Shown here one piece after another: positions 1 through 64,000 of a stretch of 64,000 nucleotides of DNA. The notes under the pieces were generated by a model that searched no databases, was not told the DNA's origin, and saw only the letters and a list, made by a program, of their open reading frames with translations. Origin of the DNA: Pontederia crassipes (Eukaryota > Streptophyta > Magnoliopsida > Commelinales > Pontederiaceae); contig CM060188.1 in assembly GCA_030549335.1 (NCBI GenBank), positions 6,634,001 through 6,698,000 on the forward strand, given 5' to 3'. Position 1 is the first letter of the stretch; the number at the start of each line of letters is the position of its first letter. Made by a program: the position numbers and the translations under genes.

Positions 1-405
1 TCAATCGATGAAGCAGAGAAAAATAGATCATGACTATTGAAGTACATTAATGAAAAAATAGGGAAAGAATAAACCAAGAAGACTGTAGAGCAAAAAACAT
101 GGAGAAGAAGAGGAAGTGCGAATCTACGGCAAAAAGAAAAAACAACAAAGTAGAAAACCATAATCGGAGATGAATCATGGTAAAGATCAAGAGAGAAGAA
201 GAAAGCAATGACCAATCGTGAAGTAGAATGAAAACGGAGACAATCATTGCAGGAATAAAGAGTTGAAGAATGAAGAAAAAGGAATAAAAAATCTGGCGAA
301 CCGATCAATGATGAAGAAGAAGCTCCGATCTAACGTCAATCTTGGTGTCGCTTGGGCTTATGGGAGCCATGAAAGCTAAGGAGAGCTGCTCGTCCCGACG
401 ACAAG
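1..405. other. Purine-rich spacer, no gene seen
   Basis: This stretch is rich in A and G on the plus strand (many gaag/aaag runs) and ends at the left LTR of the next element. The only long open frame is a low-complexity antisense reading of this composition. It may be a worn piece of another LTR element, but no ends or motifs were found. Confidence 0.4.
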
Positions 406-781
406 TGAAGAAATTGGTAAAATAAATAAGAATATTATCGAAATACCTCACAACGGAAGACAGATCGTCGGAGACTTTTCTATCTTATTTCAGACTCGTA
501 GTCGAGAGTTCAATCACGTACGAAAAAAAGTCACATGTTCACAATCCAAGTATCATGAATGTCGTCGAAAGCTGCGAACGCACTCGTCGGACTGCTCATT
601 GATCATTGGACTACTGCATACACTCTCATTGCACTGTAATGCATCCATGACACCTTTTATAATGGTGCCAAACATCTGTTCGTATAATTGCAACATGCAG
701 TTTACAAAGTTGCACCAATGTGCATGTTGCACAATGGGTTGTGTAAGTTTAGCAGGCCCATAAGGGCGTTTAATTCCAACA
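406..781 (-). repeat. LTR of the coding-poor element (3' LTR on the minus strand)
   Basis: It begins at TGAAG (plus strand) and ends at CCAACA just before the purine tract. It matches 4,954-5,052 and 7,314-7,576 almost throughout its length, including the stretch with CACCTTTTATAATGGTGCCA. Its length is about 376 bp. Confidence 0.65.
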
Positions 782-3700
782 ATCTCCCATTAAGTTGCGT
801 ATCTAAGAATCATGATTGAATGGGACACAATCATGATTGAGATACGTATTGACTCATGATTTGCTCTGCGTATCAATGACTCTTGATTATGAAGCTCTGC
901 TTAACTGTATGACACATAATCACGGAGGGATACGTATTGACTCATGATGAATATGTGCAATGACACATGTGTGAAGTTTAATTATGAAAATGATGATATC
1001 TTGAGTTACTTTTACTTATGTGAAAGTTCATATGATTTGTCAAGTTATGTTATATGTGTTATATTTTAAATGTTTCATATATGAAAGAAATATGATTTAT
1101 TTAAATGTTATATACACTCGTATTGTTCCCCTATGTTGTACTTTTATTTCACTCACTGAGCAAATGATTGTTGCTCACAGTACTCATTTTAAATTTTTCA
1201 GATACTCATAAGTTCTCGAGTTGAGTCGACTCAAAGCTTGTTTTGCTGCATATAGAAGAGGTCGAGCCGCTGGAGCATTTCAAACCCCCTTCACTTTTGT
1301 TTTTGGAAGCATGCATGTAATAGATAGTTTTAGATGTTGTAATTAAGTTTGTGAGAAATTTTTTGTAAGATTGTATAAACTTGATCATGTGGGGTGTTAC
1401 ATGGGAGATAGTCTGTGAAACAATGATGATAATATGTGAATGTCATGTCTTATAACTTTTATTTCAACTTTGATGAATATATATATGCATCTTTTGTATG
1501 TATTGGCAAATACCACAAGATAAGTAAGGGAGGAGGTTTTGTCGATTTTATTTTTAAAATTATTAAACATAATTAAGGGATATAATAATTGGGATTAGAA
1601 CTTAGTCACGGAGTTAGGTGTGACAATATCGATGAGTATAGAGTTTCTCGTAGAATGTTCAATTCGTCTCTATGATAGACGACTTTTGCTACAAAGTAAT
1701 AAATTTACTTGAATAATTCTTATTTAAATTTCACACCCGATGTGAATAACTGTCTCATTTATGTCATTTCTATAGAAAAACATTAAATTCTTCGTTAATA
1801 GAAGAAATTCCTTATTACTTCTAGCTATTGATAATATTATTTCACATATAATGTCATGATGACATATTATTCATAAAAATGGATATACATATAATGATAT
1901 TTATATCATTATTTAGATGAATACTGAATCCATAAATGGATCGTCGCAAACTACATATTGCGCTCAATACTTTTACATTTAAGCATTCAAATAGCTTTAT
2001 GTAAGTTTCATCTAATACGTCTATGAATCAATAGCTAATCTTTTGACGAACGAGAGAAAAAACATAATAATTTATCTATAGTCATCACTCCTTTTGCGAC
2101 TATTGCTTTTCGTCACTTCTAAATCTTTTATCATCCATGTTGACTTATTTCGAGGCAAGACGGATGATTTAACGAGTCGTTGACTTGATTTACTTCTTTA
2201 CACTCAAACCCTTTGCATTATCCATTTTCTTTATCTAGGTCGAGAGATCCTTCATAATCTATTTTAGGCTCATGTTCATTTCATATATTCATTCGATATT
2301 GACAACGTGAAACACAAGTCATATGTTTCAATAAATGAACATTAATCGTGAGTTGATTGTGAATTGCTCCCACTCGGAGTGAGGAGTGAGAAGGAAATAT
2401 GGACAATCCATAAATCAATCAGCATACATTGTCAGCTCTGAATCTTCAATGAAGATGATACTTAATCTTGTTCAACCAAGAAAAAAAAAATGAATGTCAC
2501 ATCTCTAATTGGTATTTTAGTAACATTTAGGCAGCATTAATAATAACATTCCAAATACAAAATTGGAATTTTATTTGCACTACACATTCAAGTAGATTAT
2601 GGTTTCATCGTATCCGCGACACTTATAATTGCGAAATAGAGTTAGTCACATAACTATATCAATTTCATCATTAGATTATCTGAATAAGTCTCAACTAGTT
2701 CACATTATCAATTTAGTCAGCAAGACATTAATCTTGCGATCGTAATTGAATCTCCATCTAAGTTCATGAATTTGTATAAAATAATTCATGTTATTAACAA
2801 TGCGAAAATGTGACGAAACAAATCATATAGAATGCTAGACATTCAATATAAATGGATTGTTGTAATTTTTTGTTCATAAATTATTTTCGTATTTTTTTGT
2901 CAATTAGACATCATCACAAAAGTAGACAAAAATAACTTTAGCAAGAAAGTATATTTTTCAAGCTAGTCTATATTTATATTGCCTAAAAAATATCATAATT
3001 TGACTAGACAAAACTTTGGACAAACTTATTTACATCATATGTGACATAAAATATTCAACTTGAATACTCAAAATAATCAAGACATAAAAAATCATTTTTC
3101 AAAAAAATTTCATAAAGAAATTTCATTAAATACAAAATTTAATGATAAATGTGAATAAATGTGACAAAAGTATTTTGAATAGTGTGCGTATTTCACATGA
3201 AAATTTTGAATAAATGGGACAAAAGTATTTTGTGCATAATTTTAACATAACTATGTGAATTAATTACTCATAAATTCACATAAAAAAATTATGTTTAATA
3301 TGTAACAAAATTACATTATGCACATATGCTCGTATGAAGAAAATAAATGCATGTTACATAGTCCAAATCACATAATGAATTAGTAACGTGCATATTTTCA
3401 TTATTATGTCAACTTACATGAGTGTTACACTTCAATACACTTTAAGTAAATATAATATAATTATGTGCATAAATATCTAATTCATATGGAAATTAAATTT
3501 AAGTGTGACATACTGCACTTAAAACATATTATGCAATAACATATATGAATGAATTTTAACTTAAATTCATAATCATATATAATGCATGACAAATAACATG
3601 ACTATTTCATGTACTAATAAATATGCATAATACCACCAATAATATGCATAAAACATATGTCATACAATTTTCAAAAAATTTATTCTAAAAAATTTCTTAT

Positions 3701-4089
3701 TAACATTACATGATCACATCCTTTATAAAAAAAATGGTTTCCATAAATTACAATTACACATAATAGCATGGCATAATAGGAAAAATGGCATATGCATAAC
3801 TACTTATTATGCATATTTAAACATTCTGGAACTCGAAGAAAATTATACATAATTTTCTAAGCAAATAATGTGCATAAAATGACAAATATTCTAATTTATC
3901 ATAATATATTTATCATGACATAAAGTAACTATAAAATGCATAATAGCATACAATGCATGCATTTATGTCAAAAATAAGTCACACATTAGTAAGAAATTTT
4001 TTTCGAATTTTTCTGTGTCCAAAAATATATTTTTATCAATATTTAACTTTCTCCGAGTTTCAGAATTCTGTTCTGTTTTAAAAAAAACT

Positions 4090-4470
4090 AAAATAACTGT
4101 TCAATTGGGCCGCTGTCAGCCCAAATTGCAGCGAGCCATCGGCCCGAGCGCTTGGTGCCATGCGGCACCTCTCAGCAGGCCGTGGCCTCTGTGGAGTGAA
4201 GCGACGCCGTATGAGCGCACTCGCTCTTCGTGCATGCGTGCGCGCAGCGGGCCGCGTCCTGCGCACTTTCCCCTGATCTGTGTCGCGGGCGGAGGCCCGC
4301 GCGCTCGCATTTGCATTACGCATGCTCGCAGCGCGCTGCGGCAGGAGCAGGCCAGAGGCCCGAGCCCGCGCATGTCGTGCGCTGTGCCGCCTCGCAATGG
4401 TGTCGCGCAGCGGGCCGTTGGCCTGCGCGCGCACCGTTGTGCACCGTTATTTCAACATTTCGTTTCTCTC
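4090..4470. other. GC-rich island inside the AT-rich LTR element
   Basis: About 380 bp of very GC- and CpG-rich DNA with repeated gcgc/gccc wording lies in an otherwise AT-rich internal region and ends in a short (CT)n tract. On the minus strand it sits roughly 0.5-0.9 kb downstream of the primer-binding site, where an untranslated leader would be. Open frames exist on both strands, but only because stop codons are rare at this composition. No protein motif was seen. Confidence 0.5.
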
Positions 4471-5052
4471 TCTCTCTCTCTTTTTTTTAGTGTTCGTCTG
4501 TTCTGCAGCAAATCAACGAAGCACAGATAAAACGAAATAGACAAATAAATATATCACTCACGTGCGTGTGCAACAGAATTCATGCATCTTTTGCAAAAAA
4601 ACGTGTCAGTAGCACACTACTATGGCAGTCAACACGTGGCACTTACGTGAGTTTCACAGAGTCATCATTACATTAATCACCATTTAAAGCGCCTCCACAC
4701 ATGTCTATTGTTGTCGAACAATAATACTAATTACAATTATTGCATGATCTCACATTTTCAGATGTTAAAAGAAAATACATGTATTAACAACGAAAACATG
4801 CATATAACTTCGCAACCCATATCACGTTTGTCTCGCAGTGAACGTTAAAAACAAACAAACAAACAAACATGAGGAAATTTCTATTCATAGTATTTGATTC
4901 GCATAATATCAAATTATATCGAGAAAAAACTTATATTTCATTCTGATACTAATTGAAAGAATTGGTACAAATAAATAAGGGTATTATCGAAATACCTCGT
5001 AGCGAAAGACGGATCGTCGAAATTTTTTTTTTTACGTTATTTTAAACTCGTA

Positions 5053-7128
5053 AGAAATACTGATAAAAGACGTTGCACTAATTGCAAAGTAATTCCTGGG
5101 CATGGAGTGACTACACAACATAGATTGTTAGTTCTTGATATGCAAATAAAATGTATAAAACCAAAATCCCGAACAGTTTTTGATCGAAAGATCAAGTGGT
5201 GGCAGTTAAAGGGGGAGAAGCGAGAGACTTTTAGAAGTAAGTTATTAGAGGAAAGTGTGTGGGAGTTAGAAGGATATGCTAGTATCATGTGGAAGAATGT
5301 GGCAAAAAAGGTTGAAATGGTTGCTAAAGCCATTTTAGGAGAATCAAAAGGTTTTGGACCACGAGATAAGGAGACTTGGTGGTGGAATGAGGAGGTCCAA
5401 GAAAAGGTGCGTAATAAGAAGAATTGTTTCAAGGCGATACACTTGGACAATAGTTCTGACAATTGGGAAAAGTATCGTTTGGCGAAAAGGGAGGCTAAGA
5501 AGGCAGTTAGTGATGCTCGTGCTAAAGCATATGAGGGGTTTTATAAGGAGTTAGGGACAAAGGCGGGTGAACAAAGGATTTACAAGATTGCAAGGAACAA
5601 AGAGAAGGAGTCGAGAGATTTGGATCAAGTAAGATGCATAAAAAATGAAGTTGGCAAGGTTTTAGTTACTGAAGGAGATATTAAGAACAGATGGGAAGAG
5701 TATTTCTATAAGCTATTTAATGATGGATGTGAAGGTTCGCGTTGTGATTTGGAGGACTTGACAGTTAGCGAATGTGAGCTTAATAGGTCATTTTATCGTA
5801 GAATTAGAGTCTCGGAGGTTAGCGAAGCTCTTAAGAAAATGGAGAATGGTAAAGCCGTTGGACCGGATGGTATACCGATTGAAGTTTGGAAATGTTTAGG
5901 AGAAAAATGTGTGTTGTGGTTATGTAAACTATTTAATGAGATTTTACGGTCGAAAAAGATGCCTGATGATTGGAGATTAAGTACATTAGTTCCTATTTAC
6001 AAAAATAAAGGGGATATTCAGAATTGTGCAAATTATAGAAGGATTAAACTTATGAGTCACACTATGAAATTATGGGAAAAAGTGATTGAGCATAGATTGA
6101 GAATGGAGACTAGTATTTCTGAGAGACAATTTGGGTTCATGCCAGGAAGATCCACTACAGAGGCGATTTATTTACTAAGGGGGATGATGGAGAAGTATCG
6201 AAGTAGGAGAAGAGACTTACATATGACTTTCATTGACTTAGAGAAGGCGTATGATCGGGTACCAAGGGATGTACTTTGGAAAGCCTTGCAAAAGAAGAGG
6301 GTGAATGTTGCCTACATTAAGGTAATACAAGATATGTACGATGGGGCATTGACTAGGGTTAGGACACCCGGAGGTGAGACAAATGAATTTCCTATAGGAA
6401 TTGGCCTACATCAAGGATCAGCTTTAAGCCTGTATCTATTTAACTTAGTTATCGATGCTATAACCGAGAGTATCACAGAGGAGGTACCTAAGTGCATGCT
6501 ATTTGCGGATGATATAGTACTTTTAGCGGATTCAAGAGAAGAGATTAATACAAAATTGGAAATATGGAGAAATACGTTGGAGTCAAAGGGTTTTCGTTTA
6601 AGTAGGAATAAAACAAAATATATGCATAGCAATTTCACAAATAAACAACTTAGAGACGATTTGAAAGTTAGGTTAGGGGAGGATATAATTCCTCAAGTGA
6701 CAAAGTTTAAATATTTAGGATCAATTGTAAGACAAGATGGTGAGATTGATGACGATGTTAATCATAGAATTCAAGCTGGTTGGTGTAAGTGGAGGAAAGC
6801 CACTGGAGTTCTTTGTGATAGAAAAGTACCCAATAAAGTTAAAGGAAAATTCTATCGTACTGCTATAAGGCCAGCAGTGTTATATGGTAGTGAATGTTGG
6901 GCTATGAAGGGACAACATGAATGTAAAGTGGGGGTAGCCGAAATGAGGATGTTGAGATGGATGTGTGGTCATACAAGATTAGATAAGATTAGGAATGACC
7001 ATATACGTGAACGAGTCGGAGTGTCTCCTATTAGTGAGAAAATGGTAGAGAATCGTTTGAGATGGTTTGATCATGTTCAGAGAAGACCATTAAATGCGCC
7101 AGTAAGAAGAGTAGATCAAATAATCTAG
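5053..7128 (+). pseudogene. RTE LINE endonuclease/reverse transcriptase ORF (partial)
   Basis: The frame opens inside the C-terminal part of an APE-type endonuclease (CKVIPGHGVTTQHRLLVLD) and runs through a reverse transcriptase. From the first Met at 5,107 it has 673 codons. The catalytic motif FADDIVLLADS lies near residue 465, preceded by GLHQGSA and the fingers motif NGKAVGPDGIP. The frame stops at TAG (7,126-7,128) where the related copy at 35.66 kb has TGG. Family-typical sequence (RGRGRP..TLGELI) continues in frame beyond it, so the stop is a nonsense mutation. The upstream catalytic part of the endonuclease is gone. The copy is not expected to be mobile. Confidence 0.9.
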
Positions 7129-7302
7129 AGTCCGATTAAAAGAGGAAGAGGGAGGCCAAGGCGGACACTTGGCGAACTAATAGAGCAAGATCTATTGGTG
7201 AATAATATACCGAAAGGTTTGGTTACTAATAGAGCGGAATAGCGTCGTATGATCCATGTAGCCGACCCCACCTAGTGGGATAAGGCTTTGTTGTTGTTGT
7301 TG
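5053..7302 (+). mobile_element. 5'-truncated RTE-clade LINE with (TTG)n tail
   Basis: This non-LTR retrotransposon is flanked by a perfect 11-bp target-site duplication, TTAAACTCGTA (5,042-5,052 and 7,303-7,313). It holds the end of the endonuclease domain, the complete reverse transcriptase, and a 3' end with the plant RTE signature GCCGACCCCACCTAGTGGG followed by (TTG)n. The 5' leader and most of the endonuclease are absent, as expected of incomplete reverse transcription at insertion. It landed in an older LTR, so it is younger than that element. The 3' ends of the copies at 20.7, 35.7 and 42.2 kb match its 3' end. Confidence 0.93.
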
Positions 7303-7576
7303 TTAAACTCGTAGTCGAAACGTCAATCCCGTACGAAAAGAAACTACATTTACACAATTCAAGCATCACGAATGTCGTCAAAATCTGCCAACGTACTCAT
7401 CGAACTGCACGTTGATCACTGGACTGCTGCATACACTCTCATTGCACCGTAATGCATTCATGGCACCTTTTATAATGGTGCCAAACATCTGCTCGTATAA
7501 CTGCAACATGCAGTTTACAAAACTGCACCAATGTGCATGTTGCACAATGGGCCGTGTAAGTTTAGCAGGCCCATAA

Positions 7577-7965
7577 GAAGAAGAACAGGGAGATCTACAA
7601 GCTTTCGACATCAGACGACGAGGCAAATAGAGCAGGATCTTCAAGGAGGCTATGATACCATGTTAAAATCTGACCGATGATCCTGGTCACTCACTAGCCG
7701 AAAGGGGAGACAGAGAATAAGGTGAGAAGAAGGATACGAAAGAGAGAAGAAAGAGAAGTTGCAGAGGAAGAAACAACAATTCCATTAGGTAAGAAGTCAC
7801 ATTACAACTCGTCCACACTCCTATTTATACTGATCCTTAGCTGATACAAAAGCGATTAAACGTCCGAAAACAAGACTGCTACAAAGTAAGACAACTAATG
7901 ACAGTGTACGATGACATCTTCTTGTCCTCCAAGTCTTCAATTATGGAGACGATGCTCCGGCCAAC
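7577..7965 (-). mobile_element. Partial Ty1/copia-like element: one LTR with primer-binding site
   Basis: On the minus strand an LTR of about 300 bp starts TGTTGGCCGG (near 7,965). It carries a TATA box (TATAAATAGG, about 7,827) and ends TTTTAACA (near 7,665). The Met-tRNA primer-binding site TGGTATCATAGCC follows at once, then about 75 bp of leader. The leader then abuts the truncated LTR of the neighbouring element. No coding part or second LTR was found, so this is a broken remnant. The copia assignment is an inference from LTR size and wording. Confidence 0.55.
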
Positions 7966-8142
7966 ACTATCCCTCGGAATTCCCGACGTAGTAGCAAGAT
8001 AGCACATGAAGTCTTTGAGATCCCACATGACGTTGGTGTGCATGCATGCACAAAATTTTCTTGTTATTAAACATAAAAATGTTCAATAAGAAATTAAACA
8101 ATTAAATGATTAGTACGTTATGCATACATATATATAGAGACT

Positions 8143-8322
8143 TAATTACATTTCTCAACATCCAAAGGAGGAAGCATGAAACCAACCATTTCTTGAGCAT
8201 GAGCCTCAATCATCAATAGTTCACCAAGGAATCCTGCCTCCCATAGCACCGTTGGGCATCCCACATCTTGAGATTCACCAACCATCAACACAACAAAAGC
8301 CATTTCGTCGCGTTCCAGCTGC
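8143..8322 (-). pseudogene. Orphan terminal exon of an unrecognised host gene
   Basis: On the minus strand a pyrimidine-rich stretch ending in CAG (acceptor at about 8,322/8,323) precedes an open frame of about 59 codons. It starts LERDEMAFVVLMVGE and ends LDVEKCN followed by TAA. Codon use and the clean acceptor suggest a last coding exon. I do not recognise the protein. No upstream exon is possible nearby, because the LTR of the Tekay-type element begins at 8,440 and copia debris lies on the other side. It looks like a gene end cut off by transposon insertion, or a captured fragment. Confidence 0.3.
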
Positions 8323-9339
8323 ATGGGAAGAACAATTACCGAATTACTGTATACAATATTAGATTGACACTTGAATGATGTATCTTTGTAAACTATATAC
8401 ATGTATGTATAAAATGTATAAAGATTCATATATAAATTCTCACCAATATAGTTGTCGAACCCTGGACGACGTCACTTTGACTTGACCTAATTTCATAAAC
8501 TTTATAGCAGAAACATAATATAATAAACTTAAAACAATAACATCATAATCAGCGGAAGACTTCATGAATAAATAAAACAAAATTCAAGATAACATACTGG
8601 CCCATGGGTTTAATAGGCTCTAACGTATACTCAACAAAGAATTCTTACAACATAATGAGTTCAAGTAAAATACATGACTCCTTAAGGCCCATAAGCCATA
8701 TATAAATGACTCTTACAAGAGTTCAACATAATGACATAATATAAATAAGATAACTTGTGCCGTAGCCCGACTTGTCTATGTGCAATATCTTCGTCAAGAG
8801 GCCCTCACCGCCGAACCTAAGCCTCATTCATACCTGCACGGATCCATGAGGTGCAGGGGATTTCTCCCGTTAGAGTATGTTGAGGCACATGCATGCTATG
8901 ATCTTATAACATAATCTTTACACGTCATGACATATGTATATCATCATTATGGAACATAAATCATATGCATGCTATTAGCTACTTATGCATACTACATAGC
9001 ATGTGAGGATATCATCATGGCAAGATAAGATAACATGTAACATCATAATCTTTAAATCAGGCATATCATAATTTATCATTATGCTAATGCATATCATGAT
9101 CTTATCTTACTTGACTTTATCATCTTTCATCATGTCATGATATGACGTGACAAGTGGACATTTACATTGCATCCTCATAGGTGCATACTTCTTTAACATC
9201 TTTACTTTATGTTTCAAGCCATTCATCATTCATCTTTTCATCTTTCATCTTTACTTAGATACTTTCTTATCTTGTTGATTGGGAAGACCATGTTGAGTTC
9301 ATGGGAAAATGACTAGCTAGGCCATAATTGGGTTCGTGG

Positions 9340-9510
9340 GAGACCAATAGAGACGCCACACTCAAGGGTAAAACTCGCCTCCTGGTTCCACGTAGGCCCA
9401 ATAGAGACGCCACGCTCAAGGGTGGAACTCGCATCGACTTATGGAAATGCCACACTCAAGGGTGGAACTCGTTTCCTCGAGAAATGCCACACTCAAGGGT
9501 GGAATTCATT
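9340..9510. repeat. Minisatellite in the left Tekay LTR, about 4 units
   Basis: Units of about 37-55 bp share the core CCACACTCAAGGGTGGAACT. There are four units here. The partner LTR (17,990-18,205) has five, which accounts for most of the length difference between the two LTRs (2,702 against 2,758 bp). Confidence 0.75.
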
Positions 9511-9664
9511 TTCCCTCCTCGATTACAAGAAGTCACCTTCACGCCAATCCGTCTTTTACTTGCTTTCATCAATACATACAATCATTTACACATGTTGCAT
9601 GTTTTAATCCTATTTAAGGTCATACATACTTCAAATCATACTATGTGCGGACATTCAATCATAG

Positions 9665-10255
9665 ACAATCAGCTTCCAGAACGGACGACCATTTTGGGTA
9701 ACGATCGACCATTGGAAGGGTATCGGACGATCGGTCGGATTATCGGTCGACCGTTATTATCCTTTTGGATGACCGAAATCAGACTTTGATTCGTCCGTTA
9801 ATCACAGAATGTGACACTCTTCTAAATCGGGCGACCGTTGGAATAACGGTCAACCTCTATAGGTCTTTCGGACGTTCAAAATGAGCTTCGGATCGTCCGC
9901 TAATCACAGAATATAACTGCTACTCAAATCGGACGACCGTGAGATATCGGTCGACTGATACTTGGCTTTCGGATAACCGAAATAAGGTGCTCGGACGTCC
10001 CCTAATCACAGAATGTGTCGAATATTTTGACTACACATATCGAACGATCATTGGTATATCGGTCAACCTTTACATAGTTATCGGACGATCGAAATAGGGT
10101 GTCTGGTCGCCCGCTAATCACAGAATATTCGACCCTTCCAAAACGGACGACCATTATAGAATCGATCGACCGTCGAAGAGAGTGCGAGACTACAAATGGT
10201 CTCCAGAACGATCGACCGATACATTATCGGTCGCCCGTTCTGGGCCGATAGAAAC
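9665..10255. repeat. CG-rich diverged tandem array in the left Tekay LTR
   Basis: Units of about 101-112 bp are marked by TAATCACAGAAT (near 9,798, 9,900, 10,004 and 10,115). Each has paired CGGACGACCG / ATCGGTCGACCG motifs that are nearly self-complementary. The partner LTR has the same array at 18,355-18,935. Confidence 0.7.
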
Positions 10256-11879
10256 ATGATTTTTACAAGATTTCTTTTCAAATCTTACATACATTAACAT
10301 TTTGAACACATATTGACTTCCAAACATCATATAAGGTATTCCATATCATTTTTAACACTCTAATCATGAACCACATGGAATTTTCACATGAAGACATTTA
10401 ACATGCTAATCAATATCATAATGTACATGAGCTTTAAACATTTTCATAATAAACGAACAAAAGATCAATGAATATTTTAATACTAAGCATAATGAGAAAT
10501 TAGAGCATGAAGCTATAAAATACATGACATTCTAAGCATGATTAACAATGGAGCAGTAATCTAAGGAGCATTGCTTATAAAATGCACATTTCTCAAATCT
10601 TCACTCTAAGAACAAAGGGTATGTTCTTTATGCCCTAATTCATACATGCAAATATCATTAGGGAGAAGATTAAGGAGGTTTGGATCCCCTCAAACATATC
10701 TTGCTTAGTTTATGTCCTAAATCCTAGCTTCTTTCCTTCTTCACCTAGTTCTAGGAACTTGACTTTCTTCTCTTAATCTCCCTGGTTCGACTACATGATG
10801 GAAGGGAAGAATTACGGTGAGTTACTTACGGTAGCTAAATAACTAATGAAGAAGGAAAGGAGATTACTATAGCTAGAACTTGCTGCCAAATGATGGAGCT
10901 TGGGGGTGATGATTCACTGTAGCAGTGTGATGGGCTTGAGAGTGAAGTGAGGTGGTCGACTACTGTAGCATGGGTGGGGGATTTCTTTTGATGCTGCCGA
11001 CATGTATTAGGTGGGAGATGAGAGAGAGTAATAGCATTGTTTTTAGGTTATGGCTAATGGTGTTGGGCTCGTGGGCCAAATGCAGCTGGCCTTTAGTGTT
11101 GGATCTTTTTCTCTCTTTTTTTTTTAACTTAGAATGTTACAACCTACTCCCTTAAATAAAAATTCGTCCTCGAATTTTAGAAAATCTTAAATTACTCATC
11201 GAAGAGTTTCAGAAACTTCTCTCGCATTTCCTCTTTGAATTCTCATGTTACTTCTTGTCCTCGATGATGCTTCCATGCCACTTTGACCATGGGTATTGTC
11301 TTATTCTTAAGATGCTTCACTTGATAATCTATGATCTTTATAGGTTGCTCCACATATGTCAAGTCCTCCTTGATATTCGGCTCCTCAATTCGAATCACAT
11401 TTGCCTCATCATGAACATACTTTCGAAGCATTGATATATGGAAAACATTGTGAAGTATAGCATATGAGGGTGGTAATGCTAACTTATAGGCTGCTTTACC
11501 AACTTTCTCTAGGATCTCAAATGGTCCAATATATTAACTTTCCTTTCTTGCTAAATCTCATAACACCCTTGGTTTGTGAGACTTTGATCATCACATGATC
11601 ACTAATTTCATAGAGTTGTTCTCTTCTTCTCACATCCACATAACTCTTTTTCCTACTTTGCGCCGCTAACATCCTTTACTTGATGAGCTCCACTTTATCA
11701 ACATACATGTGAACCAAATCTGGTCCGCTTTAGTGAGTCGTCCGAGATCCTTTCGAATTGAATTGCGAAATAAAAAAAGGAGTAGTATTAAATAAAAAAA
11801 AGTTTATTGAATTGAATTCATGCCGATATAGCTATCTATCTATCTGCATATCACATCTTTTATCTTAATTTCACTTCTT

Positions 11880-12107
11880 CCTCTTGACCAAATCTGCTAA
11901 CGAAGCGGTGGTGGAGGAACCGGATCGGAAAAATGAGGGACTCTAGTTGTAAGATATCTAATGAAACCGTAGCTGGAATTGAGATCTCATTCAAAGAGAA
12001 AGGTAGCAAATATCTGGAGTTTCTTTTTTTATACTATACAGATGATCCGATCCGCAAGGACCATGATTAGGAATTGTTTGATCGTCTTTCTCCGAGGAAG
12101 AAGCGAA
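11880..12107 (+). pseudogene. ycf2: Plastid ycf2 fragment (first piece of the NUPT)
   Basis: The translation contains [19 protein letters not shown] and [10 protein letters not shown], which are recognisable Ycf2 wording. It is a short internal part of a gene of about 2,300 codons and breaks off into 23S rRNA sequence at about 12,107. It is non-functional in the nucleus. The ~150 bp before it (11,728-11,880) also look plastid-like, but I could not place them. Confidence 0.75.
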
Positions 12108-12228
12108 GAGAGGCTCGGTGAAATAGACATGTCTGTGAAGATGCGGACTACCTGCACCTGGACAGAAAGACCCTATGAAGCTTTACTGTCCTTGGGATTG
12201 GCTTTGGGCCTTTCCTGCGCAGCTTAGG
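12108..12228 (+). pseudogene. rrn23: Plastid 23S rRNA (rrn23) fragment
   Basis: About 120 bp match the domain V region of bacterial-type 23S rRNA, including the universal GGACAGAAAGACCCTATGAA and the following CTTTCCTGCGCAGCTTAGG. It is only a small part of the ~2.8-kb gene and is flanked by unrelated plastid pieces. It is a NUPT fragment and not a working rRNA gene. Confidence 0.9.
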
Positions 12229-12258
12229 GACGTAGATTAGCCCTCGAGTGCAAAGGCA

Positions 12259-12447
12259 GAGCTTGGGCTTCTGTTGCTGACATAAAAACATCCCTTTTCA
12301 TATCTTCGGATACAACCCATAATGGGTTGCCCGTTCTTTGTACATAAACCTTTGTGAGGGTTTCGCGAAGTTTCAGTAGTTCTTCCGCTTCCAGGATAAA
12401 TTCCCCTGCTTGTGCTTCATAAAAAGAACTTGCGGGTTGGTGAATCT
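12259..12447 (-). pseudogene. clpP: Plastid clpP exon fragment
   Basis: On the minus strand the reading gives [15 protein letters not shown], then [20 protein letters not shown], then [20 protein letters not shown]. This is part of the plastid-encoded ClpP1 protease. It lacks the start, the catalytic Ser and His region and the C-terminus. It lies in opposite orientation to the neighbouring rrn23 and ycf2 pieces. A ~30-bp stretch (12,229-12,258) between it and rrn23 was not identified. Confidence 0.88.
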
Positions 12448-12640
12448 ATTAGATCGAATAGAATGATTTTGCCGTATATGAAGAGAATGAATCTTTTTAT
12501 CGAAGGATCAGAAAAAAAAATCGGTCCGGATCTACTGCGGGAATGCTTTGGAAGATCCAAAACTAAAAACAGCGGTATTTGCTAGCAACAACATAATGGA
12601 GGCAGTCAATCAATATAGATTTCTATTTATATAGAATGGT
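12448..12640 (+). pseudogene. ycf2: Plastid ycf2 fragment (last piece of the NUPT)
   Basis: The translation gives [20 protein letters not shown] and then [18 protein letters not shown], followed after a frame change by wording close to the NGGSQSI-type Ycf2 segment. It is a second, non-adjacent part of ycf2. The remaining ~60 bp to 12,700 (two copies of tctatgat wording) were not placed. Confidence 0.75.
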
Positions 12641-14066
12641 AAAGAGGGCCTTTCTATGATCTATGATCATAGAGATTGGTATCTTTCCTCACCAGTTTCA
12701 CTTCAACATGCCGGAGAACGGCAAGGCCTTCCATACAGAATTTCAAATGGAGCCATCTTGATACTTGAATGATAACTATTATTATAGGCGAATTCCACCA
12801 AAGGGAGGTGATCATCCTAATTTCCATGTCAATCTAAGGCACAAGCTCTAAGCATATACTTAAGAGTTTGAATTGTTCTTTCACTTTGTCCGTCGGTTTG
12901 AGGATGAAATGTCGTACTAAAATTCAGCCTTGTTCCAAAGGCATTTTGGAGACCTTTCCAAAATCCTAAAGTGAACCTCGAATCTCTATCCAAAATGATA
13001 GAAGCTGAGATTCCGTGCAAATGGATAATCTCATTCACATATAACTCTACCATACTTTCCATGAATTCACTTACTTTCATAGGAATAAAGTAAGCCGATT
13101 TTGTCAAACGGTCCACTACAACCCAAATTGCATCATATCCCTTCCGAGTTCATGGTAATTCTACTACAAAGTTCATAGAGATACTTTGTCATTTTTATTC
13201 CGGAATAGGTAAAAGTTGTAATTTGTCACAAAGCCTTCGATGCTCAATCTTGACTTGTTGACAAACTATGCACTTGGCTACATACTTGGCCACTTTCTTC
13301 TTTATGTCTTCCCATAAAAAATTTCTTTGCAAATTCTTAAACATTTTGGTGCTTTCGGGATGAATGGAGAATTTAGACTTGTGATATTCATCCAAAATCT
13401 CTCTTCTTAGTACCTTGTCCTTCGGAACCCATAGACGGTTCTTGTACTTAATTGCTCCACCTTCGCCATACTCGAAGTGATTTCTTTCCCTTTTACAAAC
13501 ATTGATCATTCTAGCATATTTCGGGTCCTTTCTTTGCGCTTCAATAATTCTTCTCACTAAGCTTGATTCGATCACATGATGAGTCATACACATGATCCTT
13601 CGGCCACAAATGCTTGGGGCCCATTGCACTATGTCTTCCACAAGGTTCCATTTGTGGACACTTAAACACCCAAGTGATCCTTCTCACTTGCGACTTAGAG
13701 CATCGACAACTACATTTGCTTTTTCGATGTGGTACAAAATAGCGAACTCATAATCCTTGAGGAATTCAAGTCATCTTCTTTGTCTCATGTTCAACTCCTT
13801 TTGAGAGAACACATACTTTAGGCTCTTGTGATCTGTGTACACTTTAAAATCTTCGCCATACAAATAATGGCGTCATATCTTCAATGCAAATACCACCGCC
13901 GCCAACTCTAGATCATGAGTTGGATAATTGACTTCATGCTTTTTCAATTGTCTTGAAGCGCATGCAACCACTTTGCCATGTTGCATAAGTACGCATCCTG
14001 GTACCACATGCATCACTACAAATAACATAGCCTCAACTTCCCATGGAAATGACTAAGATGGGTGCC

Positions 14067-15694
14067 TGATGCATGCATTTTCATACATGTTTTACATGCA
14101 TCAATTATGTTATTTTTCATAGTTTTTATCATTGCATGCATCTATTTTCTTATTTATTTTCTTAATTTTTTTTAGTCTAAAGCTACCCACTTCTATTTGA
14201 TTTTATTCATAGGATCATCATTTTGAATGTGCAAAGCGATCGGATCGGAAAAGCACGTAAAATGAAGCACAAAGAGCACATATGATTGAGTTCAAGAGAA
14301 ACCCGAGCCGAGCTGGCATCATACCCGGACCGGGTTGGCATTAAAAGTCGAATCCGAATCGATTTCAACTCGTAAATAAAATCTGAACTGAACCCGACCC
14401 GAGTTGGATCAGACCCGGCCCGAGTTAGTACAAATCAACCAAACTGGCAGATCGCGTGGTTTTTCGGCCGACTTTAACTTGGATTTAAATCGCCAACTCA
14501 ACTCGGAACCCTAAAAGGCTGCCAACCCTATAAATATGGATGTACCACGAAGCCAAAGAGAATGCAATCTCAGAGTTTGAAGCCCTAGCCGCACCAGAAA
14601 CGAGAGACGAAGTTCTACTGCGCGCCACTACAAATCAATCAAAGAAGTAGAGATTTCGGGCGATCGTTTGGAGCATAGTTTCGGCCAAGGCTTGTTCCAG
14701 AGACGTCCACCACTACTTGGGAGTTTGATTTATAATTTCTAATCTTTATTTTATATTTTCTCCCTCGAATTTGATGTTAATTCTTCTGATTATGGATTAG
14801 TTTAGTTGTTAGAGGAAGACTACGTTGAACTTCAGTTCTCTCTTAATATATTTTATTGTTTAGACTTCTGAGAACATGATTATGATGTGGATTCCATGCT
14901 TAATCTGAGTTTATTAGTTTCTTACATATAATCTCATATAATTCTACAAGGAAAAGCGATCGGATTCTTCTCTGCGAAGACCCGAGCCAAGTTGGATATA
15001 ACCCGGGCCGGGTTCCTTCTTTATTTTTCTCGATCAGAAACGTTTGTGTCAGCCCGGGCCGAGTTCCTTCTGACTCGGGCCGAGTTCTGTTAATTGTTAG
15101 TAAATTAGTTTTAATTGCTAACAATTATATCATTAAACGGAGGTTTGCAACTTAAAGCATTTTAGATAAAGTAAATTGCAGTTGATCGAGCTTTTGACGT
15201 CTTTAATTTTACTTCTATTTAAGATAGTTATGTTCTCAAGTTTTTGAGTCATTTATTTTAAGCAACCTTTCATAGTAATGCATCTTAGTTTAGAATATAT
15301 TAAAGTGGATTGAGTTTTCAACGTGCTTTCATTATATTCTTTACTAGGGTAGTTAGGTCCTCAAGCTTTTGAGTCCTATACCTTTTATCCATTTATTTTC
15401 TACAAGAAGTCTATATTCAATTATCTGTTAATCAAGAGAATACGATCGGAATACGAAGTCTGAGTTCTAACTGTCTCTCACGTTAATTAAAGGCATCATT
15501 ATCTCAGATTATCATCAATTTGAAACACTTTTATCTGAAAATTAATTCTTGTTATTCTCTCAATTAATAAACTTAAGTTAAAAAGATAAGAATCTAGATT
15601 AGTCCTCGTGGGTTCAACACTCTATTTCACTCTTTATTACTTGATATGATCTAGTATACTTACTAGTATATTTGCGGTTAATTTGCACGCATCA
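14067..15694 (+). mobile_element. Solo LTR, Tat/Athila-like Ty3/gypsy, with 5-bp target duplication
   Basis: A single 1,628-bp LTR starts TGATGCATGC and ends GCACGCATCA. It is flanked by a perfect 5-bp duplication, GTGCC (14,062-14,066 and 15,695-15,699). It lies between the RNase H and reverse-transcriptase parts of the Tekay-type element, in the opposite orientation. A TATA box (CCTATAAATATGG, about 14,529) marks the probable transcription start on the plus strand. No internal region remains, as expected after unequal recombination between two LTRs. The Tat/Athila assignment rests on LTR size and end wording only. Confidence 0.85.
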
Positions 15695-17989
15695 GTGCCG
15701 TTGTAAGTCTTTTTTTTTAACTCTTGAAAGCTTGCTTCACATGCTTGTGTCCATATGAACTTCTTGTCATTTCTTGTCAACTTTGTCATAGACAATCTTA
15801 GAAAAGTCTTGGATAAACTTTCTATAATATCCAGCAAGTCCCAAGAAACTTCGAACCTCGGTCACATTCTTGGGCCTATTCCAATTCATCACCGCTTCAA
15901 CCTTTGCCGGGTCCACAGCCACTCCATGTCTTGACACAATATGTCCAAGAAACATCACTTCTTCAAGCCAAAATTCACATTTGAAAAACTTGGCATAAAG
16001 CTTGTTCCTCCTCAAAGTTTCCAACACAATGCGGATGTGTCCTCTATGCTCTTCCGGGCTTGATGAGTAGATGAGGATGTCATCCACAAATACGATCACA
16101 AATTTATCCAAGTTGGACGGAAGACCATATTCATCAAATTCATGAATGCGGCGGGCGCATTCGTTAGTCCAAAAGACAATCAAAAATTCGTAATGTCCAT
16201 ACCTTGAACGAAATGTCGTTTTGGAAACATCTTGCTCGGCTACCCGTAATTGGTGGTAGCCACTCCTTAGGTCGATCTTAGAGAAAACTGACGCCGATGA
16301 TAATTGATAAAAAAGATCATCTATCCTTAGTAAGGGGTACTTGTTCTTTACTGTCACCTTGTTGAACATTCGGTAGTCGATGCATAACCTTAATGAACCA
16401 TCCTTCTTCTTGACAAATAGTACCGGTGCGCCTCATGGTGAGACGTTTGGCCTAATGAACTCCTTATCCAAAAGTTCTTGCAGTTGTGTCTTCAGTTCAC
16501 GCATCTCCGCCGAAGCTATTCGGTAAGACGATTTCGATATGGGAGTGGTCCCCGGAAGTAGTTCAATATTAAACTCAACTTCCTTCTTGGTGGTAATCCC
16601 GCAATGTCTTCCGGAAAAATATCGAGATATTCTCTTATCACATCCAATGATTCAAGTGCCTTGGGTTGTGAATCTGTCTTGACGACGCTTGTCAAAAATT
16701 CATCTTGCTCCTTTCTTAATCATCTTGCTTGTCTTAAAAATCTTCCAATGGAATAATCCGGTTTATTGGTCCTTTGGACATTTTGTGCCGCCCGGATTAA
16801 TCCATCGAGGAATGTGTTCCTCTCATAATCTTCATCAACGATTGCCCGTCTTGGCATCTACATTCATAGACAAACAAATATAGAAACATCATTAACATGA
16901 GCTAATCATACATAACATTTACCTTTAGGTTCGGTGGCACCTCGTGATGATTGCACGTGGACTTCATACTTAAACATTACACTTAGACATTTTAGTCAAC
17001 CTATGACTTACACATCCTAAAACCTATACATATGAGCCAAACTATGGCTCTGATATCATCTCTAATGCCCCCAAAATCTGGCCCCAATATAGTTGCCGAA
17101 ACTTGGACGACGTCACTTTGACTTGACCAAATTTCATAAACTTTGTAACGGAAATATAATATAATAAACTTAAAACAATAACATCATAAACAACAAAAGA
17201 CTTCATGGATAAATAAAACAAAATCCAAGATAACATACTGGCTCATGGGCCTAACAGGCTCTATCATATACCCAACAAAGGATTTGTACAACATAATGAG
17301 TTCAAATAAAATACATGACTCCATAAGGCCCATAAGTCATATATAAATGACTCTTACAAGAGTTCAACATAATCACACAATATAAGTAAGATAACTTGGG
17401 CCGTAGCCCGACTCGTCTATGTGCAATGTCTTCGTCAAGAGGCCCTCACCGCCGAACCTAAGTCTCATCCATATCTGCACGGATCCATGGGGTGCAGGAG
17501 ATTTCTTCCGTTAGAGTATGTTAAGGCTCATACATGCTATGACCTTATAACATAATCTCTACGTGTCATGGCATATGCATATCATCACCATGGAACATAA
17601 ATCATATGCATACTATGAGCTACTTATGCATACTACATGGCATGTGAGCATATCATCATGGCAAGATAAGATAACATATAACATCATAATCATTAAATCA
17701 GGCATATCATAACTTATCATTATGCTAATGCATATCATGATCTTATCTTACTTGACTTTATCATCTTTCATCATGTAATGATATGATGTGACAAGTGGAC
17801 ATTTACATTGCATCCTCATAGGTGCATACTTCATCATACTTCTTTAACATCTTTACTTTATGTCCCAAGTAATTCATCATTCATTTTTTTCATCTTTACT
17901 TAGATACTTTCTTCTCTTGTTGATTGGGAAGACTATGTTGAGTTCATGGGAAAATGGCTAGCTAGGCCATAATTGGATTCGTGGGAGGC

Positions 17990-18205
17990 CAATAAAGACG
18001 CCACACTCAAGGGTGGAACTCGCCTCGTGGTTCCACATAGGCCCAATAGAGACGCCACGCTCAAGGGTGGAACTCGCCTCGACTTATGAAAATGCCACAC
18101 TCAAGGGTGGAACTCGCCTCGACTTATGGAAACACCACACTCAAGAGTGAAACTCATTTTCTCGAGAAATGCCACACTCAAGGGTGGAACTCATTTCCCC
18201 TCCTC
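17990..18205. repeat. Minisatellite in the right Tekay LTR, about 5 units
   Basis: It has the same unit as at 9,340-9,510, with one extra unit (the CTCGACTTATG-type spacer occurs twice). The copy number differs between LTRs that were identical at insertion, so one changed afterwards. Confidence 0.75.
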
Positions 18206-18354
18206 GATTACAATAAGTCACATTCACGCCAATCCGTCTTTTACTTGCTTTCATCAATACATACAATCATTTACACATGTTGCATGTTTTAATCCTATTT
18301 AAGGTCATACATACTTCAAATCATATTATGTGTGGACATTCAATCATAGCCAAT

Positions 18355-18935
18355 CAGCTTTCGGAACGAATGACCGTTTTGAGTAACGGTCGACCATTGG
18401 AAGGGCATCGAACGATCGGTTGGGTTATCGGTCGACCGTTATGGCCCTTTTGAATGACCGAAATTAGATTTCGATTCGTCCGCTGATCACAGAATGTGAC
18501 ACTCTTCTAAACCGAGCGACTGCTGGAATAACGGTCGACCTCTATAGGTCTTTTAGACGTCCGAAATAAGCTTCACATCGTCCGCTAATCACAGAATATA
18601 ACTGCTACTCAAATCAGACGATCGCTGAGATATCGGTCGACCGATACTTGGCTTTCAGACAACCGAAATAAGGTGCTCGGATGTCCGCTAATCACAGAAT
18701 ATGTCGAATATTTCGACTACACATATCGGACGATCGTTGATATATCGATCGACCTTTACATAACTATCGAACGATCGAAACAGGGTGTTTGGTCGCTCGC
18801 TAATCACAAAATATTCGACCCTTCCAAAATGGATGACCATTATAGAATCGATCGATCGTCGGACAGAGTGCGAGACTACAAATGTCTCTAAAACGATCGA
18901 CCGATATATTATCGGTCACCCATTTTGGGCCGACA
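18355..18935. repeat. CG-rich diverged tandem array in the right Tekay LTR
   Basis: This is the counterpart of 9,665-10,255, with the same TAATCACA(G/A)A(A)AT spacer and paired GGTCGACC-type motifs. Many CG sites are changed to TG or CA relative to the left LTR, as expected from methylated-C decay. Confidence 0.7.
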
Positions 18936-19839
18936 AAAACACAATTTTTACAAGATTTCTTTCCAAATCTTACATACATCAACATTTTGAACACATATTG
19001 ACTTTCAAACATCATATAAGGCATTTTATCATTCTTAACACTCTAATCATGAACCACATGAGATTTTCACATGAAGACATTTAACATGCTAATCAATATC
19101 ATAATGTACATGAGCTTTAAACATTTTCATAATAAACGAACAAAAGATCAATGAACATTCTAATACTAAGCATAATGAGCAATTAGAGCATGAAGCTATA
19201 AAACACATGACATTCTAAGCATGATTAGCAATGGAACAGTAATATAAGGAGCATTACTTATACAATGCACATTTTGCAAATCTTCACTCTAAGAACAAAG
19301 GGTATATTTTTTATGCTCTATATTCATACATGCAAACATCATTAAGGAAAAGATTAGAGAGGTTTAGATCTCCTCAAACATACATTGCTTAGCTTATGTT
19401 ATAAATCCTAGTTTCTTTCCTTCTTCACCTAGTTCTAGGAACTTGACTTTCTTCTCTTAATCTCACTGGTTCAACTACATGATGGAAGGGAGGAATTAAG
19501 GTGAGTTACTTACGGTAGCTAAATAACTAATGAAGAAGGAAATGAGATTACTGTAGCCAAAACTTCTTCTCCCTTGGTGCTGCCGAATGATGGAGCTTGG
19601 GGGTGATGATTCACTGTAGCAGTGTGATGGGATGGAGAGTGAAGTGAGGAGGTCGGCTACTGTAGCATGGGTGGGGGATTTCTTTTGATGTTGCCGACAT
19701 GTATTAGGTGGGAGATGAGAGAGAGTAATAGCATTGCTTTTAGGTTATGGCTAATGGTGTTGGGCTCGTAGGCCAAATGCGGCTAGGCTTTAGTCTTGGA
19801 TCTTTGTCTTTTTTTTTTTTAACTTAGAATGTTACAAAT

Positions 19840-20185
19840 TTTCAATGGCTTCAAGTTCGTCTGTTTAATATAACTTATCACAACTCTACAAAGATAAGAT
19901 AGATTCTTGGATAGTAGATACAGGAACATCACAACATATGACCTCCAAAATACAGTGCCTAAATAATGTTAAACAACTTCAAACTCATAAGTTCGTCACT
20001 TTGCCAAATGGAGATAAAACTCTTGTAACACATAAAGGCTCCTATGCCTTAGAATCTGGACAAATCTTATGTAATGTTCTTTACATATCTGATTTCAAGT
20101 ATAATCTAATATCTGTCTCTCAACTAACCAAAGAGCTCCAATGCTCTATTGCATTCTTCCCGAAATTCTGTGTTATGCAGCTTCA
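19840..20185 (+). mobile_element. Ty1/copia protease / pre-integrase fragment
   Basis: The reading holds an aspartic protease start (DSWIVDTGTSQHM) followed by copia wording (THKGSYALESG; YKYNLISVSQLT-like). Only about 110 codons remain, and the sequence passes into an unrelated tandem array. It is a broken fossil fragment, and no LTRs were seen nearby. Confidence 0.85.
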
Positions 20186-21200
20186 GCAAAGTGCACACGG
20201 CTATAGCCTTCGAAACTTCCCACATTTACCGCAAAACTAAAATTAAATTTTATATGATAATGTCCCGATCATATGGAGTTCCCATGGTCGCAACCATCGA
20301 AACTTCTCACGGCTACCATCGTGGGAAAACTAAAATAATTTTTTATATTATACGAGATGGCGTTTCATGGCCGCAACTATCGGAATTTTCCACGGATGCA
20401 AGTCCTAAAAAATATTAAATAATATTTTATATTGTAACAAGCGTTCATTTTAAAAAGAGGATGTTTCCACAATCGCAACTATCAGAACTTTCGATGACTA
20501 TAGCCGTAGAAAATATAAAATATATATTTTATATTATAACAAACGTTCATTTTAAAAAGAGGCATTCCTACGATCGCAACCAAACTTTCCACGCCCACAA
20601 TCGTATAAAATATAAAATATTACGTTCATATTTTATAGTCGGTCCCAAACTCGGATAAAGGAGGAGGGTTGTGTTAGGCCCCGACAGCCAGCGTAAAACC
20701 CTGTCGAATCTCATGAACATGGATCAACGAATAGAGCGGAATGACGTCGTATGATCCATGTAGCCGACCCCACCTAGTGGGATAAGACTTTGTTGTTGTT
20801 GTTATTGTATTATAAAAATCATACATTTTATAAAGAGGGCGCCGCAACTATTGCAACTTTCCATGACCACAGCCGTGGAAAATATAAAATATTATTTTAT
20901 ATTATAACAAGTGTTCATTTGAAAAAAAGGCATTCCCACGATCGCAGCTGTCAGAACTTCCCATGGCTGCGTTCGTGGGAAATATAAAATATTATTTTAT
21001 ACCATAACAAACATTCATTTTAATAAGAGGGTGAAACCGTCAAAACTTCCCTTGGATCTAGCCATGGGTATATAAAAAAATATTTTATATTATACACCTA
21101 TTTAATTTAAAAAGAAGGCATTCCCACGGCTACAGTCGTCGGAACTTTTCATGACTACGACCGTGAGAAATATAAAATATTATTTTATATTATAACAAGA
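20186..21200. repeat. AT-rich tandem array with a hairpin in each unit
   Basis: Units of about 85-105 bp carry AAATATAAAATATTATTTTA followed by TATAACAA-TTCAT and a GC-richer part. Clear units start near 20,823, 20,912, 21,018 and 21,102, with worn ones from 20,220. The GC part forms a short inverted repeat such as TTCCATG...CGTGGAA or TCCCATG...CGTGGGA, with an 8-9-nt loop. The array is interrupted by an RTE derivative at 20,628-20,807. No coding signal was seen. Confidence 0.7.
20628..20807 (+). mobile_element. Short internally deleted RTE derivative
   Basis: It has the RTE 5' leader (TTTTATAGTCGGTCCC, GGAGGAGGGTTGTGTTAGG, ending ATGGATCAACGA). This is joined directly to AATAGAGCGG, about 70 bp before the (TTG)n tail. 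The 3' end matches the truncated RTE at 7,230-7,302. It has no coding capacity. It lies inside the hairpin array. Confidence 0.85.
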
Positions 21201-21284
21201 GACGATGTAAGTTCGCCGAAAGCTCTTCCATAAATTAACTCAGCCCCTCTTCTCCCATTCAATTCTCCCCGTGCGATCCCTGTG

Positions 21285-21650
21285 GAATCCGGTGACAGCT
21301 CCCGCTCCGACATGCTCCTGCACGCTCTGGCGATCGACGGCTGTGCCCACTCACTTGCGTCGGCAGCCGGCGCTCCCTGCTTCCGCTCCTGTGATCGTCC
21401 TTCGAAGGACACACACTCAACTCCGGCGATCTGCGCTCTCTGCTCTCGCTCCGGCGATCGACCTTCGAAGGACGCGCGCACAACTCCGGCCACCAGTGAT
21501 CCCTGCTCCCGCTCCAGCCATTGACCTTCGGAGGACGCATGCACAACTCCGACGATCGACGATCCCTGCTCCCGCTTCGACCATCGACCTTCGAAGGACG
21601 CATGCACAACTCTGGTGACCCATCTCTCGCTATGGCGATCCCGCAATCTA
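21285..21650. repeat. GC-rich minisatellite, ~66-bp unit
   Basis: About five units share CGATCGACCTTCGAAGGACG and CACAACTCCGG wording. They stay open in several frames on both strands, which gives repetitive Arg/Ser/Ala-rich readings with no recognised domain. Position and composition suggest a leader or LTR part of the gypsy derivative downstream, but that is not shown. Confidence 0.65.
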
Positions 21651-21779
21651 CGGTACACTCGCCCCTCTCGTGATTACCCCCGCTCCACCTACGGCGGGAT
21701 TTGTCCAAAAACGGCCACTGCAAGCCACATCCGGCTTGTTGCGGTCGTCTCTGATGCATGAAGCCGACTTCGTGAGTCA

Positions 21780-22320
21780 TCACAACCGTTCACAACCAGA
21801 TCTGGTCATTCACCATCAGATCCTATCGTTCACGGCTAGACCAGACGTTGATGGCCAACACAACCATCACCATTGTTCATGGCCATCACGACCATCACCA
21901 TCGTTCATGGTCATCACGGCCATCACCGTCGTTCATGGCCAGATCCGACTATTCACCATCAGATCCTGTTGTTCACGGCCAGACCAGCCGTTGATGGCCG
22001 TCACCGCCGTCACCACTGTTCATGGCTGTTCATGATCAGATCCGGCCCCATCAGATCTTGTCATTCACTGCCAGACCAGCCGTTGATGGCCATCACCGCC
22101 ATTCACGACGAGATCCGACCATTCACGGCCATCGCCGACCATAAAGGGACAAATCCGACCGTTCACGATCGTCACTGAACATGAATGAGCATATCCGGAC
22201 ATCACTGTCGTTCACGGTTAGATCTAGCCATTCGTGGCTGCAGATTCGGCTATTCACGGTCATCACTGTCACATCCAACCGTTCACGATCGTCACGGCCT
22301 TGAACGGCCAAGCGGTGAGA
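21780..22320. repeat. GC-rich degenerate repeat of GTTCATGGCCATCAC type
   Basis: Short units (12-60 bp, in higher-order mixtures) are built from GTTCACGGCCATCACC and CAGATCCGACC/GTTCACGG words. No gene was seen. The remaining ~240 bp to 22,560 is AT-rich spacer. Confidence 0.6.
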
Positions 22321-22566
22321 TCCTGTCGTGTTAATAATTTCTAATTATTATTATTTTTCATCTAGGATTTGTCAATCGAAAACCCGTTACATGGACCACT
22401 TTATGCAATATGGAGAAGCACGAAATCACTAATATATAGAGAAGAAAAAAGAAAAAGAAAATATATAAAGGAAAGCCTACCCCACACTTGTTTATTCAAC
22501 ATTGATATTTTTAATATCAAAGTTTATTTTCTCACTACTCGAAATTAAATTTGGAGGGGTTTAAGA

Positions 22567-25235
22567 ATGTCTTATATTCAGAACTTTCACAAAGTATCGA
22601 CCATGCAGGAGGCTCTGGTCGCAGCAGAGTTCTCGATCAATCATGATTTTGGCACGGTGGTCAAGACCACGAAGAAGGCGGACGAGAAGGAACGCCCTGT
22701 CGACAAAAAGAACGACAGCAAGAGAGGTGACACGAAGGGGACGGCTTCGACCGGAGGCGACCCAAGGAGGCCTATCCGATGCTACGTCTGTAGAGGTCCG
22801 CACTTCGCAAGGGAGTGCGAGAAGAAGATGAGCCTGACGGCCATGGCGTCGACTTCAGACAAAGGAGGAGGAACCGCCCACATGGGTTCCATTATGGCCT
22901 TATTGGCCACAGCAGGCACCATCCCCACTCGGGTCAAGAAGCAGGCCACGAGGGGCCTGATGTTCGCAGAAGTCAGCGTGAAGAGCTCCACGACGACTGC
23001 CCTGATTGATACAGGGGCGACACATACCTTCTTGGCGGCACAAGGGGTGACACGCTTGGACGTTCCATACGTCAAGGAGTCTGGTCTTGTGAAGACGATG
23101 AACACTGCATCCCAACCCATCCTCGCGTAGCCAGAGATGTTCCGGTGCGGATCGGAACATGGGAAGGCACTCTCGACATAACGATAATCGAGTTGGACGA
23201 CCACCGTCTTGTTCTCGGCATGGACTTCATCGACAACTTTGAGGAGGTAACGCTGACCCATGCAGGTCTTTGGTTGGTGTTACAGGAAGGGAGACATGAA
23301 GTACTAGCGACTACGGAGGAGCCTAAGTCACACACGTTGGCAACAATCTCAAGGGAGGAGACATGCGGACGTGACTTTGCGGCCGAGCGGGTCGAAGAGA
23401 AAGTTTCTCTGGAGTATCGGAGGAACGTGGATGGATTGATGGCTCGAGTGCTGAGACTCGAAGGATTCTTCCCAACCATCTACTCATGTGAAGCGAAGTT
23501 CAAAGGCGCGATGGCCAGAGAAGTGGCGCGGTCGAAGAAGCGACTCACCGATCGGATCATCTTCGTGGAGGAAGAGATCACCCGGCAGCGTGCTCGTATC
23601 GAAGAGAACATCTAGAAGAGTGGCATGACGTAGGATGAGCTTGATGATGCAAGCTCATTAGCCTCGAACGGAGCGAAGGCCAACACTCGAAATGGCAAAG
23701 GATGGAAGCGCCTGCGATGGATCGAACTCAGGTGCTGGGTGTGCGATGGTCCCCATCTCCAACTGGATTGTCCCAACGACCCAGAGGCTTGACGACGATG
23801 GAGGTTCGAGAGCCCGACCTAACGATGAGGTGGCCAAGTTGAAGGAATTTCTATGGTCGGATCCAGCATGGGAGGGTCCGCTGAGGGATCCAATTCCCTA
23901 AGCCCAGGATCGGGTGCGAGGCGGCCGAAGCCAGCAGCGATCGCCCCAAGTGTGGAGACATCGAGAGGATGGTCTTCGCTGAAGTTGGCAAGGGAAGTCG
24001 AAGACTTCATGTGGATTAGGACGAACATGACCTATTCACAATGAGGGCTGTCTATGAAGGCAAATTTTGGGGCCATGGCAGGCGGCCATACCCAGGATCG
24101 TGCGAGGAAAAAGTCAGCACCGAAGGACGTGTTCAAGTGGAACATGCTAGCCTAGTCGAGCAGTGAGGTGGATGCACTTCTCAATTCGGCAAAGTTTGGA
24201 GGTGGCCGAGACGTCGATCACATACCAAGCGGAAGGGTGCAAGGGACTCGAGGTGCGATCTTGTCCCGGGGCGTGCGTGAGAGGTAGTGCCCCATGCTCC
24301 AAGGAACAGCGACTGATGGTGATGATGGTGACACTTTGGGACAACAAGGTGCCACGATGAGGAGGTGGTTCAAGCAGGAGCTTCTCCGAGTTATTCCTTC
24401 AAGCCAAGTGATGACAGAGGTGGACGTGAGATGCGACCACACCTAGAGGTCGGACGTCGCCGAGGACGATGACGCGGTTGGGTGGGGGAGGATGTGATGC
24501 CCCATTCTTCAACCATGTCCTAGGACGGGCATGGGACGGTGCGCGACAAAGCTGGAATGCAGGCGGTGCCCACTTTGGCAGAATGCAAAGTTTGACATTT
24601 TGCACACTTTGGCAGGACGCCCAGTTTGATAGAACGCTCAATTTGACAGCGAGGAGGGGCGATATCATCTCAAGCAAAATTGGCTCATCCCAAAGTGTCC
24701 GGAAGATCAGCAGAAGTCAGGTAGGATAGCTGGCCGCGAGGATCAAGCATTGGTTACTCGCATGGGAAGTTAGCATCCGAAGATATAATGAAGTTGCACC
24801 ATATCCACCAAGATCGTGCAGGATCATATCATCCACCTTATCCTAACAAATCAGAAGGATCAGGAGAATCTTTCTAGTTGGAGATCTTGAGGAGAAAATT
24901 TGGAGTAATTGTGAAGGATTAGTCCACCCAATAACCTAGTGAGCAGATCAGGGAGATCTTGCGGATATCAAGCAGGATAACTGCAGGATCTTCATTCACT
25001 CACTCGACATTCAGCATTTGTCGAGAGTTGTCGGTTGTGTTGTTTGGAGTTGAATAGATCTGCTTTCCCCCACAACCTTGAGTGTTCTTTTCTTTAGTGT
25101 ATTGTCTCCATCATTTATTTTTCGTTGCGTGTTGATGCGGTCGTCGTGAGGACGCCCGATCAGACTGCTTGGATCTTCGTGCAGAGAAGTTTCAAGGCCG
25201 GTCACGCTAAGGTTTCTCAAGTGGAACTTTAGTCC
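22567..25235 (+). mobile_element. Rearranged Ty3/gypsy (chromovirus-type) derivative
   Basis: Parts in order are: the end of Gag with a zinc knuckle (CYVCRGPHFAREC, about 22,780), an aspartic protease (ALIDTGATHTF, about 23,005) and its C-terminal half (LVLGMDFIDNFEE). A Lys/Arg-rich, coiled-coil-like segment (about 23,370-23,610) and a second zinc knuckle (CWVCDGPHLQLDC, about 23,740) come next. Then there is a purine tract (GGTGGGGGAGGA, 24,480-24,492) and a probable 3' LTR. The Gag-protease part is clearly related to the young gypsy element at 44-50 kb. Reverse transcriptase, RNase H and integrase are absent and the 5' end is missing. It is broken, with several interruptions. Confidence 0.75.
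24493..25235 (+). repeat. Probable 3' LTR of the gypsy derivative
   Basis: It starts at TGTGATGCCCC directly after the purine tract and ends near TCCGTGACACA, about 740 bp. No partner LTR was found in the window, so the right end is uncertain by tens of bases. Confidence 0.5.
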
Positions 25236-25239
25236 GTGA

Positions 25240-26592
25240 CACATGGGAAATGCTTAATGGATTGTTACACATTCTAGCAGCTCAAAGACATATTTTATCG
25301 GTCGTTACATTACTTTCACGGATGTCATAGAAGGTTTGGAATCGACGGTTATCACTTAACAAGCCGCGATCTATGCTTAACGGTTACACACTGAAGCAAT
25401 TTCAAAGACTAATCTCTAATAGGATGCCACAAATCTTTCATGGGTATTATAGAATGATCATGCATTCTGGGGGTGAATTTCGCTGGCTGTTAACAGTTTG
25501 TTATAGGCCATCACTTAAGTCATGTGGCTAATGGAAAAAATGCTCGAATCACGATCATAATTTCGGAGTTTTTTACAAGGCGAAACTTTCATAATCAATA
25601 AGACTCCAAATTTACCTTATTTCGCAAAAACAATGTTTCCATTTATTTTCAAACTTCATGAAAACTTGAGCCTCTATAAAAAGTGACGTCGGACAGTTAG
25701 AAATAATCATGCTAGGACTTACAACGAAAGCTTCAAGCCCAGAACGCAGGAGAATTTCTGAATGACAAAAGAGAAGACTTCTGCGCAGCAGACTCAGGCG
25801 AGGATTACACATCGGTTCATCATTGTTTCTGGAGAGTACCCCTTGCTCTACATATTGTTGGAATGATATTTTAAATTTTCATGTTCTATCTATCTGACTT
25901 AGTATTTTGGATTATTAGTTTTACTTTTACCTTTCTATTTTAGATGCAAGAGTTTTAGTGTATGAACAATTTTTTATTTTTAATTAATCAAATAATAATT
26001 ACTTTAGTTTTTATGAACATGGTTGTTATGCTCAACGTTTTCCTTCGGATTTTAATGATTTTTAGGTTGTCTATTAACTGTGTAGCGTAATCAATTCTTA
26101 ATTCATAATTTTCTATTCGAATTGATTTTTAACTTTTATGTTGAAGAACACATGTCATAATCTAATAGAGCAGTTTGGAATATTAGATTGTGCGGACTGC
26201 ATAATTGACTTGTGCGATTGATTAAGTAGTTTAAGGGTTACAACATATTACATCTTGACTTCAATATAATTGAGGGTATATCCGTGCGGAATATTTTCAA
26301 ATTATTATTATCTTAAGATAGTTGAACTTCGTGTTTATGTTTGATTTTACAGATATTTCAAATCAAATCATTATAGATCATCCTAAGGACCTATGCATTG
26401 TTAGTTTTAATATTTATTTTTCTGTTATTTTATTTTATGCACATTTTTACTCAAAACCATGACGTCTCATATTATCCTCTAAGATTTGATAGATAAGTAA
26501 ATTAGTTCCTCGTAAAATCAACAATTTATACTTTTCACTTTATTACTTAAGCGATTAGTGCACTTGCTAGCTATACTGTTATCAATTTTAGC
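25240..26592 (+). mobile_element. Probable LTR (solo or partial), Tat/Athila-like
   Basis: It has a TATA box (CTCTATAAAAAGTG, about 25,672) and an end (TTTATTACTTAAGCGATTAG ... CTGTTATCA) worded like the end of the proven solo LTR at 15,640-15,694. Its length and AT-rich body also match that class. I could not find a target duplication or the exact start. Confidence 0.4.
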
Positions 26593-28583
26593 ATGGGGTG
26601 TCGGCCCCTCTTTTTCTTCCTTGTCACGTGCGAGGAAGATTTGAAGGGGGTTGGCCCTTTTTCTTCCTCGTTACGCCACTTCCGCGATCTCATCGTCATC
26701 GAGATCGGGGGAGGGGGCACCCCTATGTTTTTTTTTATTTTTTTATTATGTATTATTTTATAAAGGGGCAATTTCAATGTTTCATAAATAGAAAAAAATA
26801 AAATTAATGGAAAACATGACAAAAATCTGACGAAATGATTAAATTTGAAAAGTCGTATAGTTTAGGATTCGAAAAATAAGTTCGTAGTTTGAGGTTAGAT
26901 GCAGAAAATCATGATAGTTTAAGGGTGATTTATGAAAATAATCCCAAATTTTATTATACTTTTATTTTCATGAATTTTTTATAGAGCTCCTAAATAATTT
27001 GTCTTTTAAATAATTTTTTATGAAGGTAATATTAGTTTATCTTTTGAATTTTTTTAATGTAAAACCCTTAATTTAAGTCTTCGTGGGAATCCTTTAATCC
27101 ATAACTTTTTGTTAGTTTCAAATTATAAATCCTTAGTTTTAATATAATCTCAACTCCTAATTCAATTAGGATTTATTCTCTTTTCCTAATCTTCTCTATA
27201 TATCTTAGACATTATTATTGCTAAATTGTTATAATTAAATAATTAATTAATAAAAATTAAATAATATTATTTTATCTTCTAAATATTGTTGGAGTTAAAA
27301 CGCTTATTTTAACTCTCACTAGATTCATTTATAATCTAAACTTATAGTTACATTCAAATTCAAATTTAAATTTAAACCTATAATTTTAATCTAAATTTCG
27401 ATTCTTATTTTAATTAGAATTTTTTCTTAGTTTTATCAACTTTTTTTTTATCTAGCTCTACCTTTTTACTTTCTAAACTTTACTTTAATTATCTCTAATA
27501 AATAATCAAAATCTCAATTTATTTATTTATTTATAAAAATTAAGTTTTATTTTTCAAAAAATACGGTGTGTTAGATTATGACAGTTCATCAAGTTTTGCA
27601 TAATGTCCCATGTAGTGAATGCAAGCTGCTATTCTCATATTTCTTTTGCTTTATAGTTTATACAACAAGGAAGGGAAGAAATTTTGTTTGTCATTGTGGC
27701 CAAAAATGAAAAAGAAATTATTATTATTTTTTTTGCAAAGGAAGATTTTCTCATTTTCTTTTGTGCTACAAACTTATTTAAATGAATACAATAAATAATA
27801 ATAACAGAGCTAATGGAATGATTTATTTGAAAAATATATTAAAAGTAATTGAATAATTGCTGAATTTGTAATTTGACACGTACAAGGGAAAAAACTAATC
27901 ATTTGATTATTTGATTATTACATGTGCAGCATATGTTTTCAAATTAATAAATTAACGTAACGAACTAAGGAAATAAATAAATATTTAATAAAATAAATAC
28001 AACTTCTTAATGTATTATAGAAAAATGAAATATGTCATTGAACTAATTTGTTATTAAATAGCTACGTATATCTTGGCCCATCCGGCTTAACAATGAATAA
28101 AAAAGTCTATTTTCTGTGCAATGAAAATAAAAGAAAAAGTTACTACTTATAACAAAGAATATGACAGGATTCAAACATACATATAACTGAAATTATAACA
28201 AAGGAAACAATAAACGTTAGCAAGATCAATATAATAATAATTAAACGAGTTATAGTATGAAAATTGAGTCCGACTCTGAATCGAATTGTTTCGATCGAGC
28301 TTGAGATGCGAAACAGAGAGGGACTATGAATTCGTGGGTTCCAACTCAACTCGGATTACGAATTTGATAATTATTAAATTCTGCCTGGATTACCGAAATC
28401 GAATCCCACAAATTAATCAATTCGATCCTCCCCGCGACCGCAGACGCAGCCGCCGGGATCCCTCGCCATCTCTCACCTTCAACTCCGTCGCCATCGCCTG
28501 TGAGGACTCCCAGCCGCGGGCAGCATCATCCATCCCCTCGGCCGCCGCCGATGGACCACTAAGTAAAGTTTTTTTTACCGACA
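26593..28583. other. AT-rich spacer and upstream region of the F-box gene
   Basis: A short GC-richer patch (26,590-26,730) with an imperfect inverted GGCCCC/GGGGG arrangement is followed by about 1.5 kb of AT-rich DNA without coding signal. The last ~300 bp (28,290-28,583) become GC-rich and purine/pyrimidine-mixed, as in a plant 5' UTR. No TATA box stands out. Confidence 0.5.
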
Positions 28584-29738
28584 ATGAAAAGACTCAAAAG
28601 GATGGACTCCTCTTGGTCTTCGCCTTCTTCCTCTTCTTCACCTTCGTCGGCGGCACAGGTGGCCATGTGGAACGTCGACATCATCCAAGATATTCTATCT
28701 CGTCTGCCGGCCGTCTCCGTGATCCGACTCAAATCTGTCTGCAAACAGTGGCGAGACATCACATCGACGCCCTCCTTCGCCTCCGGCCACTCGCGCCGCA
28801 ATCCCAATCCCACGCCAGGGCTGTTCTTCACGCTTTGGCCGCTCGAAACAAGAAACGCCAACGTCATGTACGACTCCTGCTCCCTCGACGGTCGCCGCCG
28901 TCGGGTTTTCCCGAGAACCTCTTTTGTTCTAGAAAACTATCATATACGCAGATGCTGCAATGGGCTGATGCTCGGAACAGCCAAATACATTGGGGCCGGG
29001 CAGAAAATTTTGGTGTACAATCCAACGACGACGCAGAGCAGGATCTTACCTGTCGATCAGGACAACTACCGCTTTGGTGCTTTTCTCGCATTCGATCCCC
29101 GTCGATCCACGAATTACAGAGTCTTCTCACTCTATCGTCCCCGATCATCTTCTGGTCTTAAGATCACGGTGTATCATAGCGAGACCAGCTCATGGAAAGA
29201 AACCATTTTTGTTGGCGATCAGAAAGCAATGTCGCTGCTGAGCCTCAGGTGTGATGAGCCAAGCTGTTTCCTCAACGGAGTCATATATTGGTTTGAGACT
29301 TTTGATGGGTTCCTCATCTCACTTGACATCGAGCAACGCAGCATCCAAATGGCCACCGCTCGTCCGCCCAGGCATCAAAGCTACGGCTTCCTACATTTTG
29401 GTCCGTCGAGAGACCGGTTGTGCTTGGCCCGAATCCATCGTTATGAATTGGAAGTGCAAGTCTTGGAGCTGGCAACCGACCGTTCGAGTTGGCTCCTGCT
29501 GCACAGCGTTCGGATGGAGGACATCCATCCGCTGATACGAGAGCTTGTTGGCCCTATATGTTCTTCTGTATACGATGTTGCCAATGGGCGTTGGGCCTTG
29601 GTCGATGACGAGTTGGTGATGGGAGTGGGCCGAACGATTCTGGCGTATCATCTCACGAGCAAAACAATTCGTGTGCTTTGCAAGGACTTCGTACGGGGAA
29701 CTTGGCGAAGTTGCACCAACACCCTTGTGGCTCCATGA
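28584..29738 (+). CDS. F-box protein, F-box-associated domain type
   Basis: This intronless gene of 384 codons is a likely substrate adaptor of an SCF (Skp1-cullin-F-box) ubiquitin ligase. The F-box lies at about residues 28-70 (NVDIIQDILSRLPAVSVIRL, then KSVCKQWRDI), after a Ser-rich N-terminus. From about residue 105 to 360 the sequence follows the plant F-box-associated interaction domain, with CCNGLMLG, VYNPTTTQSRILP, FLNGVIYWFE and a Trp/Leu-rich C-terminal half typical of beta-propeller-like FBA folds. The length is normal for the family and no stop or frameshift is visible. The first Met was chosen because it opens the only frame with the F-box; MKRLKRMDSS gives a second possible Met at residue 7. 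A possible poly(A) signal AATAAA lies at 29,854. The substrate cannot be told from sequence. Confidence 0.92.
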   Translation: MKRLKRMDSSWSSPSSSSSPSSAAQVAMWNVDIIQDILSRLPAVSVIRLKSVCKQWRDITSTPSFASGHSRRNPNPTPGLFFTLWPLETRNANVMYDSCSLDGRRRRVFPRTSFVLENYHIRRCCNGLMLGTAKYIGAGQKILVYNPTTTQSRILPVDQDNYRFGAFLAFDPRRSTNYRVFSLYRPRSSSGLKITVYHSETSSWKETIFVGDQKAMSLLSLRCDEPSCFLNGVIYWFETFDGFLISLDIEQRSIQMATARPPRHQSYGFLHFGPSRDRLCLARIHRYELEVQVLELATDRSSWLLLHSVRMEDIHPLIRELVGPICSSVYDVANGRWALVDDELVMGVGRTILAYHLTSKTIRVLCKDFVRGTWRSCTNTLVAP

Positions 29739-31040
29739 AATGAATGTTCAGTTAATATATTTTTTTTTGTCTCACATTGGTTTCCTTTATTTTTCCTGCA
29801 AGAAAATTACAGCGTGGTCGTCCTAGGCAAAAGTTTGACCTCCTCAAACAGAAAATAAATTATAATGGAATTCTTGTTACTAGTTATTTGAGCAACTTCA
29901 GATGTCGATTCGATTTCTCATTATTTATGTTCCTCTAATCATGTCAGTTTCCTGACTTTATATGTGATTATCCGTATATTATGGATCTTTCATTGCGAAT
30001 GTCTCTGCATGAGATGAGCTACGACTGTTGTTCAGAAAAGAAAAGAAAAGAAAAGAACTGAACTGCTTCACTTAATGCCTTCGGTGCATTTGAAGATTGG
30101 GATGAACCACAAATTGAATGGAACCTGCTAAACAGGCATATTTGTATCTAAAAGTTATCTGCAAGTTCATCTTTCTCCTTATTTTTGTAGTGCATTTGCT
30201 CTTTTCCTTTAAATCTTTTAAAAAATTCTTCAACAATTTTGACTAAACTAATTGCGAAGCAACTATTGCATTACTCACTGAGATCACCAGATTTTATAGC
30301 AATAATTTTGAGAGGCCACTGTAAATAGGGACAAAAAAAAAAGAATCAATCATTAAGAAACATTCAGTATGGTGAAGGATATGGGAAAAAACAGCTGGGT
30401 TGAGTGCCACTAGGGTTTAAGGATGTGAATCTTCATAGCTACAACAAAACAATCAATATAAGTTGTGTCATACGGTATAAAAAAATAGAGACTCAATTTT
30501 TGACGTGCACCAGTGAATTAACAAGAAAGGTTGGCTAGAAAAAGTTGGTCCAAAGATCTTTGCTACCAAGCATGAACCAAACTTTCCGAAACGGTCTTAA
30601 ACAGTTACTGAACCAAATATAGAATAGGAAGCAATAATATGAAAGAGGCTGCACAAAAAGCACCAAACCGTTGATCATATCAGAGTCCATTATCTGCACA
30701 ATTTAGGGCTAAAAGAAGCAGGGCATTAACAGGGTCATTAACCATCAAACCAGCAGCTTCTTCATAAACTGAAAATAATTATGATATTACTAAGTTAGTA
30801 ACTTTGTTATGAGCATATGCACAGATAATATACAAAAAAGCTTGCCCGAAGGAAACATGTTATTCAACGAAAAAGGCAAACTTAAACGAAGAGTTTCATG
30901 AAAATATTATATATTTATGTGTTACCGCATTTATTTGAATCCACGGCTGAACATTTATTACTTTTGAGTCCCGTGATATCTGTAATCCTTTTATTATCCC
31001 TCAAAAGCATTTTCCATGAAGTAAAATTTAGGCTATAATA
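29739..31040. other. Spacer downstream of the F-box gene
   Basis: This is AT-rich DNA with a short (AAAAG)n tract near 30,035. No gene, RNA or element ends were recognised. Confidence 0.5.
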
Positions 31041-32000
31041 TTTAAGAGATCGGGTCGAGCAGACGTCGGGGTTCGTGGTTATCGAAGTGAGTGACATCGG
31101 GGCTCTTAGTGTCAGGCCTCTTGGTGTCGGGGCACGTGGTGATAGGCGATCATGTCATCAGGTTCCTTGGCATTGAGCGGCGTCATCCCCACTCTAGGAA
31201 TCAAGCATCCTAGCGACGTCGGGGCTCTCAGCGATGGGGCTTTCGGCGATCGGCGCAGGGACAGAGCTAGCCCAATATATTAAGGGGGTCAATATAAAAT
31301 TTATTGTTAATCATTATATAGGATATATATATTGCAATATTTGATAATAAATTTTATTAGCGTCAAATAAAAGATTCAAAATGGAAAATTTAGATATATA
31401 TTACAACTAATTATGTGATTTATAATTGTAATTATAACAAGACAAATATAAAAGAAAATATATATTTAATGTCCATTAATTGGGTGAGGGGGGGGGGGGG
31501 GGGGGGGGGGGGGGCAAATTAAGTATTATATTAAAATATACGTGATACATTCCTACTATTATAGGGTGTCAAAAAAAATTGGAAAGGAGGGGGACCAAAC
31601 GTAGATTCGTCCCTGGATCGGGGCACAATGGAGCAAGTGGCGATCGGGGCGTCGTCCCCGCCAATAGTGGGGCAGTAACAACTAAGAATAGTGATGGAAA
31701 AAGTCGAGAGCAGGGTGAGAAGATCGCAAAGATATTGCAAAAAAATAGAGGAGACACACGAGTTACCCAGGTTCACCCTTGAGATTAGGGCTACGTCCTG
31801 CAAAGAGATTCCATTATATCGTTTAGGTTTACAGCCGCCACCCAGATTACATCTGAAAATAAGTTATAAATAGTCTCTCCCAAACGAGTTCAAAACCCGA
31901 ATAAAACGGAGAAAAAACTTAATCCGAATCACACGGGCCGGCTAAACAAAAGTCCAAACCCCCGAACCCTTCCTTTTGTTTGTACGCCAGCAGCACAGAT
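31041..32000. other. Worn LTR-like or satellite-like debris around a hAT element
   Basis: The left part (31,041-31,250) repeats GTCGGGGCTCT and GGCGATCGG words. The right part (31,620-32,000) has wording like a copia LTR (TTACCCAGGTTCACCC, GGGCTACGTCC, ATAAGTTATAAATAGTCTC). The GATCGGGGCGTC wording continues on both sides of the hAT insertion. From 32,000 to 32,290 an imperfect ~80-bp internal duplication (GAGAGGAGAGGAAA) is seen. No coding content was recognised. Confidence 0.35.
31256..31615. mobile_element. hAT-type miniature element with 27-G run
   Basis: This is a 360-bp non-autonomous DNA transposon. Its terminal inverted repeats are CAGGGACAGAGCTAG (left) and CAGGGACGAATCTACG (right, read inverted), which matches the plant hAT consensus start. 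It is flanked by an 8-bp target duplication, GATCGGCG / GATCGGGG (31,248-31,255 and 31,616-31,623), with one mismatch. The body is AT-rich apart from an uninterrupted run of 27 G (31,488-31,514). There is no transposase. Confidence 0.8.
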
Positions 32001-32537
32001 AATTGAGTAATACTCATATTCCCCTAAGTTCACGTGGGCGAACCCGATGTGAGAAACAAAGAGTTCTGAAGTATTCGCCAACTCCAACAAATAGTACGAG
32101 AAGATCGCGGAGAGGAGAGGAAATGGAGTTCATACTTGGTGTCTCATACTTGGGGAGACACCATACCATGAAAATGTTATGAAGATCACAGAGAGGAGAG
32201 GAAACGACAGTAACATTCTCGAATACCTTATGAAAATGTTCCTGGCAGATGATATCCTGGCCTTCATACTTGGTGTCCACAATGGGTTAGCACCATCATA
32301 GCCTTGTTAATCGTCATTCGATTCATGACGGATGATGAATTGATTAATTTGACAATTTTTTATCCACCGTTCATTATGAAATAAACGATGATTAATAAGG
32401 GTAGATAGTGCTACCCCTTATATATATATATATGCTCACATCCTTAAACCAAGAATGAAAGATAAAAATGAATTTAGACCGATACAAAATAAATAAATAA
32501 TTTTCGTTCTCATTGTTTAAATAGTTCATTTTCACTT

Positions 32538-32540
<3 letters not shown>

Positions 32541-32588
<48 letters not shown>
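32541..32588. repeat. (AT)24 microsatellite flanked by a ~30-bp direct repeat
   Basis: There are 48 bp of pure AT dinucleotide. The words TTCTCATTGTTTAAATAGTT and CATTTTCACT occur both just before it (about 32,510-32,537) and after it (about 32,616-32,650), so a local duplication spans the microsatellite. Confidence 0.85.
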
Positions 32589-32591
<3 letters not shown>

Positions 32592-33434
32592 CACACTTCT
32601 CCCTTTCATCATTGGATCCTTCTCATTGTTTAAATAGTTCATTTTCACTCTTTTTATTTATATTAATATTTTTTATGCTATGCTCCAGTTTTTGATATGT
32701 TTTATTTATTTGTTAACTTATTTTCACATAAAATTATGTAAATATAAAAAATATTAGCACTTTTGATTAAAACAATACTATTCATATTTCGTGTTACATC
32801 TAAAGTTAGTAATTTTTTTTATTTTAGTAGTAATTTTATTATTCATCATTAATATTTTTTATTAAAATTTTTACTCTTAATTGTAGAAGTTATAGAAAAT
32901 TTTGCGCTCCATATTTTTATATTTTCTGACCAAGGGCAACACCTCTAGCAACACTTTCCCTCACTCACCAAATCCAACAAACAGATTCGAATCTCTTAAA
33001 AAATCTCAATAGAACTTCTCCCGCCGATAACTGCACACAGTGTCATCACCATCGCCAACTAGTCAAGACCTACTACCTGGTTCACGAACGAGTCGATCCT
33101 TCACTGCAAAATTAGTAAGATCATAGTTGGATATTAAAAAGATCCATTTTTTTTCCTCCATTAAATCCGACTCCGGTCCTCCTCCTGTTGTGTCTGCATT
33201 TGAGAATAAAAATAATAAAATATGGCAGGAAAAAGGAAAGAGAAGATCGAGAGAGCTGGTGAGAGATGGCCGGGGGAAGGAAAAGGAAGACACAGAGGAG
33301 AGATGATGCTGTCAGAGCTAAAAAGAATTGCATGCCTCAAGAACTCGCAACGTCGGGACGAGGTCGGCTTCTTGTGGCCAAGAGGCCCAAGATACAAAAC
33401 TGAGTTTTTTCAAGAAGTGTGCTTTGGGGAAGTT

Positions 33435-34285
33435 TGATGCTAATGTATGACTATTTTTATCATTTTCTATTATTTGTTAGAATTTGAAGGTTTCAAATTT
33501 CAAATATATTACTTTGTGAACATTGAAAAATGTGTTCATACTAATTAGTGAAGTATTAAATACAATATCACATCTTTTCATCAACGAAGTGTTATAATAT
33601 TGAATGAAAAGACATGGTCACATGTGTTATAAGTGAAATGGTGTCATGAATGAGTTATCTAATTAATGAAAAAATATTTTTAGATGAAAAGTTGTATCGC
33701 TTCATAAGTGAAAAGATATATTCACATTTGAATAAGTGTGTTCATATTTCAAGAGTTATATTCACATTTGAGTAGATGCATAATTTCATCTTAAGATGTT
33801 TCTTCATATGTGTTCACATACCAATACATGTGTTCTTTTATCATAAGGTGTGTCCTTATATGAAAAGAAATTAAGTGAATCCTTTCATTAATAGGTGTCT
33901 TTTGGACGAATAGACACTAGTCGCATCCCTTCATGAAGTACCATTTCAAGCGTATAAATAAACTTCCCCTTCTTGCATTTTTCATCAATAAAAAATAATT
34001 GAAAGCGATGAGAAGCAATGAACATATGATGAGTACTATATGTACAATACATGAAAATGCATTCAAGTTATTGCAAATTATTAGAATAAGAGATTGAGTT
34101 CTTCAACAGTTGTTAGTTAGCGAACTCGGTAACTTCGTTGTATCCTGAAAGTATTATTATCGTAAGTCCAATAGTAAACTTCATGTGGAGATAAATAATT
34201 CTCTAAAGATAGCAATCCATCGTGTCTCGAAGTCTTGATCTTCATTTCTTCTCTATCCATCTACCCAATATTTCCAACACTACTG
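33435..34285. mobile_element. Insertion in copy A exon 1/intron 1, LTR-like
   Basis: Copies B and C lack this ~0.85 kb. It is AT-rich, with many TTCACAT / TGTTCATA words, a TATA-like CGTATAAATAAACTTCCC near 33,948 and a TGTTAGAATTTG start at about 33,475. This fits a solo or partial copia LTR. No target duplication was found, and its ends are inferred from where similarity to copies B and C resumes. Confidence 0.4.
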
Positions 34286-35543
34286 GTGTTGTCATTGTTG
34301 TTTTATTGTCTTTTTTTATCGATCATTACTCATGTTATGCAAGTTTTTCTTTGTTGATGACTTCTGTATTCCTAAATGACAGTCATCTTCTGACAGAGGT
34401 TGTTGGAAGAGGTTGTTTCCTCGGAGGTTTCTCCTTTTTTTTCTGCTGGTGTAATCTAATTTATCAACAATGAACTTTGATCTGTTTAAGACTTTAATGT
34501 TTTCTGATTTGCACTAAAACTTTGATTTTTTGCCCCTATTGTGCTTTCTGATCATTGATGCATTCTGCATAAGGACTTATTTTCATTTACCTCTTTTCCT
34601 TTTTTGTCATCTTTCTTGTTCTTATTATGGACAATAGTAATCATAAGACTGATATTATCATGATATTTGGTAGGAACATTCTGATTGTATTAAACGTGGA
34701 ACAGATCTGAAAAAATGCAGGTTAATAAATCTGGTTAGGTGCACTCAATGTGTCAATGCATGATTCCTTAAATGACTATGTTAAGCTATTTTATTGATTA
34801 ATGCTTTCGAGCAGGATTAACAATCTTTATCCTGTGTTATATGATGCACTGCCATAATTAGTTTTCATTTGTGACATTGCAATAATTCTATAATTGTTCA
34901 TTCACCTTCTTAGTGAATTCAACAGGGCAATATGGTGGAATATACAATGTGTCACCAATGCCAGCGCAATGATAACGGAAGGGTAGCGTGCTGTTGCAAA
35001 GCTAAACACTACTGCATACCGTGCATAAAAGCATGGTATGCCTCCTTTTTATTTTGAGACCTTAAAAATTTCCAGAACTTGGAGTGATTTTCCATTGAAG
35101 GAGTAGGATTAGTGCCTTTATTATATATATGTAGATCTATTAGTCAATAATGTTGCTAACCAAGGCCTGTCTAAAGGGTTTGATATAGTGGCATGTATTG
35201 TTTATATTGTATGATTGTATGAGGTTGATAGATCTATTGCTTTTTCTTTCAGTACTTAGTAGCAATTATGATCTGGAGTTTTTTTTAACTTATTCAGTAT
35301 AAACTTGTGCTTAATTATTTGCCAAACAGTACACCAGTAATTTATAGGTTGCAGTTTATTATGTACTTAGCATAGTGATGTTAGCATGCAAATTGATTTA
35401 GGATTATGAATGCAAATTCTTCTTTTGACAAATTTATATAGAAAGAAATGATACATATCTTTTCACGCCATACTAAACACTACTTGCAGTAGGTATTCTT
35501 GATTGAGAAGTTAATAACTAACATTTTTAACTGGTTTCTAACT

Positions 35544-35844
35544 CCGCCTATATTTTATAGCCGGTCCCAAGCCCGGATAAAGGAGGAGGGTTGTGTTAGG
35601 CCCCGACAGCTAACATAAAATCATGTCGAATCTTATGAACATGGATCAACGATCAAATAATCTGGAGTCCGATTAAAAGAGGGAGAGGGAGGCCAATGCG
35701 GACACTTGGCGAACTAATAGAGCAAGATCTATTGGTGAATAATATACCGAAAGGTTTGGTTACTAATAGAGCGGAATGACGTCGTATGATCCATGTAGCC
35801 GACCCCACCTAGTGGGATAAGGCTTTGTTGTTGTTGTTGTTGTT
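35544..35844 (+). mobile_element. Short internally deleted RTE derivative in copy A intron 2
   Basis: The RTE 5' leader (CCGCCTATATTTTATAGCCG ... ATGGATCAACGA) is joined at about 35,652 to TCAAATAATCTGGAGTCC, about 190 bp before the end. It continues to GGCTTTG(TTG)n. The 3' part matches 7,118-7,302. At this position it keeps the TGG codon that is TAG in the long copy. Total length is about 300 bp. Confidence 0.9.
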
Positions 35845-36108
35845 ATGATGGTACAAATAGAAGAAGAACAATCAAGATAAAGCAGAGGAAACACTTCTCT
35901 TAAAGAATTGATTGGGCAAAGTATTCTTTGGTTACATGAGTTGAGCATAATATATGAAACATTGGTGCATCTTGATACAATGCACATGTCTAAAGAATGT
36001 ATCACAAAGTGTCCTTCGGCAACATTCAATATATTTTTTTCGAGCAATTACTCTTCCCAAAAGTCTTTCAGGTGTTTTAAAATTTTTCTCCATGACTTTT
36101 TTTTTTTT

Positions 36109-36258
36109 TTGTGATCCGCCTATATTTTATAGCCGGTAACTCCGCCTATATTTTATAGCCGGTCCCAAGCCCGGATAAAGGAGGAGGGTTGTGTTAGGCC
36201 CCGACAGCCAACATAAAATCATGTCGAATCTTATGAACATGGATCAACGAATTGTGAC
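36109..36258 (+). mobile_element. RTE 5'-leader-only derivative in copy A intron 2
   Basis: The first ~25 bp of the leader occur twice in tandem (36,116 and 36,138). The leader then runs to ATGGATCAACGAA (36,251), with no 3' part beyond a possible single TTG. The flanks TTGTGATC (36,109-36,116) and TTGTGACC (36,252-36,259) look like a target duplication. It split copy A's ancestral SINE from its poly(A)-side flank. Confidence 0.75.
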
Positions 36259-36424
36259 CAATGGGTATCGAATGGGCTACTATCTCCCCTAAATAATCCA
36301 ACCATGGGGCTGGAGCATTGAGGTTGGCCTCTCTCAAAAGTGGTAGTTCCAGGATTCAGACTTGACTCTCCTCATTGGGGTCGTAAGTGCTTAGTGCTTA
36401 CTCAATGAAACAGCCCTCTGTTGG
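36252..36424 (-). mobile_element. tRNA-derived SINE, copy A intron 2 (worn)
   Basis: It is homologous to the SINEs in copies B (42,836-42,997) and C (61,858-61,964): TGGGTATCGAATGGGCTACT, CTCCCCTAAATAATCCAACC and so on. It is the most diverged of the three. Its 3' side is separated from the tail by the RTE insertion at 36.1 kb. Confidence 0.7.
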
Positions 36425-39400
36425 TGATCACTCTCTGATTATCGTAGAGAAGATATTCACACTTGAACTAAAAAGATTTTCATTTATCTACATTGGTGCA
36501 TGTGATGAGGCAGTAGACTGGAATTTTGGTAATATGAATTTGGTATTAGCTTTGTACATCACATTGCCATCCAATGCTTGTTTATAATAAAGACACTGAA
36601 TATAGAAGGTTCATTAGATTGTCACTATTTGTATGAACTTATGTTGTGTCCCTGCTTTATCTGATTGAATGAGTGACATGGATAAAATGTCGATAACCCA
36701 ATAAACTTCAGTTGCATCACACATAGTTCTTTTCATCATTGTTCTTAAGTTTGTTTAACTTGAGATATGCTAAACATTCAGAATAAATAACCTTTTTTAA
36801 GTTTGTTGTATTCCTGTTAGGATTCTTTCCAACAGTTCAACAAATTATGATTGGACTTCTAAGTTTATGTACACTTTATGTTCTTATGTAAATTTTATCT
36901 CATTTATGCCGTGAAGGTACCCTCAAGCAGAGGAGGTATTTGCGAAGGCTTGTCCGGTTTGTCAACGCAATTGCAATTGTAAAGCTTGTTTGCATTTAGA
37001 TGGGAATTGTTTTAAAGTCAGTACATTTTTTACTATGCTTTTGTCTCAATTCATTCATTATTTCATGGTACTAAATTTCACTAGGGAGACTAATAAATTA
37101 ATAAATAAATTATTGCAGTATATGTTGGTATCAAACTTGACATTTAGCAATGATAAAAAGCTTCAATATTCACTCTATACTATTCGTTTCCTTCTTCCAA
37201 TTTTGATACAAATGAATGAAGAACAGATCTAAAAAATGGAAGCAGAGAGAAAAGGTAATATTTGTTTTGTTGTTTGCATTCGGTTGGACTTGGTTTAGAT
37301 TGTATGTCTGACCCAATTATTAAAAAATGGGCCAACCAGTGTCTCTTTTGGGAAACGGATATCTTATTATGCAGATGCTATAAATTGTGACATATGGTTG
37401 TATCATCTTCAAACCAGTATTCTTCAACATGCCTTATGATGTGCAACATTTGTGAATGTTTATTTCATACAACAATAGGAGACATTTGCATTAAATTGTA
37501 GTGTTACATCCCTTTAATGTATATGCTTGGATCAAATATTAGGTGAGAGAAGAGACTCAGAGTTGTTGCAGCTAATAGAAATTTTCTATATTTGCTGGTT
37601 CTTTATTCTATAATGCTAACAATTTTAGAGTTGACAGAAGATTTATGTTCTTTTTCACAGACTCTTACTCTAACAAAGGATTTTTTTTTGTATTTTATGT
37701 TCTAGATCTGTTGTTGTCAGATTTGGCAATTCAAAGAGTATAACTAACAAAGAAAGAATGTGCGTATTGATCTGGTGGACTTAACGAGTGGTTATCAATT
37801 TCTTAATCTTTTTATGCACGACTTTGCAATCTGAGCTCATACTTGTTTTTTTTTATATATGTTCAGCGACAACTGCACAACTTCTATTTTTGATATGGAC
37901 AAAATCTGCCCAAATTGTTCATATGAGATTTGCATTCCTTGCTGTCGGGAGCTGCGTGAGGGCCACTTACGAGTTGGTGAAAAGGAAGCAGTTGTAGAAT
38001 ATGTTGATAATGGTTTCGAGTATTTGCATGATGGGAAACCTCAAGCTAGAAGTACATCTCGGAATCATATAGTTGGATTTTGATTCCGACGAAAAAGATT
38101 TCACTGATTTTGAGAGTGATGACAGTTCGACATCAGAGTGGAAAGCAAATGAAGATGGCAACATTCCTTGTCCGAGAAAACTGGGTGGTTGTGGAAGTGA
38201 AATTCTAGAATTAAGGTGTATCTTAAATGAAAATGAGCTTTCAAATTTAGTAAGGAAATCTCAAGACTATGCCAATACCTACTTGAATGACATGCCTACA
38301 TCTTCTGGGAAAAAGTGCTCTTCTCTTTCTTGTGAAAGCATTGGTGATCTCCGTAGTAGCAATATGATAAAAGTAGCCTTCTGAGATAATACTGGAGACA
38401 ATTTTTGTATTGCCCACGGGCCTGAGAGCTTAAAGATGAAGATGTTTTACATTTCCGGTCCCACTGGGTCAAAGGTGAACCTGTCGTTGTAAGTGGTGTG
38501 CTAGAGACTACTTCTGGATTGAGCTAGGAGCCAATGGTCATGTGGTGTGCATTTCGTCAGATTTCAAATTGCAATCGTTCAGGCAATTGAATGTGATTGC
38601 AGTAGAGTGTTTGTCTAAGGTTGATGTAAGTTCAAATTACTTCATGTACTTTTCTTCATCTATCTAGGATTCTTGGCGACAATTTCAATACACATGCTAT
38701 CATTAGCTAACTTGTTCAAGTATTATGAATTGGCTTGTTCCACTAAGTTTAACGACAACCAACCTTTCGAGTTGTTTTGTTCAACTGCACTATTAGCAAG
38801 ATTTTATTGCAGTTTGAGGATTCTACATGAAGACTTTATGTGGTTCTTGTAGTAATTTTAATTGTGGTAATTGCATTTTGATTTTATTTTCCATGGTTTC
38901 AGGTTGACTTGTCACATGTATGGTGTGTTTCTTTCACGATTCTTCATCTCTCGCTAAATGTTTTGTAGGCTTATATTTACATTCACATATTCTTTGATGG
39001 CTACTCGAATGGTCTGTTCGATCCTTTTTTGCTCTAGAATCTAGAATTCAATCAACTACACAATTCTCGAGGTTTGGTGCACTTTGAAAATTTTTATTTG
39101 AAAAGAGCAATTTAAATTTGTGATAATTGCCTTATGTATGATCTGCTTCTTGTGCTCATTGTTTATCACTAATTCTTTGTGCAGGTTGATATAAATATTC
39201 TCGATTTCTTTGATGGCTACTCGGAAGGTTTGTATGATTATAAAGACTGGCCTCTTTTGTTGAAGTTGAACATATGATTCATTTGAGGAAAGATTATCAC
39301 ACCATGGTGTTGAATTTATCAGTTCACTTGCTTTTAAGGAATACACACTTCCTAACAGCGACTTTCTTAATCTTATTGCAAAATTGACCAGCATTTCAAA

Positions 39401-39444
39401 GTCAGACTTGGGACCAAAGGCATATGTAGCTTATGGGTTTCACC

Positions 39445-40386
39445 TAGTGGCGGAATCAGACATTTTAGTCACCGGATTCACAAATAATGATAACATTTTT
39501 AAAATTATTATTATTATAAAATATGAAGTCGCCATTATTTTTTTAAAAACAAAGCATTCACTGTATATATGATTATAAATGTTCATAGCCATTACAAGGT
39601 ATGGATTAGTGTTAAAAAGTATAAAATCCATCTTAAATATACTATCTCAATGAAGATTATTTTTTCAAGATATTTTATTTTACATGATTGATAATTATAT
39701 TGAAAATATTTTATAGTGAAAAAATATTTATAACTCTAAAATCAAATAATAAAATTTATTAAGTGTATAATATTTCATGTAAATGATTTTATATTAAGAT
39801 GATATAAATTTTAACATTTTGTCAAAAACTAGTTAACTCAAAATATTAGATGGGAGAAATTAAACTTTACAAAAGTAATTTAAATATGAAATAAAACAAT
39901 GAATGAAATGTAACATTTAACACGTATATTATTTATTGTGATTAAAAAAACTTTACATTTGGGTAAAGAATAAAATAAATTAAATGGTGAAAATTATAAA
40001 CATTTAGTTCAAGCTATGATATAAAATTTATCACTAATATAGGTAAGATGAATAATATTTACTATAACTAATGAAATGATATCACTAATATAAATGCCAT
40101 GGATAATATTTATTTTAATTAATAAAATGATATTATATAATGTGATAATAAAAAATAAGTAGTAAATATTATGAAGTTATAATTTAAGACAATAAGATAA
40201 AAGCATTTGTAAAGTTGAAAAATGAAAGAAAAAAATTGACTACCAAGAATCGACCTACTAACTTGCGGAGAATTTAAGCTAGTAAGCATAATTAGCCAAC
40301 TGAACAAATAATAACATGTGTTACTATATTTACATTCATTCTATTTATCTAGTGAGTGCACGTGCACTAGTGTGGCTCCACCACTA
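39445..40386. mobile_element. hAT-like element ending copy A
   Basis: The left end TAGTGGCGGAATCAGAC and the right end, inverted TAGTGGTGGAGCCACAC, are imperfect terminal repeats of plant hAT type. The ~0.94-kb body is AT-rich and has no transposase. No 8-bp duplication is visible, and the gene does not resume on the right, so a deletion accompanied or followed the insertion. Confidence 0.55.
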
Positions 40387-40855
40387 ATGCTTTCTTTCTT
40401 AAGAATATCGTAATCAATTACTAATTTAGTTAAAAAGTAAACCTTTGGATAGAATAAATATAATCTTACACCGGAGACCTTTCGTAGACTCGGGCCGGCA
40501 CAAACAAAAAAGACTAAATTAAACTAGAAGTGAAATAGTCAAATGTTTTTCAACAGCATTACTTCATCAAAATGATTTGATGGAATCCAAGCATTTGCCT
40601 CCAGATTACTCAAACTTTTCACTTCGTCACTTTATAATTTTTTTTGTTAAATTTGTTTATTATCTAGTTACATATTTAACCTTTATTAATATTTGGAAGA
40701 AAGATTTAAAACCTCCGGTGCTATTCTGTTTTTAGATATGTTTATTATATTATATGTTACCGTATCTGTCTTTATTTAACTCCATAAATCATGTTTCCCC
40801 GACATGCCCTCCCGACTTTTCTTTGCGTTTTGAGCATTCATTAAAAAAAGCTAAC

Positions 40856-40916
<61 letters not shown>

Positions 40917-40936
40917 AACTTCTTGTTTGAGACGAG
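40387..40936 (+). promoter_or_regulatory. Upstream region of copy B with (GA)n 5' leader
   Basis: The word TATGTTACCGTATCTGTCTT (about 40,752-40,773) recurs upstream of copy C (TATGTTACCGTATCTATCTT, about 60,190). Both are followed by CCATAAATC, so it is a shared promoter-proximal block. A (GA)n run (about 40,858-40,914) lies directly before the start codon. GA-rich leaders bind plant BBR/BPC factors in other genes; that role here is inference. Confidence 0.5.
40858..40914. repeat. (GA)n microsatellite, about 28 units
   Basis: This is a near-pure GA dinucleotide run about 22 bp before the start codon of copy B. Copy C has only irregular GA-rich sequence in the same position. Confidence 0.9.
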
Positions 40937-41168
40937 ATGGCCGGGGGGAAGAAGAGGAAGAGCGACGACGCTGTCGGAGGCGGCCAAACTTGTGGCATTG
41001 TCTCAAAAACTCGCAATGCTGGAAGGTGGTCTCGCCAAAAACCGCAAGTTGAATGCCGAAGTACGATCGGAACTGCTACTGCTACTGTTTATTGTCGTTG
41101 TCGTTGTTTCTTTCTGTTACGCAGAATTTGTTTTGCTGATGACTTCTTCTTTCATTCCTACAAAAGAA

Positions 41169-41187
41169 GGGGGGGGGGGGGGGGGGG
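41169..41187. repeat. 19-G run in intron 1 of copy B
   Basis: An uninterrupted G run follows CAAAAGAA. Copy C has GAGGAGGAGGAGGGG here, so the run grew after duplication. Confidence 0.8.
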
Positions 41188-42070
41188 TGGGTGTTCAGAA
41201 AAGAGGTCTGTTAAAGGGTTTTGTTTCCCTGAGATGATACTTCAGTCGCTTGTTTCCTGATCAGCACCACTTCGCACTAATTAAAACTGTGATCTTTGTT
41301 CCTCTTATGCACCATCCTGTTCAGTAGTGAATTGTGCACCGTGTGAGGGTTCTATTTCTTCTTCCCTTTGTCCTTTTAATGCTCTCTTTCTTCTTCCTCC
41401 TCCTTTTTGAGTTTTATGGAGAATTAGCAATAATTACTTAGTATGATTTTTCATTAGGCTTCTGCAGCCTGGTTGGGTGTAGTCATGCAAGATTTTTTAA
41501 AATTGTTCGGCTCAGCTAGTTTGCTGATTAACGCTTTGAATAGGATTAATGCATTGCCACGATCACTTGGCATTTGTGATATTGTAAAATATTCTCTATC
41601 TGCTAAGTCACATTCTTAGTGAATTCGACAGCGGAGTCTGGTATGGCGGAATGCACAAATTGTCACCAGTGCAAGCGCAATGACAAAGGAATGGTAGTGC
41701 ATTACACACAATGCAGAAAGCTACGCTACTGCGTACGGTGCATAAAAGCATGGTATGTCTCTTTTTCTTGAGGACTTAGGAACAATCATCGTAGTTTGGA
41801 GGGAAAATGATGCGGTACAGTGGCATGTCTTATGCTTATGTTACATTGGTGGAGGTTGATAAAAACTGCAAGTATTTGATACTGTGTTGCTTTTTCTTTC
41901 AGATTCTGTTGTGATCAGGAGTGTTTTTTTAATTACTTGGAAATAAATCTTGCTTGGTCAACAGAAGAACAAGAATTTATCTGTTAGTGTTCACCCTTTA
42001 TTAAGGATTTGGTGGCAATAGTTCAGGAACTGAGTAGAACTATGAACCTGAATCATTCTTCTGATACAAT

Positions 42071-42177
42071 GCCTATATTTTATAGCCGGTCCCAAGCCCG
42101 GATAAAGGAGGAGGGTTGTGTTAGGCCTCGACAGCCAACATAAAATCATGTTGAATCTTATGAACATGGATCAACGA

Positions 42178-42213
<36 letters not shown>

Positions 42214-42270
42214 GTATGTATATAGCCGACCCCACCTAGTGGGATAAGGCTTTGTTGTTGTTGTTGTTGT
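42071..42270 (+). mobile_element. Short internally deleted RTE derivative in copy B intron 2
   Basis: The RTE leader up to ATGGATCAACGA is joined through an expanded (TA)n / GTATGTATA tract (42,178-42,222) to GCCGACCCCACCTAGTGGG and (TTG)n. It has the same 5' breakpoint as the copies at 20.6, 35.5 and 36.1 kb. Copies A and C lack it here, so it postdates the duplication. Confidence 0.88.
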
Positions 42271-42835
42271 ATATATGTATGTATATATAACAATTTTTCT
42301 TAATGACATAGCAAATATTACTTAATATAAGTACTCTTAAAAGGGAAGTTGGTAACATAAGTTTTTTCACTAGACAAAGATCATACAAATAGAAGAAAAA
42401 TAAAACTGGGGCAGAGGAAGTGCTCTTATTATAAAATTTTTGCTAGGCATGTTATAGCAGAATTCTCACACTGAAATGCTTGGTACTTTTGATGAACCCA
42501 ATTAAGCCAAATATGGTATGAGAGGACAAATATTTTAATTTTTAACCAATCTATCCAGAAATATCCGAAGTCACTTTTCAACAATTCAATTCTCCATTAT
42601 AAATTACAAGTATTACCCCCAATAGGAAAAAGAAAGTGAAAGTTCTTCTGGCATGTATGCAATATTTATACTTGATGTAGCGCAATTAACATTCTATTGA
42701 CTTGTGACTTGTGCTGACAAATGAAACCTATATGTGCCCTAATGCAATAGACATGTCTAAATCAAGTCTTACTAAGTATTATTCAGTAACATTCAATATA
42801 TTTCTTTCAAGTGAATATTTCATGATGACTTTTTT

Positions 42836-42997
42836 GGTGACCGATAGTATCCAGGGGCTATTAGCTCCCCTGACTAATCCAGCCTATGGGGTAGAACACT
42901 AAAGATACTCCTGCGGTCCTGCCCGACGGCAGCTTCGGGGGTATTTGAACTTGGATCTCCTCGCAGGTCTTACCCATTGAACTAACCTAGTGTTGGT
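42836..42997 (-). mobile_element. tRNA-derived SINE, copy B intron 2
   Basis: On the minus strand it begins with a tRNA-like head: A box TAGTTCAATGG, B box AAGTTCAAATACC about 30 bp later. It ends in a short A tail. Flanks GATGACTTTTT and GATTACTTTTT (about 42,824 and 42,998) fit a target duplication. The same insertion is present in copies A and C. It is transcribable by RNA polymerase III in principle; activity is unknown. Confidence 0.78.
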
Positions 42998-43556
42998 GAT
43001 TACTTTTTGATTATGCAAAGCAGATACTAATACTTGAACTATTTAATATATCTAGATGATGCATGTGATGATGTAGGATATAAGATTGCTACTATTTGTT
43101 AATCTGAATTTGGTATTAGCTTTCCTTCAATTTTTTGCTTCTTCATATATCATGATACCATCCAGTTTTTTGTTATGATGAAATTCATGGAAGATGGAAC
43201 GCTTTGCTTGATTAGATTGTCACTAGTTGACCTTACGCTTCATCTGTTTGAACGAGTGTTCTTGTTAAAATGTTCATAACTCAATAAACTTACATTGTAT
43301 CACACACTGTTTTTTCATTTATAGTTCTGGAGTTTGTTTAAGTTGAGATATGCTAAAACAACTAAACATTTGGAACAAGTAGCCTTTTAAATTTGCTGTA
43401 TTTCTGTTAAGATTCGTTCCAATAGTTATTAAAATTGTAATTAGACTTCTAACTCTATGTACCTCAATCATGTTTGCTGTGAAGGTATCCTCAGTCAACA
43501 GAGGAGGCAATTGCAAAGTCTTGCCCAGTTTGTCAACACAATTGCAACTGTCTGCG

Positions 43557-43690
43557 TTTGGATGGGCGAATTAAATTTAGTTGATTTGTTTTTCTGTTTT
43601 TGTCACAGTTCATTTTTTTACTAACATTTGGATGGGCGAATTAAAGTCAGTTTATTTGTTTTTCTGTTTTTGTCACTTCATTTTTTATCG
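43557..43690. repeat. Tandem duplication at the exon 3 / intron 3 border of copy B
   Basis: A ~70-bp unit starting TTTGGATGGGCGAATTAAA occurs twice (43,557 and 43,627). The GT donor (TTAAA|GTCAG) survives only in the second unit, while the first reads TTAAATTTAG. Copy C has one unit with a normal donor (TTAAA|GTAAAT). Proper splicing of exon 3 in copy B is therefore doubtful. Confidence 0.85.
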
Positions 43691-43978
43691 TGAGTAGAAT
43701 TTTCATAGGAAAACTTATAAATTGACAAAAACATTATTGCAGAGATTGTTGGAATCAAAATTGGCATTTAGTAATGATGAAAAGCTTCGATATTCTCTCT
43801 ATACTCTTCATTTCCTAATTCCAATTTTGAGACAAATGAGTGAGGAACAGATTTTAGAGAAAAGGATGGAAGCACAAAGAAAAGGTAATACTTGCTTTGT
43901 TGTTTGCATCAGTTGGATTTGATTCAGAATTTCAGATTATATGGTCTGACCCAATTTTTTTTAGAAAAGGAGTCAATA

Positions 43979-44159
43979 TGTAAGGCCCCAAGGTGAAGGG
44001 ACCAAAGAGTGAAGAAAGATATTCCCACATGGGCAAAACACGGAGGTGGTCATGGGCTTATAAGTGGCATCCTCCTTTACCTATCAAGACGCATTTTAAA
44101 TTCGTGCGGGTCTTCGGCCCGAAGCGAACAGTATCTTGATGGAGTCAGGGGGTGTTACA
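43979..44159 (+). repeat. TRIM 5' LTR
   Basis: It is 181 bp, starts TGTAAGGCCCCAAGG and ends GGGGGTGTTACA. It pairs with 50,526-50,706. Confidence 0.92.
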
Positions 44160-44221
44160 AATGGTACCAGACCCATCCTCGCTTGCTCACTTGAATTATG
44201 TGAGAACGAACCCGGCCCACG

Positions 44222-45125
44222 TGTCACAGCCTAATTTCTCTCCTAGAAATTAGATGCAACCGGCCTTGAAGACTCCTCACCGAATCACTCAAGCAGCCTC
44301 CCTGTTCTCTCTGATTTTTCCTCTCAAAGAAGAACTCGCACCCACTCTTGAACTCACACTTAGTTTCTTATCTAAGTCAACACACTCACACACAATGCAA
44401 ACATAAGAGAACTCGGCCAATGAGGGAAGAAAACATTCATTAACACTTGTCCCAGAATGTGGGAACCTTACATGTATTTATAGTGTCTTGGATCAGCCAA
44501 CTGCTGTCCAGAATTTGAATTCAAACCATTCAATTCAAATTCAAATGTCAACCATAACTACCTAATACATAACTTCTAATCCAATGGCCAGGATCTTCCC
44601 ATCACCTTGATTGAAGTTCCTGCCTTCAGGATTACTTCCCTCCATCATAGGACATGCCTTGGTGGACTCCGGCCACCAAGATTCTGGCGCGGCCACCTCC
44701 TGCCCGCCGGCCATGGCCGCCATGGCGGTTACAACCGCCACCTCTTCATTGCCTTCCTTCCAGAGACGTCTCCACGCCTGCTCCTTCAAGACCAATGAAC
44801 TCCTGCGACCTCCACATGCCTGATGATGCTCTAGGATGGTCTGGTTCGGTCCTGGGACGACATGTCCCAGAATGGCCCGGGCGCACCCGGCCATGTGCAC
44901 CCGGCCATGTCATATGGCTCCGCCAGGTTCCGGCCATCCTCTGAGTCCCATCTTCTGCACCAAGCTTCCTGGTTGATAAAGAAGTCCCGAGATGTGCTCT
45001 CCAGTCCCTGGGATGTCTCGGCTCATCCCATGGATGCTCATGGCCGCCATGTGCACCCGGGCGCCCAGGGCGCGCCCGGCCATGCTCGGCCATGCCCCGA
45101 AGCCCTCCACTCATGGAGGGTGACA
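44222..45125 (-). repeat. LTR of the young gypsy element (3' LTR on the minus strand)
   Basis: It is 904 bp. On the minus strand a likely TATA region (ACTATAAATACATG) lies near 44,475, beside the CAATTCAAATTCAAATG tract. Confidence 0.93.
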
Positions 45126-48100
45126 TTCCTCCCCCGCTGAAGACGTTGCCGACCCCGGCAACTGCTGAGCTTCACCTGTAGTTGGGGAAGTAGACATGTC
45201 GTTGACCGGCCTTCGAACTTCGGACGCACGCCCTGGTTCTTCCAAGTCAGCATGGTATGCCTTCAACATACTTACATGGAAAACAGGATGCAATTGGCGA
45301 AGATGAGCAGGAAGATCCACACGATAGGCCACCTTGCCTATCCTCTTCAAGATGGTGAAAGGGCCCTCATATCTCCTCACGAGGCCTTGGTGCAAGTTTC
45401 GGAGAGCCTTGAATTGCCGAGCTCTCAACTTCACCAACACTTGGTCACCAACCTGGAACTCCAGATGTCTCCTCTTCTTATCTGCAAACTTCTTCATTTT
45501 CCTTGCCGACTTCTCAAGAATGGCCCTGGACTCTTCCAAAGCCTCTTGCCAATGGTGTGCCACCTTGAAGGCTGCAGGACACCTTCCTGCATACCTTGCT
45601 GCCAAGGCTGCTGGGGTCACGGGCTGCCGACCAGTGACGAGTTCGAAGGCACTCCTTTGTGTAGCCTCGCTCCTCTGCATATTGAAAGAGAATTGAGCAA
45701 CATCCAATAACTTTGCCCAATTCTTTTGGTTAGCATCCACAAAGTGTCGAAGGTAAATCTCTAGAAGATGATTTGCCCTCTCCGTTTGGCCGTCCGTTTG
45801 AGGATGGAAGGCCGTTGAGAAACGGAGTTCAGTCCCAAGGAGTTTGAACAACTCCCTCCAGAATGTACCTGTAAAGCGAGGATCCCTGTCACTCACAATT
45901 ACCTCAGGTATGCCCCAAAACTTCACCACGTTGTTGACGAAAAGTTTGGCCACCTCCTCGGCCGAACAATGTTTAGGGGCTGGGATGAACGTGCCGTACT
46001 TGGAGAACTTGTCGATTACCACCATAATCGACCCATAGCCTCCTGATCTTGGTAGAGCACTGATGAAGTCCATGGTTACGACCTGCCATGGCTGTTCGGG
46101 CACCGGCAAAGGTTCCAGAAGACCCGCTGGTTTGAGTTGCTCCACCTTGTCCTGCTGACACTTGAGACAAGTCCTCACGTATGCCTCAATGTCTTCCTGC
46201 ATTTGTGGCCAATAGTAGCCATCTTCCACCAATGCCAATGTCCTGGCCATACCTGGATGTCCAGCCCATAAGGAGTCATGGCAGTCCTTGAGAATGCGTC
46301 GTCGAAGGCCCTCCCAACGGGGCACGTACAGCCGGCGCCCTGTTGTGAAAAGCAGGCCCTCCTCCTTCCAAAATCTTCGAGTCTTGCCCTCGTCCACCAA
46401 ACGAAGAATCTCCACAGCCTTGGAGTCATGACTCAAGCCTACTCGCACTTGATCTTGGAAGTCGCCCTTCACACTGCACATGGCCGCAAGTTGCACTTTC
46501 CTGCTGAGGGCGTCCGCCACCACGTTGGTGCGCCCCACCTTGTACTCAAGTTGATAGTCGAACTCGGCCAGAAAGTCTTGCCAACGTACCTGCTTTGGGG
46601 ACAACTTCTTTTGATTCTGAAAATAAGAAGTGGCCACATTGTCAGTTTTTACAACAAAAGTACTTCCAAGAAGATAATGTCTCCAAGTGCGCAAACAATG
46701 CACTATGGCCGACATCTCCTTGTCATGCACAGGATACTTGCGCTCCGCCTCGCTGAACTTCCTGCTTTCAAAAGCCACGGGGTGGCCCTCTTGCATAAGG
46801 ACTCCTCCTAGTGCAAAATCTGAAGCATCGGTGTGTACCTCAAATGTTCGGCCATAGTCGGGCAGCCTCAAACATGGCCCCTGGACTATAGCACCCTTGA
46901 GATCTTCAAAGGCCTCTTGACATGTGTCTGCCCACAGCCAAGACCTATCCTTCTTTAAGAGATCAGTGAGAGGTGCTGCCCTCCTGGAGTACCCCTCCAC
47001 AAACCTCCTATAATAGTTGGTCAGCCCTAAGAATGACCTCAACTCCGGAACACTCGAAGGGGGCTGCCACTCTTCAATAGCACGAACCTTCTCCTTGTCC
47101 ATGCTTATGACTCCAGCTTTGATGTGATGACCCAAGAACATTACTTCAGGTTGAGCAAAGGAACACTTCTCGGCCTTCACGAAAAGTTCGTTCTCCCTCA
47201 ACAACTTGAACACCTCTTCCAAGTGCTTGACATGGTCGGCAAGAGATTCTGAATACACAACAATGTCATCCAAATATACAACCACACACTTATCCAACAA
47301 GTGGTGGAAGATCCTGTTCATCAAAGTACAAAAGGTGGCAGGTGCATTAGTAAGCCCAAAGGGCATAACAAGAAACTCATATGCACCATAGCGAGTAACA
47401 CAAGTTGTTTTCTCTTCATCACCCTCGGCAATCCTCACTTGCCAATACCCTGACCTTAGGTCCAATTTGGAGAAGATTCTTGCCTTCCCTAACCTGTCAA
47501 ACAAATCTTCAATCAAAGGAATAGGATACTTGTTCCTCACCGTTAGTTTGTTCAAAGCCCTATAGTCGATACACATTCGCAATGTGCCATCATGCTTCTT
47601 TTGGAACAAAACAGGAGCCCCATAAGGTGCCTTTGATGGCCTTATGAATCCTGCCTTCAAAAGTTCCTCCAATTGCCTCCTAAGTTCTGCCAACTCAGGA
47701 GGAGCCATTCGGTATGGCCCCATGGCGGGCGGCCGCGCCCCGGGCACCAAGTCGATGGAGTGGTCGACGTCTCTTCGAGGGGGCAGCTTCTTGGGCAACT
47801 CTTGGGGCATGATGTCCTTGTATAAGGCCAAGAGTTTCTGCACTTCCTCTGGGACAGGAGCATCCCCTTGAACTTCATGAAGTTTGAGGGCAGCCAAGTA
47901 AGTCTCTTCCTTGTGCCGGACACCCCTGCACACTTGCATGGTGGACAGTAGCTTTGACTTCACATTGGCCCTCTTCAAAGGGACCAAGTGTGTCCCCTCC
48001 TGGGACACAAGATGTAACCCCTCCTGGGTCACTCGAACTTCGGAGAACTGGTCCAGGAATTCCATGCCAAGGACCATGCGGTGGTCGTCCATGGCCACCA

Positions 48101-49541
48101 CTGTTAAGGTCATGGCGCCTTCCCAACTGCCTACCCGCACCTGTACATCTTTGGCCATGCCATGTATAGGTTGTGAGGCTGCATTGACTGTCTTGATCAG
48201 CCCTGGTTCATGCCTGAAGTCGATGCCCAGCCGCTGTGCCTCCTCCAAGGCCATGAAGTTGTGGGTGGCCCCGGTATCGACCAAAGCCATGGCCGCCTGC
48301 CCTTGCATCCAAACTTCAGTGAACATGAGGCCCCTGGTGGCCTCCTTCTTCTTCTTCAGCGGGATGGATGCAGAGGTAGAAGTGAGGGCCATGATGGCCC
48401 CCATGTGTGCGGCGCCCTCCTCATCCTCGGACGCGCCCTGCATAGTGGCCAGGGCGCCCTTCTTTGGGCAATCTCGGGCATAGTGTGGCCCTCCACACGT
48501 AAAGCATTTTACTGACTTCCTGGATGTACCTTCCTTGCTGACCTTGCTCTCCTTCTTCTCCTTCTTTCCCTTCTTGTCGACCTTCCTTGTGTGAGACTGC
48601 ACCTTGTCCGAGAGTACAGCCTTGTCCTTGGCCGCACCCTGGTCGCGCCCCACACTGAATTCAGTGAGGGCCTCGGCCACTGCCAAGGCCTCCTTGATGG
48701 TGACCACCTTCTGCCGCTTGACCTCTTGTGCCGCCCAAGGTTTCAGGCCTCTAAGGAAGAAGAATATCCACGTCGCTTCGTCCATAGTACCTGTCATTTC
48801 AAGCATTAGAGGCTGGAATCGTTCGATGTAGTCCTTCACCGAACCCGTTTGTCTCAAATTCGTCAACTTGGTCATGGCTATCTCCTGGGCATTTCCAGGA
48901 TAGAATTGCTTCTTCAATTCTTTGGTGAAGGTGCTCCAAGAGTCGATGACGATCTTCTCTTTCGAAATCTCCTCTTCCATCCTTCTCCACCACAATAGTG
49001 CGCCCTCCGCTAGGTACCGCACCGCCAAGTCGATTTGATCTTTTTCCACTGAAATTTTGCTAGTCTTGAACCCCTTCTCAAGACTCCAAAGAAAGTCGTC
49101 GATGATGGTGGCATCCCTTGCACCTTCATACTTCTTTGGCTCCGGACCCGTGAACTTCGGTATGGCTGTCCTCACTCGACAACCAGTAGCGTCCAGAAGA
49201 TGCCCCTTCATCATCATGATGTCCATTTCAATGGACTTCAATCTGACCTCCAGGGTTTCTTCAAGTGATTTGATTCTGGCCGCACCCAATTCACCCCTTG
49301 TCCTGGTCTCATCTAAGGCCAAGGCCTGCTGAGTCATACCTTGTTCAAGGGCTCGGACTGCCATGTCCATGCCTTGGACGGTATGATCCAAGAGGTCTAA
49401 ATGCCTTTCGAGATGAGGGAGAGGATCAGTGGAAAGTGAACGAGTTTTCTTACCTCCCTGGTTCGCAGGTCCAACACCAGCAACCTGTGAGTCTGCACGG
49501 CCCCTGGTCACAGGACCTTGCTGATTGCCATCTTCACTCAT
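45111..49541 (-). CDS. Ty3/gypsy Gag-Pol polyprotein of the young element
   Basis: One uninterrupted frame, about 1,476 codons from [10 protein letters not shown] (an upstream in-frame Met at 49,583 lies in the LTR), encodes the proteins of an LTR retrotransposon. In order on the minus strand: Gag, with its zinc knuckle [14 protein letters not shown] near 48,480 and a Lys-rich stretch before it; aspartic protease ([11 protein letters not shown], near 48,275); reverse transcriptase (YLDDIVVYS, near 47,265). RNase H (near 46,560-46,900), integrase zinc region (CLKCQQDK, near 46,160), integrase core ([12 protein letters not shown] ... SDRDPRF) and a GPY/F-type module ([12 protein letters not shown], near 45,345) complete it. 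No full chromodomain was seen after it. The domain order PR-RT-RH-IN is that of Ty3/gypsy. A Galadriel-like chromovirus lineage is my best guess. Gag and Pol are in one frame, as in several plant chromoviruses. Confidence 0.93.
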
Positions 49542-49577
49542 GTTGCAAAGGTTGAAGAGGGGCTCTGATACCACAAC

Positions 49578-50481
49578 TGTCACAGCCTAATTTCTCTCCT
49601 AGAAATTAGATGCAACCGGCCTTGAAGACTCCTCACCGAATCACTCAAGCAGCCTCCCTGTTCTCTCTGATTTTTCCTCTCAAAGAAGAACTCGCACCCA
49701 CTCTTGAACTCACACTTAGTTTCTTATCTAAGTCAACACACTCACACACAATGCAAACATAAGAGAACTCGGCCAATGAGGGAAGAAAACATTCATTAAC
49801 ACTTGTCCCAGAATGTGGGAACCTTACATGTATTTATAGTGTCTTGGATCAGCCAACTGCTGTCCAGAATTTGAATTCAAACCATTCAATTCAAATTCAA
49901 ATGTCAACCATAACTACCTAATACATAACTTCTAATCCAATGGCCAGGATCTTCCCATCACCTTGATTGAAGTTCCTGCCTTCAGGATTACTTCCCTCCA
50001 TCATAGGACATGCCTTGGTGGACTCCGGCCACCAAGATTCTGGCGCGGCCACCTCCTGCCCGCCGGCCATGGCCGCCATGGCGGTTACAACCGCCACCTC
50101 TTCATTGCCTTCCTTCCAGAGACGTCTCCACGCCTGCTCCTTCAAGACCAATGAACTCCTGCGACCTCCACATGCCTGATGATGCTCTAGGATGGTCTGG
50201 TTCGGTCCTGGGACGACATGTCCCAGAATGGCCCGGGCGCACCCGGCCATGTGCACCCGGCCATGTCATATGGCTCCGCCAGGTTCCGGCCATCCTCTGA
50301 GTCCCATCTTCTGCACCAAGCTTCCTGGTTGATAAAGAAGTCCCGAGATGTGCTCTCCAGTCCCTGGGATGTCTCGGCTCATCCCATGGATGCTCATGGC
50401 CGCCATGTGCACCCGGGCGCCCAGGGCGCGCCCGGCCATGCTCGGCCATGCCCCGAAGCCCTCCACTCATGGAGGGTGACA
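49578..50481 (-). repeat. LTR of the young gypsy element (5' LTR on the minus strand)
   Basis: It is 904 bp and looks identical to 44,222-45,125 by eye. The primer-binding site follows on the minus strand at 49,561-49,573. Confidence 0.93.
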
Positions 50482-50525
50482 CACGGGCCACTCAACGAGG
50501 ACGTTGAGTTCCTTAGGGGGGTGAT

Positions 50526-50706
50526 TGTAAGGCCCCAAGGTGAAAGGACCGAAGGGTGAAGAAAGATAGTCCCGTATGGACATAACACGGAGGTGGTCAT
50601 GGGCTTATAAGTGACATCCTCCTTTACCTATCAAAACGAGTTTTAAATTTATGCAGGCCTTCGACCCAAAGCGAACAGTATCTTGACGGAGCCAGGGGGT
50701 GTTACA
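50526..50706 (+). repeat. TRIM 3' LTR
   Basis: It is 181 bp, preceded by the purine tract TTAGGGGGGTGA and followed by the CAATA target duplication. Confidence 0.92.
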
Positions 50707-53700
50707 CAATATGTGTTCAAGAAAGATAGGTGTTGAATTGTACTGCAACATGTCTTAGATGTATGTGATTGGATCAAATACTAAGAGAAGAGACTTGGAG
50801 TTGTTGCGACCAGTAGAAGTTTTTTATTATGTTGACAATGCTATAATGTGAAAAAAGTTTAGAGTTGTCAGAAGATTTATGTTTTTTCATTTAATTCTTA
50901 TTCTAAATAAAAAGGCAAGGTTCAACATTGCAGTTGGCAAAGTCCCTGTTTTCTTTAATTTTGGTACTTCATTTTGCAGAGCTGCCTTTGTCAGATTTGG
51001 TTATTCGAAGAGTAGATCTATGTGAGGAAGAAAGTGCTTACTGGTACCATGGACTTAATGAGTGATTATTGCTTCTTTTTTATCATTTTATGCATGACTG
51101 TGCTAATACCTTTTTTTATGTTCAGTGACAATTGCACAACTTCTATTTTTGATGTGCACAGAAGCTGCCCAAACTGTTCATACAATTTATGCATTACTTG
51201 TTGCCTCGAGCTGCATGAGGGACACTTACAAGGTGGCAGAGAGGAAGCAGTTGTGAAATACATTGATAATGGATTTGAATATTGGCATGGTGTGAAACCT
51301 CAAGCTAGCCAGAATCATGCAATTGATTCTGGTGAAAAAGTTTCCATTGATTCAGAGAGTGATGACTGTTCAGCATCGGAGTGGAAAGCAAAAGAAGATG
51401 GTAGCATTCCTTGACCTCCAAGAAAACTGGGTGGTTGTGGAAATGGCCTTCTAGAATTGAGATATATCCTTCCTGACAATGAAGTTTCAGATTTAATAAG
51501 AAAGTCTGAAGACTATCTCAAAACCTACTTGAATGTCATACCTACATTTTCTGCGCAAGAGTGTTCTTGTCTTCCTTCTCAACCTAATAGTAGCAATATC
51601 ATGAAAGCAGCCTTTCGAAATAATAGTGGAGGCAACTATTTGTATTGCCCAAGGTCTGGAGAGCTTAAATGTGAAGATCTTTTACATTTCCAATTCCACT
51701 GGGTCAAAGGTGAACCTGTGGTTGTAAGTGATGTGCTAGAGATGACCTCTGGATTGAGCTGGGATCCAATGGTCATGTGGCGAGCAGTTCGTCAGATTTC
51801 AAACCATAAGGGTTCACTCCTGGATGTGACTGCAGTTGAATGTTTGACAAAGGCTGGGGTAAGTTTAACTAACTTCTTTACCACTTTTCCTCACTTATCT
51901 TGGATTCTTGGCAAAATCCTTACTTACATTAGGCAACTTGTCAATTATTACTCTTTGGTGGAAGCATAATGCTGATATTGGTTTTCTGCACTACTTTATT
52001 TTCCTAGAATCTAGAAATCGATCAACTACACAATTCTCGAGGTTTGGTGCTGTTTGAAAAAAATTGATTTGAAAAGAACAATTTAAATTTTTGATAATTG
52101 CCCTATATATGATCTGCTTCTTCGTTGCTCATTGTTTATCACTGGTTCTTTGTGCAGGTAGTTATTAATATTCACAATTTCTTTGATGCTACTCAAAAGG
52201 TCTGTATGATTATAAAGAGTGGCCTCTTTTGTTAAAGTTGAAAGATTGGCCTCCATCTAATTCCTTTGAAGAAAGATTGCCACGCCATGGGTTGGAATTT
52301 ATTAGTTCGCTTCCTTTCAAAGAATACACACATCCTAGGAGTGGCTTTCTCAATCTTGCTGTCAAATTGATTGGCACCTCAAAGCTTGACTTGGGACCGA
52401 AGACATACATTGCATATGGGTTTCACCAAGAGTTGGGACATGGGGATTCTGTGACAAATCTTCATATTGACATTTCTGATGTTGTATGTATACCATTTAA
52501 CCATTCCAGCTCGTCCATCTTTTCCTATTTCTTATATCTACTTGAATACATCCCTCAAAAAATAAACTCTGAATGGTTTGGCAATATTTCGTATGTTTTC
52601 TTTGTCTAGCAACATCAAATAACAGCGCATAACTGTTTGTGATTACTAAAGTAATGTTGTTGGTTCAAAATCTTGTGTTTTTTCATTTTCTATTTCTTTA
52701 TTGGAGATATGAATTAGAAAGATTATTACAGCCATATATTGATGGATTTGGCATTCTGTATGTTTCACTCTTTTTAAACATAAGCTTAGTTATAATGAAC
52801 TTCTCCAAAATTGGTCACTTCTCTTTCTTTCTACTTTTGCTATATTTTTTTTTTCATGGTGAATTGAAACAAAATCAATTATTTCTCTTTTCCATTTGGC
52901 ATTCCATTTCAGCATGAATTGAAACAAAATCAATTATTTCTCTTTTCCATTTGGCATTCCATTTCAGCATATAGTTTACAACTTCACAGCATCAAAATGC
53001 GTGCAGATTAAAATGCAGGCAGATTGAAAGCATCCATTTCATGAAACTAGTGCTAGACTGTGACATGAGTTAACAACTGCAACGATATTTATATTTTTTT
53101 ACTTGATTAAATTCATCGAATTTCCTTATTCTTTTTCAGATAAATGTTCTGACACACACAACAGAAGTTAAGCTTAGTAATAAGCGGCTGGCAGTCATAG
53201 AAGAATTAAAATTACAGCATGCCATTCAAGATCAGATTGAACTTTATGGTAAGGAGATGATGGGGAAAGAGGATGTGCAGGGCGTGACAGGTATGTCTAA
53301 GGAAGAGATATTAGATGCTGCATCTGCAATAAACAAGGAGCGCTGCATAATGTCGGAAAGTAAAGCCCAAATTGATGTTGATGCTAATGATGTTCAGAAT
53401 GGCAAGAAGAAAAAAGGATCATCACATGGCCCTCGAAAAAGCAAGAAATGCACTTCTAATGCATATTCTCACAATCACTGCTCTCCCAGGACTTCTGAAA
53501 ATGAAACAAGGCCAACTACCAACCAAGATGAGGAGATTATAGCACCTTCTTCACTTTCAAGTTCAGAGGATGATGCAGAGGGAGCTGCCTTGTGGGACAT
53601 ATTTAGGAGGGAAGATACTCTTAAGTTGCAAGATTATCTTATGAAGCACTATGGGGAATTCAGACATACCTATTGCTCTCCAGTCACCAAGGTTTTGGCT

Positions 53701-55235
53701 GTTGACTATAATCATGATTTCCATTCGATTTGTTGCATTAAAATCATGAAAATATTGATGCTTGCTATTATTTTCATTGTTGTTAGAATTATCGTATTTT
53801 GTAAAAATATTTAGGTATTACAATATATGACATATTGTAACATTAAAATATTTTCTTTGTTGAATACACAAATCATAATAATAAAAAGAACTCATTTAAT
53901 TATTATTTCTCTAAATTCATTTGATCCAACAGATTCTAATTTATTGTTGATTATGCATTTTCTGTCCATGAAACAGGTCATTCATCCAATTCATGATCAG
54001 ATCTTTTACTTGAATTCAGAACATAAAAGGAAATTCAAAGAAGAATATGGTTTGTTAACAATTGGTTACCTGTGATCTGAATTGGGGCGTTAATTTATCT
54101 TTCTTTTAACATGACATAGTGCAGGAATTGAGCCATGGACTTTTGTCCAAAAGCTTGGTGATGCTGTCTTCATTCCTGCTGGCTGTCCACATCAAGTCAG
54201 AAATTTGAAGGTCCTTATTAATTTTTGGTGAAGAAAAATAATTTTTTTATTGTACCAGAATTCTTTCTTATAGGAAAGATAAAACAACAATGATGAATGA
54301 GTACTAAATCATGTTTTCTTATGATAAATATAGAATCATCTGTTTTTTCTTGATTTCTCCAGAGGAATGTGACAGCTATATCTCCTAGATTAGTTGTTTC
54401 ATCTGCAATTATAAAGATTTATTCTCTCTCTCAAAAAAATAAAGATTTATTCTTATTTTATCATATTTATTTGTTTTTCATCAATTAGCGAGGTGTTCTG
54501 GGACTAATCTTGTTATGTTCATGTAGTTACTTTGTGTCTAATAGAATTTTATTTGTTCCACTTTCCATGCCTTGCCTCCAGTCATGCATAAAAGTGGCTC
54601 AGCGCTTTGTCTCGCCAGAAAGTGCCAAAGTTTGCATTCTCTTAGCTGAGGAATGTCGTGTTCTTCCTACAAAACATAGATCAAACAAAGATAAATTGCA
54701 GGTACATATGGGGTTATTCATTCGTATTGTTTGCTCATTCATGTTAATGTTCTGTCAAGCTTCTACATGGCATGCCACCCCCACCTCCGCTGTATTGACT
54801 GGAAGCTAATTGTGTTGTTTATTTCTGTGTAGTCCTAACTGTTACAAAATCGTTATTGTCAATGTACCATTGCATCTTTCCATCACAAAAGGATTTGGCA
54901 TTTGAGCTCATGGTGTCCTTGGTGTTGTATACTCTCTACAATATTTCGCATCTTTGTGTCTTATATTTAATGGTTGATTGTGTTTCTGATGCTGGATTAT
55001 ACTTCACAAGGCCAATGTTTTTTTGCACTAAAATCATATGCGTCCACTTTGCTGATGCACCCATTTCCTAAAGTTCATGCCATGTCATGCACATTTGTGT
55101 CTGATTTTAACTACTGCTACAGTTTTACTAGCAGTTTCATTTGGTCTTAGTTCTTTGGCAAGGGTTGTTTTGGGTACTGACTTCCTAGTCCGAGTGGATG
55201 TGTTATGTTATCTAAGACCTAGATATGTTTTACAT

Positions 55236-55389
55236 ATGTACTATTTGATTACTTTAAAGATGGTAAACAAATTCTTCTGGCTTAACAGTATCATATCAGA
55301 ATTGATGTGACCATGTACTATTTGATTACTTTAAAGATGGTAAACAAATTCTTCTGGCTTAACAGGATCATATCAGAATTGATGTGATC
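55236..55389. repeat. 77-bp tandem duplication in intron 11 of copy B
   Basis: Two units start ATGTACTATTTGATTACTTT (55,236 and 55,313) and differ at only a few bases, so the duplication is recent. Confidence 0.88.
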
Positions 55390-55611
55390 ATGTACATCTG
55401 AATGGTTTTGTTTTTTATGTTTCTTTTTTCTCTCATATTACGCGATCTGTTTAAGAACAATAAGGAGCGCAGACTATCATCGTTCAAATGCTTGCATAAT
55501 TTTCTTTTTTTTTATCTCATGCATCATGTAAAATGGAATTATTTGAAGCCTGAACAATCTTGTACTTCTCTTGAACAGGTAAAGAAGATGATTGTTCCTG
55601 CAGTGAAGCAA

Positions 55612-55749
55612 GCTGTTGAGTTTCTTGGATCAAGCCAAACAATGCATTTCTGAGTTATTTTGCTCTAACATTGTATTTTAAAAAACATGTTACATGTGTC
55701 TCTAGATCAAGCCCAAAAATATATTTTTGAGTTATTTTGCTCTAAAAGG
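55612..55749 (+). repeat. Duplicated end of copy B: last-exon tail repeated in the 3' flank
   Basis: The end of exon 12 and the first bases of the 3' UTR (GATCAAGCCAAACAATGC ... GAGTTATTTTGCTCTAA, 55,627-55,669) recur about 80 bp on (GATCAAGCCCAAAAATAT ... GAGTTATTTTGCTCTAA, 55,706-55,747). The second copy has lost the coding sense of the first. Confidence 0.7.
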
Positions 55750-58180
55750 TAGGGGTGTAAGAAAAACCAAACCAACCTGATCCAAAAAAAAATGAACCAA
55801 AAGAATTGAACATAGGAGTCTTGAATGTTATTTAGGTTGATTTTTAAAAAAGTAAAATTCACTTGCTCTAAAATTAGGGTCCATTCGAAAAAACTATAGA
55901 GATTCTTGGAGTTTATTTTTTATTTATGATTTTATATATAACTAATTCATAAGCCATCTATTATTTTATAACATATATAATACTTTTTGTACAAACTTTG
56001 ATACTTTTTTTTATCACATTATCGAACTTTAAGTTTGTAACTTTAAAATTTTAGTAGTATATTTTATACTTAATATAAAATCAAACACTTTTATGTTAAT
56101 TCCAATTTATTATATATTTTAAATTTTATAATTATATAAAAGTAGGATCTTGTCATCTTGAAAAAATAGATCCATAAGAATGTGATTTTTATTTTTTTAA
56201 AATGGTTTATTAAGATGATTTTTTAATTAAAAAATCAATTAAAAAAATACTACTTTCACCCCTTGTTTTTTATCATTCCTTTCAAAGTGTATAACATATG
56301 GAAAATGTTAAATTCTTTTAAAATTTTAGTCTAAAAATCTTCCTAATATTTACATTTTTTAAATTATCCTAAAAAGTTGTTAAATTTACATTTATACCAT
56401 TATATAGCAAATTCCATAATGTATATATAAGCGAACTGACAAGATTCCAATGCGTACCAAACAGAAATCTGATCCTTTTAATGGTCAATTCAGATTCCGA
56501 GGGGCACCAAATCCAATGCACTGGCAACTGACAGAGAGCATCACTTTCAAAGAACCCTAAGAACCAAAACTTCCCGCCACACTGTTAAATTATTCGAATA
56601 ATGAGATAGATAGCCCATTATATATTTACCATTATAAACTAAATTTGATTGCCAAATTAGTAAGCATAACGATTTTGAATTAATTAGATGTTAATAAGCA
56701 TAGGAATCTCAATTGGGCACGAAAAAAATACTGTATAGAGTTCTTAATTTACGAAATATTTTTTCATGTGATAGAAAGTGTTATAAATATAAATGTAATG
56801 ATTAGTCTATTTCTAATTACTTTAAGTCATTGAAATAGTTTGAACTTTTAGGAGCATTTGGTTTACGAATAAGCATTTTGATAATATAATTGAATAATGT
56901 GAAGAATAAGGATAAGTTGGTCTAACTTCGCTTTCGTCAAAATCATCTTGAAATTTAAAATACCATCATGTTATTTCATGAAATCAGATATTCTATCGAA
57001 AATTATATTCTATCAAAATAAAAGAATAATGAAATTCTCATTATTTTCACGTTTTAACCATTTCTTTTATTTTTTATGATTTAATCATAAAATATTACAT
57101 ATTTAAAATTTGTTCCTTATAAATCAAAAGAATAAAAATGTACAAAAATATATTCTTTCGATAAAAAATTTATTTCCTGCAGGATATTATTCATCCAAAG
57201 GTATTAGAGGTTTGAATCTTAATATTTTAGTGTTATAATCGGTGAATTAGTCAGATATTTAGTAAAGGTGATTCCAAATCTACAAATGTCCCCCACTTAA
57301 TTATTCAAACTTTCGTTAACCTTATTGCATTATCAATTTATTTTTTTGTTAACTATTATTCATATTTGGTAAAAAAAACAGTAAAAGCCTTTTTAACAAA
57401 TATATATATTTGAGATATAAAAAAACTCAGATGGGAAGTTTGTGTTTTCCTATCAAATGATAACATTGGTTCAAAAGCATGATTGCATTAAGTAAAGTGG
57501 AAGTTAAAAGACTATTAATTGAAGAAAAATAAATTAAGTATTTCAATAATTTTTGTAATTGGGGTGTTAGTGTATGTTGTATTTGTTTTAGAAATCATTT
57601 TTATCATTGTAGAATATTATATTATCATCTGATCTTATCAGATTTTATTTTAGCCGATTTGATGAGAATCCAGCTTTTCAAAACTTAATTCGATCGTAGT
57701 TTAACTTTTAGCTCAATTTAATTGAATTTAATTCTAAAAAAAATCCTCCCGCCCAATCAAATTGGATGAATATTTAATGTTTGATTCGAAAAAAAAAATC
57801 CATTTAAAAAAACTGCTAGTGATAAAAAAACCTCATTTTATTGTTAATCGAATAGAAATGAATTGGTAATTATTTTTTCAAGCAGCAGGAAAAAAGTCCT
57901 AAAAACATAAATGTTGCTCACCTCTTCTAAATTATTCTAACTTTGTCATCTCTCCGCTTTATCAATTTCTTAATCTAATTACATAATTACCATTTTATTT
58001 ATATTTGCAATTTTTTTTAATTATAAATAAAAAATGAACTCTACAGACCTCTATAGTTTTTTTTATCTTAATTTTAACGGATGAATTTTAACTTATTAAA
58101 ATTTATCTTAATTTTTAAATTTTTTATTCAATTTTTTCGGATAGATTTTCGATTGGTTGGATTTTTCTTACACTACTCCT
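55750..58180. mobile_element. Possible old DNA transposon bounded by ~28-bp inverted repeats
   Basis: The left end TAGGGGTGTAAGAAAAACCA (55,750) and the inverted right end (58,180 inward: AGGAGTAGTGTAAGAAAAAT) are imperfect inverted repeats of a wording common at plant hAT-type termini. The 2.4-kb interior is AT-rich with no transposase frame. No target duplication was found. The pairing could be by chance or mark a worn element. Confidence 0.35.
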
Positions 58181-58559
58181 GGTGTATGGTACAATATAGC
58201 ATAACCAATATTTTAACATGTATTTAATAATATGGTTATACTTATATCGTTATTTATTAATATGCTTGATTTATCTTTACCGCATTACTCCATATTTTAG
58301 AATCTGAAACTACATTACAGTAAATGTATCAATTTGGCTTCTGGAACTTTTGTACTTTACACAACTCTACTACAGCATCAATACTTCTGTCAATCTTCAT
58401 TTTCTTTTGTTTCTTAAAATTACCTATTTGCATCTGAATCCATGATATTTTCTATGCACGTTCGCAAATTGTCATATTTTTTGGATACGAAGCGAAATCT
58501 TTTCTTAACATTTTAAATAGGATTTAATGGGGTGCTTCCAAATCTTCCCACTGTTTGAT

Positions 58560-59170
58560 GGAGGCGCGACGGTAGGGATGCAAATCCGGTTCCCCAGCTT
58601 TCTTAACTGGAGCTTCTCACGAGACCTCGTCGCCGTCGCAAGCCCTCGCTGCCACCTTCTCGATTCTTCGCCGCTCAAGCAAGACCTCGCCACCTGAACG
58701 AGTCCTCACTGCCATCTTTGCGAGTCATTGCCCCCTTCACGATTCCTCGCCACTGCTATCTTCACGAATCGTCGCCTCCTTTGCGATTCCTCGCTGTTGT
58801 CGTCGCCTTCGCGAGTCGTCGCCCCCTTCTCAATTCCTCACCGTCGCAAGCCTTTGTCACCGTCCCGATTCTTCGCCACTTGAGCGGGACCTCGCCGTTG
58901 CCACCCGAACGAGACGTCGCCCCCGTCATGAGTCGTCGCCATGTTCTGCATGTCGCTATCACCTTTGCACGTTGAAGGACCTACAACCTCAGTGGATTGC
59001 GGTCTTCTCGACTGACTGCGTCCTCGGCGTGGCCTCCTCGATGAAATCGTCTTCGACCTCCTCGGTGCCACGTTCCCGACATCCTCCCCTAAACCTTGCC
59101 TGATGACCTTTGGCCTCGCCTGCCCTTGCAATCGCCATGCATCCCCACCGTTGCGTCTCGATCGTGCGTA
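58560..59170. other. GC-rich degenerate repeat block between copies B and C
   Basis: About 600 bp of GC-rich DNA is built from CGATTCCTCGCC / CGAGTCGTCGCC / GCCACCTTC words in roughly 30-bp steps. It is open in several frames on both strands, but the readings are low-complexity and match no domain. Composition differs sharply from the AT-rich surroundings, so it is probably transposon-derived. Confidence 0.55.
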
Positions 59171-60372
59171 GGGAGATTTGGGAGCAGCACTCCCGTTAAA
59201 TATTTTTAAAAATATTTACTGACTTATTAATTATGTCGTTAATTATAATTTAAAACACCTAGATTCATCAATGTCTTTCTGTATAATTTATCGTGATTAT
59301 AATGAATAATCATATTTTCGATAATTCATTTCGTCGCAATATTGTTTTTTTAGCATCATCAATTTTTTTACTCCAATTTAATGGAAGATGCTTCGGATAG
59401 TATAATTCTTGTCAAAATCTTGGGCTGATTTGGGTCAACTCCTTGTCCATCTTCTGGCTTATGTCGCCTTTAAAATTTTAATGTAACCTCTCTCTTAGGA
59501 TATATTTATTCTATTCTTTGAAGTTAGCAATCAATCTTTTTTATGGTATACAAAATATTATATGATGTCAAACTAAAACAATCCTATAATAAAAGTAAGC
59601 CAAAATTTAGAATAGAAGTTATATATACATCCAAGTTGACTTTGGATAGAAGCGACTCTCGACATGAATCGAAACCTTAGTTAGATTCATGTCCAATCCC
59701 ATGTATACATCAGAAGATTAACTATAGAAATACGTGAATATCCTCTGAATTATAATTAAACACATATTTTATTTATCAAAAAGTACAAAAGATAGATTTG
59801 TTATTTTTAACAAAATTAATTTTATAAATAGTAAAGAGTTGAGAGTTATCATAATTTTTTTAAAAGGTAGAATACAAATATGCGATGCAAACTTAAAAAA
59901 ACGACTAATCCGATGAAATGTGTCTTAGTCCCATGTATTTTTAATCTCCCTCAAAATGACATCCAAGAGTCTAAATCTCTTTACTCCATTCCAAAAAAGC
60001 ATATTATTATCATTTTTTAATGTGAATAATATATATTTTTATTTTTTTCTAATAAAATAGAGTGAGAGTAATATTTTTGAGTCAATAATAATATCACGCT
60101 TTAGTCTTTGCTAATTCCACGTGTCGAAGCCTGCGGCGCGCTTCCTCCGAATCGCACACAAATTTGGTTAATTTCTTGGATGCATAAATATGTTACCGTA
60201 TCTATCTTTAGTTGCGCCATAAATCCTGTTCCAGTCCACGACCTCCCGAGTCAGCCCGCTCTGCATCGCGTTTCAGCAGCGAGCGGTAGAAAACATAAAC
60301 AGGCCAGAAGAGAGAAGAGAACAAAAAGAGGAAAAAAAATAAATTAAAAGCTTCGTTCTTGATCGAGAAAAG
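59171..60372 (+). promoter_or_regulatory. Spacer and upstream region of copy C
   Basis: AT-rich spacer to about 60,100 is followed by the promoter-proximal block shared with copy B (TATGTTACCGTATCTATCTT, about 60,190; CCATAAATCCTG) and a GA-rich leader (60,300-60,372). No other feature was recognised. Confidence 0.45.
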
Positions 60373-63300
60373 ATGGGCAGGGGGAGGAAGAGGAAGAACG
60401 GCGACAGGGACGTAGCTGCCGGAGGCGAGCAGACGTGTGGCATTGCCTCGAGAACTCGCAATACCGGAAGGGGGTTTCGCCAAGAAGCGCGAGTTGAATG
60501 CCGAAGTACGATCGAAACTGCTGTTGCTACTGTTTATTGTTCTTGTTGTCGTTTTTTTTTCCTTTCCGTCCTGCAGAATTTGTTTTGCTGATCACTTCTT
60601 CCTTTGTTCCTACGCAAGAGAGGAGGAGGAGGGGTTGGGGTTTAAGGAAAGGGGTCTGTTAAAGGGTTTTTTTTCTTTGGGATGACACTTCAGTCGCTTG
60701 TTCCCTGATCAGTACTACTTTGCAGTAATTGAAACTGTGATCTCTGTTCCCCTTATGCGTCGTCCTGCTCAGTATTGATTTATGCACTGTCAAAAGGGTT
60801 CTATTTCTGTTTCCCTTTTTCGTATTGGTGCTCTCTTTCATTCTTCTTCTTTTTCTTCTCCTTTTTAGATTTTTTGGAGAATTTGCGATCATACTAATTA
60901 ATATGACCTTCATATTCTGACATGCTTCTGCAGCCTGGTTAGGTTTAAGTTAGAGCAGGAGCTGCTCATATTAGTGTTTTCGAGTGTTGCTTCAAATTTT
61001 CGTACTTCTACTGAAAATAATGCATGCTAATATATTGGTTAGGGACTTAGGGGTACACATGCAAGGTCTGTTATAATGCGTTCATCTATTTGCTGATTAA
61101 TGTTTTTTAATAAGATTAACAATCTTTATCCTGTGTTGAATGATGTGTTGCCATGTTTAGTTTACATTTGTGATATTGTAATAAATTCCGTATATGTTAA
61201 TTCACCTTCTTAGTGAATTCGACAGAGGAGCCTAGTATGGCGGAATGCACAAATTGTCACCAGTGCAAGCGCAATGATAAAGGAAGAGTAGTGCAATGCA
61301 CAGCCTGTGGAAAGCTACGCTACTGCCTACACTGCATAAAAGCATGGTATGTCTTATTTTCATGAGGCCTTAGGAACAAATATCACAGTTTGTTGGGTAA
61401 AGGGAAGGGTTTAATGTAGTGACATGTCTTATGCTTATGTTACATTGGTGGAGGTTGATAACTGCAAGTATTTGATATTGATATTTAATAACTGCAAGTT
61501 ATAGCATAATTCTCGCACTGGAATACTATGGTATTGTTCTGGCACTTTTAATAACCCAGATAAGATGAATATGGTACATGAGAGGACAAATGTTTTAGTT
61601 TAATCAATCTATCTAGACATATTACCCCAATAGGAAAAATAAAGTAATAATTCTTCATTCTTCTCACATGTATGCAATATTTGTACTCGATGTGGCGCTG
61701 TTAACATTCTATTGAGTTGTGACTTGTGCTGACAAATGAAACCTCTATGTGCCTGATGCAATCTGTATGTCAAAACCACGTCGCACAAAGTAAATGCTGT
61801 AACATTCAGTATATAATTTACGTGATTTAACAAGTGAACATTCCATGATGACTTTTCTGGTGACCAATGGTATCCAGGGGCCATTAGCTCCCCTGACTAA
61901 TACAGCCAAGGGATCTCCTTGGCGGGTCCGAAACATTTACCCATTGGACCAACCACATGCTGGTGATTACCATTTGATTATGCAGAGCAGACATTTGTAC
62001 TTGAACTATTCCATTATATCTAAGCTGGTGCATGTGAGGAAGTAAGATATAACATTGCTAATATTTGTTAATCTGAATTTGTTATGAGCTTTCCTTCATT
62101 TTTTTTTCTTTGTATCTCACGTTGCCCCAATTTTTGGTTATAATTAAATTCATTAAAGATAGAACAATTTGGTTCATTAGACAGTCACTAGTTGCATGAC
62201 CTTACGCCATATTGCCCTGCTTTATCTGTTTGAATGAGTGTTCTTGTTGAAATGTTGATAACTTGTTAAACTTGTACTATATCACACACTGTTTTTTTCA
62301 TCTATAGTTCTGCAAATTGTTTAATTTGAGATATGCTAAAACAGTTAAACATTCGGAATAAGTAGCCTTTTAAATTTTGTTGCATTCCTGTTGGGATTCT
62401 TTCGAATAGTTATTAAAATTCTTCTTCTCAAAAAAAAAAAGTTATTAAAATTCTAATCAGTCTTCTAACTTTATTTACCTTAATCATGTGTGCTGTGAAG
62501 GTATCCTCAGTTAACAGAGGAGGCAATTGCGAAGTCGTGCCCAGTTTGTCAACACAATTGCAACTGCAAAGCTTGTCTGCGTTTGGATGGGCGAATTAAA
62601 GTAAATTAATTTGTTTTTTCTGTTTTTATCAAAGTTCATTTTTTATCGTTAGTAGATTTTCATAGGAAGACTTATAAATTGAAAAAAACATTATTGCAGA
62701 AATTTTTGGAAACAGAATTGAAATTTGATAATGATGAAAAGCTCCGATATTCGCTCTATACTCTTCATTTCCTTCTTCCAATTCTGAGACAAATGAATGA
62801 GGAACAGATTTTGGAGAAAAAGATGGAAGCACAAAGAAAAGGTAATATTTGCTTTGTTGTTTGCATCCAGTTGGATTTGGTTCAGACTGTATGGTCTGAC
62901 CCACTTGTTAAAAAAAAGAGTCAATCTGTGTTTAAGAAATAGAGGTGTTAAATTATGCAACATGTCTTAGATGAATGTGATTGGATAAAATATTAAGAGA
63001 AGAAACTCACAGTTGTTGCAACCAATAGAAAATTTCTTTGTATATTGACAATGTTTACTATAATGTGAAATATTTGAGTTGTCAGAAGATTTATGTTCAT
63101 TTTCATAGAACGCATACTCTAAATACGAAGCATTGCATTTAGCAAAGTCCATTTTTTGTTTCATTTTGGCAATTCATATTGCAGATCTGCCTTTGTCAGA
63201 TTTAGTGATTCGAAGAACAAATCTAAGTAAGGAAGAACGTGCTTATTGGTATGACAGGCATAATGGGTGATTATTACTTTTTTTTATCTTTTTATGCATG

Positions 63301-64000
63301 ATTGTACTAATATGTGTTTTTATGTTCAGCAACAATTGCACAACTTCTATTTTTGATGTGCACAGAAGCTGCCCAAACTGTTCATATGATTTGTGCATTA
63401 CTTGTTGCCGGGAGCTGTATGAGGGCCACTTACAAGGTGGTGGGGAGGAAGTAGTTGTGGAATACATTGATAATGGACTTGAATATTGTCATGGCGGAAA
63501 ACCTCAAGCCAGAAGTACGTCTCAGAATGATATTGTTGATTCCGGTGAAAAAGTTTCCGTCGATTCTGAAACTGACGACTGCTCAGCATCGAAGTGGAAA
63601 GCAAATGAAGATGGCAGCATTCCTTGCCCTTCAAAAAAAATGGGTGGTTGTGGAAATGGACTTCTAGAATTGAGGTGCATCTTTCCTGACAATGAAGTTT
63701 CAGATTTAATAAGAAAATCTGAAGACTATGTCAAAACCTACTTGAATGACATGCCTAGATCTTCTGAGCAACAGTGTTCTTGTCTTTCTTCTCAACCTAG
63801 TGGTAGCAATATGATGAAAGCAGCCTTCCGTAATAATACTGGCGACAACTATTTGTATTGCCCAAAGGCCCGAGAGCTTAATTGTGAAGATCTTTCACAT
63901 TTCCAATTCCACTGGGTCAGAGGTGAACCCGTAGTTGTAAGCGATGTGTTAGAGATGACTACTGGATTGAGCTGGGAGCCAATGGTCATGTGGCGTGCAG
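60373..64000 (+). CDS. JMJ25-like (KDM3/IBM1-type) JmjC histone demethylase, copy C, 5' part
   Basis: This is the best-preserved copy; the gene runs past the window end. Exons: 60,373-60,505; 61,226-61,346; 62,501-62,600; 62,700-62,841; 63,185-63,248; 63,330 to beyond 64,000. All junctions are GT-AG with matching phases and no stop. The N-terminus is basic (MGRGRKRKNG). A RING-like zinc finger follows (CHQCKRNDKGRVVQCTACGK, then CPVCQHNCNCKACLR), then a helical LRYSLYTLHFLLPIL segment, a second Cys cluster (CNNCTTSIFDVHRSCPNCSY, then LCITCCREL) and the start of the JmjC region (HFQFHWVRGEPVVV, LSWEPMVMWRA). The catalytic HxD...H residues lie beyond the window; copy B shows what they should look like. 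By family knowledge the protein would act in the nucleus, using Fe(II) and 2-oxoglutarate to demethylate H3K9me1/2 and keep genes from being silenced. The start codon was chosen because exon 1 then joins exon 2 in frame, as in copy B. Confidence 0.9.
61858..61964 (-). mobile_element. tRNA-derived SINE, copy C intron 2 (partly deleted)
   Basis: It is homologous to the copy B SINE, with the same flanks (GATGACTTTTC, GATTACCATTTG). The middle (the B-box side, CCGAAGCTGCC region) is partly deleted, leaving about 107 bp. Confidence 0.72.

Follow-up and report, generated by a model that had tools for sequence, protein, structure and literature searches.

What is left when a histone demethylase gene is repeated in tandem within transposon-rich DNA: several working enzymes, or one gene beside its decaying copies? 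The question is raised by a locus of Pontederia crassipes, where positions 33266-64000 of the window (the whole stretch of contig C6 that was analysed, 64,000 nucleotides) carry three same-strand copies of a 12-exon KDM3/JMJ25-type gene, here called A, B and C. We favor, at a probability of roughly 85%, an array of long standing in which one plant KDM3/JHDM2 gene was duplicated in tandem at the DNA level and whose copies would have decayed stepwise, A and then B, with C intact. The features are as follows.

33266..39447, + strand: copy A, a truncated pseudogene with exons 1-6 and most of exon 7, by sequence alignment
40937..55653, + strand: copy B, a full-length pseudogene of 12 exons
40937-41060, 41620-41752, 43485-43575, 43743-43884, + strand: copy B exons 1-4
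50980-51043, 51126-51858, 52158-52483, 53140-53691, + strand: copy B exons 5-8
53977-54049, 54125-54210, 54582-54701, 55579-55653, + strand: copy B exons 9-12
43557..43686, + strand: tandem duplication of about 62 bp in copy B, spanning the exon 3 end and its donor
51412..51414, + strand: nonsense codon in copy B exon 6, TGC in C and TGA in B
52187..52189, + strand: 1-bp deletion causing a frameshift in copy B exon 7, ahead of the JmjC core
43979..50706, no strand assigned: TRIM element in copy B intron 4, split by a Ty3 element, from terminal repeats and target duplication
44222..50481, − strand: Ty3-type LTR element of 6,260 bp nested in the TRIM
60373..64000, + strand: copy C, an intact gene, the part inside the window (stop at 67208, beyond it)
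60373-60505, 61214-61346, 62501-62600, 62700-62841, 63185-63248, 63330-64000, + strand: in-window exons of copy C

The original prediction had described three tandem copies in one orientation, one truncated, one full-length and damaged, and one open. Both self-BLAST and a tblastn search of 154 kb with the protein of copy C bore this out, giving three same-strand match sets (A and B over the spans above, C from 60373). Nucleotide matches reach 1,275 bits, ruling out chance. Twelve exons hold for C and B, and A ends within exon 7. Transposons lie within and around the array, in keeping with the transposon-rich setting described earlier, and a tRNA scan gave 0 genes. No fourth copy was found by tblastn (E up to 0.01) within 40 kb upstream or 50 kb downstream. 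Whole-genome searches with a protein query (243 aa of the exon 6 frame) and a DNA query (3,701 bp of copy C) found no further locus on C6; their match counts are lower bounds, and a remnant lacking the queried parts could escape detection.

Introns 3-6 can be aligned at 79-92% between B and C, 71-81% between A and C, and 74-82% between A and B, so the duplication was at the DNA level. That part of the earlier claim of unequal exchange stands. Unequal exchange itself is only the presumed mechanism, and a sensitive search detected no homology of A to B or C further than 3 bp ahead of the start codon. B and C have a 64-bp upstream piece in common (B 40752-40815, C 60188-60249). This match refutes the idea that B was born without a promoter, which came from a first self-BLAST where homology began 17 bp before the start codon.

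Only copy C is open throughout. Following it past 64,000, as the original prediction had called for, gave a complete gene of 12 exons (2,556 nt, 851 aa) with eleven GT-AG introns. Its protein scores 53.2 bits for JmjC and 28.1 for zf-4CXXC_R1 (curated cut-offs 24 and 22.7); a Pfam search of single exons gave 0 families for 4 pieces. Among solved structures, KDM3B and JmjC demethylation protein 2C come closest to it, and in the alignment with KDM3B (6rbj) LHVD pairs with LHLD and CPHQV with APHQV. The HxD and distal H, which we take to be the iron-binding residues of JmjC, are thus present. Copy C is therefore predicted to be the sole assembled array member able to make a demethylase and, judging from its family, very likely removes H3K9 methylation at transcribed genes, as its paralogue on contig C16 would.

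Neither A nor B has an open reading frame through the JmjC domain. A carries about ten lesions in total, among them nonsense codons in exons 5 and 6, frameshifts in exons 2, 6 and 7, and loss of the exon 5 donor, and exons 8-12 are absent. In B the frame is open in exons 1-2, with a zinc finger Cys changed to Tyr in exon 2. In its exon 3 a 9-bp deletion upstream of the duplication removes K-A-C of the zinc finger; the first donor is altered and the second copy is still GTCAGT. An apparent absence of exon 12 from B was an alignment artefact. The description of an amplified demethylase is weak, since neither A nor B can produce the enzyme in its assembled form, and the intact gene besides C, the C16 paralogue, is outside the array. 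The tie proposed earlier between a demethylase that opposes silencing and the transposon-rich setting would be conjectural.

Could these lesions be assembly errors in a repeat-rich region? They rest on assembled sequence, and a search of the assembly turned up no second haplotype of this region, which leaves a single known haplotype of the array. Elsewhere, six locus pairs (C1/C2, two on C7/C8, C9/C10, C11/C12, C15/C16) are mostly ~97% alike, with pieces at 93-98%, which would fit a haplotype-resolved assembly; a seventh, C14/C6, is 78-88% alike. A gene ~6 kb past the end of copy C likewise has no haplotype partner (4 matches, best other 80%). This argues that the other haplotype of the region is probably just not assembled here, and a hemizygous array is rejected. 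However, A has about ten separate lesions and five missing exons, and the surplus of nonsynonymous changes along the A and B branches comprises many substitutions, unlike isolated errors, which makes assembly error barely credible.

The same branches bear on when decay began. Branch dN/dS is ~0.6 for A, 0.36-0.50 for B and 0.26-0.30 for C. With substitutions polarised by C16, B has 45 synonymous and 86 nonsynonymous changes vs 48 and 47 in C (Fisher p=0.020), and A has 37 and 94 vs 45 and 54 in C (p=0.008). The B branch departs from neutrality (p=0.0003), with a ratio of 0.36 over the ~445 codons common to A and B, where A against B is not significant (44/63 vs 37/86, p=0.097). Taken together, these values suggest that copy B could have been functional during a large part of its history.

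The order of duplication was approached through the C16 paralogue, which has an open frame of 12 exons (896 aa). C6 and C16 also have a second gene in common downstream on the same strand, forming a syntenic block. dS is 0.25 for B-C (806 codons), 0.43 for A-C (454 codons) and 0.60 for C-C16 (849 codons). In the exon tree B and C group with 88% bootstrap, A with C to the exclusion of B is rejected (AU p 0.0009), and introns agree; B and C thus appear to be each other's closest relatives. The position of A is less firm. Copy A might instead be the remnant of a tandem pair predating the C6-C16 duplication, whose C16 partner was lost, only B and C stemming from a later tandem duplication. Consistent with this, the exon tree groups A, B and C with only 61% bootstrap (200 replicates), the AU test gives p 0.31 when A is placed outside and 0.26 when it is joined to C16, dS of A-C16 (0.48) is below that of C-C16, and the long exon 1 is kept in both A and C16. 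On the other hand, at gap-free intron columns A differs from B/C by ~22% and from C16 by 38%, and the intron tree (396 columns, assuming a rough clock) joins A to B/C in every one of 2000 bootstraps. We consider an older A rather unlikely, and the earlier view of the three copies as closest relatives survives, with A joining by introns; exons alone allow it to branch before or with C16.

In the favored history, the ancestral locus, syntenic with the single-copy C16 paralogue, would have duplicated first into A and a B/C ancestor, and the latter next into B and C. A would have decayed first, losing its 3′ part; B would have passed from partial constraint to loss of coding capacity, it or its allele still being transcribed and partly spliced; and C would have remained complete and constrained.

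Intron 4 of B records later events. The TRIM has direct terminal repeats of 181 bp each (43979-44159 and 50526-50706, 89% identical), TG..CA ends, a 5-bp target duplication CAATA, and dispersed copies (at least 87 matches in the 40 candidates scored out of 1,551), all characteristic of TRIMs. The element within it, antisense to B, has 904-bp LTRs with zero differences, a CACG target duplication and a 1,491-aa gag-pol frame in the order gag, protease, RT, RNase H, integrase, as in Ty3 LTR retrotransposons.

Transcription of B or its allele is shown by a three-part chimeric retrocopy on contig C10, one part of which is from copy B-like RNA. There, 11 nt of exon 3 are spliced to exon 4, intron 3 missing exactly at the junction, and the TRIM-bearing intron 4 is partly retained without the Ty3 element. 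Identity to B is 97.9% in exon 4 and 97.1% in the right part of intron 4 (97-98% outside the TRIM), and 93.8% in the TRIM-containing stretch. The retrocopy also joins two exons of a C5 gene, spliced, and lies inside another LINE copy, 3 bp of which are missing. Joined splice junctions of source genes are expected of a LINE-made retrocopy; a target-site duplication, also expected, was not seen at the insert. Transposon capture of DNA, and the trace of a more distant lost copy to which 92% over 840 bp could have pointed, are both rejected on these identities and the absence of intron 3. The spliced junction and the identity show recent transcription and partial splicing of B or an unassembled B allele. 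Intron 4 would have been filled by the TRIM and, after retrocopy formation, by the very young Ty3 element.

Copy B could on this evidence even be alive, either as a non-coding gene or as one for a truncated protein; the transcript would end in intron 4 or give a short product with the zinc finger only. The reverse-transcribed RNA with much of intron 4 retained, some constraint on the B branch and the open frame of exons 1-2 agree with this. The zinc finger lesions and damaged exon 3 donor would however break such a product, and the retrocopy may simply reflect a template jump in intron 4, so that we regard it as improbable. A further conception, that B is a transcribed pseudogene regulating its working relatives C and C16, is highly improbable. 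RNA read out from the antisense Ty3 element in the direction of exons 1-4 could form duplexes with B transcripts, and small RNAs made from these could tune C and C16. If true, this would put a brake, itself sensitive to silencing, on a gene whose product presumably erases silencing marks. Of the 2,279 21-mers in the B exons, 243 have an exact match in the coding sequence of C and 76 in the C16 one; in exons 1-4, the stretch that this readout would reach, the figures are only 39 (C) and 11 (C16) of 410.

Tandem duplicates of IBM1 are already in print, and such arrays are ordinary in plants. In the available excerpts of that work, IBM1 is duplicated in tandem in Boechera stricta and Capsella rubella, the duplicates differing in intron methylation and expression (PMC11265718). 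The present array is likewise a tandemly duplicated, putative plant H3K9 demethylase gene, placed at the KDM3/JHDM2 level, but has three copies, two of them pseudogenes as assembled, instead of two per species (PMC11265718). As excerpted, six of seven grapevine VvJMJ KDM3/JHDM2 members have 12 or 13 exons and one has six; copy C falls inside the 12-13 range and has the same JmjC (cupin) and zf-4CXXC_R1 domains (PMC12465334). Excerpts of the grapevine (PMC12465334) and birch (PMC8555302) surveys report no tandem JmjC duplicates, unlike this array, and those for apple give a small number of tandem pairs for the JMJ and PRMT families together (PMC11165092). The C10 insert fuses several RNAs, like the tripartite chimeric pseudogene ascribed to LINE template jumps in excerpts on Magnaporthe grisea (PMC2104539). 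It differs from that case, as excerpted, in its plant host, in one part being a partly spliced pre-mRNA of a gene that is now a TRIM-bearing pseudogene, and in its position within a different LINE copy, where the target shows a loss of 3 bp and no duplication (PMC2104539).

What is new here is the retrocopy as evidence for transcription of a dead array gene or its allele. The significance is modest. One gene can be followed here cleanly through three stages of decay, next to a syntenic paralogue that is intact. Within the dead copy B, the nested insertions and the retrocopy put events in order, and they show that a chromatin-regulator pseudogene, or its allele, was transcribed. The array also offers a testable locus for the effect of intron heterochromatin on duplicated KDM3 genes.

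The genome searched comprises 1.13 Gb in 43 contigs, with the window at C6:6634001-6698000, and all counts from genome searches are lower bounds. The original prediction of three tandem copies of one gene was borne out, as sequence comparison located three copies of a KDM3/JMJ25-type histone demethylase gene on one strand, the last of them complete once read past the window.

33266-39447, same strand as B and C, copy A
40937-55653, same strand as A and C, copy B
60373-67208, same strand as A and B, copy C, its last 3.2 kb past the window

The gene model of copy C was built by hand from sequence and checked by translation. It has an uninterrupted frame of 851 aa in 12 exons, with eleven GT-AG introns. 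In a family profile search, its protein contains JmjC and zf-4CXXC_R1, both above curated cut-offs. Solved relatives (seven distinct sequences, E up to 0.01) include human KDM3B and JmjC demethylation protein 2C, with which the active-site HxD and distal His align. The three-copy array is a tandem duplication of a kind already in print for IBM1, which, in an excerpt of PMC11265718, is tandemly duplicated in Brassicaceae and duplicated in 19 of the 34 species with methylomes. Excerpts of grapevine and birch surveys report no tandem JmjC genes, and those of an apple survey a small number of tandem pairs.

Against the original reading, two of the three copies, A and B, cannot make the enzyme, and a link of the array to transposon silencing would be conjectural. 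Copy A has exons 1-7 only and stops inside exon 7; its exon 1, at 33266, was spotted by eye and then matched in a separate search. Not counting the forced alignments at exon 1, the exon 7 end and exon 8, its lesions are one nonsense codon in exon 5 and three in exon 6, frameshifts affecting exons 2, 6 and 7, and loss of the donor of exon 5. Copy B retains 12 of 12 exons. Its exon 6 has a nonsense codon (TGC to TGA at 51412-51414) and its exon 7 a 1-bp deletion, and because both precede the JmjC core, B as assembled can make no demethylase. In addition, exon 2 has a Cys-to-Tyr change in the zinc finger, and exon 3 has lost K-A-C and has a damaged donor, where a 62-bp tandem duplication leaves GTCAGT in the second unit.

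A search for relatives that took a 243-aa piece of the exon 6 frame as query gave at least 16 matches from 18 scored candidates. Five were in the array, one was at C16:62.45 Mb (68% identity), and three were on C21; C17 was also matched, and C1, C2, C16:21.5 Mb, C15, C10 and C9 had one each. The C16:62.45 Mb gene reads open through its 12 exons (896 aa); it uses another exon 2 acceptor than C does, and 595 of 849 aligned residues are identical to C. The C6 and C16 blocks look syntenic because a second gene, presumably Pin1-like by its motif, follows downstream on the same strand in both (C6, 6.707 Mb; C16, 62.526 Mb; 80% over ~290 bp). We infer a whole-genome duplication behind this pair, two genes being thin evidence.

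By the Nei-Gojobori method, dS is 0.25 for B-C, 0.43 for A-C and 0.46 for A-B, and to the C16 gene 0.48 (A), 0.57 (B) and 0.60 (C). A tree of the exons, built on 1,435 columns from five sequences with 200 bootstraps, groups B+C at 88% and A+B+C at 61%. AU rejects A+C (0.0009), but neither A outside C16+B+C (0.31) nor A with C16 (0.26). With intron columns, A joins B/C in 2000 of 2000 bootstraps, assuming a rough clock. At the rice rate of 6.5e-9 per site per year (excerpt of PMC6881317), which may not be this plant's, the ages would be ~19 (B-C) and ~33 (A-C) million years.

Changes were polarised by the C16 gene. Synonymous/nonsynonymous counts are 45/86 in B vs 48/47 in C (p=0.020), 37/94 in A vs 45/54 in C (p=0.008), and 37/86 in A vs 44/63 in B (p=0.097), with dN/dS of 0.50 and 0.26, 0.64 and 0.30, and 0.59 and 0.36 in the respective pairs. 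Neutral evolution is rejected for B (p=0.0003) and, weakly, for A (p=0.029); therefore, both were constrained during part of their lives.

Intron 4 of copy B holds a TRIM of a dispersed family, with 181-bp terminal repeats 89% alike and a CAATA target duplication. Nested in the TRIM is a Ty3 element whose minus-strand frame spans 1,491 aa. It has a CACG target duplication, and its 904-bp LTRs show 0 differences, so that at the rice rate its insertion would be younger than ~0.25 million years (95% bound).

Elsewhere in the window, 5051-7302 is a LINE, presumably RTE-like by its motif, whose open frame of 717 aa contains an RT domain. Two direct 2.7-kb repeats at 8443-19837, 90% alike, resemble the LTRs of a large, older element and flank RT-like fragments. 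A block at 25246-30279, which contains a gene judged F-box-like by eye (28563-29735), recurs with 86-92% identity at C6:6622057-6626935 and again near C6:6.13-6.14 Mb, so the region locally duplicates other genes too. Downstream of the array (L012-L013, window scale 95419-113461), frames that we take by their motif to be subtilisin-like proteases occur in at least three copies with the same orientation. Contigs C1/C2, C7/C8, C9/C10, C11/C12 and C15/C16 are ~97% identical pairs, suggesting a haplotype-resolved assembly. Genome searches, with counts as lower bounds, found no ~97% partner for the array and its neighbour gene and no second haplotype of the array region; the array is seen in one haplotype only.

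A whole-genome search with the DNA of copy C also matched C10:18.1077 Mb, with no match listed on the partner contig C9 (counts being lower bounds).

L034 3550-7531 (C10:18107050-18111031), LINE copy with a tripartite chimeric retrocopy

At least 37 further LINE copies are 98-100% alike to this one, so the family, to which the LINE at window 5051-7302 belongs, was recently active. The insert is 1,733 bp, and 3 bp of the LINE target are lost. Among 39 other copies listed (best 40 scored of 6,740 candidates), the two LINE parts lie 3 bp apart in 37, which lack the insert, whereas those at C13:2.03 Mb and C16:57.60 Mb are rearranged at the site. Part 1, like a pre-mRNA of copy B, fuses 11 nt of exon 3 exactly to exon 4, with intron 3 gone, and goes on into intron 4 as far as B 50842, including the TRIM and excluding the Ty3 element. 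Part 2 consists of two exons from a gene on C5 that meet exactly at their splice sites (98.8% over 81 bp and 99.4% over 494). After 12 bp without an assigned source, part 3 (325 bp) is 98.5% identical to C11 and ends in a LINE-like 3' tail.

Exon 4 of the retrocopy is identical to B at 139/142 positions vs 127/142 to C, and the right part of intron 4 at 132/136 vs 112/133. The anatomy of the insert suggests that LINE machinery copied B-like RNA with template jumps. By the insert's content, retrocopying followed the TRIM insertion, from a source that lacked the Ty3 element. From this anatomy and the closeness to B, therefore, RNA of B or its unassembled allele existed, with intron 3 removed.
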